From: Clytia hemisphaerica
Taxonomy: Eukaryota > Cnidaria > Hydrozoa > Leptothecata > Clytiidae
DNA: 64,000 nt
Assembly: GCA_902728285.1 (NCBI GenBank)
Contig: CACVBU010000284.1
Span: 127,841 to 191,840, forward strand
Direction: 5' to 3'
Made by a program: the position numbers and the translations under genes. Below the pieces are notes generated by a model. It was not told the origin of the DNA. It saw only the letters and a program-made list of their open reading frames with translations, and searched no databases. Positions 1 through 64,000 of this stretch are shown piece after piece; the first letter of the stretch is position 1; every line of letters starts with the position of its first letter.

Positions 1-2172
1 AAACTGGTGAAATGGTCATAACAGCAGTGGGAAGCTTAGATGCTAAAAATTCCTTGTGAGCTTCACTGCACTTTGCAGTTTGAAATCCTTTGTTTTGAAC
101 AAATCTCCTTACTGACAGCTGCCTGGTTAATGTCTCCACTTGTTTCTCTAGAATCTCATTCTTTGCCTTCTCTTCATAATACGCAGATGCTGCTTTCTCT
201 AATCTTTCTTGTCTTGCCTGCTTAGCCTCTTCCAATTCAGCTTTTTGAATTGCTTTTCTAATCCGCCCCTGCTTCTTTTGCTCACTGTTCTTTTGAGTTA
301 TCTCTACTCGAGTTAGGTTACCTAGAAAACATAATTGAAAGACACAATGTATACTCCCCTCGCATACTTCATTCCAATCTAAATCTTTATTACTGTAAGG
401 TACTTTAATTTGAAACTGTTGTAAATCTGCAAGTGGATTGATAAATATTATTTTACTTTGTTTTTAAAACGGTTATTTTTAAACTTGAAAATAAAGTCTT
501 CCTAGTAACAGGACAACGCATTTTCTAAATTCGCTCATATTAAGAATTATCTTATTCATTCTTTATAAAAAATGACCAAAATTATAACAAGACAAAAAAT
601 TTAATTTTATCAATGAAAAACACACTTGAATGAATGTTTAAACACGAACACGGAATTTAAGAAAGAACACAACTTTAAAAAGGTTCCAATGCAAAAAGGA
701 CTAAAATCAAAACACAGAATATATACATAAAATAAAACGGACCATTATATTAGCTATGATGAACGCACTTCTCAGATAGCACGACAGCTAGCACAATGTA
801 AGTAGCACTTAACTGTGAATCATCATTGAAAATATAACGATTGTTCTTAAAGCATAATAAGAAAACATAAAACAGACCATTATATTAGCTATGATCAATA
901 TGATGAACGCACTTCTCAAATAGCACGACAGCTAGCACAATGTAAGTAGCACTTAACTGTGAATCATCATTGAAAATATAACGATTGTTCTTAAATCATA
1001 ATAAGAAAACGTAAAACAGACCATTACATTTGCTATGATGAACGCACTTCTCAGATAGCACGACAGCTAGCACAATGTAAGTAGCACTTAGCTGTGAATC
1101 ATCATTGAAAATATAACGATTGTTCTCAAAGCATAATAAAAAAGGCAAAACAGACCATTATATTTGCTATGATGAACGCACTTCTCAGATAGCACGACAG
1201 CTAGCACAATGTAAGTAGCACTTAACTGTGAATCATCATTGAAAAATATAACGATTGTTCTTTAAAAGCATAATAAGAAAACATAAAACAGACCATTACA
1301 TTTGCTATGATGAACGCACTTCTCAGATAGCACGACAGCTAGCACAATGTAAGTAGCACTTAACTGTGAATCATCATTGAAAATATAACGATTGTTCTTT
1401 AAAGCATAATAAGAAAAACATAAAACAGACCCATTACATTTGCTATGATGAACGCACTTCTCAGATAGCACGACAGCTAGCACAATGTAAGTAGCACTTA
1501 ACTGTGAATCATCATTGAAAATATAACGATTGTTCTTTAAAGCATAATAAGAAAACATAAAACAGACCATTACATTTGCTATGATGAACGCACTTCTCAG
1601 ATAGCACGACAGCTAGCACAATGTAAGTAGCACTTAACTGTGAATCATCATTGAAAATATAACGATTGTTCTTTAAAGCATAATAAGAAAAACATAAAAC
1701 AGACCATTACATTTGCTATGATGAACGCACTTCTCAGATAGCACGACAGCTAGCACAATGTAAGTAGCACTTAACTGTGAATCATCATTGAAAATATAAC
1801 GATTGTTCTTTAAAAGCATAATAAGAAAACATAAAACAGACCATTACATTTGCTATGATGAACGCACTTCTCAGATAGCATGACAGCTAGCACAATGTAA
1901 GTAGCACTTAGCTGTGAATCATCATTGAAAATATAATAGTTTCCTCTTTCCCAAAGCATTGTCAACTACCCAAACTAGGGATCCTCTAGAGGCATCCTGA
2001 ATTTTGAATGTTTAGTGAGCTAAGGGATCTAGATAAACCAGATTGTAAATGCAAGGCAGAGTCATGAAATTCAGAAAAATGAAAAAATAGTATTATGATT
2101 ACTACCTCTAATTGTTTTACCAAGATCCTCTGAAACTGCCTCAATCGATTTGATGACGTTGTTCGAAGCCAT
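1..2172 (-). CDS. Coiled-coil protein gene, two exons seen, 3' part off the left edge
   Basis: Exon 1 is 2172-2106 and begins at an ATG (MASNNVIKSIEAVSEDLG...). It ends at a GTAGTA donor after the first base of a codon. Exon 2 starts at 321, after a TTTTCTAG acceptor, supplies the two missing bases (Gly codon) and stays open to base 1. The join therefore keeps frame, giving at least 129 residues. Residues about 30-90 are rich in Glu, Lys, Gln and Ala (AIQKAELEEAKQARQERLEK), a strong coiled-coil signature. A shorter segment after it (SVRRFVQNKGFQTAKCSEAH) looks globular. The frame upstream of the ATG is open to a possible acceptor at 2203-2205, so the true start could be further upstream. The family is not recognised. 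The intron carries the ~136-bp tandem repeats. Confidence 0.6.
740..1936 (-). repeat. Tandem array of nine ~136-bp units inside the intron of the left gene
   Basis: Units begin with GACCATTA at 740, 875, 1019, 1153, 1291, 1428, 1565, 1702 and 1839; the first lacks part of its left flank and the last stops near 1936. Copies differ mainly by homopolymer length and a few substitutions. One copy has a short insertion near 896. Read on the minus strand, the sense direction of the host gene, each unit has an exact C-box ATGATGA (1651-1645 in the 1565 unit) and a CTGA D-box (1600-1597) about 45 nt later, flanked by a short possible stem (UUUC/GAAG). No convincing internal C'/D' pair is seen. The RNA interpretation is a hypothesis; the tandem repeat itself is certain. 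Confidence 0.95.
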
Positions 2173-3221
2173 ATTGCCAAAGTGAAAGAGCGATGAATTT
2201 ACCTGATAAAAAGAAACACACAATACAAATCAGGCATGAATTAATAAAATACAACGCCTTTATACCATACCATACTTAATATACTACTGTACTAACAATC
2301 CAAAAGTTCCCTGAACAATATCAAAAGCGCCAAAATCTTAAATAGTCAGATAAATAAATGGTCAATACACACAAAATACTCACCAATAAAAAATTGAAAA
2401 AGGATTGATAGAAGAAGAGTCAGTAATGCAACAATATTAATGCAAAATTTTAGAAAAAGGTATAGATCTTGTACACTTCACTTGTTCAGTTATCAAAAAC
2501 ACAAGAAGAGAAAGGAAATGTGATGGCTTTGGGCCACATTTATACCATTTTTCCCGCCTAATTCATAGAATAATTTAAAATTATATATATTTCTGGCATT
2601 CCAAACCACTGACCATAATTTTAGTAAGAAATTTTCAGGCAAGCTTTATTGTCAATGCATTTGAATTTATGAAGGCCAGAATTTCGAAAAAGGGGTTATA
2701 TCAAAGGTCATTATATAAATAATAAATGGACTTATCCTTGAATGATGACATTGCCAATTATTGATGCATTCCTGCAAATCTTTGTTGATCATGAACCATT
2801 TTCTCCTCTTAACACATTCGCCATTTTGTTGAACCGCCAAAAACCGCTGGAATTTGGCCCCATTTTCATTGAAAACCGCTGTAAATCACTCTCCTACGTT
2901 TTGTGAATGTTTCCTGACAGACTACTTATCAAATTGCCGTAAGATGGAGAAAAAAAATCATAATGGTAGACAGAGCTCCGATTGAAAAAAGGACAGCGGA
3001 TTTCAAATACAGATATGTACAAATCTCTGCACAGCAGAAGAGTTTCAGACCGCTGGGTAGGCATAAATCACAACTGCATCAAAGTAACAAAAAATTTGGA
3101 TTTAATTTTTTTTTCTCATTGCATAAATTATGGATCCATCCCATGTGGATTTTCTCAAATGGCTTGATGTTGAAATGTTTTCTGTGGAAATGATACTAGC
3201 TTCAGTAGTTTTAATCACCAA
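2173..3221. other. Intergenic region between divergent genes
   Basis: Roughly 1 kb separates the minus-strand coiled-coil gene from the plus-strand zinc-finger/transposase gene. The left part may hold a 5' exon of the minus gene, because TTTTTATCAG (acceptor-like) lies just upstream of its first ATG. Short open frames at 2963-3193 look like chance or 5' leader sequence. No RNA gene is recognised. Confidence 0.5.
2537..2544 (-). promoter_or_regulatory. Possible TATA box for the minus-strand coiled-coil gene
   Basis: TATAAATG is read on the minus strand, with GC-rich sequence on both sides (GGCGGGAAAAATGG upstream, TGGCCCAAAGCC downstream) that stands out in AT-rich DNA. A start near 2510 would require a 5' leader and probably one intron before the exon at 2202. 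This is weak evidence from a short motif. Confidence 0.25.
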
Positions 3222-6200
3222 ATGGCTCTTAATCAATCTCTGGTTTGGGAGTGTAAATTGTGTGATTACTATTCTTCTACTACTTTAAAATCTCTATTGC
3301 GCCACAAATCTATTGTTCACAGAGCTGAAAACAGCTTTTCTTGCTATTGTCCTGTTGAAGATTGTTTTCGAAAATTTGTTAAATATGACACCTTGTACCG
3401 TCATGTTCGGAAAGACCACAGTGCCACTCTCAAGTTGGTGGCGGGGACGTCAACAGGAACAACAAAGGCACAGCAACCAACATTAGCAGAAGAACAGGCT
3501 GAAACTAGTAGTGAAGATACTGAACAGAGAGACAACATAGACAATCTTTATGAAGAGGGGGACCATGCTGATGATGGTGACGATGACGATGACGATGATG
3601 ATGATGACGATGAGGAGTTAGAGGTACAGTAGCTTTGTGTAATGTTTACATTATACCAAGTATAGATGATTTGATATCTTTCTCTACGTCTTTCCAGACT
3701 GTATAGTTTTAGAGTTTTAAGTTTTTCCCAATAGTTCACATGTATATGGTGTATCTAATGTTTTTCAAAACAATAGTGAAGTTTACATTTCTGATGATGG
3801 AGTAGGGTGAACATTTTCAAGCCTTTCCTCTGCCTTTTAAAGAAAATTGGGAATATACATAAAGAATCATTTTCTAATGAGATTTCCATTTTCTTTTTTT
3901 AGAAAGAAGACAATATCCAGCAATTAATGGATTTGCAGACAAGAAAATTAATTCTCCTTTTGAAAAGCCACAAAATTCCACAGGTTAGATATAAACCTTT
4001 CTATTCTATTATGGTATGGATATTAGGGATATTTTTTTCAAGGTAACAGCTTTCTTTTAAAAGACAAGTCAATCAGACAAAGTTATAAATAAAAAAGACT
4101 TATGCTGTAGTAATAAGTTATTCAATAGACTACAATTATATGTTTAGTCAACACAAAATTGATTTTTGCCAACATTTTTGTTTGTTCAAAAGATCTAGAG
4201 ACCAATTTGAAAACAACATAACATAATATATAATCTGCTATGAGGCTAGATAATTCTTGAAGTGACTTTTGATTTATTTTGGGTTAAAGTACTGTAAGTT
4301 GGTCTAATGGACATCCCTCCTTCTTTAAATGTCAACACCCTTCTTTGGAGATAGGAAGGTTGGAATCCCTGATGGAAACTATTTTTTCTTTTCAGCAATC
4401 AAAGAGCAACATATCTTTTGTCTATCAGTGATCCCGACCTTCCTATTATTTCTATTCGATCTGTAAAGAAGTGTGTCAGAAATACTCCTTCAGGCAAATG
4501 TGACTTGAAATTTACCTGAGAAAAAGAAAAACACTATATATACAGTAATAAACAAATTAATATTAGTAATTAGTCTTTTAATATACCAACGCAATTGCCT
4601 AAATTACTACCTAAGATACAATGCACTCTTTTGAGTAGCTTGTTCAATTTTATTCACTTTAATATTTTTCAGCATGTTATTGACAGTACAATCACAACAA
4701 CATCATCTTTACTTGACACAACAATCAACTTTTGTATGGGTTTAGTGAAGAAAGAAACAGACAAAAACATCTATCAAACAATCTTTGATAAAAGCTGTGA
4801 AATCAGTAACCCATTCTCTGGTCTCAATACTAAATATCTTCAAGATAAATATCTCGATGAAGTTATTCGTCTCAAACCAGTTGAAGTATCATTGGGAAAG
4901 TCTTTCAGATATAAAAGGTAGACTTTTCCACCATAATGCTAATAATGAGATCACTTTTGTTCATACTGATGATCTGCTCTTGTTATTGCTACAATTGCTC
5001 GATTAAATGCCTACAACTTGATAGTTAGTATAAGCCAGCAGTCCATTCTATAATTTTACATCTATTTAGAAAGCGAAATGGTGAGAAAATATTGCAAGAG
5101 AAAGAAGACACGTTTGCCTACATATCCGTTCTGGAAACCCTGGCAGAGATGCTTTCCCATGACGATATTGCTAAATTGCTTCTAAAGCCTGTTGTAAAGA
5201 AGACAGCTGAAGGTAAGTCATAAAAAAGACCTGAGTATAGCATTTTCACTTACAGTTTTTTTATTTATCAGCTTTTCTTGAAATTCAAAAACGTTTTCCC
5301 TTTCGATTTTTAAGTCTTTATTAATGAAATTCGACCCTTTTAATTCAGGTGTTTATTACGATGTCCAAGATGGAGGCTTCCTAGCAAATAAAGAAGCTGA
5401 GCAGAACAATCACCCTTACTTTTATATTCTGGTGTTTCAAGATGGATTAGAAATGTGCAATCCTTTGGGAAATCGTAAAGGAAAACACAATTTGGTCAAA
5501 TTTTACTGGACATTGTTGAACTTTCCTCCCCGGCTTCGCTCTAAACTGTCTGCAATTCGAATGTTTTCTTCAGTAAATAAAACCCTACTTTCAGAATATG
5601 GTTTTGACGCCGTTTTGAAGCCCTTTTTCGACGAAATGAAAGCCCTTTTGGATGGAGTTGAGTTTATTATCAAAGGAGAGCCAACCAAATGTTTTGGGAG
5701 AGTGATTTTGTGCCTTGGAGACACCGAGGGCCAACATCAGATCAGTGGCTTTAAAGTTGGAGTGGGATTTTCTCTTAGAAAATGCAGATTTTGTTTTGCA
5801 ACTGTCGAAGATGTCAGGGGAAATTTAGATCGAGATTCCTTTCGTGAGAGAAACCTCACTTCACACCTTCGTCAATGCAAAGCGCTTCAGGATGCCCCAA
5901 GTCAAAGAATTCGAGATGAAATAAGTACCACATTGGGAATAAATTATCTCTCCTGTTTGCATAATCTACCAGACTTTGATGTGACTAAGCAGTTCCCCCA
6001 TGACATAATGCATGTTTTGCTAGAAAGCATCGTCCCTTACGAATGTCAATTGGCATTGAGCGCTTTAATGGACCAGGGATTATTTAACCTCGATGAATTT
6101 AATGCCCAACTTGATAAATTTACCTTTACCCAAAGTGATATGAGAAGTAAGCCAGAGGGTCTCAAAGCTTCTGTTTTTGTCACTGGGGAGAGAAAATTGA

Positions 6201-7105
6201 AGTACAGTGCTGAAAACTCTCGTATTTTTCTAAAAGTTTTACCTTTTCTTTTGGAGCAATTTGTTCATGAAGATGATCCATTTCTTCTTTTTCTTTTGGA
6301 ACTATGTTCAATTGTATGTATTGCGTATTCGCCGGTTATAAACGATGGTCTTATTATTTGCTTGGAAGAATTAGTTGCAGAACATTATGAAAATTTTAAT
6401 CAGCTTTTTCCTGAATTCCATTTGATCCCGAAACACCATTATCTTTTAGAGATTCCAAGGCACGCTTTTCAGTTTGGACCACCTGTGAGGTGGAGCTGTA
6501 TGCGATTTGAAGCTCTACATAAAAGATTTAAATCTTTTGCTCCTGTCGCAAGTTTTCAAAATTTGCCTATGTCTTTGGCAAACCGATATGTCAGGTACGA
6601 GGCCATGCTACAAGATGGACCAGAACATCCCATATTATCTTCATCTCGCATAGATGGCCCAGGGATAAAACTAGATGACTATAAGGTGAACTTTCTTCGT
6701 CAAAGTTATCCGGCTTTGCCACGGTGTGAATCGATTTTTTCACTCAAGTGGCTTACCTTTTACGGTAATAATTTCACTGTCGATAAAAGCATCGTAGCTG
6801 TCGGGGCAGAGAACCTATCGCATCTCCCTATATTTGGAAAGTTGAGGAAAATCCTTTTATGTAAAGAAACGATATTTTTTTTAATTGATGAGTTGAAAAC
6901 AAGCCATTTCGACACGAAGTTCATCGGATATTCTGTTGTGGAAACAAATGAACAATCGATTTGGTCTGTAGATCAGTTGCTCGACTACAACGCTTATCAA
7001 ATTGTTAAAACTATGTACAAGAAAAAACTTATTGTCCCTCTAAAGTACGACTTGTCAACTATTATAGAAGAACACCTAAAAGGTCATAACCCCATGCATG
7101 CATGA
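3222..7105 (+). CDS. Zinc-finger plus TNP2/CACTA-like transposase-derived protein, five exons, 875 aa
   Basis: Exons are 3222-3623, 3903-3983, 4673-4917, 5070-5212 and 5349-7105. Every junction is GT..AG, the phases agree, and the summed length (2628 nt) is an exact multiple of three. Residues 11-66 hold two C2H2 fingers (C11, C14, H28, H33; then C43, C48, H61, H66). Residues ~106-134 form an acidic Asp/Glu run encoded by a GATGAC-type microsatellite. The last exon resembles the metazoan TNP2-like (CMC/CACTA) transposase-related family: FQDG at 320, GD near 414, a CRFC knuckle at 436-439, PHDIMH at 507-512, PKHHYLL at 651 and an FGPP...MRFEALHKRFK block at 666-685. The zinc fingers would bind DNA in the nucleus. 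No flanking CACTA-type inverted repeats are seen, so it may be an immobile or domesticated copy. Whether the catalytic acids are intact cannot be judged here. Confidence 0.78.
3589..3619 (+). repeat. GAC/GAT microsatellite coding a poly-Asp/Glu tract
   Basis: An imperfect run of GAC, GAT and GAG codons at the end of exon 1 of the zinc-finger gene. On the other strand it reads as poly-Ser, which produces a spurious open frame. Length variation between alleles would be expected. Confidence 0.8.
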
Positions 7106-7870
7106 ATAGATTTTGCAGTTATGTGTTTGTAATGTTGACGTTTTTTTATAATGGTCACTAGGTTTATCAATATCTTTTTTTTCATGATGTTAATTTTCTA
7201 ATACAAGGCTACGACACTTTTAAAATTAGGACTAATTTCTTAGGGACGTATTATATGTTTTGTATCCTTATTTGAATATAAATTTTGATATATTAAGTGC
7301 AATTAAAACTACTTTGACAGTGTTAGTTTTCTACTGTCAAGAAGTTCATTTTACTAAAGTTAAATTTACTTTCGTCTCATTTCGATTCTATTTTAATTTG
7401 CCATATTTTCAACTTCTTTATTAAGAATGAGTGTTCTTTTATAAAATATTATTTGTCTCCAATTTCTGTTTGGTTCCCTTAGACCAGGCTCAAATTTTCC
7501 ATCGAGGCTGAGTTATTTCGACCAATCAAATAAAAATATCTTTCGTCCTCCATATTCTCTTGGCTAGGTTTCTTAAGTGTTTGAGAGCATGCGCATGGTG
7601 CAAAAAGACAGATCAAGGAGGGAGGTAGCTTTTTAAATCTTCAAAATTTTTCTTTTGTATATTCTTATTGCTTGAATTTGTAATGTAGTAAGGCTTCATA
7701 AATCATAAGTATATAAGGACATATACTTTTGAGTTTACGTTTCTTATTTTAAGAAATAATAAGATACTAAAATATTAAACATCTTTTTTTAGATAATTTT
7801 TCTAAATCCTCTAGATGGCGTAAAAAAAAATCTTAAAATAAGTAATAAATCTATATCTCAAGTACAGTGT
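7106..7870. other. Intergenic, no gene seen
   Basis: AT-rich sequence with stop codons in all frames and no recognisable RNA. It contains the probable 3' end of the transposase gene and the left junction of the 113-bp satellite, where the unit begins abruptly at 7871. Confidence 0.6.
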
Positions 7871-10800
7871 AGGGGTTGATACTTGTTCTAAAGGCTGTGG
7901 GGTAGGTTTAAAGGCCTAACCAAGCAAAATGAGTCACCGCGTTTGGCTTGGCAGGGTAAACGCGGAAATTGAAAGCCAATTTTAGGGGTTGATACTTGTT
8001 CTAAAGGCTGTGGGGTAGGTTTTTTAAAGGCCTAACCAAGCAAAATGAGTCACCGCGTTTGGCTTGGCAGGGTAAACGCGGAAATTGAAAGCCAATTTTA
8101 GGGGTTGATACTTGTTCTAAAGGCTGTGGGGTAGGTTTAAAGGCCTAACCAAGCAAAATGAGTCACCGCGTTTGGCTTGGCAGGGTAAACGCGGAAATTG
8201 AAAGCCAATTTTAGGGGTTGATACTTGTTCTAAAGGCTGTGGGGTAGGTTTAAAGGCCTAACCAAGCAAAATGACTCACCGCGTTTGGCTTGGCAGGGTA
8301 AACGCGGAAATTGAAAGCCAAATTTTAGGGGTTGATACTTGTTCTAAAGGCTGTGGGGTAGGTTTAAAGGCCTAACCAAGCAAAATGAGTCACCGCGTTT
8401 GGCTTGGCAGGGTAAACGCGGAAATTGAAAGCCAATTTTAGGGGTTGATACTTGTTCTAAAGGCTGTGGGGTAGGTTTAAAGGCCTAACCAAGCAAAATG
8501 AGTCACCGCGTTTGGCTTGGCAGGGTAAACGCGGAAATTGAAAGCCAATTTTAGGGGTTGATACTTGTTCTAAAGGCTGTGGGGTAGGTTTAAAGGCCTA
8601 ACCAAGCAAAATGAGTCACCGCGTTTGGCTTGGCAGGGTAAACGCGGAAATTGAAAGCCAATTTTAGGGGTTGATACTTGTTCTAAAGGCTGTGGGGTAG
8701 GTTTAAAGGCCTAACCAAGCAAAATGAGTCACCGCGTTTGGCTTGGCAGGGTAAACGCGGAAATTGAAAGCCAATTTTAGGGGTTGATACTTGTTCTAAA
8801 GGCTGTGGGGTAGGTTTAAAGGCCTAACCAAGCAAAATGAGTCACCGCGTTTGGCTTGGCAGGGTAAACGCGGAAATTGAAAGCCAATTTTAGGGGTTGA
8901 TACTTGTTCTAAAGGCTGTGGGGTGGGTTTAAAGGCCTAACCAAGCAAAATGAGTCACCGCGTTTGGCTTGGCAGGGTAAACGCGGAAATTGAAAGCCAA
9001 TTTTAGGGGTTGATACTTGTTCTAAAGGCTGTGGGGTAGGTTTAAAGGCCTAACCAAGCAAAATGACTCACCGCGTTTGGCTTGGCAGGGTAAACGCGGA
9101 AATTGAAAGCCAATTTTAGGGGTTGATACTTGTTCTAAAGGCTGTGGGGTGGGTTTAAAGGCCTAACCAAGCAAAATGACTCACCGCGTTTGGCTTGGCA
9201 GGGTAAACGCGGAAATTGAAAGCCAATTTTAGGGGTTGATACTTGTTCTAAAGGCTGTGGGGTGGGTTTAAAGGCCTAACCAAGCAAAATGAGTCACCGC
9301 GTTTGGCTTGGCAGGGTAAACGCGGAAATTGAAAGCCAATTTTAGGGGGGTTGATACTTGTTCTAAAGGCTGTGGGGTGGGTTTAAAGGCCTAACCAAGC
9401 AAAATGAGTCACCGCGTTTGGCTTGGCAGGGTAAACGCGGAAATTGAAAGCCAATTTTAGGGGTTGATACTTGTTCTAAAGGCTGTGGGGTGGGTTTAAA
9501 GGCCTAACCAAGCAAAATGAGTCACCGCGTTTGGCTTGGCAGGGTAAACGCGGAAATTGAAAGCCAATTTTAGGGGTTGATACTTGTTCTAAAGGCTGTG
9601 GGGTGGGTTTAAAGGCCTAACCAAGCAAAATGACTCACCGCGTTTGGCTTGGCAGGGTAAACGCGGAAATTGAAAGCCAAAATTAGGGGTTGATACTTGT
9701 TCTAAAGGCTGTGGGGTAGGTTTAAAGGCCTAACCAAGCAAAATGACTCACCGCGTTTGGCTTGGCAGGGTAAACGCGGAAATTGAAAGCCAATTTTAGG
9801 GGTTGATACTTGTTCTAAAGGCTGTGGGGTGGGTTTAAAGGCCTAACCAAGCAAAATGACTCACCGCGTTTGGCTTGGCAGGGTAAACGCGGAAATTGAA
9901 AGCCAATTTTAGGGGTTGATACTTGTTCTAAAGGCTGTGGGGTAGGTTTAAAGGCCTAACCAAGCAAAATGACTCACCGCGTTTGGCTTGGCAGGGTAAA
10001 CGCGGAAATTGAAAGCCAATTTTAGGGGTTGATACTTGTTCTAAAGGCTGTGGGGTAGGTTTAAAGGCCTAACCAAGCAAAATGACTCACCGCGTTTGGC
10101 TTGGCAGGGTAAACGCGGAAATTGAAAGCCAATTTTAGGGGTTGATACTTGTTCTAAAGGCTGTGTGGGGTAGGTTTAAAGGCCTAACCAAGCAAAATGA
10201 CTCACCGCGTTTGGCTTGGCAGGGTAAACGCGGAAATTGAAAGCCAATTTTAGGGGTTGATACTTGTTCTAAAGGCTGTGTGGGGTAGGTTTTAAAGGCC
10301 TAACCAAGCAAAATGAGTCACCGCGTTTGGCTTGGCAGGGTAAACGCGGAAATTGAAAGCCAATTTTAGGGGTTGATACTTGTTCTAAAGGCTGTGGGGT
10401 AGGTTTAAAGGCCTAACCAAGCAAAATGACTCACCGCGTTTGGCTTGGCAGGGTAAACGCGGAAATTGAAAGCCAATTTTAGGGGTTGATACTTGTTCTA
10501 AAGGCTGTGGGGTGGGTTTAAAGGCCTAACCAAGCAAAATGACTCACCGCGTTTGGCTTGGCAGGGTAAACGCGGAAATTGAAAGCCAATTTTAGGGGTT
10601 GATACTTGTTCTAAAGGCTGTGGGGTGGGTTTAAAGGCCTAACCAAGCAAAATGACTCACCGCGTTTGGCTTGGCAGGGTAAACGCGGAAATTGAAAGCC
10701 AATTTTAGGGGGGTTGATACTTGTTCTAAAGGCTGTGGGGTGGGTTTAAAGGCCTAACCAAGCAAAATGACTCACCGCGTTTGGCTTGGCAGGGTAAACG

Positions 10801-13800
10801 CGGAAATTGAAAGCCAATTTTAGGGGTTGATACTTGTTCTAAAGGCTGTGGGGTGGGTTTAAAGGCCTAACCAAGCAAAATGACTCACCGCGTTTGGCTT
10901 GGCAGGGTAAACGCGGAAATTGAAAGCCAATTTTAGGGGTTGATACTTGTTCTAAAGGCTGTGGGGTGGGTTTAAAGGCCTAACCAAGCAAAATGACTCA
11001 CCGCGTTTGGCTTGGCAGGGTAAACGCGGAAATTGAAAGCCAATTTTAGGGGTTGATACTTGTTCTAAAGGCTGTGGGGTGGGTTTAAAGGCCTAACCAA
11101 GCAAAATGACTCACCGCGTTTGGCTTGGCAGGGTAAACGCGGAAATTGAAAGCCAATTTTAGGGGTTGATACTTGTTCTAAAGGCTGTGGGGTGGGTTTA
11201 AAGGCCTAACCAAGCAAAATGACTCACCGCGTTTGGCTTGGCAGGGTAAACGCGGAAATTGAAAGCCAATTTTAGGGGTTGATACTTGTTCTAAAGGCTG
11301 TGGGGTGGGTTTAAAGGCCTAACCAAGCAAAATGACTCACCGCGTTTGGCTTGGCAGGGTAAACGCGGAAATTGAAAGCCAATTTTAGGGGTTGATACTT
11401 GTTCTAAAGGCTGTGGGGTGGGTTTAAAGGCCTAACCAAGCAAAATGACTCACCGCGTTTGGCTTGGCAGGGTAAACGCGGAAAATTGAAAGCCAATTTT
11501 AGGGGTTGATACTTGTTCTAAAGGCTGTGGGGTGGGTTTTAAAGGCCTAACCAAGCAAAATGACTCACCGCGTTTGGCTTGGCAGGGTAAACGCGGAAAT
11601 TGAAAGCCAATTTTAGGGGTTGATACTTGTTCTAAAGGCTGTGGGGTGGGTTTTAAAGGCCTAACCAAGCAAAATGACTCACCGCGTTTGGCTTGGCAGG
11701 GTAAACGCGGAAATTGAAAGCCAATTTTAGGGGTTGATACTTGTTCTAAAGGCTGTGGGGTGGGTTTAAAGGCCTAACCAAGCAAAATGACTCACCGCGT
11801 TTGGCTTGGCAGGGGAAACGCGGAAATTGAAAGCCAAATTTTAGGGGTTGATACTTGTTCTAAAGGCTGTGGGGTGGGTTTAAAGGCCTAACCAAGCAAA
11901 ATGACTCACCGCGTTTGGCTTGGCAGGGTAAACGCGGAAATTGAAAGCCAAATTTTAGGGGTTGATACTTGTTCTAAAGGCTGTGGGGTGGGGTAGGTTT
12001 AAAGGCCTAACCAAGCAAAATGACTCACCGCGTTTGGCTTGGCAGGGTAAACGCGGAAATTGAAAGCCAATTTTAGGGGTTGATACTTGTTCTAAAGGCT
12101 GTGGGGTGGGTTTTAAAGGCCTAACCAAGCAAAATGACTCACCGCGTTTGGCTTGGCAGGGTAAACGCGGAAATTGAAAGCCAATTTTAGGGGTTGATAC
12201 TTGTTCTAAAGGCTGTGGGGTGGGTTTAAAGGCCTAACCAAGCAAAATGACTCACCGCGTTTGGCTTGGCAGGGTAAACGCGGAAATTGAAAGCCAATTT
12301 TAGGGGTTGATACTTGTTCTAAAGGCTGTGGGGTGGGTTTAAAGGCCTAACCAAGCAAAATGACTCACCGCGTTTGGCTTGGCAGGGTAAACGCGGAAAT
12401 TGAAAGCCAATTTTAGGGGTTGATACTTGTTCTAAAGGCTGTGGGGTGGGTTTAAAGGCCTAACCAAGCAAAATGACTCACCGCGTTTGGCTTGGCAGGG
12501 TAAACGCGGAAATTGAAAGCCAAATTTTAGGGGTTGATACTTGTTCTAAAGGCTGTGGGGTGGGTTTAAAGGCCTAACCAAGCAAAATGACTCACCGCGT
12601 TTGGCTTGGCAGGGTAAACGCGGAAATTGAAAGCCAATTTTAGGGGTTGGGGTTGATACTTGTTCTAAAGGCTGTGGGGTGGGTTTTAAAGGCCTAACCA
12701 AGCAAAATGACTCACCGCGTTTGGCTTGGCAGGGGTAAACGCGGAAATTGAAAGCCAAATTTTAGGGGTTGATACTTGTTCTAAAGGCTGTGGGGTGGGT
12801 TTTAAAGGCCTAACCAAGCAAAAATGACTCACCGCGTTTGGCTTGGCAGGGTAAACGCGGAAATTGAAAGCCAAATTTTAGGGGTTGATACTTGTTCTAA
12901 AGGCTGTGGGGTGGGTTTAAAGGCCTAACCAAGCAAAATGACTCACCGCGTTTGGCTTGGCAGGGTAAACGCGGAAATTGAAAGCCAATTTTAGGGGTTG
13001 ATACTTGTTCTAAAGGCTGTGGGGTGGGTTTAAAGGCCTAACCAAGCAAAAATGACTCACCGCGTTTGGCTTGGCAGGGTAAACGCGGAAATTGAAAGCC
13101 AAATTTTAGGGGTTGATACTTGTTCTAAAGGCTGTGGGGTGGGTTTAAAGGCCTAACCAAGCAAAATGACTCACCGCGTTTGGCTTGGCAGGGTAAACGC
13201 GGAAATTGAAAGCCAATTTTAGGGGTTGATACTTGTTCTAAAGGCTGTGGGGTGGGTTTAAAGGCCTAACCAAGCAAAATGACTCACCGCGTTTGGCTTG
13301 GCAGGGTAAACGCGGAAATTGAAAGCCAAAATTAGGGGTTGATACTTGTTCTAAAGGCTGTGGGGTGGGGTTTAAAGGCCTAACCAAGCAAAATGACTCA
13401 CCGCGTTTGGCTTGGCAGGGTAAACGCGGAAATTGAAAGCCAAAAATTTTAGGGGTTGATACTTGTTCTAAAGGCTGTGGGGTGGGTTTAAAGGCCTAAC
13501 CAAGCAAAATGACTCACCGCGTTTGGCTTGGCAGGGTAAACGCGGAAAATTGAAAGCCAAAATTTTAGGGGGTTGATACTTGTTCTAAAGGCTGTGGGGT
13601 GGGTTTAAAGGCCTAACCAAGCAAAATGACTCACCGCGTTTGGCTTGGCAGGGTAAACGCGGAAATTGAAAGCCAAAATTAGGGGTTGATACTTGTTCTA
13701 AAGGCTGTGGGGTGGGTTTAAAGGCCTAACCAAGCAAAATGACTCACCGCGTTTGGCTTGGCAGGGTAAACGCGGAAATTGAAAGCCAAAAATTTTAGGG

Positions 13801-16800
13801 GTTGATACTTGTTCTAAAGGCTGTGGGGTGGGTTTAAAGGCCTAACCAAGCAAAATGACTCACCGCGTTTGGCTTGGCAGGGTAAACGCGGAAATTGAAA
13901 GCCAAATTTTAGGGGTTGATACTTGTTCTAAAGGCTGTGGGGTGGGTTTTAAAGGCCTAACCAAGCAAAATGACTCACCGCGTTTGGCTTGGCAGGGTAA
14001 ACGCGGAAATTGAAAGCCAAAATTAGGGGTTGATACTTGTTCTAAAGGCTGTGGGGTGGGTTTAAAGGCCTAACCAAGCAAAATGACTCACCGCGTTTGG
14101 CTTGGCAGGGTAAACGCGGAAATTGAAAGCCAAAATTAGGGGTTGATACTTGTTCTAAAGGCTGTGGGGTGGGTTTAAAGGCCTAACCAAGCAAAATGAC
14201 TCACCGCGTTTGGCTTGGCAGGGTAAACGCGGAAATTGAAAGCCAAATTTTAGGGGTTGATACTTGTTCTAAAGGCTGTGGGGTGGGTTTAAAGGCCTAA
14301 CCAAGCAAAATGACTCACCGCGTTTGGCTTGGCAGGGTAAACGCGGAAATTGAAAGCCAAAATTAGGGGTTGATACTTGTTCTAAAGGCTGTGGGGTGGG
14401 TTTTTAAAGGCCTAACCAAGCAAAATGACTCACCGCGTTTGGCTTGGCAGGGTAAACGCGGAAATTGAAAGCCAAAATTAGGGGTTGATACTTGTTCTAA
14501 AGGCTGTGGGGTGGGTTTAAAGGCCTAACCAAGCAAAATGACTCACCGCGTTTGGCTTGGCAGGGTAAACGCGGAAATTGAAAGCCAAAATTAGGGGTTG
14601 ATACTTGTTCTAAAGGCTGTGGGGTGGGTTTAAAGGCCTAACCAAGCAAAATGACTCACCGCGTTTGGCTTTGGGTTGCAAATTTGTTTAAGGCTTGGGG
14701 TGGGTTTTAAAGGGCCAAAAAATTGGCAAACTTGCAAAAAAACCGAATTGGGTTAAAAAGCAATTTTAAAAAGGGACTTTTTCTAAAGGCTGTTGGGTTT
14801 AAAGGCCTAACCAAGCAAAATGACTCACCGCGTTTTTGCTTGGCAGGGTAAACGCTTGAAACGGGGTTTGGAAAACAAAGCCAAAATTAGGGGTTGATAC
14901 TTGTTCTAAAGGCTGTGGGGTGGGTTTAAAGGCCTAACCAAGCAAAATGACTCACCGCGTTTGGCTTGGCAGGGTAAACGCGGAAATTGAAAGCCAAAAT
15001 TAGGGGTTGATACTTGTTCTAAAGGCTGTGGGGTGGGTTTAAAGGCCTAACCAAGCAAAATGACTCACCGCGTTTGGCTTGGCAGGGTAAACGCGGAAAT
15101 TGAAAGCCAAAATTAGGGGTTGATACTTGTTCTAAAGGCTGTGGGGTGGGTTTAAAGGCCTAACCAAGCAAAATGACTCACCGCGTTTGGCTTGGCAGGG
15201 TAAACGCGGAAATTGAAAGCCAAAAATTAGGGGTTGATACTTGTTCTAAAGGCTGTGGGGTGGGTTTAAAGGCCTAACCAAGCAAAATGACTCACCGCGT
15301 TTGGCTTGGCAGGGTAAACGCGGAAATTGAAAGCCAAAATTAGGGGTTGATACTTGTTCTAAAGGCTGTGGGGTGGGTTTAAAGGCCTAACCAAGCAAAA
15401 TGACTCACCGCGTTTGGCTTGGCAGGGTAAACGCGGAAATTGAAAGCCAAAATTAGGGGTTGATACTTGTTCTAAAGGCTGTGGGGTGGGTTTAAAGGCC
15501 TAACCAAGCAAAATGACTCACCGCGTTTGGCTTGGCAGGGTAAACGCGGAAATTGAAAGCCAAAATTAGGGGTTGATACTTGTTCTAAAGGCTGTGGGGT
15601 GGGTTTAAAGGCCTAACCAAGCAAAATGACTCACCGCGTTTGGCTTGGCAGGGTAAACGCGGAAATTGAAAGCCAAAATTAGGGGTTGATACTTGTTCTA
15701 AAGGCTGTGGGGTGGGTTTAAAGGCCTAACCAAGCAAAATGACTCACCGCGTTTGGCTTGGCAGGGTAAACGCGGAAATTGAAAGCCAAAATTAGGGGTT
15801 GATACTTGTTCTAAAGGCTGTGGGGTGGGTTTAAAGGCCTAACCAAGCAAAATGACTCACCGCGTTTGGCTTGGCAGGGTAAACGCGGAAATTGAAAGCC
15901 AAAATTAGGGGTTGATACTTGTTCTAAAGGCTGTGGGGTGGGTTTAAAGGCCTAACCAAGCAAAATGACTCACCGCGTTTGGCTTGGCAGGGTAAACGCA
16001 GGAAATTGAAAGCCAAAATTAGGGGTTGATACTTGTTCTAAAGGCTGTGGGGTGGGTTTAAAGGCCTAACCAAGCAAAATGACTCACCGCGTTTGGCTTG
16101 GCAGGGTAAACGCGGAAATTGAAAGCCAAATTAGGGGTTAGGGTTGATACTTGTTCTAAAGGCTGTGGGGTGGGTTTTTAAAGGCCTAACCAAGCAAAAA
16201 TGACTCACCGCGTTTGGCTTGGCAGGGTAAACGCGGAAATTGAAAGCCAAAATTAGGGGTTGATACTTGTTCTAAAGGCTGTGGGGTGGGTTTAAAGGCC
16301 TAACCAAGCAAAATGACTCACCGCGTTTGGCTTGGCAGGGTAAACGCGGAAATTGAAAGCCAAAATTAGGGGTTGATACTTGTTCTAAAGGCTGTGGGGT
16401 GGGTTTAAAGGCCTAACCAAGCAAAATGACTCACCGCGTTTGGCTTGGCAGGGTAAACGCGGAAATTGAAAGCCAAAATTAGGGGTTGATACTTGTTCTA
16501 AAGGCTGTGGGTGGGGTTTTAAAGGCCTAACCAAGCAAAATGACTCACCGCGTTTGGCTTGGCAGGGTAAACGCGGAAATTGAAAGCCAAAATTAGGGGT
16601 TGATACTTGTTCTAAAGGCTGTGGGGTGGGGTTTAAAGGCCTAACCAAGCAAAATGACTCACCGCGTTTGGCTTGGCAGGGTAAACGCGGAAATTGAAAG
16701 CCAAAATTAGGGGTTGATACTTGTTCTAAAGGCTGTGGGGTGGGTTTAAAGGCCTAACCAAGCAAAATGACTCACCGCGTTTGGCTTGGCAGGGTAAACG

Positions 16801-19481
16801 CGGAAATTGAAAGCCAAAATTAGGGGTTGATACTTGTTCTAAAGGCTGTGGGGTGGGTTTTAAAGGCCTAACCAAGCAAAATGACTCACCGCGTTTGGCT
16901 TGGCAGGGTAAACGCGGAAATTGAAAGCCAAAATTAGGGGTTGATACTTGTTCTAAAGGCTGTGGGGTGGGTTTAAAGGCCTAACCAAGCAAAATGACTC
17001 ACCGCGTTTGGCTTGGCAGGGTAAACGCGGAAATTGAAAGCCAAAATTAGGGGTTGATACTTGTTCTAAAGGCTGTGGGGTGGGTTTAAAGGCCTAACCA
17101 AGCAAAATGACTCACCGCGTTTGGCTTGGCAGGGTAAACGCGGAAATTGAAAGCCAAAATTAGGGGTTGATACTTGTTCTAAAGGCTGTGGGTGGGGTTT
17201 AAAGGCCTAACCAAGCAAAATGACTCACCGCGTTTGGCTTGGCAGGGTAAACGCGGAAATTGAAAGCCAAAAATTAGGGGTTGATACTTGTTCTAAAGGC
17301 TGTGGGGTGGGTTTAAAGGCCTAACCAAGCAAAATGACTCACCGCGTTTGGCTTGGCAGGGTAAACGCGGAAATTGAAAGCCAAAATTAGGGGTTGATAC
17401 TTGTTCTAAAGGCTGTGGGGTGGGTTTAAAGGCCTAACCAAGCAAAATGACTCACCGCGTTTGGCTTGGCAGGGTAAACGCGGAAATTGAAAGCCAAAAT
17501 TAGGGGTTGATACTTGTTCTAAAGGCTGTGGGGTGGGTTTAAAGGCCTAACCAAGCAAAATGACTCACCGCGTTTGGCTTGGCAGGGTAAACGCGGAAAT
17601 TGAAAGCCAAAATTAGGGGTTGATACTTGTTCTAAAGGCTGTGGGGTGGGTTTTTTTTAAAGGCCTAACCTAACCAAGCAAAATGACTCACCGCGTTTGG
17701 CTTGGCAGGGTAAACGCGGAAATTTGAAAGCCAAAATTTTTTTTTGATACTTGTTCTAAAGGCTTGTGGGGTGGGTTTAAAGGCCTAACCAAGCAAAATG
17801 ACTCACCGCGTTTGGCTTGGCAGGGTAAACGCGGAAATTGAAAGCCAAAATTAGGGGTTGATACTTGTTCTAAAGGCTGTGGGGTGGGTTTAAAGGCCTA
17901 ACCAAGCAAAATGACTCACCGCGTTTGGCTTGGCAGGGTAAACGCGGAAATTGAAAGCCAAAATTAGGGGTTGATACTTGTTCTAAAGGCTGTGGGGTGG
18001 GTTTAAAGGCCTAACCAAGCAAAATGACTCACCGCGTTTGGCTTGGCAGGGTAAACGCGGAAATTGAAAGCCAAAATTAGGGGTTGATACTTGTTCTAAA
18101 GGCTGTGGGGTGGGTTTTTTAAAGGCCTAACCAAGCAAAATGACTCACCGCGTTTGGCTTGGCAGGGTAAACGCGCGGAAATTGAAAGCCAAATTAGGGG
18201 TTGATACTTGTTCTAAAGGCTGTGGGGTGGGTTTAAAGGCCTAACCAAGCAAAATGACTCACCGCGTTTGGCTTGGCAGGGTAAACGCGGAAATTGAAAG
18301 CCAAAATTAGGGGTTGATACTTGTTCTAAAGGCTGTGGGGTGGGTTTAAAGGCCTAACCAAGCAAAATGACTCACCGCGTTTGGCTTGGCAGGGTAAACG
18401 CGGAAATTGAAAGCCAAAATTAGGGGTTGATACTTGTTCTAAAGGCTGTGGGGTGGGTTTAAAGGCCTAACCAAGCAAAATGACTCACCGCGTTTGGCTT
18501 GGCAGGGTAAACGCGGAAATTGAAAGCCAAAAATTAGGGGTTGATACTTGTTCTAAAGGCTGTGGGGTGGGTTTAAAGGCCTAACCAAGCAAAATGACTC
18601 ACCGCGTTTGGCTTGGCAGGGTAAACGCGGAAATTGAAAGCCAAAATTAGGGGTTGATACTTGTTCTAAAGGCTGTGGGGTGGGTTTAAAGGCCTAACCA
18701 AGCAAAATGACTCACCGCGTTTGGCTTGGCAGGGTAAACGCGGAAATTGAAAGCCAAAATTAGGGGTTGATACTTGTTCTAAAGGCTGTGGGGTGGGTTT
18801 TTTAAAGGCCTAACCAAGCAAAATGACTCACCGCGTTTGGCTTGGCAGGGTAAACGCGGAAATTGAAAGCCAAAATTAGGGGTTGATACTTGTTCTAAAG
18901 GCTGTGGGGTGGGTTTAAAGGCCTAACCAAGCAAAATGACTCACCGCGTTTGGCTTGGCAGGGTAAACGCGGAAATTGAAAGCCAAAATTAGGGGTTGAT
19001 ACTTGTTCTAAAGGCTGTGGGGTGGGTTTTTTTTTAAAGGCCTAACCAAGCAAAATGACTCACCGCGTTTGGCTTGGCAGGGTAAACGCGGAAATTGAAA
19101 GCCAAAATTAGGGGTTGATACTTGTTCTAAAGGCTGTGGGGTGGGTTTAAAGGCCTAACCAAGCAAAATGACTCACCGCGTTTGGCTTGGCAGGGTAAAC
19201 GCGGAAATTGAAAGCCAAAATTAGGGGTTGATACTTGTTCTAAAGGCTGTGGGGTGGGTTTAAAGGCCTAACCAAGCAAAATGACTCACCGCGTTTGGCT
19301 TGGCAGGGTAAACGCGGAAATTGAAAGCCAAAATTAGGGGTTGATACTTGTTCTAAAGGCTGTGGGGTGGGTTTAAAGGCCTAACCAAGCAAAATGACTC
19401 ACCGCGTTTGGCTTGGCAGGGTAAACGCGGAAATTGAAAGCCAAAATTAGGGGTTGATACTTGTTCTAAAGGCTGTGGGGT
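7871..19481 (+). repeat. 113-bp satellite array, about 100 units, open at the N gap
   Basis: Each unit starts AGGGGTTGATACTTG and contains CTAAAGGCTGTGGGGT, AAAGGCCTAACCAAGC and a perfect hairpin (CCGCGTTT, 13-nt loop, AAACGCGG). A second complementary pair, CCAAGC with GCTTGG, competes with it. Unit length is 112-116 bp and is not a multiple of three, so the short open frames across it are not coding. Three diagnostic sites change from left to right: GAGTCACC to GACTCACC, GGGTAGG to GGGTGGG, and CCAATTTTAGG to CCAAAATTAGG. No match to 5S rRNA, tRNA, U snRNA, Y or vault RNA is recognised, and no convincing Pol III internal boxes are present. Treated as satellite DNA; transcription is not excluded. 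Confidence 0.95.
14670..14880. other. Scrambled segment within the 113-bp satellite
   Basis: For about 210 bp the unit breaks into fragments with expanded homopolymers (runs of A, T and G), recognisable only as shreds of satellite, before clean units resume. Neighbouring copies are nearly perfect. This looks like a low-coverage consensus error in a long-read assembly rather than evolutionary decay. Confidence 0.6.
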
Positions 19482-20036
19482 NNNNNNNNNNNNNNNNNNN
19501 NNNNNNNNNNNNNNNNNNNNNNNNNNNNNNNNNNNNNNNNNNNNNNNNNNNNNNNNNNNNNNNNNNNNNNNNNNNNNNNNNNNNNNNNNNNNNNNNNNNN
19601 NNNNNNNNNNNNNNNNNNNNNNNNNNNNNNNNNNNNNNNNNNNNNNNNNNNNNNNNNNNNNNNNNNNNNNNNNNNNNNNNNNNNNNNNNNNNNNNNNNNN
19701 NNNNNNNNNNNNNNNNNNNNNNNNNNNNNNNNNNNNNNNNNNNNNNNNNNNNNNNNNNNNNNNNNNNNNNNNNNNNNNNNNNNNNNNNNNNNNNNNNNNN
19801 NNNNNNNNNNNNNNNNNNNNNNNNNNNNNNNNNNNNNNNNNNNNNNNNNNNNNNNNNNNNNNNNNNNNNNNNNNNNNNNNNNNNNNNNNNNNNNNNNNNN
19901 NNNNNNNNNNNNNNNNNNNNNNNNNNNNNNNNNNNNNNNNNNNNNNNNNNNNNNNNNNNNNNNNNNNNNNNNNNNNNNNNNNNNNNNNNNNNNNNNNNNN
20001 NNNNNNNNNNNNNNNNNNNNNNNNNNNNNNNNNNNN
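19482..20036. other. Assembly gap, 555 N
   Basis: The gap separates the 113-bp satellite from the 7SL array. Both arrays run directly into it, so neither the real distance nor the copy numbers at this junction are known. Open frames reported across the Ns are meaningless. Confidence 0.99.
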
Positions 20037-20065
20037 CAAATAAACGATCAGATCTTTTTTAAATC

Positions 20066-20363
20066 GCTGGGTGCTGTGGCGTGCATCTGTAATCTAGCTA
20101 CTTGGAGGCTGATCTCTCGAATGGCTTGAGTTCGGGACCACTGCAGTGCAGTCTCCTATGTCGAACGAGTGTCCACACTAAGCTCAATGTCAACATGGTT
20201 ATCATGTAGGAATGCAAGATACACCAGGTTCGATAATGAAGAACGCATTGGCCCAGGGCGGAAACGCAGCAGGCAAAAGTTCTCACAATGAGCAGTAGTG
20301 GGATAGCGCTTGTGAGTAGGCGTTGTGCTGTAGCTTGAACAATACAGTCGAACGAAGATCTTT
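20066..20363 (+). ncRNA. 7SL: 7SL SRP RNA gene, copy 1 (described as type copy)
   Basis: The RNA scaffold of the signal recognition particle, which pauses translation and targets ribosomes to the endoplasmic reticulum. The sequence shows the Alu domain (starting GCTGGGTGC) with UGUAAUC at nt 23-29, the SRP9/14 region. Helix 5 is closed by GATCT (nt 46-50) with AGATC (nt 291-295). Helix 6 is capped UGUA-GGAA-UGCA (nt 140-151), the SRP19 site. Helix 8 has GGAA at nt 195-198 and AGCAGG at nt 203-208, the SRP54 site. The length (298 nt) matches metazoan 7SL RNA of about 300 nt. A B-box-like GTTCGGGACC sits at 20130-20139. nt 105 is U; the spacer after it is A4. Only TTT follows the 3' end. It is a gene and not an Alu-type SINE, because the S domain is complete. 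Confidence 0.97.
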
Positions 20364-20450
20364 ATTCAGATTTCAACTCTTAACTCTATTTGCATCAATT
20401 AATCTAAAAGATGTCAAGTTCCAAATAAACGATCAGATCTTTTTTAAATC
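20364..20450 (+). promoter_or_regulatory. 7SL spacer, probable Pol III upstream promoter (type copy)
   Basis: This 87-bp spacer precedes copy 2 and recurs throughout the array. Relative to the next gene start it holds ATTTGCAT at -63 to -56 (20388-20395, the reverse complement of the octamer ATGCAAAT) and AAATAAA at -28 to -22 (a TATA-like position). External elements of this kind are known to assist Pol III transcription of 7SL genes together with internal boxes. That they function here is inferred from position and from conservation in every unit. Confidence 0.5.
20440..20445 (+). terminator. T6 run, first strong Pol III terminator after each 7SL gene (type copy)
   Basis: Copy 1 ends in only three T residues. 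The next run of four or more T on the coding strand is this T6, 77 nt beyond the gene end and 6-11 bp before the next gene. It recurs in nearly every unit. If it is the terminator, the primary transcript carries a trailer of about 80 nt. Confidence 0.4.
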
Positions 20451-20748
20451 GCTGGGTGCTGTGGCGTGCATCTGTAATCTAGCTACTTGGAGGCTGATCT
20501 CTCGAATGGCTTGAGTTCGGGACCACTGCAGTGCAGTCTCCTATGTCGAACGAGTGTCCACACTAAGCTCAATGTCAACATGGTTATCATGTAGGAATGC
20601 AAGATACACCAGGTTCGATAATGAAGAACGCATTGGCCCAGGGCGGAAACGCAGCAGGCAAAAGTTCTCACAATGAGCAGTAGTGGGATAGCGCTTGTGA
20701 GTAGGCGTTGTGCTGTAGCTTGAACAATACAGTCGAACGAAGATCTTT
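20451..20748 (+). ncRNA. 7SL: 7SL SRP RNA gene, copy 2
   Basis: Full-length; nt 105 U; following spacer A4. Confidence 0.95.
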
Positions 20749-20835
20749 ATTCAGATTTCAACTCTTAACTCTATTTGCATCAATTAATCTAAAAGATGTC
20801 AAGTTCCAAATAAACGATCAGATCTTTTTTAAATC

Positions 20836-21133
20836 GCTGGGTGCTGTGGCGTGCATCTGTAATCTAGCTACTTGGAGGCTGATCTCTCGAATGGCTTGAG
20901 TTCGGGACCACTGCAGTGCAGTCTCCTATGTCGAACGAGTGTCCACACTAAGCTCAATGTCAACATGGTTATCATGTAGGAATGCAAGATACACCAGGTT
21001 CGATAATGAAGAACGCATTGGCCCAGGGCGGAAACGCAGCAGGCAAAAGTTCTCACAATGAGCAGTAGTGGGATAGCGCTTGTGAGTAGGCGTTGTGCTG
21101 TAGCTTGAACAATACAGTCGAACGAAGATCTTT
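20836..21133 (+). ncRNA. 7SL: 7SL SRP RNA gene, copy 3
   Basis: Full-length; nt 105 U; following spacer A4. Confidence 0.95.
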
Positions 21134-21220
21134 ATTCAGATTTCAACTCTTAACTCTATTTGCATCAATTAATCTAAAAGATGTCAAGTTCCAAATAAAC
21201 GATCAGATCTTTTTTAAATC

Positions 21221-21518
21221 GCTGGGTGCTGTGGCGTGCATCTGTAATCTAGCTACTTGGAGGCTGATCTCTCGAATGGCTTGAGTTCGGGACCACTGCA
21301 GTGCAGTCTCCTATGTCGAACGAGTGTCCACACTAAGCTCAATGTCAACATGGTTATCATGTAGGAATGCAAGATACACCAGGTTCGATAATGAAGAACG
21401 CATTGGCCCAGGGCGGAAACGCAGCAGGCAAAAGTTCTCACAATGAGCAGTAGTGGGATAGCGCTTGTGAGTAGGCGTTGTGCTGTAGCTTGAACAATAC
21501 AGTCGAACGAAGATCTTT
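21221..21518 (+). ncRNA. 7SL: 7SL SRP RNA gene, copy 4
   Basis: Full-length; nt 105 U; following spacer A4. Confidence 0.95.
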
Positions 21519-21605
21519 ATTCAGATTTCAACTCTTAACTCTATTTGCATCAATTAATCTAAAAGATGTCAAGTTCCAAATAAACGATCAGATCTTTTTT
21601 AAATC

Positions 21606-21903
21606 GCTGGGTGCTGTGGCGTGCATCTGTAATCTAGCTACTTGGAGGCTGATCTCTCGAATGGCTTGAGTTCGGGACCACTGCAGTGCAGTCTCCTATG
21701 TCGAACGAGTGTCCACACTAAGCTCAATGTCAACATGGTTATCATGTAGGAATGCAAGATACACCAGGTTCGATAATGAAGAACGCATTGGCCCAGGGCG
21801 GAAACGCAGCAGGCAAAAGTTCTCACAATGAGCAGTAGTGGGATAGCGCTTGTGAGTAGGCGTTGTGCTGTAGCTTGAACAATACAGTCGAACGAAGATC
21901 TTT
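21606..21903 (+). ncRNA. 7SL: 7SL SRP RNA gene, copy 5
   Basis: Full-length; nt 105 U; following spacer A3 (384-bp unit). Confidence 0.95.
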
Positions 21904-21989
21904 ATTCAGATTTCAACTCTTAACTCTATTTGCATCAATTAATCTAAAGATGTCAAGTTCCAAATAAACGATCAGATCTTTTTTAAATC

Positions 21990-22287
21990 GCTGGGTGCTG
22001 TGGCGTGCATCTGTAATCTAGCTACTTGGAGGCTGATCTCTCGAATGGCTTGAGTTCGGGACCACTGCAGTGCAGTCTCCTATGTCGAACGAGTGTCCAC
22101 ACTAAGCTCAATGTCAACATGGTTATCATGTAGGAATGCAAGATACACCAGGTTCGATAATGAAGAACGCATTGGCCCAGGGCGGAAACGCAGCAGGCAA
22201 AAGTTCTCACAATGAGCAGTAGTGGGATAGCGCTTGTGAGTAGGCGTTGTGCTGTAGCTTGAACAATACAGTCGAACGAAGATCTTT
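21990..22287 (+). ncRNA. 7SL: 7SL SRP RNA gene, copy 6
   Basis: Full-length; nt 105 U. The following spacer is unusual: AGTTAGTTGCAAATAAACCATC replaces the usual AGTTCCAAATAAACGATC in part, making the unit 389 bp. Confidence 0.95.
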
Positions 22288-22378
22288 ATTCAGATTTCAA
22301 CTCTTAACTCTATTTGCATCAATTAATCTAAAAGATGTCAAGTTAGTTGCAAATAAACCATCAGATCTTTTTTAAATC

Positions 22379-22676
22379 GCTGGGTGCTGTGGCGTGCATC
22401 TGTAATCTAGCTACTTGGAGGCTGATCTCTCGAATGGCTTGAGTTCGGGACCACTGCAGTGCAGTCTCCTATGTCGAACGAGTGTCCACACTAAGCTCAA
22501 TGTCAACATGGTTATCATGTAGGAATGCAAGATACACCAGGTTCGATAATGAAGAACGCATTGGCCCAGGGCGGAAACGCAGCAGGCAAAAGTTCTCACA
22601 ATGAGCAGTAGTGGGATAGCGCTTGTGAGTAGGCGTTGTGCTGTAGCTTGAACAATACAGTCGAACGAAGATCTTT
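22379..22676 (+). ncRNA. 7SL: 7SL SRP RNA gene, copy 7
   Basis: Full-length; nt 105 U; following spacer A4. Confidence 0.95.
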
Positions 22677-22763
22677 ATTCAGATTTCAACTCTTAACTCT
22701 ATTTGCATCAATTAATCTAAAAGATGTCAAGTTCCAAATAAACGATCAGATCTTTTTTAAATC

Positions 22764-23061
22764 GCTGGGTGCTGTGGCGTGCATCTGTAATCTAGCTACT
22801 TGGAGGCTGATCTCTCGAATGGCTTGAGTTCGGGACCACTGCAGTGCAGTCTCCTATGTCGAACGAGTGTCCACACTAAGCTCAATGTCAACATGGTTAT
22901 CATGTAGGAATGCAAGATACACCAGGTTCGATAATGAAGAACGCATTGGCCCAGGGCGGAAACGCAGCAGGCAAAAGTTCTCACAATGAGCAGTAGTGGG
23001 ATAGCGCTTGTGAGTAGGCGTTGTGCTGTAGCTTGAACAATACAGTCGAACGAAGATCTTT
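22764..23061 (+). ncRNA. 7SL: 7SL SRP RNA gene, copy 8
   Basis: Full-length; nt 105 U; following spacer A4 but altered near its end (ACGATTTAAAGATC), leading into the deleted copy. Confidence 0.95.
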
Positions 23062-23151
23062 ATTCAGATTTCAACTCTTAACTCTATTTGCATCAATTAA
23101 TCTAAAAGATGTCAAGTTCCAAATAAACGATTTAAAGATCTTTTTTAAATC

Positions 23152-23324
23152 GCTTGGGTGTGTGGCTGTGCATCTGTAATCTAGCAATGGAGGCTGATCT
23201 CTCGAATGGCATTCCAGGGCGGAAACGCAGCAGGCAAAAGTTCTCACAATGAGCAGTAGTGGGATAGCGCTTGTGAGTAGGCGTTGTGCTGTAGCTTGAA
23301 CAATACAGTCGAACGAAGATCTTT
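23152..23324 (+). pseudogene. 7SL gene copy 9 with internal deletion
   Basis: Only 173 bp remain. The 5' Alu domain is present but mutated (GCTTGGGTGTGTGGCTGTGC, and the UGUAAUC motif survives). The sequence then jumps from CTCGAATGGC to CCAGGGCGGAAACG. This removes the B-box-like region, most of the 5' strand of helix 5, and helix 6. Helix 8 and the 3' strand remain intact. It cannot form a normal SRP RNA. Confidence 0.9.
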
Positions 23325-23411
23325 ATTCAGATTTCAACTCTTAACTCTATTTGCATCAATTAATCTAAAAGATGTCAAGTTCCAAATAAACGATCAGATC
23401 TTTTTTAAATC

Positions 23412-23709
23412 GCTGGGTGCTGTGGCGTGCATCTGTAATCTAGCTACTTGGAGGCTGATCTCTCGAATGGCTTGAGTTCGGGACCACTGCAGTGCAGTCT
23501 CCTATGTCGAACGAGTGTCCACACTAAGCTCAATGTCAACATGGTTATCATGTAGGAATGCAAGATACACCAGGTTCGATAATGAAGAACGCATTGGCCC
23601 AGGGCGGAAACGCAGCAGGCAAAAGTTCTCACAATGAGCAGTAGTGGGATAGCGCTTGTGAGTAGGCGTTGTGCTGTAGCTTGAACAATACAGTCGAACG
23701 AAGATCTTT
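23412..23709 (+). ncRNA. 7SL: 7SL SRP RNA gene, copy 10
   Basis: Full-length; nt 105 U; following spacer A3. First intact copy after the deleted one. Confidence 0.95.
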
Positions 23710-23795
23710 ATTCAGATTTCAACTCTTAACTCTATTTGCATCAATTAATCTAAAGATGTCAAGTTCCAAATAAACGATCAGATCTTTTTTAAATC

Positions 23796-24093
23796 GCTGG
23801 GTGCTGTGGCGTGCATCTGTAATCTAGCTACTTGGAGGCTGATCTCTCGAATGGCTTGAGTTCGGGACCACTGCAGTGCAGTCTCCTATGTCGAACGAGT
23901 GTCCACACTAAGCTCAATGTCAACATGGTTATCATGTAGGAATGCAAGATACACCAGGTTCGATAATGAAGAACGCATTGGCCCAGGGCGGAAACGCAGC
24001 AGGCAAAAGTTCTCACAATGAGCAGTAGTGGGATAGCGCTTGTGAGTAGGCGTTGTGCTGTAGCTTGAACAATACAGTCGAACGAAGATCTTT
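23796..24093 (+). ncRNA. 7SL: 7SL SRP RNA gene, copy 11
   Basis: Full-length; nt 105 U; following spacer A4. Confidence 0.95.
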
Positions 24094-24180
24094 ATTCAGA
24101 TTTCAACTCTTAACTCTATTTGCATCAATTAATCTAAAAGATGTCAAGTTCCAAATAAACGATCAGATCTTTTTTAAATC

Positions 24181-24478
24181 GCTGGGTGCTGTGGCGTGCA
24201 TCTGTAATCTAGCTACTTGGAGGCTGATCTCTCGAATGGCTTGAGTTCGGGACCACTGCAGTGCAGTCTCCTATGTCGAACGAGTGTCCACACTAAGCTC
24301 AATGTCAACATGGTTATCATGTAGGAATGCAAGATACACCAGGTTCGATAATGAAGAACGCATTGGCCCAGGGCGGAAACGCAGCAGGCAAAAGTTCTCA
24401 CAATGAGCAGTAGTGGGATAGCGCTTGTGAGTAGGCGTTGTGCTGTAGCTTGAACAATACAGTCGAACGAAGATCTTT
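24181..24478 (+). ncRNA. 7SL: 7SL SRP RNA gene, copy 12
   Basis: Full-length; nt 105 U; following spacer A4. Confidence 0.95.
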
Positions 24479-24565
24479 ATTCAGATTTCAACTCTTAACT
24501 CTATTTGCATCAATTAATCTAAAAGATGTCAAGTTCCAAATAAACGATCAGATCTTTTTTAAATC

Positions 24566-24863
24566 GCTGGGTGCTGTGGCGTGCATCTGTAATCTAGCTA
24601 CTTGGAGGCTGATCTCTCGAATGGCTTGAGTTCGGGACCACTGCAGTGCAGTCTCCTATGTCGAACGAGTGTCCACACTAAGCTCAATGTCAACATGGTT
24701 ATCATGTAGGAATGCAAGATACACCAGGTTCGATAATGAAGAACGCATTGGCCCAGGGCGGAAACGCAGCAGGCAAAAGTTCTCACAATGAGCAGTAGTG
24801 GGATAGCGCTTGTGAGTAGGCGTTGTGCTGTAGCTTGAACAATACAGTCGAACGAAGATCTTT
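24566..24863 (+). ncRNA. 7SL: 7SL SRP RNA gene, copy 13
   Basis: Full-length; nt 105 U; following spacer A3. Confidence 0.95.
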
Positions 24864-24949
24864 ATTCAGATTTCAACTCTTAACTCTATTTGCATCAATT
24901 AATCTAAAGATGTCAAGTTCCAAATAAACGATCAGATCTTTTTTAAATC

Positions 24950-25247
24950 GCTGGGTGCTGTGGCGTGCATCTGTAATCTAGCTACTTGGAGGCTGATCTC
25001 TCGAATGGCTTGAGTTCGGGACCACTGCAGTGCAGTCTCCTATGTCGAACGAGCGTCCACACTAAGCTCAATGTCAACATGGTTATCATGTAGGAATGCA
25101 AGATACACCAGGTTCGATAATGAAGAACGCATTGGCCCAGGGCGGAAACGCAGCAGGCAAAAGTTCTCACAATGAGCAGTAGTGGGATAGCGCTTGTGAG
25201 TAGGCGTTGTGCTGTAGCTTGAACAATACAGTCGAACGAAGATCTTT
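24950..25247 (+). ncRNA. 7SL: 7SL SRP RNA gene, copy 14
   Basis: Full-length; nt 105 C, an isolated C copy in the left half; following spacer TA3. Confidence 0.95.
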
Positions 25248-25334
25248 ATTCAGATTTCAACTCTTAACTCTATTTGCATCAATTAATCTTAAAGATGTCA
25301 AGTTCCAAATAAACGATCAGATCTTTTTTAAATC

Positions 25335-25632
25335 GCTGGGTGCTGTGGCGTGCATCTGTAATCTAGCTACTTGGAGGCTGATCTCTCGAATGGCTTGAGT
25401 TCGGGACCACTGCAGTGCAGTCTCCTATGTCGAACGAGTGTCCACACTAAGCTCAATGTCAACATGGTTATCATGTAGGAATGCAAGATACACCAGGTTC
25501 GATAATGAAGAACGCATTGGCCCAGGGCGGAAACGCAGCAGGCAAAAGTTCTCACAATGAGCAGTAGTGGGATAGCGCTTGTGAGTAGGCGTTGTGCTGT
25601 AGCTTGAACAATACAGTCGAACGAAGATCTTT
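25335..25632 (+). ncRNA. 7SL: 7SL SRP RNA gene, copy 15
   Basis: Full-length; nt 105 U; following spacer A4. Confidence 0.95.
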
Positions 25633-25719
25633 ATTCAGATTTCAACTCTTAACTCTATTTGCATCAATTAATCTAAAAGATGTCAAGTTCCAAATAAACG
25701 ATCAGATCTTTTTTAAATC

Positions 25720-26017
25720 GCTGGGTGCTGTGGCGTGCATCTGTAATCTAGCTACTTGGAGGCTGATCTCTCGAATGGCTTGAGTTCGGGACCACTGCAG
25801 TGCAGTCTCCTATGTCGAACGAGTGTCCACACTAAGCTCAATGTCAACATGGTTATCATGTAGGAATGCAAGATACACCAGGTTCGATAATGAAGAACGC
25901 ATTGGCCCAGGGCGGAAACGCAGCAGGCAAAAGTTCTCACAATGAGCAGTAGTGGGATAGCGCTTGTGAGTAGGCGTTGTGCTGTAGCTTGAACAATACA
26001 GTCGAACGAAGATCTTT
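25720..26017 (+). ncRNA. 7SL: 7SL SRP RNA gene, copy 16
   Basis: Full-length; nt 105 U; following spacer A4. Confidence 0.95.
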
Positions 26018-26104
26018 ATTCAGATTTCAACTCTTAACTCTATTTGCATCAATTAATCTAAAAGATGTCAAGTTCCAAATAAACGATCAGATCTTTTTTA
26101 AATC

Positions 26105-26402
26105 GCTGGGTGCTGTGGCGTGCATCTGTAATCTAGCTACTTGGAGGCTGATCTCTCGAATGGCTTGAGTTCGGGACCACTGCAGTGCAGTCTCCTATGT
26201 CGAACGAGTGTCCACACTAAGCTCAATGTCAACATGGTTATCATGTAGGAATGCAAGATACACCAGGTTCGATAATGAAGAACGCATTGGCCCAGGGCGG
26301 AAACGCAGCAGGCAAAAGTTCTCACAATGAGCAGTAGTGGGATAGCGCTTGTGAGTAGGCGTTGTGCTGTAGCTTGAACAATACAGTCGAACGAAGATCT
26401 TT
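26105..26402 (+). ncRNA. 7SL: 7SL SRP RNA gene, copy 17
   Basis: Full-length; nt 105 U; following spacer A4. Confidence 0.95.
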
Positions 26403-26489
26403 ATTCAGATTTCAACTCTTAACTCTATTTGCATCAATTAATCTAAAAGATGTCAAGTTCCAAATAAACGATCAGATCTTTTTTAAATC

Positions 26490-26787
26490 GCTGGGTGCTG
26501 TGGCGTGCATCTGTAATCTAGCTACTTGGAGGCTGATCTCTCGAATGGCTTGAGTTCGGGACCACTGCAGTGCAGTCTCCTATGTCGAACGAGTGTCCAC
26601 ACTAAGCTCAATGTCAACATGGTTATCATGTAGGAATGCAAGATACACCAGGTTCGATAATGAAGAACGCATTGGCCCAGGGCGGAAACGCAGCAGGCAA
26701 AAGTTCTCACAATGAGCAGTAGTGGGATAGCGCTTGTGAGTAGGCGTTGTGCTGTAGCTTGAACAATACAGTCGAACGAAGATCTTT
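26490..26787 (+). ncRNA. 7SL: 7SL SRP RNA gene, copy 18
   Basis: Full-length; nt 105 U; following spacer A4. Confidence 0.95.
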
Positions 26788-26874
26788 ATTCAGATTTCAA
26801 CTCTTAACTCTATTTGCATCAATTAATCTAAAAGATGTCAAGTTCCAAATAAACGATCAGATCTTTTTTAAATC

Positions 26875-27172
26875 GCTGGGTGCTGTGGCGTGCATCTGTA
26901 ATCTAGCTACTTGGAGGCTGATCTCTCGAATGGCTTGAGTTCGGGACCACTGCAGTGCAGTCTCCTATGTCGAACGAGTGTCCACACTAAGCTCAATGTC
27001 AACATGGTTATCATGTAGGAATGCAAGATACACCAGGTTCGATAATGAAGAACGCATTGGCCCAGGGCGGAAACGCAGCAGGCAAAAGTTCTCACAATGA
27101 GCAGTAGTGGGATAGCGCTTGTGAGTAGGCGTTGTGCTGTAGCTTGAACAATACAGTCGAACGAAGATCTTT
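26875..27172 (+). ncRNA. 7SL: 7SL SRP RNA gene, copy 19
   Basis: Full-length; nt 105 U; following spacer A4. Confidence 0.95.
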
Positions 27173-27259
27173 ATTCAGATTTCAACTCTTAACTCTATTT
27201 GCATCAATTAATCTAAAAGATGTCAAGTTCCAAATAAACGATCAGATCTTTTTTAAATC

Positions 27260-27557
27260 GCTGGGTGCTGTGGCGTGCATCTGTAATCTAGCTACTTGGA
27301 GGCTGATCTCTCGAATGGCTTGAGTTCGGGACCACTGCAGTGCAGTCTCCTATGTCGAACGAGTGTCCACACTAAGCTCAATGTCAACATGGTTATCATG
27401 TAGGAATGCAAGATACACCAGGTTCGATAATGAAGAACGCATTGGCCCAGGGCGGAAACGCAGCAGGCAAAAGTTCTCACAATGAGCAGTAGTGGGATAG
27501 CGCTTGTGAGTAGGCGTTGTGCTGTAGCTTGAACAATACAGTCGAACGAAGATCTTT
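27260..27557 (+). ncRNA. 7SL: 7SL SRP RNA gene, copy 20
   Basis: Full-length; nt 105 U; following spacer A4. Confidence 0.95.
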
Positions 27558-27644
27558 ATTCAGATTTCAACTCTTAACTCTATTTGCATCAATTAATCTA
27601 AAAGATGTCAAGTTCCAAATAAACGATCAGATCTTTTTTAAATC

Positions 27645-27942
27645 GCTGGGTGCTGTGGCGTGCATCTGTAATCTAGCTACTTGGAGGCTGATCTCTCGAA
27701 TGGCTTGAGTTCGGGACCACTGCAGTGCAGTCTCCTATGTCGAACGAGTGTCCACACTAAGCTCAATGTCAACATGGTTATCATGTAGGAATGCAAGATA
27801 CACCAGGTTCGATAATGAAGAACGCATTGGCCCAGGGCGGAAACGCAGCAGGCAAAAGTTCTCACAATGAGCAGTAGTGGGATAGCGCTTGTGAGTAGGC
27901 GTTGTGCTGTAGCTTGAACAATACAGTCGAACGAAGATCTTT
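27645..27942 (+). ncRNA. 7SL: 7SL SRP RNA gene, copy 21
   Basis: Full-length; nt 105 U; following spacer A4. Confidence 0.95.
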
Positions 27943-28029
27943 ATTCAGATTTCAACTCTTAACTCTATTTGCATCAATTAATCTAAAAGATGTCAAGTTC
28001 CAAATAAACGATCAGATCTTTTTTAAATC

Positions 28030-28327
28030 GCTGGGTGCTGTGGCGTGCATCTGTAATCTAGCTACTTGGAGGCTGATCTCTCGAATGGCTTGAGTTCGGG
28101 ACCACTGCAGTGCAGTCTCCTATGTCGAACGAGTGTCCACACTAAGCTCAATGTCAACATGGTTATCATGTAGGAATGCAAGATACACCAGGTTCGATAA
28201 TGAAGAACGCATTGGCCCAGGGCGGAAACGCAGCAGGCAAAAGTTCTCACAATGAGCAGTAGTGGGATAGCGCTTGTGAGTAGGCGTTGTGCTGTAGCTT
28301 GAACAATACAGTCGAACGAAGATCTTT
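28030..28327 (+). ncRNA. 7SL: 7SL SRP RNA gene, copy 22
   Basis: Full-length; nt 105 U; following spacer TA3. Confidence 0.95.
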
Positions 28328-28414
28328 ATTCAGATTTCAACTCTTAACTCTATTTGCATCAATTAATCTTAAAGATGTCAAGTTCCAAATAAACGATCAG
28401 ATCTTTTTTAAATC

Positions 28415-28712
28415 GCTGGGTGCTGTGGCGTGCATCTGTAATCTAGCTACTTGGAGGCTGATCTCTCGAATGGCTTGAGTTCGGGACCACTGCAGTGCAG
28501 TCTCCTATGTCGAACGAGTGTCCACACTAAGCTCAATGTCAACATGGTTATCATGTAGGAATGCAAGATACACCAGGTTCGATAATGAAGAACGCATTGG
28601 CCCAGGGCGGAAACGCAGCAGGCAAAAGTTCTCACAATGAGCAGTAGTGGGATAGCGCTTGTGAGTAGGCGTTGTGCTGTAGCTTGAACAATACAGTCGA
28701 ACGAAGATCTTT
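28415..28712 (+). ncRNA. 7SL: 7SL SRP RNA gene, copy 23
   Basis: Full-length; nt 105 U; following spacer A3. Confidence 0.95.
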
Positions 28713-28798
28713 ATTCAGATTTCAACTCTTAACTCTATTTGCATCAATTAATCTAAAGATGTCAAGTTCCAAATAAACGATCAGATCTTTTTTAAATC

Positions 28799-29096
28799 GC
28801 TGGGTGCTGTGGCGTGCATCTGTAATCTAGCTACTTGGAGGCTGATCTCTCGAATGGCTTGAGTTCGGGACCACTGCAGTGCAGTCTCCTATGTCGAACG
28901 AGTGTCCACACTAAGCTCAATGTCAACATGGTTATCATGTAGGAATGCAAGATACACCAGGTTCGATAATGAAGAACGCATTGGCCCAGGGCGGAAACGC
29001 AGCAGGCAAAAGTTCTCACAATGAGCAGTAGTGGGATAGCGCTTGTGAGTAGGCGTTGTGCTGTAGCTTGAACAATACAGTCGAACGAAGATCTTT
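28799..29096 (+). ncRNA. 7SL: 7SL SRP RNA gene, copy 24
   Basis: Full-length; nt 105 U; following spacer A4. Confidence 0.95.
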
Positions 29097-29183
29097 ATTC
29101 AGATTTCAACTCTTAACTCTATTTGCATCAATTAATCTAAAAGATGTCAAGTTCCAAATAAACGATCAGATCTTTTTTAAATC

Positions 29184-29481
29184 GCTGGGTGCTGTGGCGT
29201 GCATCTGTAATCTAGCTACTTGGAGGCTGATCTCTCGAATGGCTTGAGTTCGGGACCACTGCAGTGCAGTCTCCTATGTCGAACGAGTGTCCACACTAAG
29301 CTCAATGTCAACATGGTTATCATGTAGGAATGCAAGATACACCAGGTTCGATAATGAAGAACGCATTGGCCCAGGGCGGAAACGCAGCAGGCAAAAGTTC
29401 TCACAATGAGCAGTAGTGGGATAGCGCTTGTGAGTAGGCGTTGTGCTGTAGCTTGAACAATACAGTCGAACGAAGATCTTT
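29184..29481 (+). ncRNA. 7SL: 7SL SRP RNA gene, copy 25
   Basis: Full-length; nt 105 U; following spacer A4. Confidence 0.95.
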
Positions 29482-29568
29482 ATTCAGATTTCAACTCTTA
29501 ACTCTATTTGCATCAATTAATCTAAAAGATGTCAAGTTCCAAATAAACGATCAGATCTTTTTTAAATC

Positions 29569-29866
29569 GCTGGGTGCTGTGGCGTGCATCTGTAATCTAG
29601 CTACTTGGAGGCTGATCTCTCGAATGGCTTGAGTTCGGGACCACTGCAGTGCAGTCTCCTATGTCGAACGAGTGTCCACACTAAGCTCAATGTCAACATG
29701 GTTATCATGTAGGAATGCAAGATACACCAGGTTCGATAATGAAGAACGCATTGGCCCAGGGCGGAAACGCAGCAGGCAAAAGTTCTCACAATGAGCAGTA
29801 GTGGGATAGCGCTTGTGAGTAGGCGTTGTGCTGTAGCTTGAACAATACAGTCGAACGAAGATCTTT
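29569..29866 (+). ncRNA. 7SL: 7SL SRP RNA gene, copy 26
   Basis: Full-length; nt 105 U; following spacer A4. Confidence 0.95.
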
Positions 29867-29953
29867 ATTCAGATTTCAACTCTTAACTCTATTTGCATCA
29901 ATTAATCTAAAAGATGTCAAGTTCCAAATAAACGATCAGATCTTTTTTAAATC

Positions 29954-30251
29954 GCTGGGTGCTGTGGCGTGCATCTGTAATCTAGCTACTTGGAGGCTGA
30001 TCTCTCGAATGGCTTGAGTTCGGGACCACTGCAGTGCAGTCTCCTATGTCGAACGAGTGTCCACACTAAGCTCAATGTCAACATGGTTATCATGTAGGAA
30101 TGCAAGATACACCAGGTTCGATAATGAAGAACGCATTGGCCCAGGGCGGAAACGCAGCAGGCAAAAGTTCTCACAATGAGCAGTAGTGGGATAGCGCTTG
30201 TGAGTAGGCGTTGTGCTGTAGCTTGAACAATACAGTCGAACGAAGATCTTT
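29954..30251 (+). ncRNA. 7SL: 7SL SRP RNA gene, copy 27
   Basis: Full-length; nt 105 U; following spacer A3. Confidence 0.95.
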
Positions 30252-30337
30252 ATTCAGATTTCAACTCTTAACTCTATTTGCATCAATTAATCTAAAGATG
30301 TCAAGTTCCAAATAAACGATCAGATCTTTTTTAAATC

Positions 30338-30635
30338 GCTGGGTGCTGTGGCGTGCATCTGTAATCTAGCTACTTGGAGGCTGATCTCTCGAATGGCTTG
30401 AGTTCGGGACCACTGCAGTGCAGTCTCCTATGTCGAACGAGTGTCCACACTAAGCTCAATGTCAACATGGTTATCATGTAGGAATGCAAGATACACCAGG
30501 TTCGATAATGAAGAACGCATTGGCCCAGGGCGGAAACGCAGCAGGCAAAAGTTCTCACAATGAGCAGTAGTGGGATAGCGCTTGTGAGTAGGCGTTGTGC
30601 TGTAGCTTGAACAATACAGTCGAACGAAGATCTTT
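30338..30635 (+). ncRNA. 7SL: 7SL SRP RNA gene, copy 28
   Basis: Full-length; nt 105 U; following spacer A4. Confidence 0.95.
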
Positions 30636-30722
30636 ATTCAGATTTCAACTCTTAACTCTATTTGCATCAATTAATCTAAAAGATGTCAAGTTCCAAATAA
30701 ACGATCAGATCTTTTTTAAATC

Positions 30723-31020
30723 GCTGGGTGCTGTGGCGTGCATCTGTAATCTAGCTACTTGGAGGCTGATCTCTCGAATGGCTTGAGTTCGGGACCACTG
30801 CAGTGCAGTCTCCTATGTCGAACGAGTGTCCACACTAAGCTCAATGTCAACATGGTTATCATGTAGGAATGCAAGATACACCAGGTTCGATAATGAAGAA
30901 CGCATTGGCCCAGGGCGGAAACGCAGCAGGCAAAAGTTCTCACAATGAGCAGTAGTGGGATAGCGCTTGTGAGTAGGCGTTGTGCTGTAGCTTGAACAAT
31001 ACAGTCGAACGAAGATCTTT
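30723..31020 (+). ncRNA. 7SL: 7SL SRP RNA gene, copy 29
   Basis: Full-length; nt 105 U; following spacer A4. Confidence 0.95.
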
Positions 31021-31107
31021 ATTCAGATTTCAACTCTTAACTCTATTTGCATCAATTAATCTAAAAGATGTCAAGTTCCAAATAAACGATCAGATCTTTT
31101 TTAAATC

Positions 31108-31405
31108 GCTGGGTGCTGTGGCGTGCATCTGTAATCTAGCTACTTGGAGGCTGATCTCTCGAATGGCTTGAGTTCGGGACCACTGCAGTGCAGTCTCCTA
31201 TGTCGAACGAGTGTCCACACTAAGCTCAATGTCAACATGGTTATCATGTAGGAATGCAAGATACACCAGGTTCGATAATGAAGAACGCATTGGCCCAGGG
31301 CGGAAACGCAGCAGGCAAAAGTTCTCACAATGAGCAGTAGTGGGATAGCGCTTGTGAGTAGGCGTTGTGCTGTAGCTTGAACAATACAGTCGAACGAAGA
31401 TCTTT
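31108..31405 (+). ncRNA. 7SL: 7SL SRP RNA gene, copy 30
   Basis: Full-length; nt 105 U; following spacer A3. Confidence 0.95.
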
Positions 31406-31491
31406 ATTCAGATTTCAACTCTTAACTCTATTTGCATCAATTAATCTAAAGATGTCAAGTTCCAAATAAACGATCAGATCTTTTTTAAATC

Positions 31492-31789
31492 GCTGGGTGC
31501 TGTGGCGTGCATCTGTAATCTAGCTACTTGGAGGCTGATCTCTCGAATGGCTTGAGTTCGGGACCACTGCAGTGCAGTCTCCTATGTCGAACGAGTGTCC
31601 ACACTAAGCTCAATGTCAACATGGTTATCATGTAGGAATGCAAGATACACCAGGTTCGATAATGAAGAACGCATTGGCCCAGGGCGGAAACGCAGCAGGC
31701 AAAAGTTCTCACAATGAGCAGTAGTGGGATAGCGCTTGTGAGTAGGCGTTGTGCTGTAGCTTGAACAATACAGTCGAACGAAGATCTTT
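31492..31789 (+). ncRNA. 7SL: 7SL SRP RNA gene, copy 31
   Basis: Full-length; nt 105 U; following spacer A4. Confidence 0.95.
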
Positions 31790-31876
31790 ATTCAGATTTC
31801 AACTCTTAACTCTATTTGCATCAATTAATCTAAAAGATGTCAAGTTCCAAATAAACGATCAGATCTTTTTTAAATC

Positions 31877-32174
31877 GCTGGGTGCTGTGGCGTGCATCTG
31901 TAATCTAGCTACTTGGAGGCTGATCTCTCGAATGGCTTGAGTTCGGGACCACTGCAGTGCAGTCTCCTATGTCGAACGAGTGTCCACACTAAGCTCAATG
32001 TCAACATGGTTATCATGTAGGAATGCAAGATACACCAGGTTCGATAATGAAGAACGCATTGGCCCAGGGCGGAAACGCAGCAGGCAAAAGTTCTCACAAT
32101 GAGCAGTAGTGGGATAGCGCTTGTGAGTAGGCGTTGTGCTGTAGCTTGAACAATACAGTCGAACGAAGATCTTT
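31877..32174 (+). ncRNA. 7SL: 7SL SRP RNA gene, copy 32
   Basis: Full-length; nt 105 U; following spacer A3. Confidence 0.95.
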
Positions 32175-32260
32175 ATTCAGATTTCAACTCTTAACTCTAT
32201 TTGCATCAATTAATCTAAAGATGTCAAGTTCCAAATAAACGATCAGATCTTTTTTAAATC

Positions 32261-32558
32261 GCTGGGTGCTGTGGCGTGCATCTGTAATCTAGCTACTTGG
32301 AGGCTGATCTCTCGAATGGCTTGAGTTCGGGACCACTGCAGTGCAGTCTCCTATGTCGAACGAGTGTCCACACTAAGCTCAATGTCAACATGGTTATCAT
32401 GTAGGAATGCAAGATACACCAGGTTCGATAATGAAGAACGCATTGGCCCAGGGCGGAAACGCAGCAGGCAAAAGTTCTCACAATGAGCAGTAGTGGGATA
32501 GCGCTTGTGAGTAGGCGTTGTGCTGTAGCTTGAACAATACAGTCGAACGAAGATCTTT
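32261..32558 (+). ncRNA. 7SL: 7SL SRP RNA gene, copy 33
   Basis: Full-length; nt 105 U; following spacer TA3. Confidence 0.95.
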
Positions 32559-32645
32559 ATTCAGATTTCAACTCTTAACTCTATTTGCATCAATTAATCT
32601 TAAAGATGTCAAGTTCCAAATAAACGATCAGATCTTTTTTAAATC

Positions 32646-32943
32646 GCTGGGTGCTGTGGCGTGCATCTGTAATCTAGCTACTTGGAGGCTGATCTCTCGA
32701 ATGGCTTGAGTTCGGGACCACTGCAGTGCAGTCTCCTATGTCGAACGAGTGTCCACACTAAGCTCAATGTCAACATGGTTATCATGTAGGAATGCAAGAT
32801 ACACCAGGTTCGATAATGAAGAACGCATTGGCCCAGGGCGGAAACGCAGCAGGCAAAAGTTCTCACAATGAGCAGTAGTGGGATAGCGCTTGTGAGTAGG
32901 CGTTGTGCTGTAGCTTGAACAATACAGTCGAACGAAGATCTTT
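32646..32943 (+). ncRNA. 7SL: 7SL SRP RNA gene, copy 34
   Basis: Full-length; nt 105 U; following spacer A4. Confidence 0.95.
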
Positions 32944-33030
32944 ATTCAGATTTCAACTCTTAACTCTATTTGCATCAATTAATCTAAAAGATGTCAAGTT
33001 CCAAATAAACGATCAGATCTTTTTTAAATC

Positions 33031-33328
33031 GCTGGGTGCTGTGGCGTGCATCTGTAATCTAGCTACTTGGAGGCTGATCTCTCGAATGGCTTGAGTTCGG
33101 GACCACTGCAGTGCAGTCTCCTATGTCGAACGAGTGTCCACACTAAGCTCAATGTCAACATGGTTATCATGTAGGAATGCAAGATACACCAGGTTCGATA
33201 ATGAAGAACGCATTGGCCCAGGGCGGAAACGCAGCAGGCAAAAGTTCTCACAATGAGCAGTAGTGGGATAGCGCTTGTGAGTAGGCGTTGTGCTGTAGCT
33301 TGAACAATACAGTCGAACGAAGATCTTT
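33031..33328 (+). ncRNA. 7SL: 7SL SRP RNA gene, copy 35
   Basis: Full-length; nt 105 U; following spacer A3. Confidence 0.95.
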
Positions 33329-33414
33329 ATTCAGATTTCAACTCTTAACTCTATTTGCATCAATTAATCTAAAGATGTCAAGTTCCAAATAAACGATCAG
33401 ATCTTTTTTAAATC

Positions 33415-33712
33415 GCTGGGTGCTGTGGCGTGCATCTGTAATCTAGCTACTTGGAGGCTGATCTCTCGAATGGCTTGAGTTCGGGACCACTGCAGTGCAG
33501 TCTCCTATGTCGAACGAGTGTCCACACTAAGCTCAATGTCAACATGGTTATCATGTAGGAATGCAAGATACACCAGGTTCGATAATGAAGAACGCATTGG
33601 CCCAGGGCGGAAACGCAGCAGGCAAAAGTTCTCACAATGAGCAGTAGTGGGATAGCGCTTGTGAGTAGGCGTTGTGCTGTAGCTTGAACAATACAGTCGA
33701 ACGAAGATCTTT
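33415..33712 (+). ncRNA. 7SL: 7SL SRP RNA gene, copy 36
   Basis: Full-length; nt 105 U; following spacer TA3. Confidence 0.95.
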
Positions 33713-33799
33713 ATTCAGATTTCAACTCTTAACTCTATTTGCATCAATTAATCTTAAAGATGTCAAGTTCCAAATAAACGATCAGATCTTTTTTAAATC

Positions 33800-34097
33800 G
33801 CTGGGTGCTGTGGCGTGCATCTGTAATCTAGCTACTTGGAGGCTGATCTCTCGAATGGCTTGAGTTCGGGACCACTGCAGTGCAGTCTCCTATGTCGAAC
33901 GAGCGTCCACACTAAGCTCAATGTCAACATGGTTATCATGTAGGAATGCAAGATACACCAGGTTCGATAATGAAGAACGCATTGGCCCAGGGCGGAAACG
34001 CAGCAGGCAAAAGTTCTCACAATGAGCAGTAGTGGGATAGCGCTTGTGAGTAGGCGTTGTGCTGTAGCTTGAACAATACAGTCGAACGAAGATCTTT
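33800..34097 (+). ncRNA. 7SL: 7SL SRP RNA gene, copy 37
   Basis: Full-length; nt 105 C; following spacer TA3. Confidence 0.95.
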
Positions 34098-34184
34098 ATT
34101 CAGATTTCAACTCTTAACTCTATTTGCATCAATTAATCTTAAAGATGTCAAGTTCCAAATAAACGATCAGATCTTTTTTAAATC

Positions 34185-34482
34185 GCTGGGTGCTGTGGCG
34201 TGCATCTGTAATCTAGCTACTTGGAGGCTGATCTCTCGAATGGCTTGAGTTCGGGACCACTGCAGTGCAGTCTCCTATGTCGAACGAGTGTCCACACTAA
34301 GCTCAATGTCAACATGGTTATCATGTAGGAATGCAAGATACACCAGGTTCGATAATGAAGAACGCATTGGCCCAGGGCGGAAACGCAGCAGGCAAAAGTT
34401 CTCACAATGAGCAGTAGTGGGATAGCGCTTGTGAGTAGGCGTTGTGCTGTAGCTTGAACAATACAGTCGAACGAAGATCTTT
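34185..34482 (+). ncRNA. 7SL: 7SL SRP RNA gene, copy 38
   Basis: Full-length; nt 105 U; following spacer TA3. Confidence 0.95.
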
Positions 34483-34569
34483 ATTCAGATTTCAACTCTT
34501 AACTCTATTTGCATCAATTAATCTTAAAGATGTCAAGTTCCAAATAAACGATCAGATCTTTTTTAAATC

Positions 34570-34867
34570 GCTGGGTGCTGTGGCGTGCATCTGTAATCTA
34601 GCTACTTGGAGGCTGATCTCTCGAATGGCTTGAGTTCGGGACCACTGCAGTGCAGTCTCCTATGTCGAACGAGTGTCCACACTAAGCTCAATGTCAACAT
34701 GGTTATCATGTAGGAATGCAAGATACACCAGGTTCGATAATGAAGAACGCATTGGCCCAGGGCGGAAACGCAGCAGGCAAAAGTTCTCACAATGAGCAGT
34801 AGTGGGATAGCGCTTGTGAGTAGGCGTTGTGCTGTAGCTTGAACAATACAGTCGAACGAAGATCTTT
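34570..34867 (+). ncRNA. 7SL: 7SL SRP RNA gene, copy 39
   Basis: Full-length; nt 105 U; following spacer A4. Confidence 0.95.
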
Positions 34868-34954
34868 ATTCAGATTTCAACTCTTAACTCTATTTGCATC
34901 AATTAATCTAAAAGATGTCAAGTTCCAAATAAACGATCAGATCTTTTTTAAATC

Positions 34955-35252
34955 GCTGGGTGCTGTGGCGTGCATCTGTAATCTAGCTACTTGGAGGCTG
35001 ATCTCTCGAATGGCTTGAGTTCGGGACCACTGCAGTGCAGTCTCCTATGTCGAACGAGCGTCCACACTAAGCTCAATGTCAACATGGTTATCATGTAGGA
35101 ATGCAAGATACACCAGGTTCGATAATGAAGAACGCATTGGCCCAGGGCGGAAACGCAGCAGGCAAAAGTTCTCACAATGAGCAGTAGTGGGATAGCGCTT
35201 GTGAGTAGGCGTTGTGCTGTAGCTTGAACAATACAGTCGAACGAAGATCTTT
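34955..35252 (+). ncRNA. 7SL: 7SL SRP RNA gene, copy 40
   Basis: Full-length; nt 105 C; following spacer TA3. Confidence 0.95.
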
Positions 35253-35339
35253 ATTCAGATTTCAACTCTTAACTCTATTTGCATCAATTAATCTTAAAGA
35301 TGTCAAGTTCCAAATAAACGATCAGATCTTTTTTAAATC

Positions 35340-35637
35340 GCTGGGTGCTGTGGCGTGCATCTGTAATCTAGCTACTTGGAGGCTGATCTCTCGAATGGCT
35401 TGAGTTCGGGACCACTGCAGTGCAGTCTCCTATGTCGAACGAGTGTCCACACTAAGCTCAATGTCAACATGGTTATCATGTAGGAATGCAAGATACACCA
35501 GGTTCGATAATGAAGAACGCATTGGCCCAGGGCGGAAACGCAGCAGGCAAAAGTTCTCACAATGAGCAGTAGTGGGATAGCGCTTGTGAGTAGGCGTTGT
35601 GCTGTAGCTTGAACAATACAGTCGAACGAAGATCTTT
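35340..35637 (+). ncRNA. 7SL: 7SL SRP RNA gene, copy 41
   Basis: Full-length; nt 105 U; following spacer TA3. Confidence 0.95.
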
Positions 35638-35724
35638 ATTCAGATTTCAACTCTTAACTCTATTTGCATCAATTAATCTTAAAGATGTCAAGTTCCAAAT
35701 AAACGATCAGATCTTTTTTAAATC

Positions 35725-36022
35725 GCTGGGTGCTGTGGCGTGCATCTGTAATCTAGCTACTTGGAGGCTGATCTCTCGAATGGCTTGAGTTCGGGACCAC
35801 TGCAGTGCAGTCTCCTATGTCGAACGAGCGTCCACACTAAGCTCAATGTCAACATGGTTATCATGTAGGAATGCAAGATACACCAGGTTCGATAATGAAG
35901 AACGCATTGGCCCAGGGCGGAAACGCAGCAGGCAAAAGTTCTCACAATGAGCAGTAGTGGGATAGCGCTTGTGAGTAGGCGTTGTGCTGTAGCTTGAACA
36001 ATACAGTCGAACGAAGATCTTT
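35725..36022 (+). ncRNA. 7SL: 7SL SRP RNA gene, copy 42
   Basis: Full-length; nt 105 C; following spacer A4. Confidence 0.95.
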
Positions 36023-36109
36023 ATTCAGATTTCAACTCTTAACTCTATTTGCATCAATTAATCTAAAAGATGTCAAGTTCCAAATAAACGATCAGATCTT
36101 TTTTAAATC

Positions 36110-36407
36110 GCTGGGTGCTGTGGCGTGCATCTGTAATCTAGCTACTTGGAGGCTGATCTCTCGAATGGCTTGAGTTCGGGACCACTGCAGTGCAGTCTCC
36201 TATGTCGAACGAGCGTCCACACTAAGCTCAATGTCAACATGGTTATCATGTAGGAATGCAAGATACACCAGGTTCGATAATGAAGAACGCATTGGCCCAG
36301 GGCGGAAACGCAGCAGGCAAAAGTTCTCACAATGAGCAGTAGTGGGATAGCGCTTGTGAGTAGGCGTTGTGCTGTAGCTTGAACAATACAGTCGAACGAA
36401 GATCTTT
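36110..36407 (+). ncRNA. 7SL: 7SL SRP RNA gene, copy 43
   Basis: Full-length; nt 105 C; following spacer TA3. Confidence 0.95.
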
Positions 36408-36494
36408 ATTCAGATTTCAACTCTTAACTCTATTTGCATCAATTAATCTTAAAGATGTCAAGTTCCAAATAAACGATCAGATCTTTTTTAAATC

Positions 36495-36792
36495 GCTGGG
36501 TGCTGTGGCGTGCATCTGTAATCTAGCTACTTGGAGGCTGATCTCTCGAATGGCTTGAGTTCGGGACCACTGCAGTGCAGTCTCCTATGTCGAACGAGTG
36601 TCCACACTAAGCTCAATGTCAACATGGTTATCATGTAGGAATGCAAGATACACCAGGTTCGATAATGAAGAACGCATTGGCCCAGGGCGGAAACGCAGCA
36701 GGCAAAAGTTCTCACAATGAGCAGTAGTGGGATAGCGCTTGTGAGTAGGCGTTGTGCTGTAGCTTGAACAATACAGTCGAACGAAGATCTTT
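36495..36792 (+). ncRNA. 7SL: 7SL SRP RNA gene, copy 44
   Basis: Full-length; nt 105 U; following spacer A3. Confidence 0.95.
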
Positions 36793-36878
36793 ATTCAGAT
36801 TTCAACTCTTAACTCTATTTGCATCAATTAATCTAAAGATGTCAAGTTCCAAATAAACGATCAGATCTTTTTTAAATC

Positions 36879-37176
36879 GCTGGGTGCTGTGGCGTGCATC
36901 TGTAATCTAGCTACTTGGAGGCTGATCTCTCGAATGGCTTGAGTTCGGGACCACTGCAGTGCAGTCTCCTATGTCGAACGAGTGTCCACACTAAGCTCAA
37001 TGTCAACATGGTTATCATGTAGGAATGCAAGATACACCAGGTTCGATAATGAAGAACGCATTGGCCCAGGGCGGAAACGCAGCAGGCAAAAGTTCTCACA
37101 ATGAGCAGTAGTGGGATAGCGCTTGTGAGTAGGCGTTGTGCTGTAGCTTGAACAATACAGTCGAACGAAGATCTTT
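36879..37176 (+). ncRNA. 7SL: 7SL SRP RNA gene, copy 45
   Basis: Full-length; nt 105 U; following spacer A4. Confidence 0.95.
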
Positions 37177-37263
37177 ATTCAGATTTCAACTCTTAACTCT
37201 ATTTGCATCAATTAATCTAAAAGATGTCAAGTTCCAAATAAACGATCAGATCTTTTTTAAATC

Positions 37264-37561
37264 GCTGGGTGCTGTGGCGTGCATCTGTAATCTAGCTACT
37301 TGGAGGCTGATCTCTCGAATGGCTTGAGTTCGGGACCACTGCAGTGCAGTCTCCTATGTCGAACGAGTGTCCACACTAAGCTCAATGTCAACATGGTTAT
37401 CATGTAGGAATGCAAGATACACCAGGTTCGATAATGAAGAACGCATTGGCCCAGGGCGGAAACGCAGCAGGCAAAAGTTCTCACAATGAGCAGTAGTGGG
37501 ATAGCGCTTGTGAGTAGGCGTTGTGCTGTAGCTTGAACAATACAGTCGAACGAAGATCTTT
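37264..37561 (+). ncRNA. 7SL: 7SL SRP RNA gene, copy 46
   Basis: Full-length; nt 105 U; following spacer A4. Confidence 0.95.
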
Positions 37562-37648
37562 ATTCAGATTTCAACTCTTAACTCTATTTGCATCAATTAA
37601 TCTAAAAGATGTCAAGTTCCAAATAAACGATCAGATCTTTTTTAAATC

Positions 37649-37946
37649 GCTGGGTGCTGTGGCGTGCATCTGTAATCTAGCTACTTGGAGGCTGATCTCT
37701 CGAATGGCTTGAGTTCGGGACCACTGCAGTGCAGTCTCCTATGTCGAACGAGTGTCCACACTAAGCTCAATGTCAACATGGTTATCATGTAGGAATGCAA
37801 GATACACCAGGTTCGATAATGAAGAACGCATTGGCCCAGGGCGGAAACGCAGCAGGCAAAAGTTCTCACAATGAGCAGTAGTGGGATAGCGCTTGTGAGT
37901 AGGCGTTGTGCTGTAGCTTGAACAATACAGTCGAACGAAGATCTTT
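37649..37946 (+). ncRNA. 7SL: 7SL SRP RNA gene, copy 47
   Basis: Full-length; nt 105 U; following spacer A4. Confidence 0.95.
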
Positions 37947-38033
37947 ATTCAGATTTCAACTCTTAACTCTATTTGCATCAATTAATCTAAAAGATGTCAA
38001 GTTCCAAATAAACGATCAGATCTTTTTTAAATC

Positions 38034-38331
38034 GCTGGGTGCTGTGGCGTGCATCTGTAATCTAGCTACTTGGAGGCTGATCTCTCGAATGGCTTGAGTT
38101 CGGGACCACTGCAGTGCAGTCTCCTATGTCGAACGAGTGTCCACACTAAGCTCAATGTCAACATGGTTATCATGTAGGAATGCAAGATACACCAGGTTCG
38201 ATAATGAAGAACGCATTGGCCCAGGGCGGAAACGCAGCAGGCAAAAGTTCTCACAATGAGCAGTAGTGGGATAGCGCTTGTGAGTAGGCGTTGTGCTGTA
38301 GCTTGAACAATACAGTCGAACGAAGATCTTT
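38034..38331 (+). ncRNA. 7SL: 7SL SRP RNA gene, copy 48
   Basis: Full-length; nt 105 U; following spacer A4. Confidence 0.95.
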
Positions 38332-38418
38332 ATTCAGATTTCAACTCTTAACTCTATTTGCATCAATTAATCTAAAAGATGTCAAGTTCCAAATAAACGA
38401 TCAGATCTTTTTTAAATC

Positions 38419-38716
38419 GCTGGGTGCTGTGGCGTGCATCTGTAATCTAGCTACTTGGAGGCTGATCTCTCGAATGGCTTGAGTTCGGGACCACTGCAGT
38501 GCAGTCTCCTATGTCGAACGAGTGTCCACACTAAGCTCAATGTCAACATGGTTATCATGTAGGAATGCAAGATACACCAGGTTCGATAATGAAGAACGCA
38601 TTGGCCCAGGGCGGAAACGCAGCAGGCAAAAGTTCTCACAATGAGCAGTAGTGGGATAGCGCTTGTGAGTAGGCGTTGTGCTGTAGCTTGAACAATACAG
38701 TCGAACGAAGATCTTT
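38419..38716 (+). ncRNA. 7SL: 7SL SRP RNA gene, copy 49
   Basis: Full-length; nt 105 U; following spacer A4. Confidence 0.95.
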
Positions 38717-38803
38717 ATTCAGATTTCAACTCTTAACTCTATTTGCATCAATTAATCTAAAAGATGTCAAGTTCCAAATAAACGATCAGATCTTTTTTAA
38801 ATC

Positions 38804-39101
38804 GCTGGGTGCTGTGGCGTGCATCTGTAATCTAGCTACTTGGAGGCTGATCTCTCGAATGGCTTGAGTTCGGGACCACTGCAGTGCAGTCTCCTATGTC
38901 GAACGAGTGTCCACACTAAGCTCAATGTCAACATGGTTATCATGTAGGAATGCAAGATACACCAGGTTCGATAATGAAGAACGCATTGGCCCAGGGCGGA
39001 AACGCAGCAGGCAAAAGTTCTCACAATGAGCAGTAGTGGGATAGCGCTTGTGAGTAGGCGTTGTGCTGTAGCTTGAACAATACAGTCGAACGAAGATCTT
39101 T
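38804..39101 (+). ncRNA. 7SL: 7SL SRP RNA gene, copy 50
   Basis: Full-length; nt 105 U; following spacer A3. Confidence 0.95.
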
Positions 39102-39187
39102 ATTCAGATTTCAACTCTTAACTCTATTTGCATCAATTAATCTAAAGATGTCAAGTTCCAAATAAACGATCAGATCTTTTTTAAATC

Positions 39188-39485
39188 GCTGGGTGCTGTG
39201 GCGTGCATCTGTAATCTAGCTACTTGGAGGCTGATCTCTCGAATGGCTTGAGTTCGGGACCACTGCAGTGCAGTCTCCTATGTCGAACGAGTGTCCACAC
39301 TAAGCTCAATGTCAACATGGTTATCATGTAGGAATGCAAGATACACCAGGTTCGATAATGAAGAACGCATTGGCCCAGGGCGGAAACGCAGCAGGCAAAA
39401 GTTCTCACAATGAGCAGTAGTGGGATAGCGCTTGTGAGTAGGCGTTGTGCTGTAGCTTGAACAATACAGTCGAACGAAGATCTTT
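39188..39485 (+). ncRNA. 7SL: 7SL SRP RNA gene, copy 51
   Basis: Full-length; nt 105 U; following spacer A4. Confidence 0.95.
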
Positions 39486-39572
39486 ATTCAGATTTCAACT
39501 CTTAACTCTATTTGCATCAATTAATCTAAAAGATGTCAAGTTCCAAATAAACGATCAGATCTTTTTTAAATC

Positions 39573-39870
39573 GCTGGGTGCTGTGGCGTGCATCTGTAAT
39601 CTAGCTACTTGGAGGCTGATCTCTCGAATGGCTTGAGTTCGGGACCACTGCAGTGCAGTCTCCTATGTCGAACGAGTGTCCACACTAAGCTCAATGTCAA
39701 CATGGTTATCATGTAGGAATGCAAGATACACCAGGTTCGATAATGAAGAACGCATTGGCCCAGGGCGGAAACGCAGCAGGCAAAAGTTCTCACAATGAGC
39801 AGTAGTGGGATAGCGCTTGTGAGTAGGCGTTGTGCTGTAGCTTGAACAATACAGTCGAACGAAGATCTTT
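39573..39870 (+). ncRNA. 7SL: 7SL SRP RNA gene, copy 52
   Basis: Full-length; nt 105 U; following spacer TA3. Confidence 0.95.
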
Positions 39871-39957
39871 ATTCAGATTTCAACTCTTAACTCTATTTGC
39901 ATCAATTAATCTTAAAGATGTCAAGTTCCAAATAAACGATCAGATCTTTTTTAAATC

Positions 39958-40255
39958 GCTGGGTGCTGTGGCGTGCATCTGTAATCTAGCTACTTGGAGG
40001 CTGATCTCTCGAATGGCTTGAGTTCGGGACCACTGCAGTGCAGTCTCCTATGTCGAACGAGCGTCCACACTAAGCTCAATGTCAACATGGTTATCATGTA
40101 GGAATGCAAGATACACCAGGTTCGATAATGAAGAACGCATTGGCCCAGGGCGGAAACGCAGCAGGCAAAAGTTCTCACAATGAGCAGTAGTGGGATAGCG
40201 CTTGTGAGTAGGCGTTGTGCTGTAGCTTGAACAATACAGTCGAACGAAGATCTTT
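39958..40255 (+). ncRNA. 7SL: 7SL SRP RNA gene, copy 53
   Basis: Full-length; nt 105 C; following spacer TA3. Start of the C-rich right block. Confidence 0.95.
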
Positions 40256-40342
40256 ATTCAGATTTCAACTCTTAACTCTATTTGCATCAATTAATCTTAA
40301 AGATGTCAAGTTCCAAATAAACGATCAGATCTTTTTTAAATC

Positions 40343-40640
40343 GCTGGGTGCTGTGGCGTGCATCTGTAATCTAGCTACTTGGAGGCTGATCTCTCGAATG
40401 GCTTGAGTTCGGGACCACTGCAGTGCAGTCTCCTATGTCGAACGAGCGTCCACACTAAGCTCAATGTCAACATGGTTATCATGTAGGAATGCAAGATACA
40501 CCAGGTTCGATAATGAAGAACGCATTGGCCCAGGGCGGAAACGCAGCAGGCAAAAGTTCTCACAATGAGCAGTAGTGGGATAGCGCTTGTGAGTAGGCGT
40601 TGTGCTGTAGCTTGAACAATACAGTCGAACGAAGATCTTT
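40343..40640 (+). ncRNA. 7SL: 7SL SRP RNA gene, copy 54
   Basis: Full-length; nt 105 C; following spacer TA3. Confidence 0.95.
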
Positions 40641-40727
40641 ATTCAGATTTCAACTCTTAACTCTATTTGCATCAATTAATCTTAAAGATGTCAAGTTCCA
40701 AATAAACGATCAGATCTTTTTTAAATC

Positions 40728-41025
40728 GCTGGGTGCTGTGGCGTGCATCTGTAATCTAGCTACTTGGAGGCTGATCTCTCGAATGGCTTGAGTTCGGGAC
40801 CACTGCAGTGCAGTCTCCTATGTCGAACGAGTGTCCACACTAAGCTCAATGTCAACATGGTTATCATGTAGGAATGCAAGATACACCAGGTTCGATAATG
40901 AAGAACGCATTGGCCCAGGGCGGAAACGCAGCAGGCAAAAGTTCTCACAATGAGCAGTAGTGGGATAGCGCTTGTGAGTAGGCGTTGTGCTGTAGCTTGA
41001 ACAATACAGTCGAACGAAGATCTTT
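40728..41025 (+). ncRNA. 7SL: 7SL SRP RNA gene, copy 55
   Basis: Full-length; nt 105 U; following spacer TA3. Confidence 0.95.
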
Positions 41026-41112
41026 ATTCAGATTTCAACTCTTAACTCTATTTGCATCAATTAATCTTAAAGATGTCAAGTTCCAAATAAACGATCAGAT
41101 CTTTTTTAAATC

Positions 41113-41410
41113 GCTGGGTGCTGTGGCGTGCATCTGTAATCTAGCTACTTGGAGGCTGATCTCTCGAATGGCTTGAGTTCGGGACCACTGCAGTGCAGTC
41201 TCCTATGTCGAACGAGTGTCCACACTAAGCTCAATGTCAACATGGTTATCATGTAGGAATGCAAGATACACCAGGTTCGATAATGAAGAACGCATTGGCC
41301 CAGGGCGGAAACGCAGCAGGCAAAAGTTCTCACAATGAGCAGTAGTGGGATAGCGCTTGTGAGTAGGCGTTGTGCTGTAGCTTGAACAATACAGTCGAAC
41401 GAAGATCTTT
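41113..41410 (+). ncRNA. 7SL: 7SL SRP RNA gene, copy 56
   Basis: Full-length; nt 105 U; following spacer A4. Confidence 0.95.
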
Positions 41411-41497
41411 ATTCAGATTTCAACTCTTAACTCTATTTGCATCAATTAATCTAAAAGATGTCAAGTTCCAAATAAACGATCAGATCTTTTTTAAATC

Positions 41498-41795
41498 GCT
41501 GGGTGCTGTGGCGTGCATCTGTAATCTAGCTACTTGGAGGCTGATCTCTCGAATGGCTTGAGTTCGGGACCACTGCAGTGCAGTCTCCTATGTCGAACGA
41601 GCGTCCACACTAAGCTCAATGTCAACATGGTTATCATGTAGGAATGCAAGATACACCAGGTTCGATAATGAAGAACGCATTGGCCCAGGGCGGAAACGCA
41701 GCAGGCAAAAGTTCTCACAATGAGCAGTAGTGGGATAGCGCTTGTGAGTAGGCGTTGTGCTGTAGCTTGAACAATACAGTCGAACGAAGATCTTT
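41498..41795 (+). ncRNA. 7SL: 7SL SRP RNA gene, copy 57
   Basis: Full-length; nt 105 C; following spacer TA3. From here to copy 70 all copies have C. Confidence 0.95.
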
Positions 41796-41882
41796 ATTCA
41801 GATTTCAACTCTTAACTCTATTTGCATCAATTAATCTTAAAGATGTCAAGTTCCAAATAAACGATCAGATCTTTTTTAAATC

Positions 41883-42180
41883 GCTGGGTGCTGTGGCGTG
41901 CATCTGTAATCTAGCTACTTGGAGGCTGATCTCTCGAATGGCTTGAGTTCGGGACCACTGCAGTGCAGTCTCCTATGTCGAACGAGCGTCCACACTAAGC
42001 TCAATGTCAACATGGTTATCATGTAGGAATGCAAGATACACCAGGTTCGATAATGAAGAACGCATTGGCCCAGGGCGGAAACGCAGCAGGCAAAAGTTCT
42101 CACAATGAGCAGTAGTGGGATAGCGCTTGTGAGTAGGCGTTGTGCTGTAGCTTGAACAATACAGTCGAACGAAGATCTTT
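41883..42180 (+). ncRNA. 7SL: 7SL SRP RNA gene, copy 58
   Basis: Full-length; nt 105 C; following spacer TA3. Confidence 0.95.
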
Positions 42181-42267
42181 ATTCAGATTTCAACTCTTAA
42201 CTCTATTTGCATCAATTAATCTTAAAGATGTCAAGTTCCAAATAAACGATCAGATCTTTTTTAAATC

Positions 42268-42565
42268 GCTGGGTGCTGTGGCGTGCATCTGTAATCTAGC
42301 TACTTGGAGGCTGATCTCTCGAATGGCTTGAGTTCGGGACCACTGCAGTGCAGTCTCCTATGTCGAACGAGCGTCCACACTAAGCTCAATGTCAACATGG
42401 TTATCATGTAGGAATGCAAGATACACCAGGTTCGATAATGAAGAACGCATTGGCCCAGGGCGGAAACGCAGCAGGCAAAAGTTCTCACAATGAGCAGTAG
42501 TGGGATAGCGCTTGTGAGTAGGCGTTGTGCTGTAGCTTGAACAATACAGTCGAACGAAGATCTTT
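42268..42565 (+). ncRNA. 7SL: 7SL SRP RNA gene, copy 59
   Basis: Full-length; nt 105 C; following spacer TA3. Confidence 0.95.
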
Positions 42566-42652
42566 ATTCAGATTTCAACTCTTAACTCTATTTGCATCAA
42601 TTAATCTTAAAGATGTCAAGTTCCAAATAAACGATCAGATCTTTTTTAAATC

Positions 42653-42950
42653 GCTGGGTGCTGTGGCGTGCATCTGTAATCTAGCTACTTGGAGGCTGAT
42701 CTCTCGAATGGCTTGAGTTCGGGACCACTGCAGTGCAGTCTCCTATGTCGAACGAGCGTCCACACTAAGCTCAATGTCAACATGGTTATCATGTAGGAAT
42801 GCAAGATACACCAGGTTCGATAATGAAGAACGCATTGGCCCAGGGCGGAAACGCAGCAGGCAAAAGTTCTCACAATGAGCAGTAGTGGGATAGCGCTTGT
42901 GAGTAGGCGTTGTGCTGTAGCTTGAACAATACAGTCGAACGAAGATCTTT
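42653..42950 (+). ncRNA. 7SL: 7SL SRP RNA gene, copy 60
   Basis: Full-length; nt 105 C; following spacer A3, the only A3 spacer in the C block. Confidence 0.95.
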
Positions 42951-43036
42951 ATTCAGATTTCAACTCTTAACTCTATTTGCATCAATTAATCTAAAGATGT
43001 CAAGTTCCAAATAAACGATCAGATCTTTTTTAAATC

Positions 43037-43334
43037 GCTGGGTGCTGTGGCGTGCATCTGTAATCTAGCTACTTGGAGGCTGATCTCTCGAATGGCTTGA
43101 GTTCGGGACCACTGCAGTGCAGTCTCCTATGTCGAACGAGCGTCCACACTAAGCTCAATGTCAACATGGTTATCATGTAGGAATGCAAGATACACCAGGT
43201 TCGATAATGAAGAACGCATTGGCCCAGGGCGGAAACGCAGCAGGCAAAAGTTCTCACAATGAGCAGTAGTGGGATAGCGCTTGTGAGTAGGCGTTGTGCT
43301 GTAGCTTGAACAATACAGTCGAACGAAGATCTTT
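43037..43334 (+). ncRNA. 7SL: 7SL SRP RNA gene, copy 61
   Basis: Full-length; nt 105 C; following spacer TA3. Confidence 0.95.
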
Positions 43335-43421
43335 ATTCAGATTTCAACTCTTAACTCTATTTGCATCAATTAATCTTAAAGATGTCAAGTTCCAAATAAA
43401 CGATCAGATCTTTTTTAAATC

Positions 43422-43719
43422 GCTGGGTGCTGTGGCGTGCATCTGTAATCTAGCTACTTGGAGGCTGATCTCTCGAATGGCTTGAGTTCGGGACCACTGC
43501 AGTGCAGTCTCCTATGTCGAACGAGCGTCCACACTAAGCTCAATGTCAACATGGTTATCATGTAGGAATGCAAGATACACCAGGTTCGATAATGAAGAAC
43601 GCATTGGCCCAGGGCGGAAACGCAGCAGGCAAAAGTTCTCACAATGAGCAGTAGTGGGATAGCGCTTGTGAGTAGGCGTTGTGCTGTAGCTTGAACAATA
43701 CAGTCGAACGAAGATCTTT
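43422..43719 (+). ncRNA. 7SL: 7SL SRP RNA gene, copy 62
   Basis: Full-length; nt 105 C; following spacer TA3. Confidence 0.95.
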
Positions 43720-43806
43720 ATTCAGATTTCAACTCTTAACTCTATTTGCATCAATTAATCTTAAAGATGTCAAGTTCCAAATAAACGATCAGATCTTTTT
43801 TAAATC

Positions 43807-44104
43807 GCTGGGTGCTGTGGCGTGCATCTGTAATCTAGCTACTTGGAGGCTGATCTCTCGAATGGCTTGAGTTCGGGACCACTGCAGTGCAGTCTCCTAT
43901 GTCGAACGAGCGTCCACACTAAGCTCAATGTCAACATGGTTATCATGTAGGAATGCAAGATACACCAGGTTCGATAATGAAGAACGCATTGGCCCAGGGC
44001 GGAAACGCAGCAGGCAAAAGTTCTCACAATGAGCAGTAGTGGGATAGCGCTTGTGAGTAGGCGTTGTGCTGTAGCTTGAACAATACAGTCGAACGAAGAT
44101 CTTT
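43807..44104 (+). ncRNA. 7SL: 7SL SRP RNA gene, copy 63
   Basis: Full-length; nt 105 C; following spacer TA3. Confidence 0.95.
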
Positions 44105-44191
44105 ATTCAGATTTCAACTCTTAACTCTATTTGCATCAATTAATCTTAAAGATGTCAAGTTCCAAATAAACGATCAGATCTTTTTTAAATC

Positions 44192-44489
44192 GCTGGGTGC
44201 TGTGGCGTGCATCTGTAATCTAGCTACTTGGAGGCTGATCTCTCGAATGGCTTGAGTTCGGGACCACTGCAGTGCAGTCTCCTATGTCGAACGAGCGTCC
44301 ACACTAAGCTCAATGTCAACATGGTTATCATGTAGGAATGCAAGATACACCAGGTTCGATAATGAAGAACGCATTGGCCCAGGGCGGAAACGCAGCAGGC
44401 AAAAGTTCTCACAATGAGCAGTAGTGGGATAGCGCTTGTGAGTAGGCGTTGTGCTGTAGCTTGAACAATACAGTCGAACGAAGATCTTT
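44192..44489 (+). ncRNA. 7SL: 7SL SRP RNA gene, copy 64
   Basis: Full-length; nt 105 C; following spacer TA3. Confidence 0.95.
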
Positions 44490-44576
44490 ATTCAGATTTC
44501 AACTCTTAACTCTATTTGCATCAATTAATCTTAAAGATGTCAAGTTCCAAATAAACGATCAGATCTTTTTTAAATC

Positions 44577-44874
44577 GCTGGGTGCTGTGGCGTGCATCTG
44601 TAATCTAGCTACTTGGAGGCTGATCTCTCGAATGGCTTGAGTTCGGGACCACTGCAGTGCAGTCTCCTATGTCGAACGAGCGTCCACACTAAGCTCAATG
44701 TCAACATGGTTATCATGTAGGAATGCAAGATACACCAGGTTCGATAATGAAGAACGCATTGGCCCAGGGCGGAAACGCAGCAGGCAAAAGTTCTCACAAT
44801 GAGCAGTAGTGGGATAGCGCTTGTGAGTAGGCGTTGTGCTGTAGCTTGAACAATACAGTCGAACGAAGATCTTT
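44577..44874 (+). ncRNA. 7SL: 7SL SRP RNA gene, copy 65
   Basis: Full-length; nt 105 C; following spacer TA3. Confidence 0.95.
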
Positions 44875-44961
44875 ATTCAGATTTCAACTCTTAACTCTAT
44901 TTGCATCAATTAATCTTAAAGATGTCAAGTTCCAAATAAACGATCAGATCTTTTTTAAATC

Positions 44962-45259
44962 GCTGGGTGCTGTGGCGTGCATCTGTAATCTAGCTACTTG
45001 GAGGCTGATCTCTCGAATGGCTTGAGTTCGGGACCACTGCAGTGCAGTCTCCTATGTCGAACGAGCGTCCACACTAAGCTCAATGTCAACATGGTTATCA
45101 TGTAGGAATGCAAGATACACCAGGTTCGATAATGAAGAACGCATTGGCCCAGGGCGGAAACGCAGCAGGCAAAAGTTCTCACAATGAGCAGTAGTGGGAT
45201 AGCGCTTGTGAGTAGGCGTTGTGCTGTAGCTTGAACAATACAGTCGAACGAAGATCTTT
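44962..45259 (+). ncRNA. 7SL: 7SL SRP RNA gene, copy 66
   Basis: Full-length; nt 105 C; following spacer TA3. Confidence 0.95.
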
Positions 45260-45346
45260 ATTCAGATTTCAACTCTTAACTCTATTTGCATCAATTAATC
45301 TTAAAGATGTCAAGTTCCAAATAAACGATCAGATCTTTTTTAAATC

Positions 45347-45644
45347 GCTGGGTGCTGTGGCGTGCATCTGTAATCTAGCTACTTGGAGGCTGATCTCTCG
45401 AATGGCTTGAGTTCGGGACCACTGCAGTGCAGTCTCCTATGTCGAACGAGCGTCCACACTAAGCTCAATGTCAACATGGTTATCATGTAGGAATGCAAGA
45501 TACACCAGGTTCGATAATGAAGAACGCATTGGCCCAGGGCGGAAACGCAGCAGGCAAAAGTTCTCACAATGAGCAGTAGTGGGATAGCGCTTGTGAGTAG
45601 GCGTTGTGCTGTAGCTTGAACAATACAGTCGAACGAAGATCTTT
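45347..45644 (+). ncRNA. 7SL: 7SL SRP RNA gene, copy 67
   Basis: Full-length; nt 105 C; following spacer TA3. Confidence 0.95.
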
Positions 45645-45731
45645 ATTCAGATTTCAACTCTTAACTCTATTTGCATCAATTAATCTTAAAGATGTCAAGT
45701 TCCAAATAAACGATCAGATCTTTTTTAAATC

Positions 45732-46029
45732 GCTGGGTGCTGTGGCGTGCATCTGTAATCTAGCTACTTGGAGGCTGATCTCTCGAATGGCTTGAGTTCG
45801 GGACCACTGCAGTGCAGTCTCCTATGTCGAACGAGCGTCCACACTAAGCTCAATGTCAACATGGTTATCATGTAGGAATGCAAGATACACCAGGTTCGAT
45901 AATGAAGAACGCATTGGCCCAGGGCGGAAACGCAGCAGGCAAAAGTTCTCACAATGAGCAGTAGTGGGATAGCGCTTGTGAGTAGGCGTTGTGCTGTAGC
46001 TTGAACAATACAGTCGAACGAAGATCTTT
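45732..46029 (+). ncRNA. 7SL: 7SL SRP RNA gene, copy 68
   Basis: Full-length; nt 105 C; following spacer TA3. Confidence 0.95.
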
Positions 46030-46116
46030 ATTCAGATTTCAACTCTTAACTCTATTTGCATCAATTAATCTTAAAGATGTCAAGTTCCAAATAAACGATC
46101 AGATCTTTTTTAAATC

Positions 46117-46414
46117 GCTGGGTGCTGTGGCGTGCATCTGTAATCTAGCTACTTGGAGGCTGATCTCTCGAATGGCTTGAGTTCGGGACCACTGCAGTGC
46201 AGTCTCCTATGTCGAACGAGCGTCCACACTAAGCTCAATGTCAACATGGTTATCATGTAGGAATGCAAGATACACCAGGTTCGATAATGAAGAACGCATT
46301 GGCCCAGGGCGGAAACGCAGCAGGCAAAAGTTCTCACAATGAGCAGTAGTGGGATAGCGCTTGTGAGTAGGCGTTGTGCTGTAGCTTGAACAATACAGTC
46401 GAACGAAGATCTTT
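46117..46414 (+). ncRNA. 7SL: 7SL SRP RNA gene, copy 69
   Basis: Full-length; nt 105 C; following spacer TA3. Confidence 0.95.
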
Positions 46415-46501
46415 ATTCAGATTTCAACTCTTAACTCTATTTGCATCAATTAATCTTAAAGATGTCAAGTTCCAAATAAACGATCAGATCTTTTTTAAAT
46501 C

Positions 46502-46799
46502 GCTGGGTGCTGTGGCGTGCATCTGTAATCTAGCTACTTGGAGGCTGATCTCTCGAATGGCTTGAGTTCGGGACCACTGCAGTGCAGTCTCCTATGTCGA
46601 ACGAGCGTCCACACTAAGCTCAATGTCAACATGGTTATCATGTAGGAATGCAAGATACACCAGGTTCGATAATGAAGAACGCATTGGCCCAGGGCGGAAA
46701 CGCAGCAGGCAAAAGTTCTCACAATGAGCAGTAGTGGGATAGCGCTTGTGAGTAGGCGTTGTGCTGTAGCTTGAACAATACAGTCGAACGAAGATCTTT
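46502..46799 (+). ncRNA. 7SL: 7SL SRP RNA gene, copy 70
   Basis: Full-length; nt 105 C; following spacer A4. Last C copy. Confidence 0.95.
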
Positions 46800-46886
46800 A
46801 TTCAGATTTCAACTCTTAACTCTATTTGCATCAATTAATCTAAAAGATGTCAAGTTCCAAATAAACGATCAGATCTTTTTTAAATC

Positions 46887-47184
46887 GCTGGGTGCTGTGG
46901 CGTGCATCTGTAATCTAGCTACTTGGAGGCTGATCTCTCGAATGGCTTGAGTTCGGGACCACTGCAGTGCAGTCTCCTATGTCGAACGAGTGTCCACACT
47001 AAGCTCAATGTCAACATGGTTATCATGTAGGAATGCAAGATACACCAGGTTCGATAATGAAGAACGCATTGGCCCAGGGCGGAAACGCAGCAGGCAAAAG
47101 TTCTCACAATGAGCAGTAGTGGGATAGCGCTTGTGAGTAGGCGTTGTGCTGTAGCTTGAACAATACAGTCGAACGAAGATCTTT
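46887..47184 (+). ncRNA. 7SL: 7SL SRP RNA gene, copy 71 (last full copy)
   Basis: Full-length; nt 105 returns to U; following spacer A4 with one C lost (AGTTCAAATAAACG). Confidence 0.95.
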
Positions 47185-47270
47185 ATTCAGATTTCAACTC
47201 TTAACTCTATTTGCATCAATTAATCTAAAAGATGTCAAGTTCAAATAAACGATCAGATCTTTTTTAAATC

Positions 47271-47301
47271 ACTGGGTGCTGTGGCGTGCATCTGTAATCT
47301 A
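47271..47301 (+). pseudogene. 7SL copy 72, truncated after about 31 nt
   Basis: The unit begins normally apart from its first base (ACTGGGTGCTG). It stops right after the TGTAATCTA of the Alu domain, where unrelated sequence begins. This is the right edge of the array. Confidence 0.9.
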
Positions 47302-47560
47302 AAATCAGTGCCGAAATATATTGGCAATTTTATCAAAATTTAAAGAATGGGTAAAAGTTCCAGTTTCGGTACTTTCACTTTTTTCAGTGGATTTTTCGGT
47401 ATGAGAGATTTTCAGTGGCCTCCAGGCTATATTCTTAGCCTTTTTGTAACATCTTTGAGCTTTTAGATCCTGCGATCCTAAGTTCATAAGTCATAAGTCC
47501 TATGTTAAAACTCAGAGTTAAAACTCTACTTCTGAATTGTACTTCAAAGCACTTAAAAAT
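47302..47560. other. Flank between the array edge and the 7SL relic, no gene seen
   Basis: AT-rich unique sequence with stops in most frames. The last part (near 47500-47560) may be a decayed 7SL spacer, since CTCAGAGTTAAAACTCT and TTAAAAATCAC weakly echo it. Confidence 0.4.
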
Positions 47561-47698
47561 CACTTGTGGTGCCAACTATTTTGGTGCCAATTGCAACTAC
47601 TTTGAGGCTTAATTCTTGAATGGCTTTAGTCCAGGACCACTTCAGTGCAGGTTCTTTTTCGGAGAGTCAACACTAAGCTTAATGTCAACATGGCTATG
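47561..47698 (+). pseudogene. Degenerate 7SL RNA pseudogene fragment
   Basis: CAACTACTTTGAGGCTTAAT, GAATGGCTTTAGTCCAGGAC, CACTTCAGTGCAGGT and AACACTAAGCTTAATGTCAA follow the array consensus in order through the Alu domain and into the S domain. Many substitutions and small indels are present, and the match stops before helix 6. It has the same orientation as the array. It is far more diverged than any array copy, so it escaped homogenisation long ago. Confidence 0.8.
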
Positions 47699-48229
47699 AA
47701 TTTTAAAAAGATGTTATTAAAATGTTTAATCACACGATGGGTTATTTTTTTTATTTGGCACGCCCTCAAAGAGAGCAATTAATCGTTAATTGCATCCTGT
47801 AGAGAGCAATTAATCGTTAATCACACTCTCCGATGCGGCGCCAATCTTTACAAAATTGATTTTAATGTTTTTTCTTACATTTTTTTTTTTGCATCGAACG
47901 TTTTAATTGCATTCGAAATTTATTTTGTGAGAAAGAAAATCAATAAACCAGCCGAGGCTGGAAGGTCAGCCAATAGAGCTTAGCTAGATAGCTTTAATAA
48001 GTGGGTTAACAGATGTAAGAGATGTACTGAAACAGAGTAGACTAAAAATGTTGAATAATGTACAAAATGTGAAACATTTGATAACTTGATTTAAAATTAT
48101 TCAAAACAAGCCTGAGAGCTCCTCCAAGCCCCCCCCCACGAGAAGATCAAAGTATGGAGACAATATCCATATGTCAGATATACAAAGTGTTATCTAGTAG
48201 AAATAAATAAGAAAATTGCCAAAACGTCA
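47699..48229. other. Intergenic, no gene seen
   Basis: Contains two direct copies of a 20-bp GAGAGCAATTAATCGTTAAT (47771-47790 and 47802-47821) with a partly palindromic core, and a C9 run near 48129. No coding region or RNA is recognised. Confidence 0.5.
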
Positions 48230-49760
48230 GAACCAAAATAAAGATATCCATCAAATATACATAGAAACTGTACTTTTTGTTTTACTTGATAAAACTCCAA
48301 TAACACTTTAAACTAACAAGCTACAAACTTTAAGTCACAAAGCGCAAACTCCAGAAAAACACAATTTGCATCAAAATCTTTGCAAAACGTAGTTCATTTT
48401 TATAACATTTCAACAGGAACTGTATTTTGGTAGACTTGGTCAAATTACAGAAACCATTTGTCAGTTGTCTGCAAGGCCAATGAGGTACGTAAAACTGACT
48501 GCTATTCAGTGAAAGCCAAAATTTGGCAAGGTCAGAAAAACATAATTTACATCCAGTCTTCGTAAATAAATTTTGTAGTTTAGTACCGTCAAGTTACACA
48601 ACATGCACACAACCATCTTGAAGACTTTGCTGGTCGCAAATGATAATCGAAAGCAAAACTTAAAATTCATAACTATGCAGGGAAGCTCATTTTCCCCCTA
48701 TTTTGCTTTAAACTCCCTTTTGAATGGTCTATGAATTTGGGCGATCGCTTTACCGCCTTGGCGGAATAAACACACGACCATAATAAATAAATTCAACAGG
48801 GCAACGGAGTAGCAATTAATTTCAACTGGGATTCCTCTCTTCTGTGCCAAGCACTGGTAGTGTTTTTTAAACTTTAAAACAATGTTAAATGAAGACCAGA
48901 TGGATCTGTTTGTTATGACTGTGCAAGTTGTGACGAGAGTGTGCATGTTGTGTAACTTGACGGTATAATTCATTAAATTCTAGAAACCATTTTTCATAAC
49001 TTTCTGCAGTCCGCTTTCTGCAAGTCTGATAAGAGATATGTATAAACTGTTATCGCCATTCATTCCATTCCATCATTCAGTCAAAACGTGTGCCAAGGTT
49101 AGAAAAGGTTAGAAAAACACTATCTGCGTCCGGAACTGCGTGAAAAATAGTTTGATCAATTTCAACAAGAACTGTATATATTAATATTAATATAATTGAT
49201 CAAATTCCAAAGACCATTTGTCATAATTTTGCAAGTTCAATAATAGGAGATGTGATGTCATCATTTGGTTCCCGTCATCTGACCGCCCCTGATTTACGGT
49301 CAGCAGGTAGAGTTGGAGAGTCGGAAAGCTTTTCCGCTGCTTTGCTGGATTTCCACTGTCGACCTCTGCACGCTCTGTGTTTACAAGTTTTCGTAGCGAG
49401 CCGCATGCTAATGGAGAGTAAACCGAAAACCAGTTTATCCACGGTTTCTCAATTTCTTAATTCAGCTCAGTCCACACGGGTACGGATTCCCTTTCAACAA
49501 GATGTATATAGCTGCTTCTTGAAAGAAAAATATTTTCGACAAACTGACCCCCACTTTTTAAAGTAGAAATGACGGGAACCAAACAATTTTTTGCGATTCG
49601 TCTTATCAAACACGTCCAAGCAAACCAAGTCCAAAAAAGCACGATTGCATCCAGTCTCTATCAAATTTAGACAGTAGCTGTACTTTTGTAAACTTTATCA
49701 AATTCCAATAACATTATAACACCATCAATCCCACCTAGAGGCAAACAAGAAAAATATGTT
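48230..49760. repeat. Degenerate dispersed repeat series
   Basis: Diverged versions of the same phrases recur: GAACTGTAT-like (48264, 48416, 49163, 49673), AGAAACCATTTGTCA-like (48449, 48981, 49208), TGCAAG near AATGAG or ATAAGAG, and ...AGAAAAACA followed by ...CATCCAGTCT. The spacing is irregular and a younger MITE sits inside. Likely remains of an old repeat family; the consensus and boundaries are not resolvable by eye. Confidence 0.4.
49264..49583. mobile_element. MITE-like element, 320 bp, 15-bp terminal inverted repeats
   Basis: TTTGGTTCCCGTCAT (49264-49278) is exactly inverted at 49569-49583. The interior is more GC-rich than its surroundings and gives a 104-codon chance open frame. 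No clear target-site duplication is visible and there is no transposase. Confidence 0.6.
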
Positions 49761-49965
49761 TTTATTGCAAAAACTAATAAAAAGCAGCAATAAAAAGTAT
49801 CAGAAAATTCAACATAGACAAAAACTTGAGCAAACGGCTTTAAACCTTCAAAAGGTGTAGAAAAAGAATCCCCTTGATGAAAATCATGTGTTTGATTTGC
49901 CGAGTTAAAAAAATGAATGACAGAAATTGAAGCTTGCAACAGATTTACACTGGAAATACTTTGGT

Positions 49966-50193
49966 ACAACACTGACTTATCACATCTGACTTATCGCTTG
50001 AGCCGCCATCTTGAAACACCACATTATGATCTGTAAAAAAACGCACGCTAAAAGTACCCAAAAAGTTAACCCGATCGGAACAACACTGACTTATCACATC
50101 TGACTTATCGCTTGAGCCGCCATCTTGAAACACCACATTATGATCTGTAAAAACAACGCACGCTAAAAGTACCCAAAAAGTTAACCCGATCGG
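49966..50193. repeat. Tandem duplication of a 114-bp segment
   Basis: 49966-50079 is repeated nearly perfectly at 50080-50193 (ACAACACTGACTTATCACAT ... TTAACCCGATCGG). The only visible change is in the A run before CGCACGC. Recent, two copies only. Confidence 0.85.
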
Positions 50194-50428
50194 AAGAAAG
50201 TTTAAAAATCAAAGTGAGATCGGGAAATCGGATTTTTTTTTTGCCGTCTTATGATGATGGAAGAAGAAATGAATTTTACGGATTTGAATGCTCAGCTTAG
50301 GCTGACCAATAAACAACAATAAAAGAAAGACATAAAGAGAAGAGAAAAATATAAAACTCTCAGTGTAATTTCTGTAATTTACTTTCCTAACTTGGAAAAA
50401 GTAGTGAAAGCCATTGTGCGATTAGCTC

Positions 50429-50577
50429 GTAATCACATAATAACTCGTACAATTCGAAAATTGCAGTCGTGATTTTTTTGTTTCGAATTTTCCTCGTCCT
50501 TTCGGACTCGGAAAATTAATAACAAAAAAATCACTCGTGCAATTATATTCGAATTGCACTCGTTATAATGTGATTAC
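50429..50577. mobile_element. Foldback element, about 149 bp, near-complete palindrome
   Basis: GTAATCACAT at the left is inverted as ATGTGATTAC at the right. Further pairs continue inward: AATTCGAA, CGTGATTTTTTTG with CAAAAAAATCAC, and ATTTTCC with GGAAAAT, around a small centre at TCCTTTCGGACTCGG. Almost the whole element can fold into one hairpin. Probably a short MITE. Confidence 0.6.
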
Positions 50578-51168
50578 ATATACATATTACCCTCTTTTCC
50601 AAAAATGCCAAGTTTCAAGTGGTAATTAACGTTTTTCTTTCGAACTTTTTTTTTTAATTTTCTGCAAAGAATTGATCGATTTGAGAATTTTCGGAAAAAC
50701 TTTCTAAATTGACGTATCAAAAATTATAACTATTTTTCTACGAAGGATTTGGATGAAAAATTTGATCAAAAACTGTAATTTTCAAGATTTTGAGACACAA
50801 AAGCTTTTACAAAAATTATGTGAAAATCATACAGCATCTACAACGCCAAAAAATTTTCAAAATGTTTTTTCTTTGCCGAAAATAAGGTGTTAAAAGTTGA
50901 AATACGCTCCTTTGTAAAAATCTTCATTTTCTTCTTCATCAATTTTTTTTACTGTGATTTTTAAATTTTCAGACTCAGGAATAGTTGGCCTAACAGAAAA
51001 TAACATGACAAAGTTTTGTTTGGCTACATCAGGCAGAAATCTATACTTTGTAAATGGCAAATATGAAAAATTCAAAATGGTCACTTATGCTAAGGTTGAC
51101 TGTATGAAACAGTACCCAAAATTTTAATTGATTTTGGAAGGTAAAAATAAGATATTTTTATTTTAAAA

Positions 51169-51559
51169 TATCGTCCAAAACTTAGTCGGCCTTAATTATT
51201 AGTCGGCCCTAATTTTAGTCACCTCGTCAAAATTTAGTCACTAAAGGGCCGACTAATGATTAAGACCAACTAAAAATTTCGGCCATGCCATTTCTAAATT
51301 CCGAAAATATCTTTTTTAGTTTCTTATTTTCAAGATATTACGAACAGGTCATTTTCTGGCGGGTATATAAACCATGAAATTATAAAAACCTTTATAAACT
51401 TAATTCGTAAATTCTTTGTTAAAGTAATACCGATATGAAAAGTGGGTTAAGGAAAGCTTAATCATAAACTTTTAATTTGACCAAAATTTTTAGTCGGCCC
51501 AAATTTTAATCACCAAGCCAACATCTAGTCACTAAGGGCCGACTAAGTTTTGGCCGATA
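51169..51559. mobile_element. MITE-like element, 391 bp, 23-bp inverted repeats
   Basis: The outer arms 51169-51191 and 51537-51559 are inverted copies with one mismatch and share CCAAAACTTAGTCGGCC. Subterminal copies of TAGTCGGCC and TTAGTCAC phrases occur inside both ends. No open frame. Confidence 0.65.
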
Positions 51560-51722
51560 AGGTATTGTAAGTCTGTTTTCCATATTTGTTTCCAATCTTT
51601 GATTGCAGCATTTAACTTCAAGTAGTTTTTTCATTATTTGGAATTTTTATGTTTTTCTTTCAAAATGGAGACCTCGTCAAGTGGCTCAGCGCAATCAAAA
51701 TTTTCAGAAAGCAAAGTTCAGT

Positions 51723-52021
51723 CCATTAAGTTTCAAGCCCGAAGGGCTACAGACGAAACTTTAACCCTTCTCAGGCAAGAGAAATTGAAGCTATTTATTC
51801 CCATCCAAAACGCGCCTAGAACGTGCCGTAATCATGACGACGGGTTGTATCTAGCGGTTCCTTTGTTTTGGAGGATTGAATTTTTGAAATCTAGCGATAG
51901 ATTTTAGTTTCAATCCAGCGTTTGTGTAAAAACTACGCGCAGGCGTTCTGGATGGGAAATAGGTGGTTCATTTCCCATCCAGGAATCTCGCCTCTAGCCC
52001 TTCGGGCTTGAAACTCAATGG
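51723..52021. mobile_element. MITE-like element, 299 bp, 27-bp inverted repeats
   Basis: 51723-51749 and 51995-52021 are inverted copies (shared core GTTTCAAGCCCGAAGGGCTA with one mismatch near the edge). Further in, CCCATCCAAAACGCGCC pairs imperfectly with GCGTTCTGGATGGG. A short open frame at 51638-51907 runs through it and is not considered a gene. Confidence 0.6.
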
Positions 52022-52688
52022 TTCATCCAGAAGTAGTAAGTCTAAAGTGAATATGGATACAAACCAATTAGTAGAAGAATGTTTTAGTTATAAAATTATA
52101 TTACTTGTTATAATTTATTGACTCATATTATTTCATGAGAAAGAAAATATCAAACATAAAAAAATGCACGACTTCTTTCCTTCTTTACAAATAATTCAAT
52201 AAATCAAAATTGTTTACAAAAACTGCTTTGCTTAGATAACCAGCTCCCATAAAAGAAGCCTTATATTAAAAGTTAAATTTTAAATTTTCATAAAATTACA
52301 TTAACCCGTCCTAGAGTGACTTAGAATACTATCATCATCCGAAAAAGTTTAGAAGCAAAAAGTAACAAGTTTTAGAACAGTCCTAACCGAACTAAAATTT
52401 TGAAATCTGACTAGCCTCGTTTTTTGACCACCTTAGCAATTTTAACATTTCTATCCATGCAACACTGTGATTACAATGGAGAAAAGGCTGAAACTGTGTT
52501 CGTCTTTTCTCTCCCTCCCTATTCCTGGACGTACGACTTCATTGTGAAGAAAGGATGAAAATATTCCAGCATCCCTCAAAAAAATACATGTCCAAAATAA
52601 ATCTCTATACACACGCGTCAAAGAAAAGTAGTTTTCATTTTTAATAAATTCAATCAATCCAATCCACCATTCGGATATGTCATACCAA
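52022..52688. other. 3' flank of the right-hand minus-strand gene
   Basis: AT-rich, with no convincing gene. It probably holds the 3' UTR of the minus-strand gene that ends at 52689. The 84-codon minus frame at 52451-52705 overlaps the stop region in another frame and is ignored. Confidence 0.45.
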
Positions 52689-55600
52689 TTATGCGTCACT
52701 TTCAATCAATGACGTGTCTTTCTTTTTAGGACGTCTCAGCGAGCGACGTAAAGAGTTGGCAGATGGCATATTGGATCCTTTAAAAGTAGATTTCTTTGGC
52801 ATGCAAAAAAATCTTCGTAAGCCTTTTTTCTGTGGAACAGGGCTTCCAGAATCACTGTCAGAACTATCAGAGTCTAATGCTAAAACACCGAAACTTTTCT
52901 CATTCGTGTTTTGACGGTGTGTGTCTAACGAGTCTTCGAAGACATCTGTGTTGCCATACTGTTCATTGTTAATCATATCGGTGAAAGGCTCAGGTAAATC
53001 ATCACCGTCAACTTCAGTTGTGTTGAACGCGATACAGCCTTCATTTTCGTAACCGTATAATTCGTGATCGAAGTATGAATAATCTAATAATGATTTGTTT
53101 TGGTTTGTGGATGATTTGAAATTTGAAAGTCTTCGAATCATGTTGAGCGTACTCTGTAAAAATAATGGACACAAAAGTTAAATATGAAATACTAAAAATA
53201 CCTCCAATTTGTTTATAAGCTTAGAAAATTTAAGGAGGGTTTATAACAGTGTTGCATAATTGAAGGCCTTGAAATTACCAATGGTTTGACCAAAAGCGAC
53301 GTATTCTTAAGGATTTCTATATTTTTGTTTGAAAAAATTGAAAACCTTTTCGATGAAATGCTTTATAATTTACTCAGTTTCCAGACTTCCTTTAAACTGG
53401 TTTTACAAATTATTAGATTGATTTCATTACAATCATAGTCAATTTTTTTCAAAAGTGGTAATCTATTCTTTGCTTTTACTGACTAACAGCCTTATTACTA
53501 ACACTCTCCGCTTCAAACATTGCCATTTGAAAGATTCAAAGTAAAACCAACGGCTAATAAATAAATTCCTCTTTATATATCTTCTGGTATTCAATTAAAT
53601 GTCTTGACAATATCATGATGAAATAAAGATATTTGAAAGAAAAAGCAATTTTTCTTTTGCTCTCTGAAGTAAGGTAAATAGGAAAAACAAGATGGCACAG
53701 GAAAATACATCATCAAACAAAATAAATCCTATCTTAAAACGAAAACAAATAAATCTTTACAAATGTGCGTTGAAGCGATATTACATCAGAGACATGGGCC
53801 AACCAGAAGAAAGTCTGGCTCCTACTAACTACTCTATTAGACTGACTTTCCTCATTTCAAAAAAGTTCATGCGAAAAAGTACCTTCGACAGCTGGTTTTT
53901 AAATTCAATTTTAACAGCTTGTATTTTATCGCAGGGACAGCAAAGCTTAATTTTCCGCATCAGATTTTAATGCATAATACGTAATTAAAACTGATTAATC
54001 AAGCTGTGCATCCCTTAATTAACAGTAATTGCGAAAAATTAAGGTTGAGATATTACTGCAGTAGCAGATATCTAATATAGGTCGCAGATAACTATGGAGT
54101 ATGAACCCAGGTTTTATCCTTTATCTTTGAATCTGAATGTAAGATAACACTATCTGTCAAAAACTATACTACAAAAAGCCAAAAATTGATGTCGTTTTGT
54201 CCTCCGAAAGAGAGTGGAAAATATGTGGAAAAGAATACCACACCCCTGTGTCACAGACCCGCTGGAACTCAAATTTCATGGTGAAAAATTGCACTCCAAA
54301 ACCATCCCCACTGGATTCTTTAAGCTTGGAACAAGCTATCCCCACCATTGGGATTACAAGGAAAATCTTATCCCCGCTGTGGGAACAAGTTTCACAGGGG
54401 CTGTGAGACAGGGTTTTAATATCGCTACTTTATCATAACTTTTTAACTCTTTAAGATAAAACCTCGTGACGCCGTGGCGAGTCTATAATTTGAAAGAAGA
54501 GATCCCGAGATAAGTACTTACTTTTTTAGTTTTATGCGACAAAGCCAAGAGTGAACCAGTTAATGAATGATCAACTAAAACCAAATTCAAGATTTGTTCC
54601 AACGAATCAAGAGTGTATTCTGTGTAAAATTCTTTGTCTTGAAGACGACTGACAAGTCCGGTGTAGATTTCTCGTTTATGTAAACGACCTCCTGAAAAAC
54701 AAAACAATAAAACGTTATTTCTCAAGTACGGGTCAATAGAAACCATTTCGTAAGCAGTTTGCTTGGCAACAAAGAACCTGGTTTTTACTTGTTAACGATT
54801 AAATAGAAACCAGCTGATTTTAAGCTTGTTAAAATATCGCCAGGCGTAATTTGCAGAGATAGTAAAGAAGCTACATTTGTATGAGAGAATAATTAAGTCT
54901 CTTTTGAAAGCTCAGTCGTGGTACACGTCCTAACTTCGAATTACGTAAATCTAAGGTTCTTAAAATGTAAGCTTTTCAAACAAAAAATAACTGAAAGTCT
55001 TCATAACAATAGATCTAACCTCAAAAAATGTGTAGCAATTTCTATTTTGTAGAAGAAAAAAATCAGCTTTTCGGCTTAACGCAAGAACGTGTAAACAGAA
55101 CGCTGGGAAGTGATAAAATGTTGTCTCTTTTAGGTCAAAGCTTGTACATGGAAAGTGAATGCTCAAAGGAGGAGTGCAAAATATACAAACTCAGGGAAGA
55201 GGGGAGTATTCAGAGCACTCCTTTGTTGATATTTTTAAAGAAGGCCACAGTTTGACACAATCTACATCCGCCCAACAACAAAACAGGTCCACAAGAACGA
55301 CAAATACACGTTTTTTCTTTTATAAGAACAAACTATATAAGAACATAAGGCTTCGAGGGCCGAAATGTTAAGAACATTATAAGAACATTCTAAGGCTTTG
55401 GAGACTTAAAAACATGCATTTTCTTAAGAAATTACATCAAAATGCACAAAAAATGCTGAAAATAAGAACATTTTAAGAACATTTTTAGGCTTCAAATCCA
55501 AAAAACTAAGAACATCCGAAGGCTTCGAAAATTTTTGACGTTTTTATAAAAAAAAACGTGTACAGCAATCTAAACAGCAGTCTCTAAATGTGTCTCCTAC

Positions 55601-58600
55601 AGATAAACAAGGTTACTAACATACAGTTAGTCTTGTTCCGATCAAGTTGATGCCATGTAAAAAAAACTAAAAGCGAGCACCTAATTACCAGGAGCGCTCC
55701 AGATCCTCGATGGTTCACTTTTTTAGTTCGTAGCTTTGCAGTGCAGCGTACGGCATCGAATTTGTAGCTCACTCCACGAGATTAATCCTTAAATGAAAAG
55801 CAGTAATCCCCTCCTAAGAACACCAATCACTTGTATGCGAAGCTGATTAGCAATGATATTCAAACCAACTATTTTGAGATTTTTCATCAGCCAAATTTTT
55901 CATTTTTCTTTAGAAATAACGTATGGTAACAGCAGAGATCGAGCTATTTCTGACAACAAAGATGGCTTCCAAACAGTGATAAACAATAGAAGACAAAAGT
56001 ATTCAAGCTGTGTTTCACGTGAAGAGTCAATTAGAGATTTTCCTTCTGCTCAGCAAAAGGTGGTATTTGATCCACACAGCGGGGGTTCTTTCCAATACAC
56101 TACAGGGTGGTAGATTGAATTTCAAAACAAAAGGAAGAAAGATGATGCCGCTACAGTAATATAAATTCTTACAGAATCCAAACATGTGATGATTAAGTCA
56201 ATCATGTTTCATCACATGTTTTTCTTGAAACAAAATTTCAAGATTTTAGAAAGTTAATGGCAGTCAAATGTCTTTATCTTAATTCTGTTATAAATGATAC
56301 TGGCTGGGAGCACCTCAGCCAAGTAGACGGAAAACGTTTAGCACCCATTTTGAATAGGTATGCCCCCAGTAACTTCTACTGGAAATTGGTTGGTATTTCG
56401 TATAAGGAACGCGTACTGAAAGCGCCAAATTGTACATGAAATTGTGTCATAGTTTCTCTAAATGCAACATAGTATGGATTTTATAAAAGTTTTGTGTCAA
56501 CTTCTAGTGCGTTAAGCATAAAGTAAAACATTTTTTAAATTTCTGAACAATAAGAGTTTAAAGCATGTCTTTGAGGTACAACAATGACGGATAAAGACAA
56601 ATGAAAACAGTTGTGTATGAGCACGCGGATACTGCATGTTTGGTCTGATAGAAAGTGGATTAGAAGAAACACAACTTTAACCAGGACGCATAATTTAAAC
56701 ATGGATTGAAAAGAAGAAAGATTCAGTCAAGTTTCCGTTGAATCTTTTCGAAAGAGAGTTTTAAGCATGTATTAAGATGGATAGAATCAACCTAAACAAA
56801 TATGTTAGATTTTGGTGAAGTATGAAGCCTAAATTCGTCAATCTTAATTTGGTAAATTATTTTAAAAGTCAATTTTCGATATGTAATTTAAAAATTTAAA
56901 AGAAAGTAAAAATATTTCTCATACCTCCTCCCACTAGTAACGACACATCCAAGTTTGAAAAGAATTTTAAAATTGTTGTGATGAAACAAACATCATTTGA
57001 GAACTGTTATGTTTCAACCTCTCTTTTGAACTTAAGAACTGCACTTGTCTCAAATGTCGGCATTAAATTGCAATACAATCTTTTCGCATCAGAAGCAAAA
57101 CATTCAGTGAGCTTGATATATTTAGCTTGTGAGTTTTTCTTTGAGATTTTTCAGGATAATTTCATTTACTTTCTGACTATTTTTAAACAAAAAGGAATTC
57201 AGGTCTTAGGTTTAATGAAAAACCAAGAAACTTAGAAAAACAGAATGTTATGCTACTGTTTCTTGTTATGAAACTGTTCTTAAAAATAACAGCAATTCCC
57301 CTCCTGTCTTGAAATTCAATATTACGTACCCTTTAATTTCGCAACCAATTTGTCAACAATGACGATCAAAATGGTCCCCTGTAATAATAGCACACGATGT
57401 CAAACTCAGAAAAGTCCAAAAAGTGAACCTTAGAAGAAAGAAATAATTGATATCGACAGCAAAATGTCAACCAAATGTTTGAAAAGTTTTTCCTTTTTGT
57501 CATGAAACGGTCAAATACATTAGACGTTAATAACTGATTGCGGCCATCAAAAATAAGCTTTATAAGCTTTCTGGGGTTTCAAATCAATGTCTATAATAAA
57601 CCATAAACTAAAGTCTGTCCAGATATAATTGGCAGTGGAAACAAAGATGCCTGTAACTTTTGATAGTCAAATATGATTATGGAAAATTTTTTTGCTTGTT
57701 TTAGAGAATCAAAAGCGCTATATTTGAATGTATTTTTGGTTGAAAAATTCGCGATTTTTAGCGGTTAAATTTGCAATTGTAAAAATTGAGCTGTTTTTCT
57801 ACTTATGCCATAACGTTAATTTTTACACCAGTGGTAGTCCAACCTTAGGTTAAGAAGTTTGTTAAACTTCAAGGCGAACAGAAAAGTCCTTAGAAAGATA
57901 CAGGGTGTCCCTAATTAAAGTATCGAGTTTGAACATGCGATTGAGTAGAAAAGTTTGTGTGTGTTATCGCTAAAATATAAGAACGTTCTCCATCACACAG
58001 GCTTATTACAAAAGGTAGTTACAACGTATAAATTAATCGTAATGACAAAGAAAAAAGAGGGAGAGCTTAAAATACAATTTTGTGAACACGCACATAAAAC
58101 TTTCTACTTATAGGTCGTGTTCAGACCTGAAAGTTTAAGTTTAAGGTTTAAGTAGTACCTTGTTGATATGGGAATTCAATTATAATCACTTTTCTTGTGT
58201 CGTCATCGATTGGCGATCTCGAGGAATCTCCTTTCCTAACTTGAAATCATGTCATCTTCTCTCTTGAGATACTTTGAAACAAAAAAGATTTCAGGGAATC
58301 CCTCTGCAAAACACTAATTCGTGTTCGTTGAAGCCATTACTGCTAGAGATGCTCCGAGCGTCTCTAAGTCATAAATTTCACGTTCTTTTTTCTTCATTTA
58401 CAAAGGGAGCATGCTTTTCACTTGCGAATTCTGATTTCGTCTATTCAGAAAACTGTAACGAAATCGTAAAAACTTTTTTTTTAAACCAGAGGGTGATTCC
58501 TTTTTAAACTTTGGTTTAACTAATGAGGAGCGTGCCGTTAAATACAAAAGGAATATAAAAGAAACATGTTGACCTAATTGCTTTAAACCTTGGTCTGAAC

Positions 58601-61600
58601 ACGACCATAGTTGTGTTTCGACTCGATACTTTAATTAGGGACACCCTGTATAGCATGAACTTATATTGCCTTTGTTATTCTTAAGTCATTAAAGAACTTT
58701 GCTAATTCCCAAAACACTAAACACAGTTTGGCTATGAGGTCATTGGCTGCGTTTAGACCAACTGGCATTTGTAATTTGGCATTGGCTCATGAGGGATTCG
58801 ATTTTAATAGCTTTTCCATTGTATTTTCTGTCATGGCATTTAAGGAATCGTCTTTTTAGAGTCATTACTGAAAAGGTGATTCCCTCAAGTTCAACTTTGA
58901 CAGATCAAACGATGAAAAGCATGGAATTTCTCAAAAACTGCAGTCATTAAGACTGAAACTTTTTGCCGTAGGGCTAGGCTATGGCAAATCTTGCAAATTT
59001 TACAATCTATAGAAAGAACTGAATAAAAAACGTGCAAATATAAAAAAAATGTCATTTTTTCTCTTTGTTTTGGCTCCTTCGTTTGATTTGAAATGCCAGA
59101 AAAGGGGATTCCTTTGCTCAAAATGGCATTTCAAATGCCAACGAAATGCAACACGCTGGCATCATTAGGCATTTGACAAACCGAACAATTGCGCGGAACA
59201 ATAGAATTCAAAAGAATACTGCAAGCAATTACAAATGCCAGGCTGGTCTAAACGCAGCCATTAAAGAGATCGTAAAATGTGTTATGATCGAAAAACTGTT
59301 TTATCAATCATATCACTACCCCCGTTTTTAGTAATAAGTTGGAGATTTGATATTTCACAGAAAAGTGCTACTAAGGGGTATTTCGGGTCCCATATCTTCC
59401 GAAGGACTTTTCTGTTTGCCTTGAAATTTAACAAACTTCTTAACCTAAGGCTGAACTACCACTGGTGTAAAAATGAACGTTATAGCATAAGTAGAAAAAA
59501 GCTCAATTTTTACAATCGCAAATTTAACCGCTAAAGATCGCGAATTTTTCAACCAAAAATACATTCAAATATAGCGCTTTTCATTCTCTAAAACAAGCAA
59601 AAAGAATTTCCATAATCATATTTGACTATCAAAAGTTACAGGCATTCTTGTTTCCACTGCCAATTATATCTGGACAGACTTTAGGTACGTTATTGCACAC
59701 GTGAACAATCTTGCCCAATACGTGAATATAACGAGCGACTATCTAATATGTATACGATCCTACACCCATGATACAGATCGTGAAATCTTAAACATTTATT
59801 TTCAAGAGACGTCCATAAAATTCGTTATCAGGGATAAAAAAGTTACCGAAAAGATTGTGAGGTTATCAAACTGTCTGGTATCCCCTGAGAGCTTTTTGCA
59901 AACCTTTTGTGTAGTTTTCTTCGTAAATATGGAAAGTATTTTGACGAAAGTTATATAAATGGCGTCAGAACAGCGAAAGAACTTCAGTGCACTTTATCAA
60001 TGAAAAATGATACTCCGCCTCGCGTTGAAAAACAGACCCGCTTCCATGAAAGTGTATCAAAATTTGATTATTTTCAAAATGATTGTTATAAAACTTAATT
60101 TTGATCGTCGAGCAATCCTAAAAGCTTGTGAAATGAATAAGATGAAAGGAAAAGCTATCATCTTATCTTGTAGAGGGACAGAATTAGTCAAATAAGAATT
60201 TGCAAGCCCCTCCTTATTTGAACATTTCATAACGATTCTCGTAAAATCAAAACTAACTCTAAACTCAAACAAAGCAGATTTATGGGCCTGTCACCTCAAA
60301 CATTAGATATATAAATTGATATACAAAATGGCGGACGTCTACTCTTTAATTTCAAGTCAAGACAAGTCGCCTTTAAACTAAAAGGAACAGACCAGCACAG
60401 CAGACATTAAAATCATCATAATCAAGAAAAAGCAATTGACTTACAGTCTACTCAACATCTTAAGTTTGAGGGAACATTTTCTCACAAGAAGGAATTTCTC
60501 TTGTCAAGTTCACTTCTCAAACACCTATTTAAATATTCTTGGCTTTAATTTGATGAAGTGATTTTACAGGGAAAATATATTTGGAAAATAGGATTTGGAA
60601 GTATGACATAATGTTCAAATACCAATAACTGCTAAAAAGTCAATATTGAGGAAATTTGAGCTTTGAGTTTGCAAACCTGTGATCTTATTGCTTACTTTAG
60701 CCTTTCATGGTAGAAAAACATGACTTAATATCAGTTTCACCTTGAGTAATATGACTTTGTTTACAAGTTAATACCATAGAAACAATTAAAAAACAAAGTC
60801 AAAGTAAAGAAATATCAAATACGCAAACTGGCACCTCTAAAATACACCCACAAAATACCACCCTAGATGAAACATCAAGAAAAGTTGAGTGTAACCTTTT
60901 TTATATATAAATTCTATTAAATACGTACCCTTTATGAAGAGATTTCTTTGGCTCTTTTACAAACGAATTTTTTCGTTCCTGCCCGCAGGAAACTTATAGA
61001 GGTATGACAATGAGTAAGTTTCACAACAACACAGCAAAATCAAAACGTGAAAAAATAATCCCGATTTAACAACAAAACTAAAAAAATCGGACTTTGATCG
61101 GGCACGAACGACAGTAAGCCGGAAAGAAAAACAAGCGTTAAGAGCCATTGAACGTTAAAATGCCTGCCTCTCCACTCTGCGGATGAGTGGGGTTTCAAGC
61201 TATTTCCTAAGCAAATAAGTCAAATCCGCTCTCCATTTTGGAGGCTACTTCAAATCTGTTATTTGTTTATAACGTCTAAATTAAAGACAACAAAAGGAGT
61301 TTATTTCACAAATGCAATGGCTAATGGTGCGCCACGAACCGTATTAGGGCAAAGTATTTCTGCGGTGAATTTCTTCCGATGGTTTGTTTGCTTGAGATTG
61401 GTCAATAAAGGGTTGGTGGTTGGTAATCGCATGGCGACGATGTAAAGTGGCGGGGTTTTGCGGTTTTAAGAGCTAAGGTGGTGGAATTTCAACCATAGAG
61501 TTTCTATAGAGACCAGTTATTGCAAAAGCAGCCGATGATACAATATGTTTAAGGGAGATTTTAACACTTTATCTTTCGGTGTGTTTTGAGATGCAGAGAT

Positions 61601-63980
61601 GTATACACCATAGTTTGGTGCAAACTAGAATTATGGGCTTCAATAGTCTGATAGTGGATATTGCAAGATCGTTCAAAACATGTGGTAACAGGTATTTACG
61701 AGATGAAGAAGGGTGAAATAAAATGAATATGAACAGCTATGGTTTACTGAAAGGATAAAAACAGAAGCAGAAAGAACTAACAAGACTTGCCAATGTGTTA
61801 TCACAGAGCAGAAATAAGTAAGAGAATGGAGAAATAATGCAAATACAGGAAAATTATTGGCGACGCGTCGGCAAGGTGACGTAAAATCAACAAAGCATTG
61901 CGTTACAACAAACAATCATTACCCTCTGAAAAGAATTTCGAAACCTTTTCTCTTTTGAATCGTGTGCACAAAAAAATTATGCATCTAAGCATGTTACTAT
62001 GGACAAAGCCTCGAAATTGCATATCGGATTAAAATAATTGGCAAGCCAACAATATTGATGATGAAGACAGACCCTCTCCTGGTAATCATCCGCTATTCGA
62101 GTAGTCTGATTCGCAGACCTATACTTCCTATATACTTTCTATAAGAAACTTTTTTCGCTAGAGGATGAGCAGAAGCCTACTATTCGAGCAGCTTATTTAG
62201 TACTAGATTTTCCGGTCCCATCAAGAAATTTTAATCATGTAATTCGAATTTTTTGAGTTTTGAAGCTAACAAACTCGATATTTTGTCAATCGAGCGATAA
62301 GTACTCTCAAAAAGATGACCTTTTTCGAATCATTAAACGTCATCCCACTGATCTCACAGAAGATCTCTGAAGGGATTTCCAAGAAACGAGAGCAGAAAAT
62401 GAAACAATCAACAATCAAAAACTTTTTTGAAAAATTATGAATTTAGTATCTCGAAAATAAAAAAAATTGTTCAAAAGTAAAAGGGAAAGACTTTTTTCAC
62501 CGAATTAGGTCAAAAATACGAAAACTCATCTAGTTCAAAACTCATGTAATTCGAACAAAATTCTCGGTCCCTTGAGAATTCGAATTACATGAGTTCAACT
62601 GTATTCACGCTAATCAATACACTGGACCTGCTAAGAAGTCTAAGAATTCGCCGGATTTATTTTTTCATTCGCATATCAAAAGCTCTGATTTTAGGGCAGT
62701 AAAATTACTTGCATCAGAGAAAGGGCACCCAAAATTCTTTCCACATGACACAGTAAAGACAGGACGAAGATATATTCACTTGCCAAGTAATAGAACTGAA
62801 CCGTTTTCAGACCCTCCAACTTACAGTAAGGAAATCAAGGATAACCCACTACTGCTACATCCAGGGGGTGCCACATCTTCATTCTTGCAAAATACTTTCA
62901 GTTCCTCTGTGTATATAGATAGATAGATATGCCCTCCAATGCATCGGAATGGGTCCTACCCACGATGGAGTAGAAATCACAGCGCAAGCAGACATTGCAA
63001 CCCTGCAGATGCGAGCTGCCGAGCCATGGTGTATAATACCATGACACTCGAGCTACACGGGAGAACGGATGTCCTCGCAGGTGTAGAACCTCCTAAGTGT
63101 CTCAGCACACCACAATGTCTGGAATATCTACCCATACTCTTGTATCAGAGTTATGGTACCAAATTCCCCTCACATGGCATGGGTTGACCCGGGCGAAGGA
63201 GCATTCACTTGCCAAGTGAATCGTAGTGCCACGGTGGGTATCGAACTCGGGCCTCCTGGACAGAAGTCAAGCACGATAACCACTACTGTATACCACTACG
63301 TCTAGTTCCTAGTTCCGCCTAGTTCCTCAGTGCCAAACCCGTCAAACCATATCATCACCTCATTACTAACTCCTCTATTGCATTACTGCGTGGGTACGAA
63401 GAGATAGATGGAGAAACTTACCAGGTTCCACGATACCGAATTGTTGGATTGCCACTTTCGATAATTCTTCATCCATCTTTTTCTTCTGTTGACAAATTTC
63501 TTTCTTCAAAAGCGCAACACGTGTCTCGATAGCCAAGTCCTTGATCTCTGATGGGTTGGTTAATAAGTAAGAGCCTGAACGTTGAGCCTCGATTATTTCT
63601 TCAATGGAATTCCCCGTTTTAGGAACCGCACGCTCAATATGTGAAGTACTGTTGCTTTTATCTTTTAAATTATATGTTTTATTGAGTGTGAACTTCTTCG
63701 CTTTACTCGTTTTAGTACGAGTTTTCTTCTCTTTAGAATGTGTCCGTTCGTCTACCGTAATTTCGGATCCGGTCTCATAGCCTGAAGGCGTTGTTGAGAT
63801 TGATGATGAGCCAACTAAGTGATCAGGGTCTAGTTTGTTTTCCTTTTCTAGCTGTGATTTTGTTTTCAAATCGAACATGCTATATAATAGTTGTAAAGAC
63901 ATGACTTCTGCTAAAAGAAAGTTTCGTATTTTTTCGAACTCCCGTTCCGAACATTTCTGATGAACAGCTAGCCCGGGCAT
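52689..63980 (-). CDS. Three-exon gene of unrecognised family, 397 aa from the first Met, may extend off the right edge
   Basis: Exons in transcript order are 63980-63422 (donor GTAAGT, ends after one base of a Gly codon), 54691-54522 (acceptor TTTTTCAG, supplies the two missing bases; donor GTAAGT in phase 0) and 53153-52689 (acceptor TTTTTACAG, phase 0, stop TAA). The sum, 1194 nt, is 398 codons, so the phases are fully consistent. Exon 1 codes a polar Ser/Thr/Lys-rich region and then a Glu/Lys coiled-coil-like stretch (about residues 150-182). Exon 2 is a compact helical-looking segment (GRLHKREIYTGLVSRLQDKE). Exon 3 has an acidic serine cluster (DSDSSDSDSG) and a basic tail (SLRRSLRRPKKKD). 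No catalytic motif, signal peptide or membrane span is seen. The frame is open upstream of the Met to the window edge. Extra exons inside the 8.7-kb intron cannot be excluded. Confidence 0.68.
53154..54521 (-). other. Intron 2 of the right-hand gene
   Basis: Bounded by GTAAGT at 54521 and TTACAG at 53154. It contains a relatively GC-rich, pyrimidine/purine-blocked stretch at about 54200-54420 with two overlapping plus-strand open frames, and a 92-codon plus frame at 53692. Neither has recognisable motifs or splice context. Confidence 0.6.
55305..55562. mobile_element. MITE-like element, about 258 bp
   Basis: TACACGTTTTTTCTTTTATA at the left is inverted with small gaps as TATAAAAAAAAACGTGTA at the right. 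Inside, TAAGAACAT is repeated at least six times along with AGGCTTCGA-like phrases. Non-coding. Confidence 0.55.
57901..58648. mobile_element. Mariner-like non-autonomous element, 748 bp, TA target site
   Basis: 28-bp perfect terminal inverted repeats (57901-57928 and 58621-58648) begin CAGGGTGTCCCTAATTAAAG, and TA flanks both ends (57899-57900, 58649-58650). A CAGGGTGTCC-type end and a TA duplication are typical of Tc1/mariner elements. No transposase. It is inserted in the left arm of the 2.1-kb foldback element and is itself interrupted at 58113-58606. Confidence 0.75.
58113..58606. mobile_element. MITE nested in the mariner-like element, 494 bp
   Basis: GGTCGTGTTCAGACC (58113-58127) is inverted exactly at 58592-58606, followed by a weaker AAGTTTAAG-type subterminal match. 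ATA occurs on both flanks, a possible 3-bp target duplication. The short open frame at 58274-58507 has no recognisable domain. Confidence 0.65.
58744..59260. mobile_element. MITE within the foldback core, 517 bp
   Basis: TGGCTGCGTTTAGACCA (58744-58760) is inverted exactly at 59244-59260, and a second pair GGCATTTGTAATT follows inward at both ends. Its GCGTTTAGACC end resembles the CGTGTTCAGACC end of the neighbouring 494-bp MITE, so the two may belong to one superfamily. Confidence 0.65.
62535..62590. repeat. Palindrome around AATTCGAATTACAT
   Basis: ACTCATGTAATTCGAA is followed about 22 bp later by TTCGAATTACATGAGT, a perfect 16-bp inverted pair. A further ATGTAATTCGAATTTTTTGAG lies near 62237, so this may be one end of a degraded inverted-repeat element spanning about 62230-62600. 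Confidence 0.5.
62911..63302 (-). mobile_element. tRNA-derived SINE
   Basis: On the minus strand the head reads like a tRNA: an A-box-like ACAGTAGTGGTTATCGTG (within 63272-63290) and a perfect B-box type GAGTTCGATACCC (63248-63236), closed by CCACCGTGGC. A body of about 230 bp follows, and the element ends in an (ATCT)n simple-repeat tail (plus-strand AGATAGATAGATA near 62917-62929). The head, body and microsatellite tail are the normal layout of a SINE. It lies in the intron of the right-hand gene in the sense direction. The family name is not assigned. Confidence 0.75.
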
Positions 63981-64000
63981 AGAGGTCCGTATAGTGTTTG

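What the first reader, a model, noticed from the sequence alone, without database searches (positions are those of the whole stretch)
20037..47301. At least 70 tandem full-length 7SL (SRP) RNA genes
Every 385-bp unit contains a structurally complete SRP RNA: Alu-domain UGUAAUC, helix 6 with a GGAA cap, helix 8 with GGAA and AGCAGG, and helix 5 closure. Most animals are known to carry only a handful of 7SL genes, dispersed or in small clusters. A homogeneous array of this size resembles 5S rDNA or snRNA arrays and would be an unusual genomic organisation for SRP RNA. It could serve a very high secretory demand or be a by-product of satellite-like amplification.
Basis: partly seen in the sequence, partly recalled or inferred. 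Interest (0 to 1): 0.92.

Follow-up and report, generated by a model that had tools for sequence, protein, structure and literature searches.

The report
Seventy tandem SRP RNA genes, hydrozoan
A genome that is very probably the jellyfish Clytia's carries at least 70 nearly identical head-to-tail copies of the gene for signal recognition particle RNA; it is a real and unusual gene array, though a similar one has been reported in the related hydroid Hydractinia.

Summary
In detail: 70 full-length Metazoa_SRP genes on + (20066-47184), 227.3-228.9 bits against a cut-off of 70, in 385-bp units with two gene haplotypes (49 T, 21 C at nt 105). The left end is a 555-N run, so 70 is a minimum in this assembly.

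The genome also has three dispersed full-length 7SL genes and a second, decayed 7SL array. Array and dispersed genes differ at 34-44 of 298 sites, yet the array breaks only 0-3 of 92-96 base pairs of the dispersed genes (random 11-13); three decayed copies break pairs at the random rate. So the array-type RNA evolved as a working SRP RNA. Variant order suggests local homogenisation.

Oddity: all 70 genes end in TTT, the dispersed ones in T4-T5; the array's next T-run is T6, about 77 nt on.

Neuropeptide repeats point to Clytia hemisphaerica. SRP RNA arrays are already reported for a draft Hydractinia echinata genome: new member of a known kind. Expression and true copy number are untested.

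The parts
20066..47184 (+). array of 70 full-length SRP (7SL) RNA genes, 298 nt each, 385-bp unit
20066..20363 (+). first complete gene (T haplotype), used as type gene
20170..20170 (+). gene nt 105, the only variable site among the 70 genes (T 49, C 21); C is shared by the three dispersed genes and the three C517 copies compared
20361..20363 (+). T3 at the gene end (70 of 70), where the three dispersed genes have T4-T5
20364..20450 (+). 87-bp spacer, type a (31 of 69 spacers; five types in all)
20388..20395 (+). octamer ATTTGCAT, -63 to -56 of the next gene; found after 70 of 70 genes; role not tested
20424..20429 (+). TATA-like AATAAA, -27 to -22 of the next gene; before 70 of 70 genes
20440..20445 (+). 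T6 at -11 to -6 of the next gene, the first T4+ run after the preceding gene; before 70 of 70 genes
23155..23411 (+). deleted unit: unit positions 3-60 followed by 188-385
47272..47301 (+). truncated 5' stub of a further unit at the right edge
47597..47697 (+). old decayed 7SL piece (gene 33-137, 80% identity)
19482..20036 (.). run of 555 N at the left edge of the array
7870..19481 (.). 113-bp satellite left of the N run (neighbour, not part of the gene array)

Best explanation
This is a tandem multigene family of functional SRP RNA genes in a hydrozoan genome, kept uniform by unequal crossing-over and gene conversion, as 5S rDNA is. Shown: 70 complete genes, near-identical units, local clustering of variants, structure-preserving divergence from the dispersed genes, and a second array elsewhere that has decayed. 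Inferred: each unit is transcribed by RNA polymerase III from internal boxes plus an AT-rich element near -25, and ends either weakly at T3 or at the T6 just before the next gene, followed by 3' trimming. The array would then supply much of the cell's SRP RNA.
For: 70 complete genes. CM scores 227.3-228.9 against 227.1, 223.6 and 219.8 for the dispersed genes and 83-199.7 for the ten C517 matches over threshold. With a structure predicted from the three dispersed genes alone, the 35 array differences from C628 break 1 of 93 pairs (random 11.4; 0 of 5000 as good); the three gap-free C517 copies break 4, 8 and 7 of 94 array pairs (random 5.4, 9.0, 9.0). Rfam-derived pairs agree: 0 of 92 (random 11.3) against 4, 7 and 8 of 99 (random 5.6, 9.2, 9.4). 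Gene haplotypes form 13 runs against 30.4 shuffled, and all four combinations of T/C with spacer a/b occur. AATAAA at -27 to -22 before 70 of 70 genes; AT-rich sequence lies in a similar place upstream of all three dispersed genes. U1 and U2 are arrayed in the same assembly.
Against: No expression data. All 70 genes end in T3, which for Pol III (general knowledge) is a weak terminator, while the three dispersed genes end in T4-T5. Two-sided compensations are not above chance (1-3 per array-dispersed comparison, p 0.07-0.54); the evidence is avoidance of broken pairs only. Read the other way, the dispersed genes break 7, 4 and 7 of the array's 99 Rfam pairs (random 12.2, 13.9, 15.2; p 0.017, below 0.0002 and 0.0006), a weaker contrast. 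The randomisation ignores sequence context. Variation within the array is too low to show present selection. U6 showed no such array (9 matches on 7 contigs, 48 of 45820 candidates scored), so arraying is not general.
Confidence: 0.74

Rival explanations
1. The array is a 7SL-derived satellite: a once-functional gene amplified passively, now silent or poorly terminated, while the dispersed genes supply the SRP RNA.
For: T3 gene ends in 70 of 70 against T4-T5 in the three dispersed genes; a related array (C517) is plainly decaying; satellite neighbours; homogeneity can come from turnover alone.
Against: Array differences from the dispersed genes avoid breaking pairs and the array's CM scores are the highest of those measured, so the lineage was under structural constraint until recent amplification.
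Confidence: 0.2
2. Assembly artefact: one or a few units multiplied by the assembler beside the N run.
For: An N run abuts the array; units are nearly identical; no reads available.
Against: Five spacer types, two gene types, one 389-bp and one deleted unit; the longest recurring variant string that holds more than one type is 8 units. A second, diverged array with the same spacer exists on C517.
Confidence: 0.06

Closest known systems
   Same: Hydrozoan; evenly spaced near-identical ncRNA genes; SRP RNA among the arrayed families.
   Different: Here very probably another hydrozoan order (Leptothecata). The paper's main text says RNA arrays were not found in cnidarians other than Hydractinia and Nematostella; its supplements were not read, so unit size and copy number of its SRP arrays are not compared. 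[quoted passage not shown] here 87.
5S rDNA and snRNA tandem arrays (general knowledge)
   Same: Short head-to-tail units, homogenised; Pol III for 5S.
   Different: The gene is 7SL, which is usually low-copy.
Rodent 4.5SH RNA genes (7SL-derived; PMC10137851, passages read)
   Same: 7SL-related Pol III gene in hundreds of tandem copies, TATA-like box at -31/-24.
   Different: 4.5SH is not a full SRP RNA (general knowledge) and its unit is 4-5 kb; here full-length SRP RNA in 385 bp.

Membership tests
Metazoan SRP RNA (Rfam RF00017) | full-length covariance match over the gathering score | tested here: met
   70 of 70, model 1-299, 227.3-228.9 bits against 70
Metazoan SRP RNA (Rfam RF00017) | Alu-domain UGUAAUC, helix 6 GNAR cap, helix 8 loop motifs (named from recall) | tested here: met
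   alignments: CUGUAAUC, UAGGAAUG, CCCAGGGCGGAAACGCAGCAGG
Metazoan SRP RNA (Rfam RF00017) | divergence that preserves the secondary structure | tested here: met
   with three decayed C517 copies as contrast; weaker when read from the array to the dispersed genes
Metazoan SRP RNA (Rfam RF00017) | RNA expressed and bound by SRP proteins | not testable with these tools
   no transcript or protein-binding data
Canonical Pol III type 2 gene | T4+ terminator directly after the gene | tested here: not met
   CTTTATT in 70 of 70; next T4+ run is T6 from nt 77 of the type spacer. Not a defining feature of SRP RNA
Canonical Pol III type 2 gene | upstream TATA-like element near -30/-24 and internal A and B boxes | tested here: inconclusive
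   AATAAA at -27 to -22 before 70 of 70; my B-box pattern had no match in the gene and my A-box pattern matched only at 184-193, an unlikely place; by eye a B-box-like GAGTTCGGGACC at gene 63-74
7SL-derived SINE | dispersed shortened copies with an A-rich tail (general knowledge) | tested here: not met
   head-to-tail full-length copies with a fixed spacer of 86-87 bp in 67 of 69
Tandem ncRNA gene array | many evenly spaced near-identical units including spacer | tested here: met

The most novel reading that the evidence does not exclude
The genome holds two SRP RNA types: a dispersed type with strong terminators and an amplified array type that differs from all three dispersed genes at 24 sites while keeping the fold. 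As with oocyte and somatic 5S rRNA (general knowledge), the array type could be a stage- or cell-specific SRP RNA, for example for oocytes or for nematocytes with their huge secretory load, each unit being ended at the T6 that also lies in the next gene's promoter.
Probability: 0.15. Interest if true: 0.8.

Novelty: new member of a known kind. Interest (0 to 1): 0.5.

Why it matters
It would place a large SRP RNA gene array in a second hydrozoan lineage and suggests that arraying of usually low-copy ncRNA genes is a wider hydrozoan habit that earlier assemblies missed. It also gives a natural case of two diverged SRP RNA types in one genome, with diagnostic sites that make their use directly testable by RNA sequencing.

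Tried and rejected
Species by GFP family: no match among 4 candidates, but the tool says this does not show absence. Species by assembly size in papers: nothing useful in 22 listed papers; Hydractinia symbiolongicarpus (406 Mb, 4840 scaffolds), Podocoryna americana (327 Mb) and Bougainvillia (375 Mb, 350 contigs) do not fit 417.4 Mb in 951 contigs; Clytia is given as about 445 Mb, so it does not match exactly either. GLWamide pattern: 11 hits, none clustered, so no sign of the Hydractinia KPPGLW repeat; in the seven of eleven loci that I translated no Clytia GLW peptide was seen either. Pfam on four window ORFs: weak zinc-finger hits below the cut-off on one, nothing on three. tRNA scan of the window: none. 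The 113-bp satellite as partner of the 7SL array: a relative adjoins the second 7SL array too, but the satellite occurs on at least eight other contigs, so the pairing may be chance; satellite against 7SL unit gave exact matches of 7-9 bases only. The Rfam pair list leaves 20-28 of 120 pairs non-standard in these sequences, so a structure from the dispersed genes was used as well; both are reported.
Full report
OBSERVATION. The window (64000 bases) has 70 matches to Rfam Metazoa_SRP at or above the gathering score, all on +, all full length, 227.3-228.9 bits. They sit in units of 385 bp. An exact anchor occurs 70 times; the 69 spacings are 385 or 384 except one of 389 and one of 648. The 648 step contains a unit with an internal deletion. 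The 70 genes have only two sequences, 49 and 21 copies, which differ at nt 105. The 69 spacers have five types, of which three (31, 25 and 11 copies) make up 67. The array starts at a run of 555 N and ends in a 30-base stub, followed by an older 7SL piece of 80% identity. Seventy is therefore a minimum for this assembly.

WHERE IT LIES. The window is part of contig C203 of an unnamed 417.4 Mb genome in 951 contigs. COX1 there has three in-frame TGA codons, and a frame that I read by eye as cytochrome b lies in the same locus; this fits the code used by cnidarian mitochondria, among a few other groups (general knowledge). A pattern for the peptide core WLxGRFG gives 28 hits (control pattern 16), of which 17 lie within 700 bases on C507 and all read WLNGRFG; PMC8638164 reports seventeen copies of pQWLNGRFamide in one Clytia hemisphaerica gene (passages) and gives other cores or numbers for the other colonial hydrozoans in the passages I saw. 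A pattern for LPMKFG, a peptide that paper calls novel in C. hemisphaerica (section 8), gives 86 hits (control 3), mostly single and reading F at the first place, with clusters of 7 on C148 and 6 on C430 that read LPMKFG; the paper counts four copies. Against: no GFP family match, although Clytia is known for GFPs (recalled), with the tool's warning that this does not show absence; and a published Clytia size of about 445 Mb (passage in PMC12239608). I take the genome as very probably C. hemisphaerica or a close relative.

OTHER 7SL COPIES. Three dispersed full-length genes lie on C628, C883 and C245, at 223.6, 227.1 and 219.8 bits. In ungapped comparison they differ from the T-type array gene at 35, 39 and 44 of 298 sites and from each other at 11-23. 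A second array on C517 spans 1684992-1690989 in two blocks; its pieces, spacer included, are 88-98% identical to the unit, and its ten matches over threshold score 83-199.7 bits (one copy was split by the edge of a fetched stretch and so scores low). Shorter pieces lie on C851 and C207. The spacer search found 82 candidates and scored 40; 39 of the 40 listed are in C203 and one in C517. So no other large array is evident, but these counts are lower bounds.

IS THE ARRAY TYPE FUNCTIONAL? I predicted a structure from the three dispersed genes only and asked how many standard pairs of each dispersed gene the array breaks. From C628, 35 differences break 1 of 93; random placement of the same kinds of changes breaks 11.4, and 0 of 5000 trials did as well. 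From C883 and C245 the C-type gene breaks 1 of 95 and 1 of 93 (random 13.3, 12.7; 0 of 5000). For contrast, three C517 copies, chosen because they align without gaps, break 4, 8 and 7 of 94 of the array's pairs (random 5.4, 9.0, 9.0; p 0.20-0.38). With Rfam's own pairs the array breaks 0 of 92, 1 of 96 and 3 of 95 for C628, C883 and C245 (random 11.2-13.2), and C517 4, 7 and 8 of 99 (random 5.6, 9.2, 9.4). In the reverse direction the dispersed genes break 7, 4 and 7 of 99 (random 12.2, 13.9, 15.2), a weaker contrast. Two-sided compensations are few and not above chance. The reading is that the array-type gene diverged under structural constraint, and that C517 then drifted freely.

HOMOGENISATION. 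Along the array, T and C genes form 13 runs where shuffling gives 30.4, spacer types form 34 against 43.8, and all four combinations of T/C with spacer a/b occur (32, 7, 2 and 18 for T-a, T-b, C-a and C-b). The C form is shared by the three dispersed genes and the three C517 copies compared, so T is probably derived and now in 49 of 70. The longest recurring variant string that holds more than one type is 8 units. This looks like local unequal exchange and not like a copied assembly block, but no reads were available.

PROMOTER AND TERMINATOR. Before 70 of 70 genes stand CAAATAAAC (-29 to -21) and TTTTTTAAATC (-11 to -1); after 70 of 70 the gene end reads GAAGATCTTTATTCAGAT; the octamer ATTTGCAT follows 70 of 70. 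The dispersed genes end in T5 (C628), T4 (C883) and T5 (C245) and have AT-rich sequence at roughly -40 to -15. The array genes thus lack the T4+ run that these relatives have; in the type spacer the first is T6, from nt 77 after the gene, at -11 of the next gene. C628 and C883 also have a T-run just before the gene (T6 and T5), C245 has not, so the T6 may be an old promoter feature as well as a fallback terminator. This is inference.

THE REST OF THE GENOME. U1 and U2 are arrayed on C212, linked and in the same orientation. U6 is not: 9 matches on 7 contigs, with 48 of 45820 candidates scored. 5S rRNA and tRNA were not searched genome-wide.

PRIOR KNOWLEDGE. My other searches covered open-licence papers only; I saw titles and starts of abstracts of the listed rows, which are a part of the papers found. 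No further metazoan SRP RNA array, and none in Clytia, showed there. Rodent 4.5SH genes, derived from 7SL, come in hundreds of tandem copies of 4-5 kb (PMC10137851, passages). So the kind is known and the instance appears new.

VERDICT. A real array of structurally intact SRP RNA genes, most likely functional and evolving in concert, in a genome that also arrays U1 and U2. New member of a known kind; interest 0.5. The open and testable question is whether the array type is a separate, specially used SRP RNA.

Noticed in passing
G000:C212 about 124500-285000: U1 and U2 snRNA genes alternate on the same strand: each of 25 U1 matches there has a U2 match 400-461 nt upstream (start to start), mostly in units of about 6.0-6.3 kb. 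C869 holds further U1 and U2 copies, several of low score, paralleling the intact and decayed 7SL arrays.
   Followed up: partly
window 7870-19481: 113-bp satellite with an inverted-repeat core (CCGCGTTT...AAACGCGG; 95 exact copies of the 29-base core). A relative sharing a 36-bp core adjoins the decayed 7SL array on C517 in the other orientation; the satellite also occurs on at least eight other contigs.
   Followed up: partly
window 732-1936: 137-bp tandem repeat, 8.8 copies.
   Followed up: no
window 5282-7105: 607-aa open frame without a Pfam match; by eye it resembles transposon-type proteins.
   Followed up: no
G000:C148:30365-30720 and G000:C430:718177-718487: Two loci with 7 and 6 clustered LPMKFG repeats, more copies than the four published for the C. 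hemisphaerica preprohormone.
   Followed up: no
G000:C203:123847-127840: A run of 3994 N reaches the last base before the window.
   Followed up: no
L062:1075-1146 and L010:6503-6591: tRNA genes near two of the three dispersed 7SL genes.
   Followed up: no
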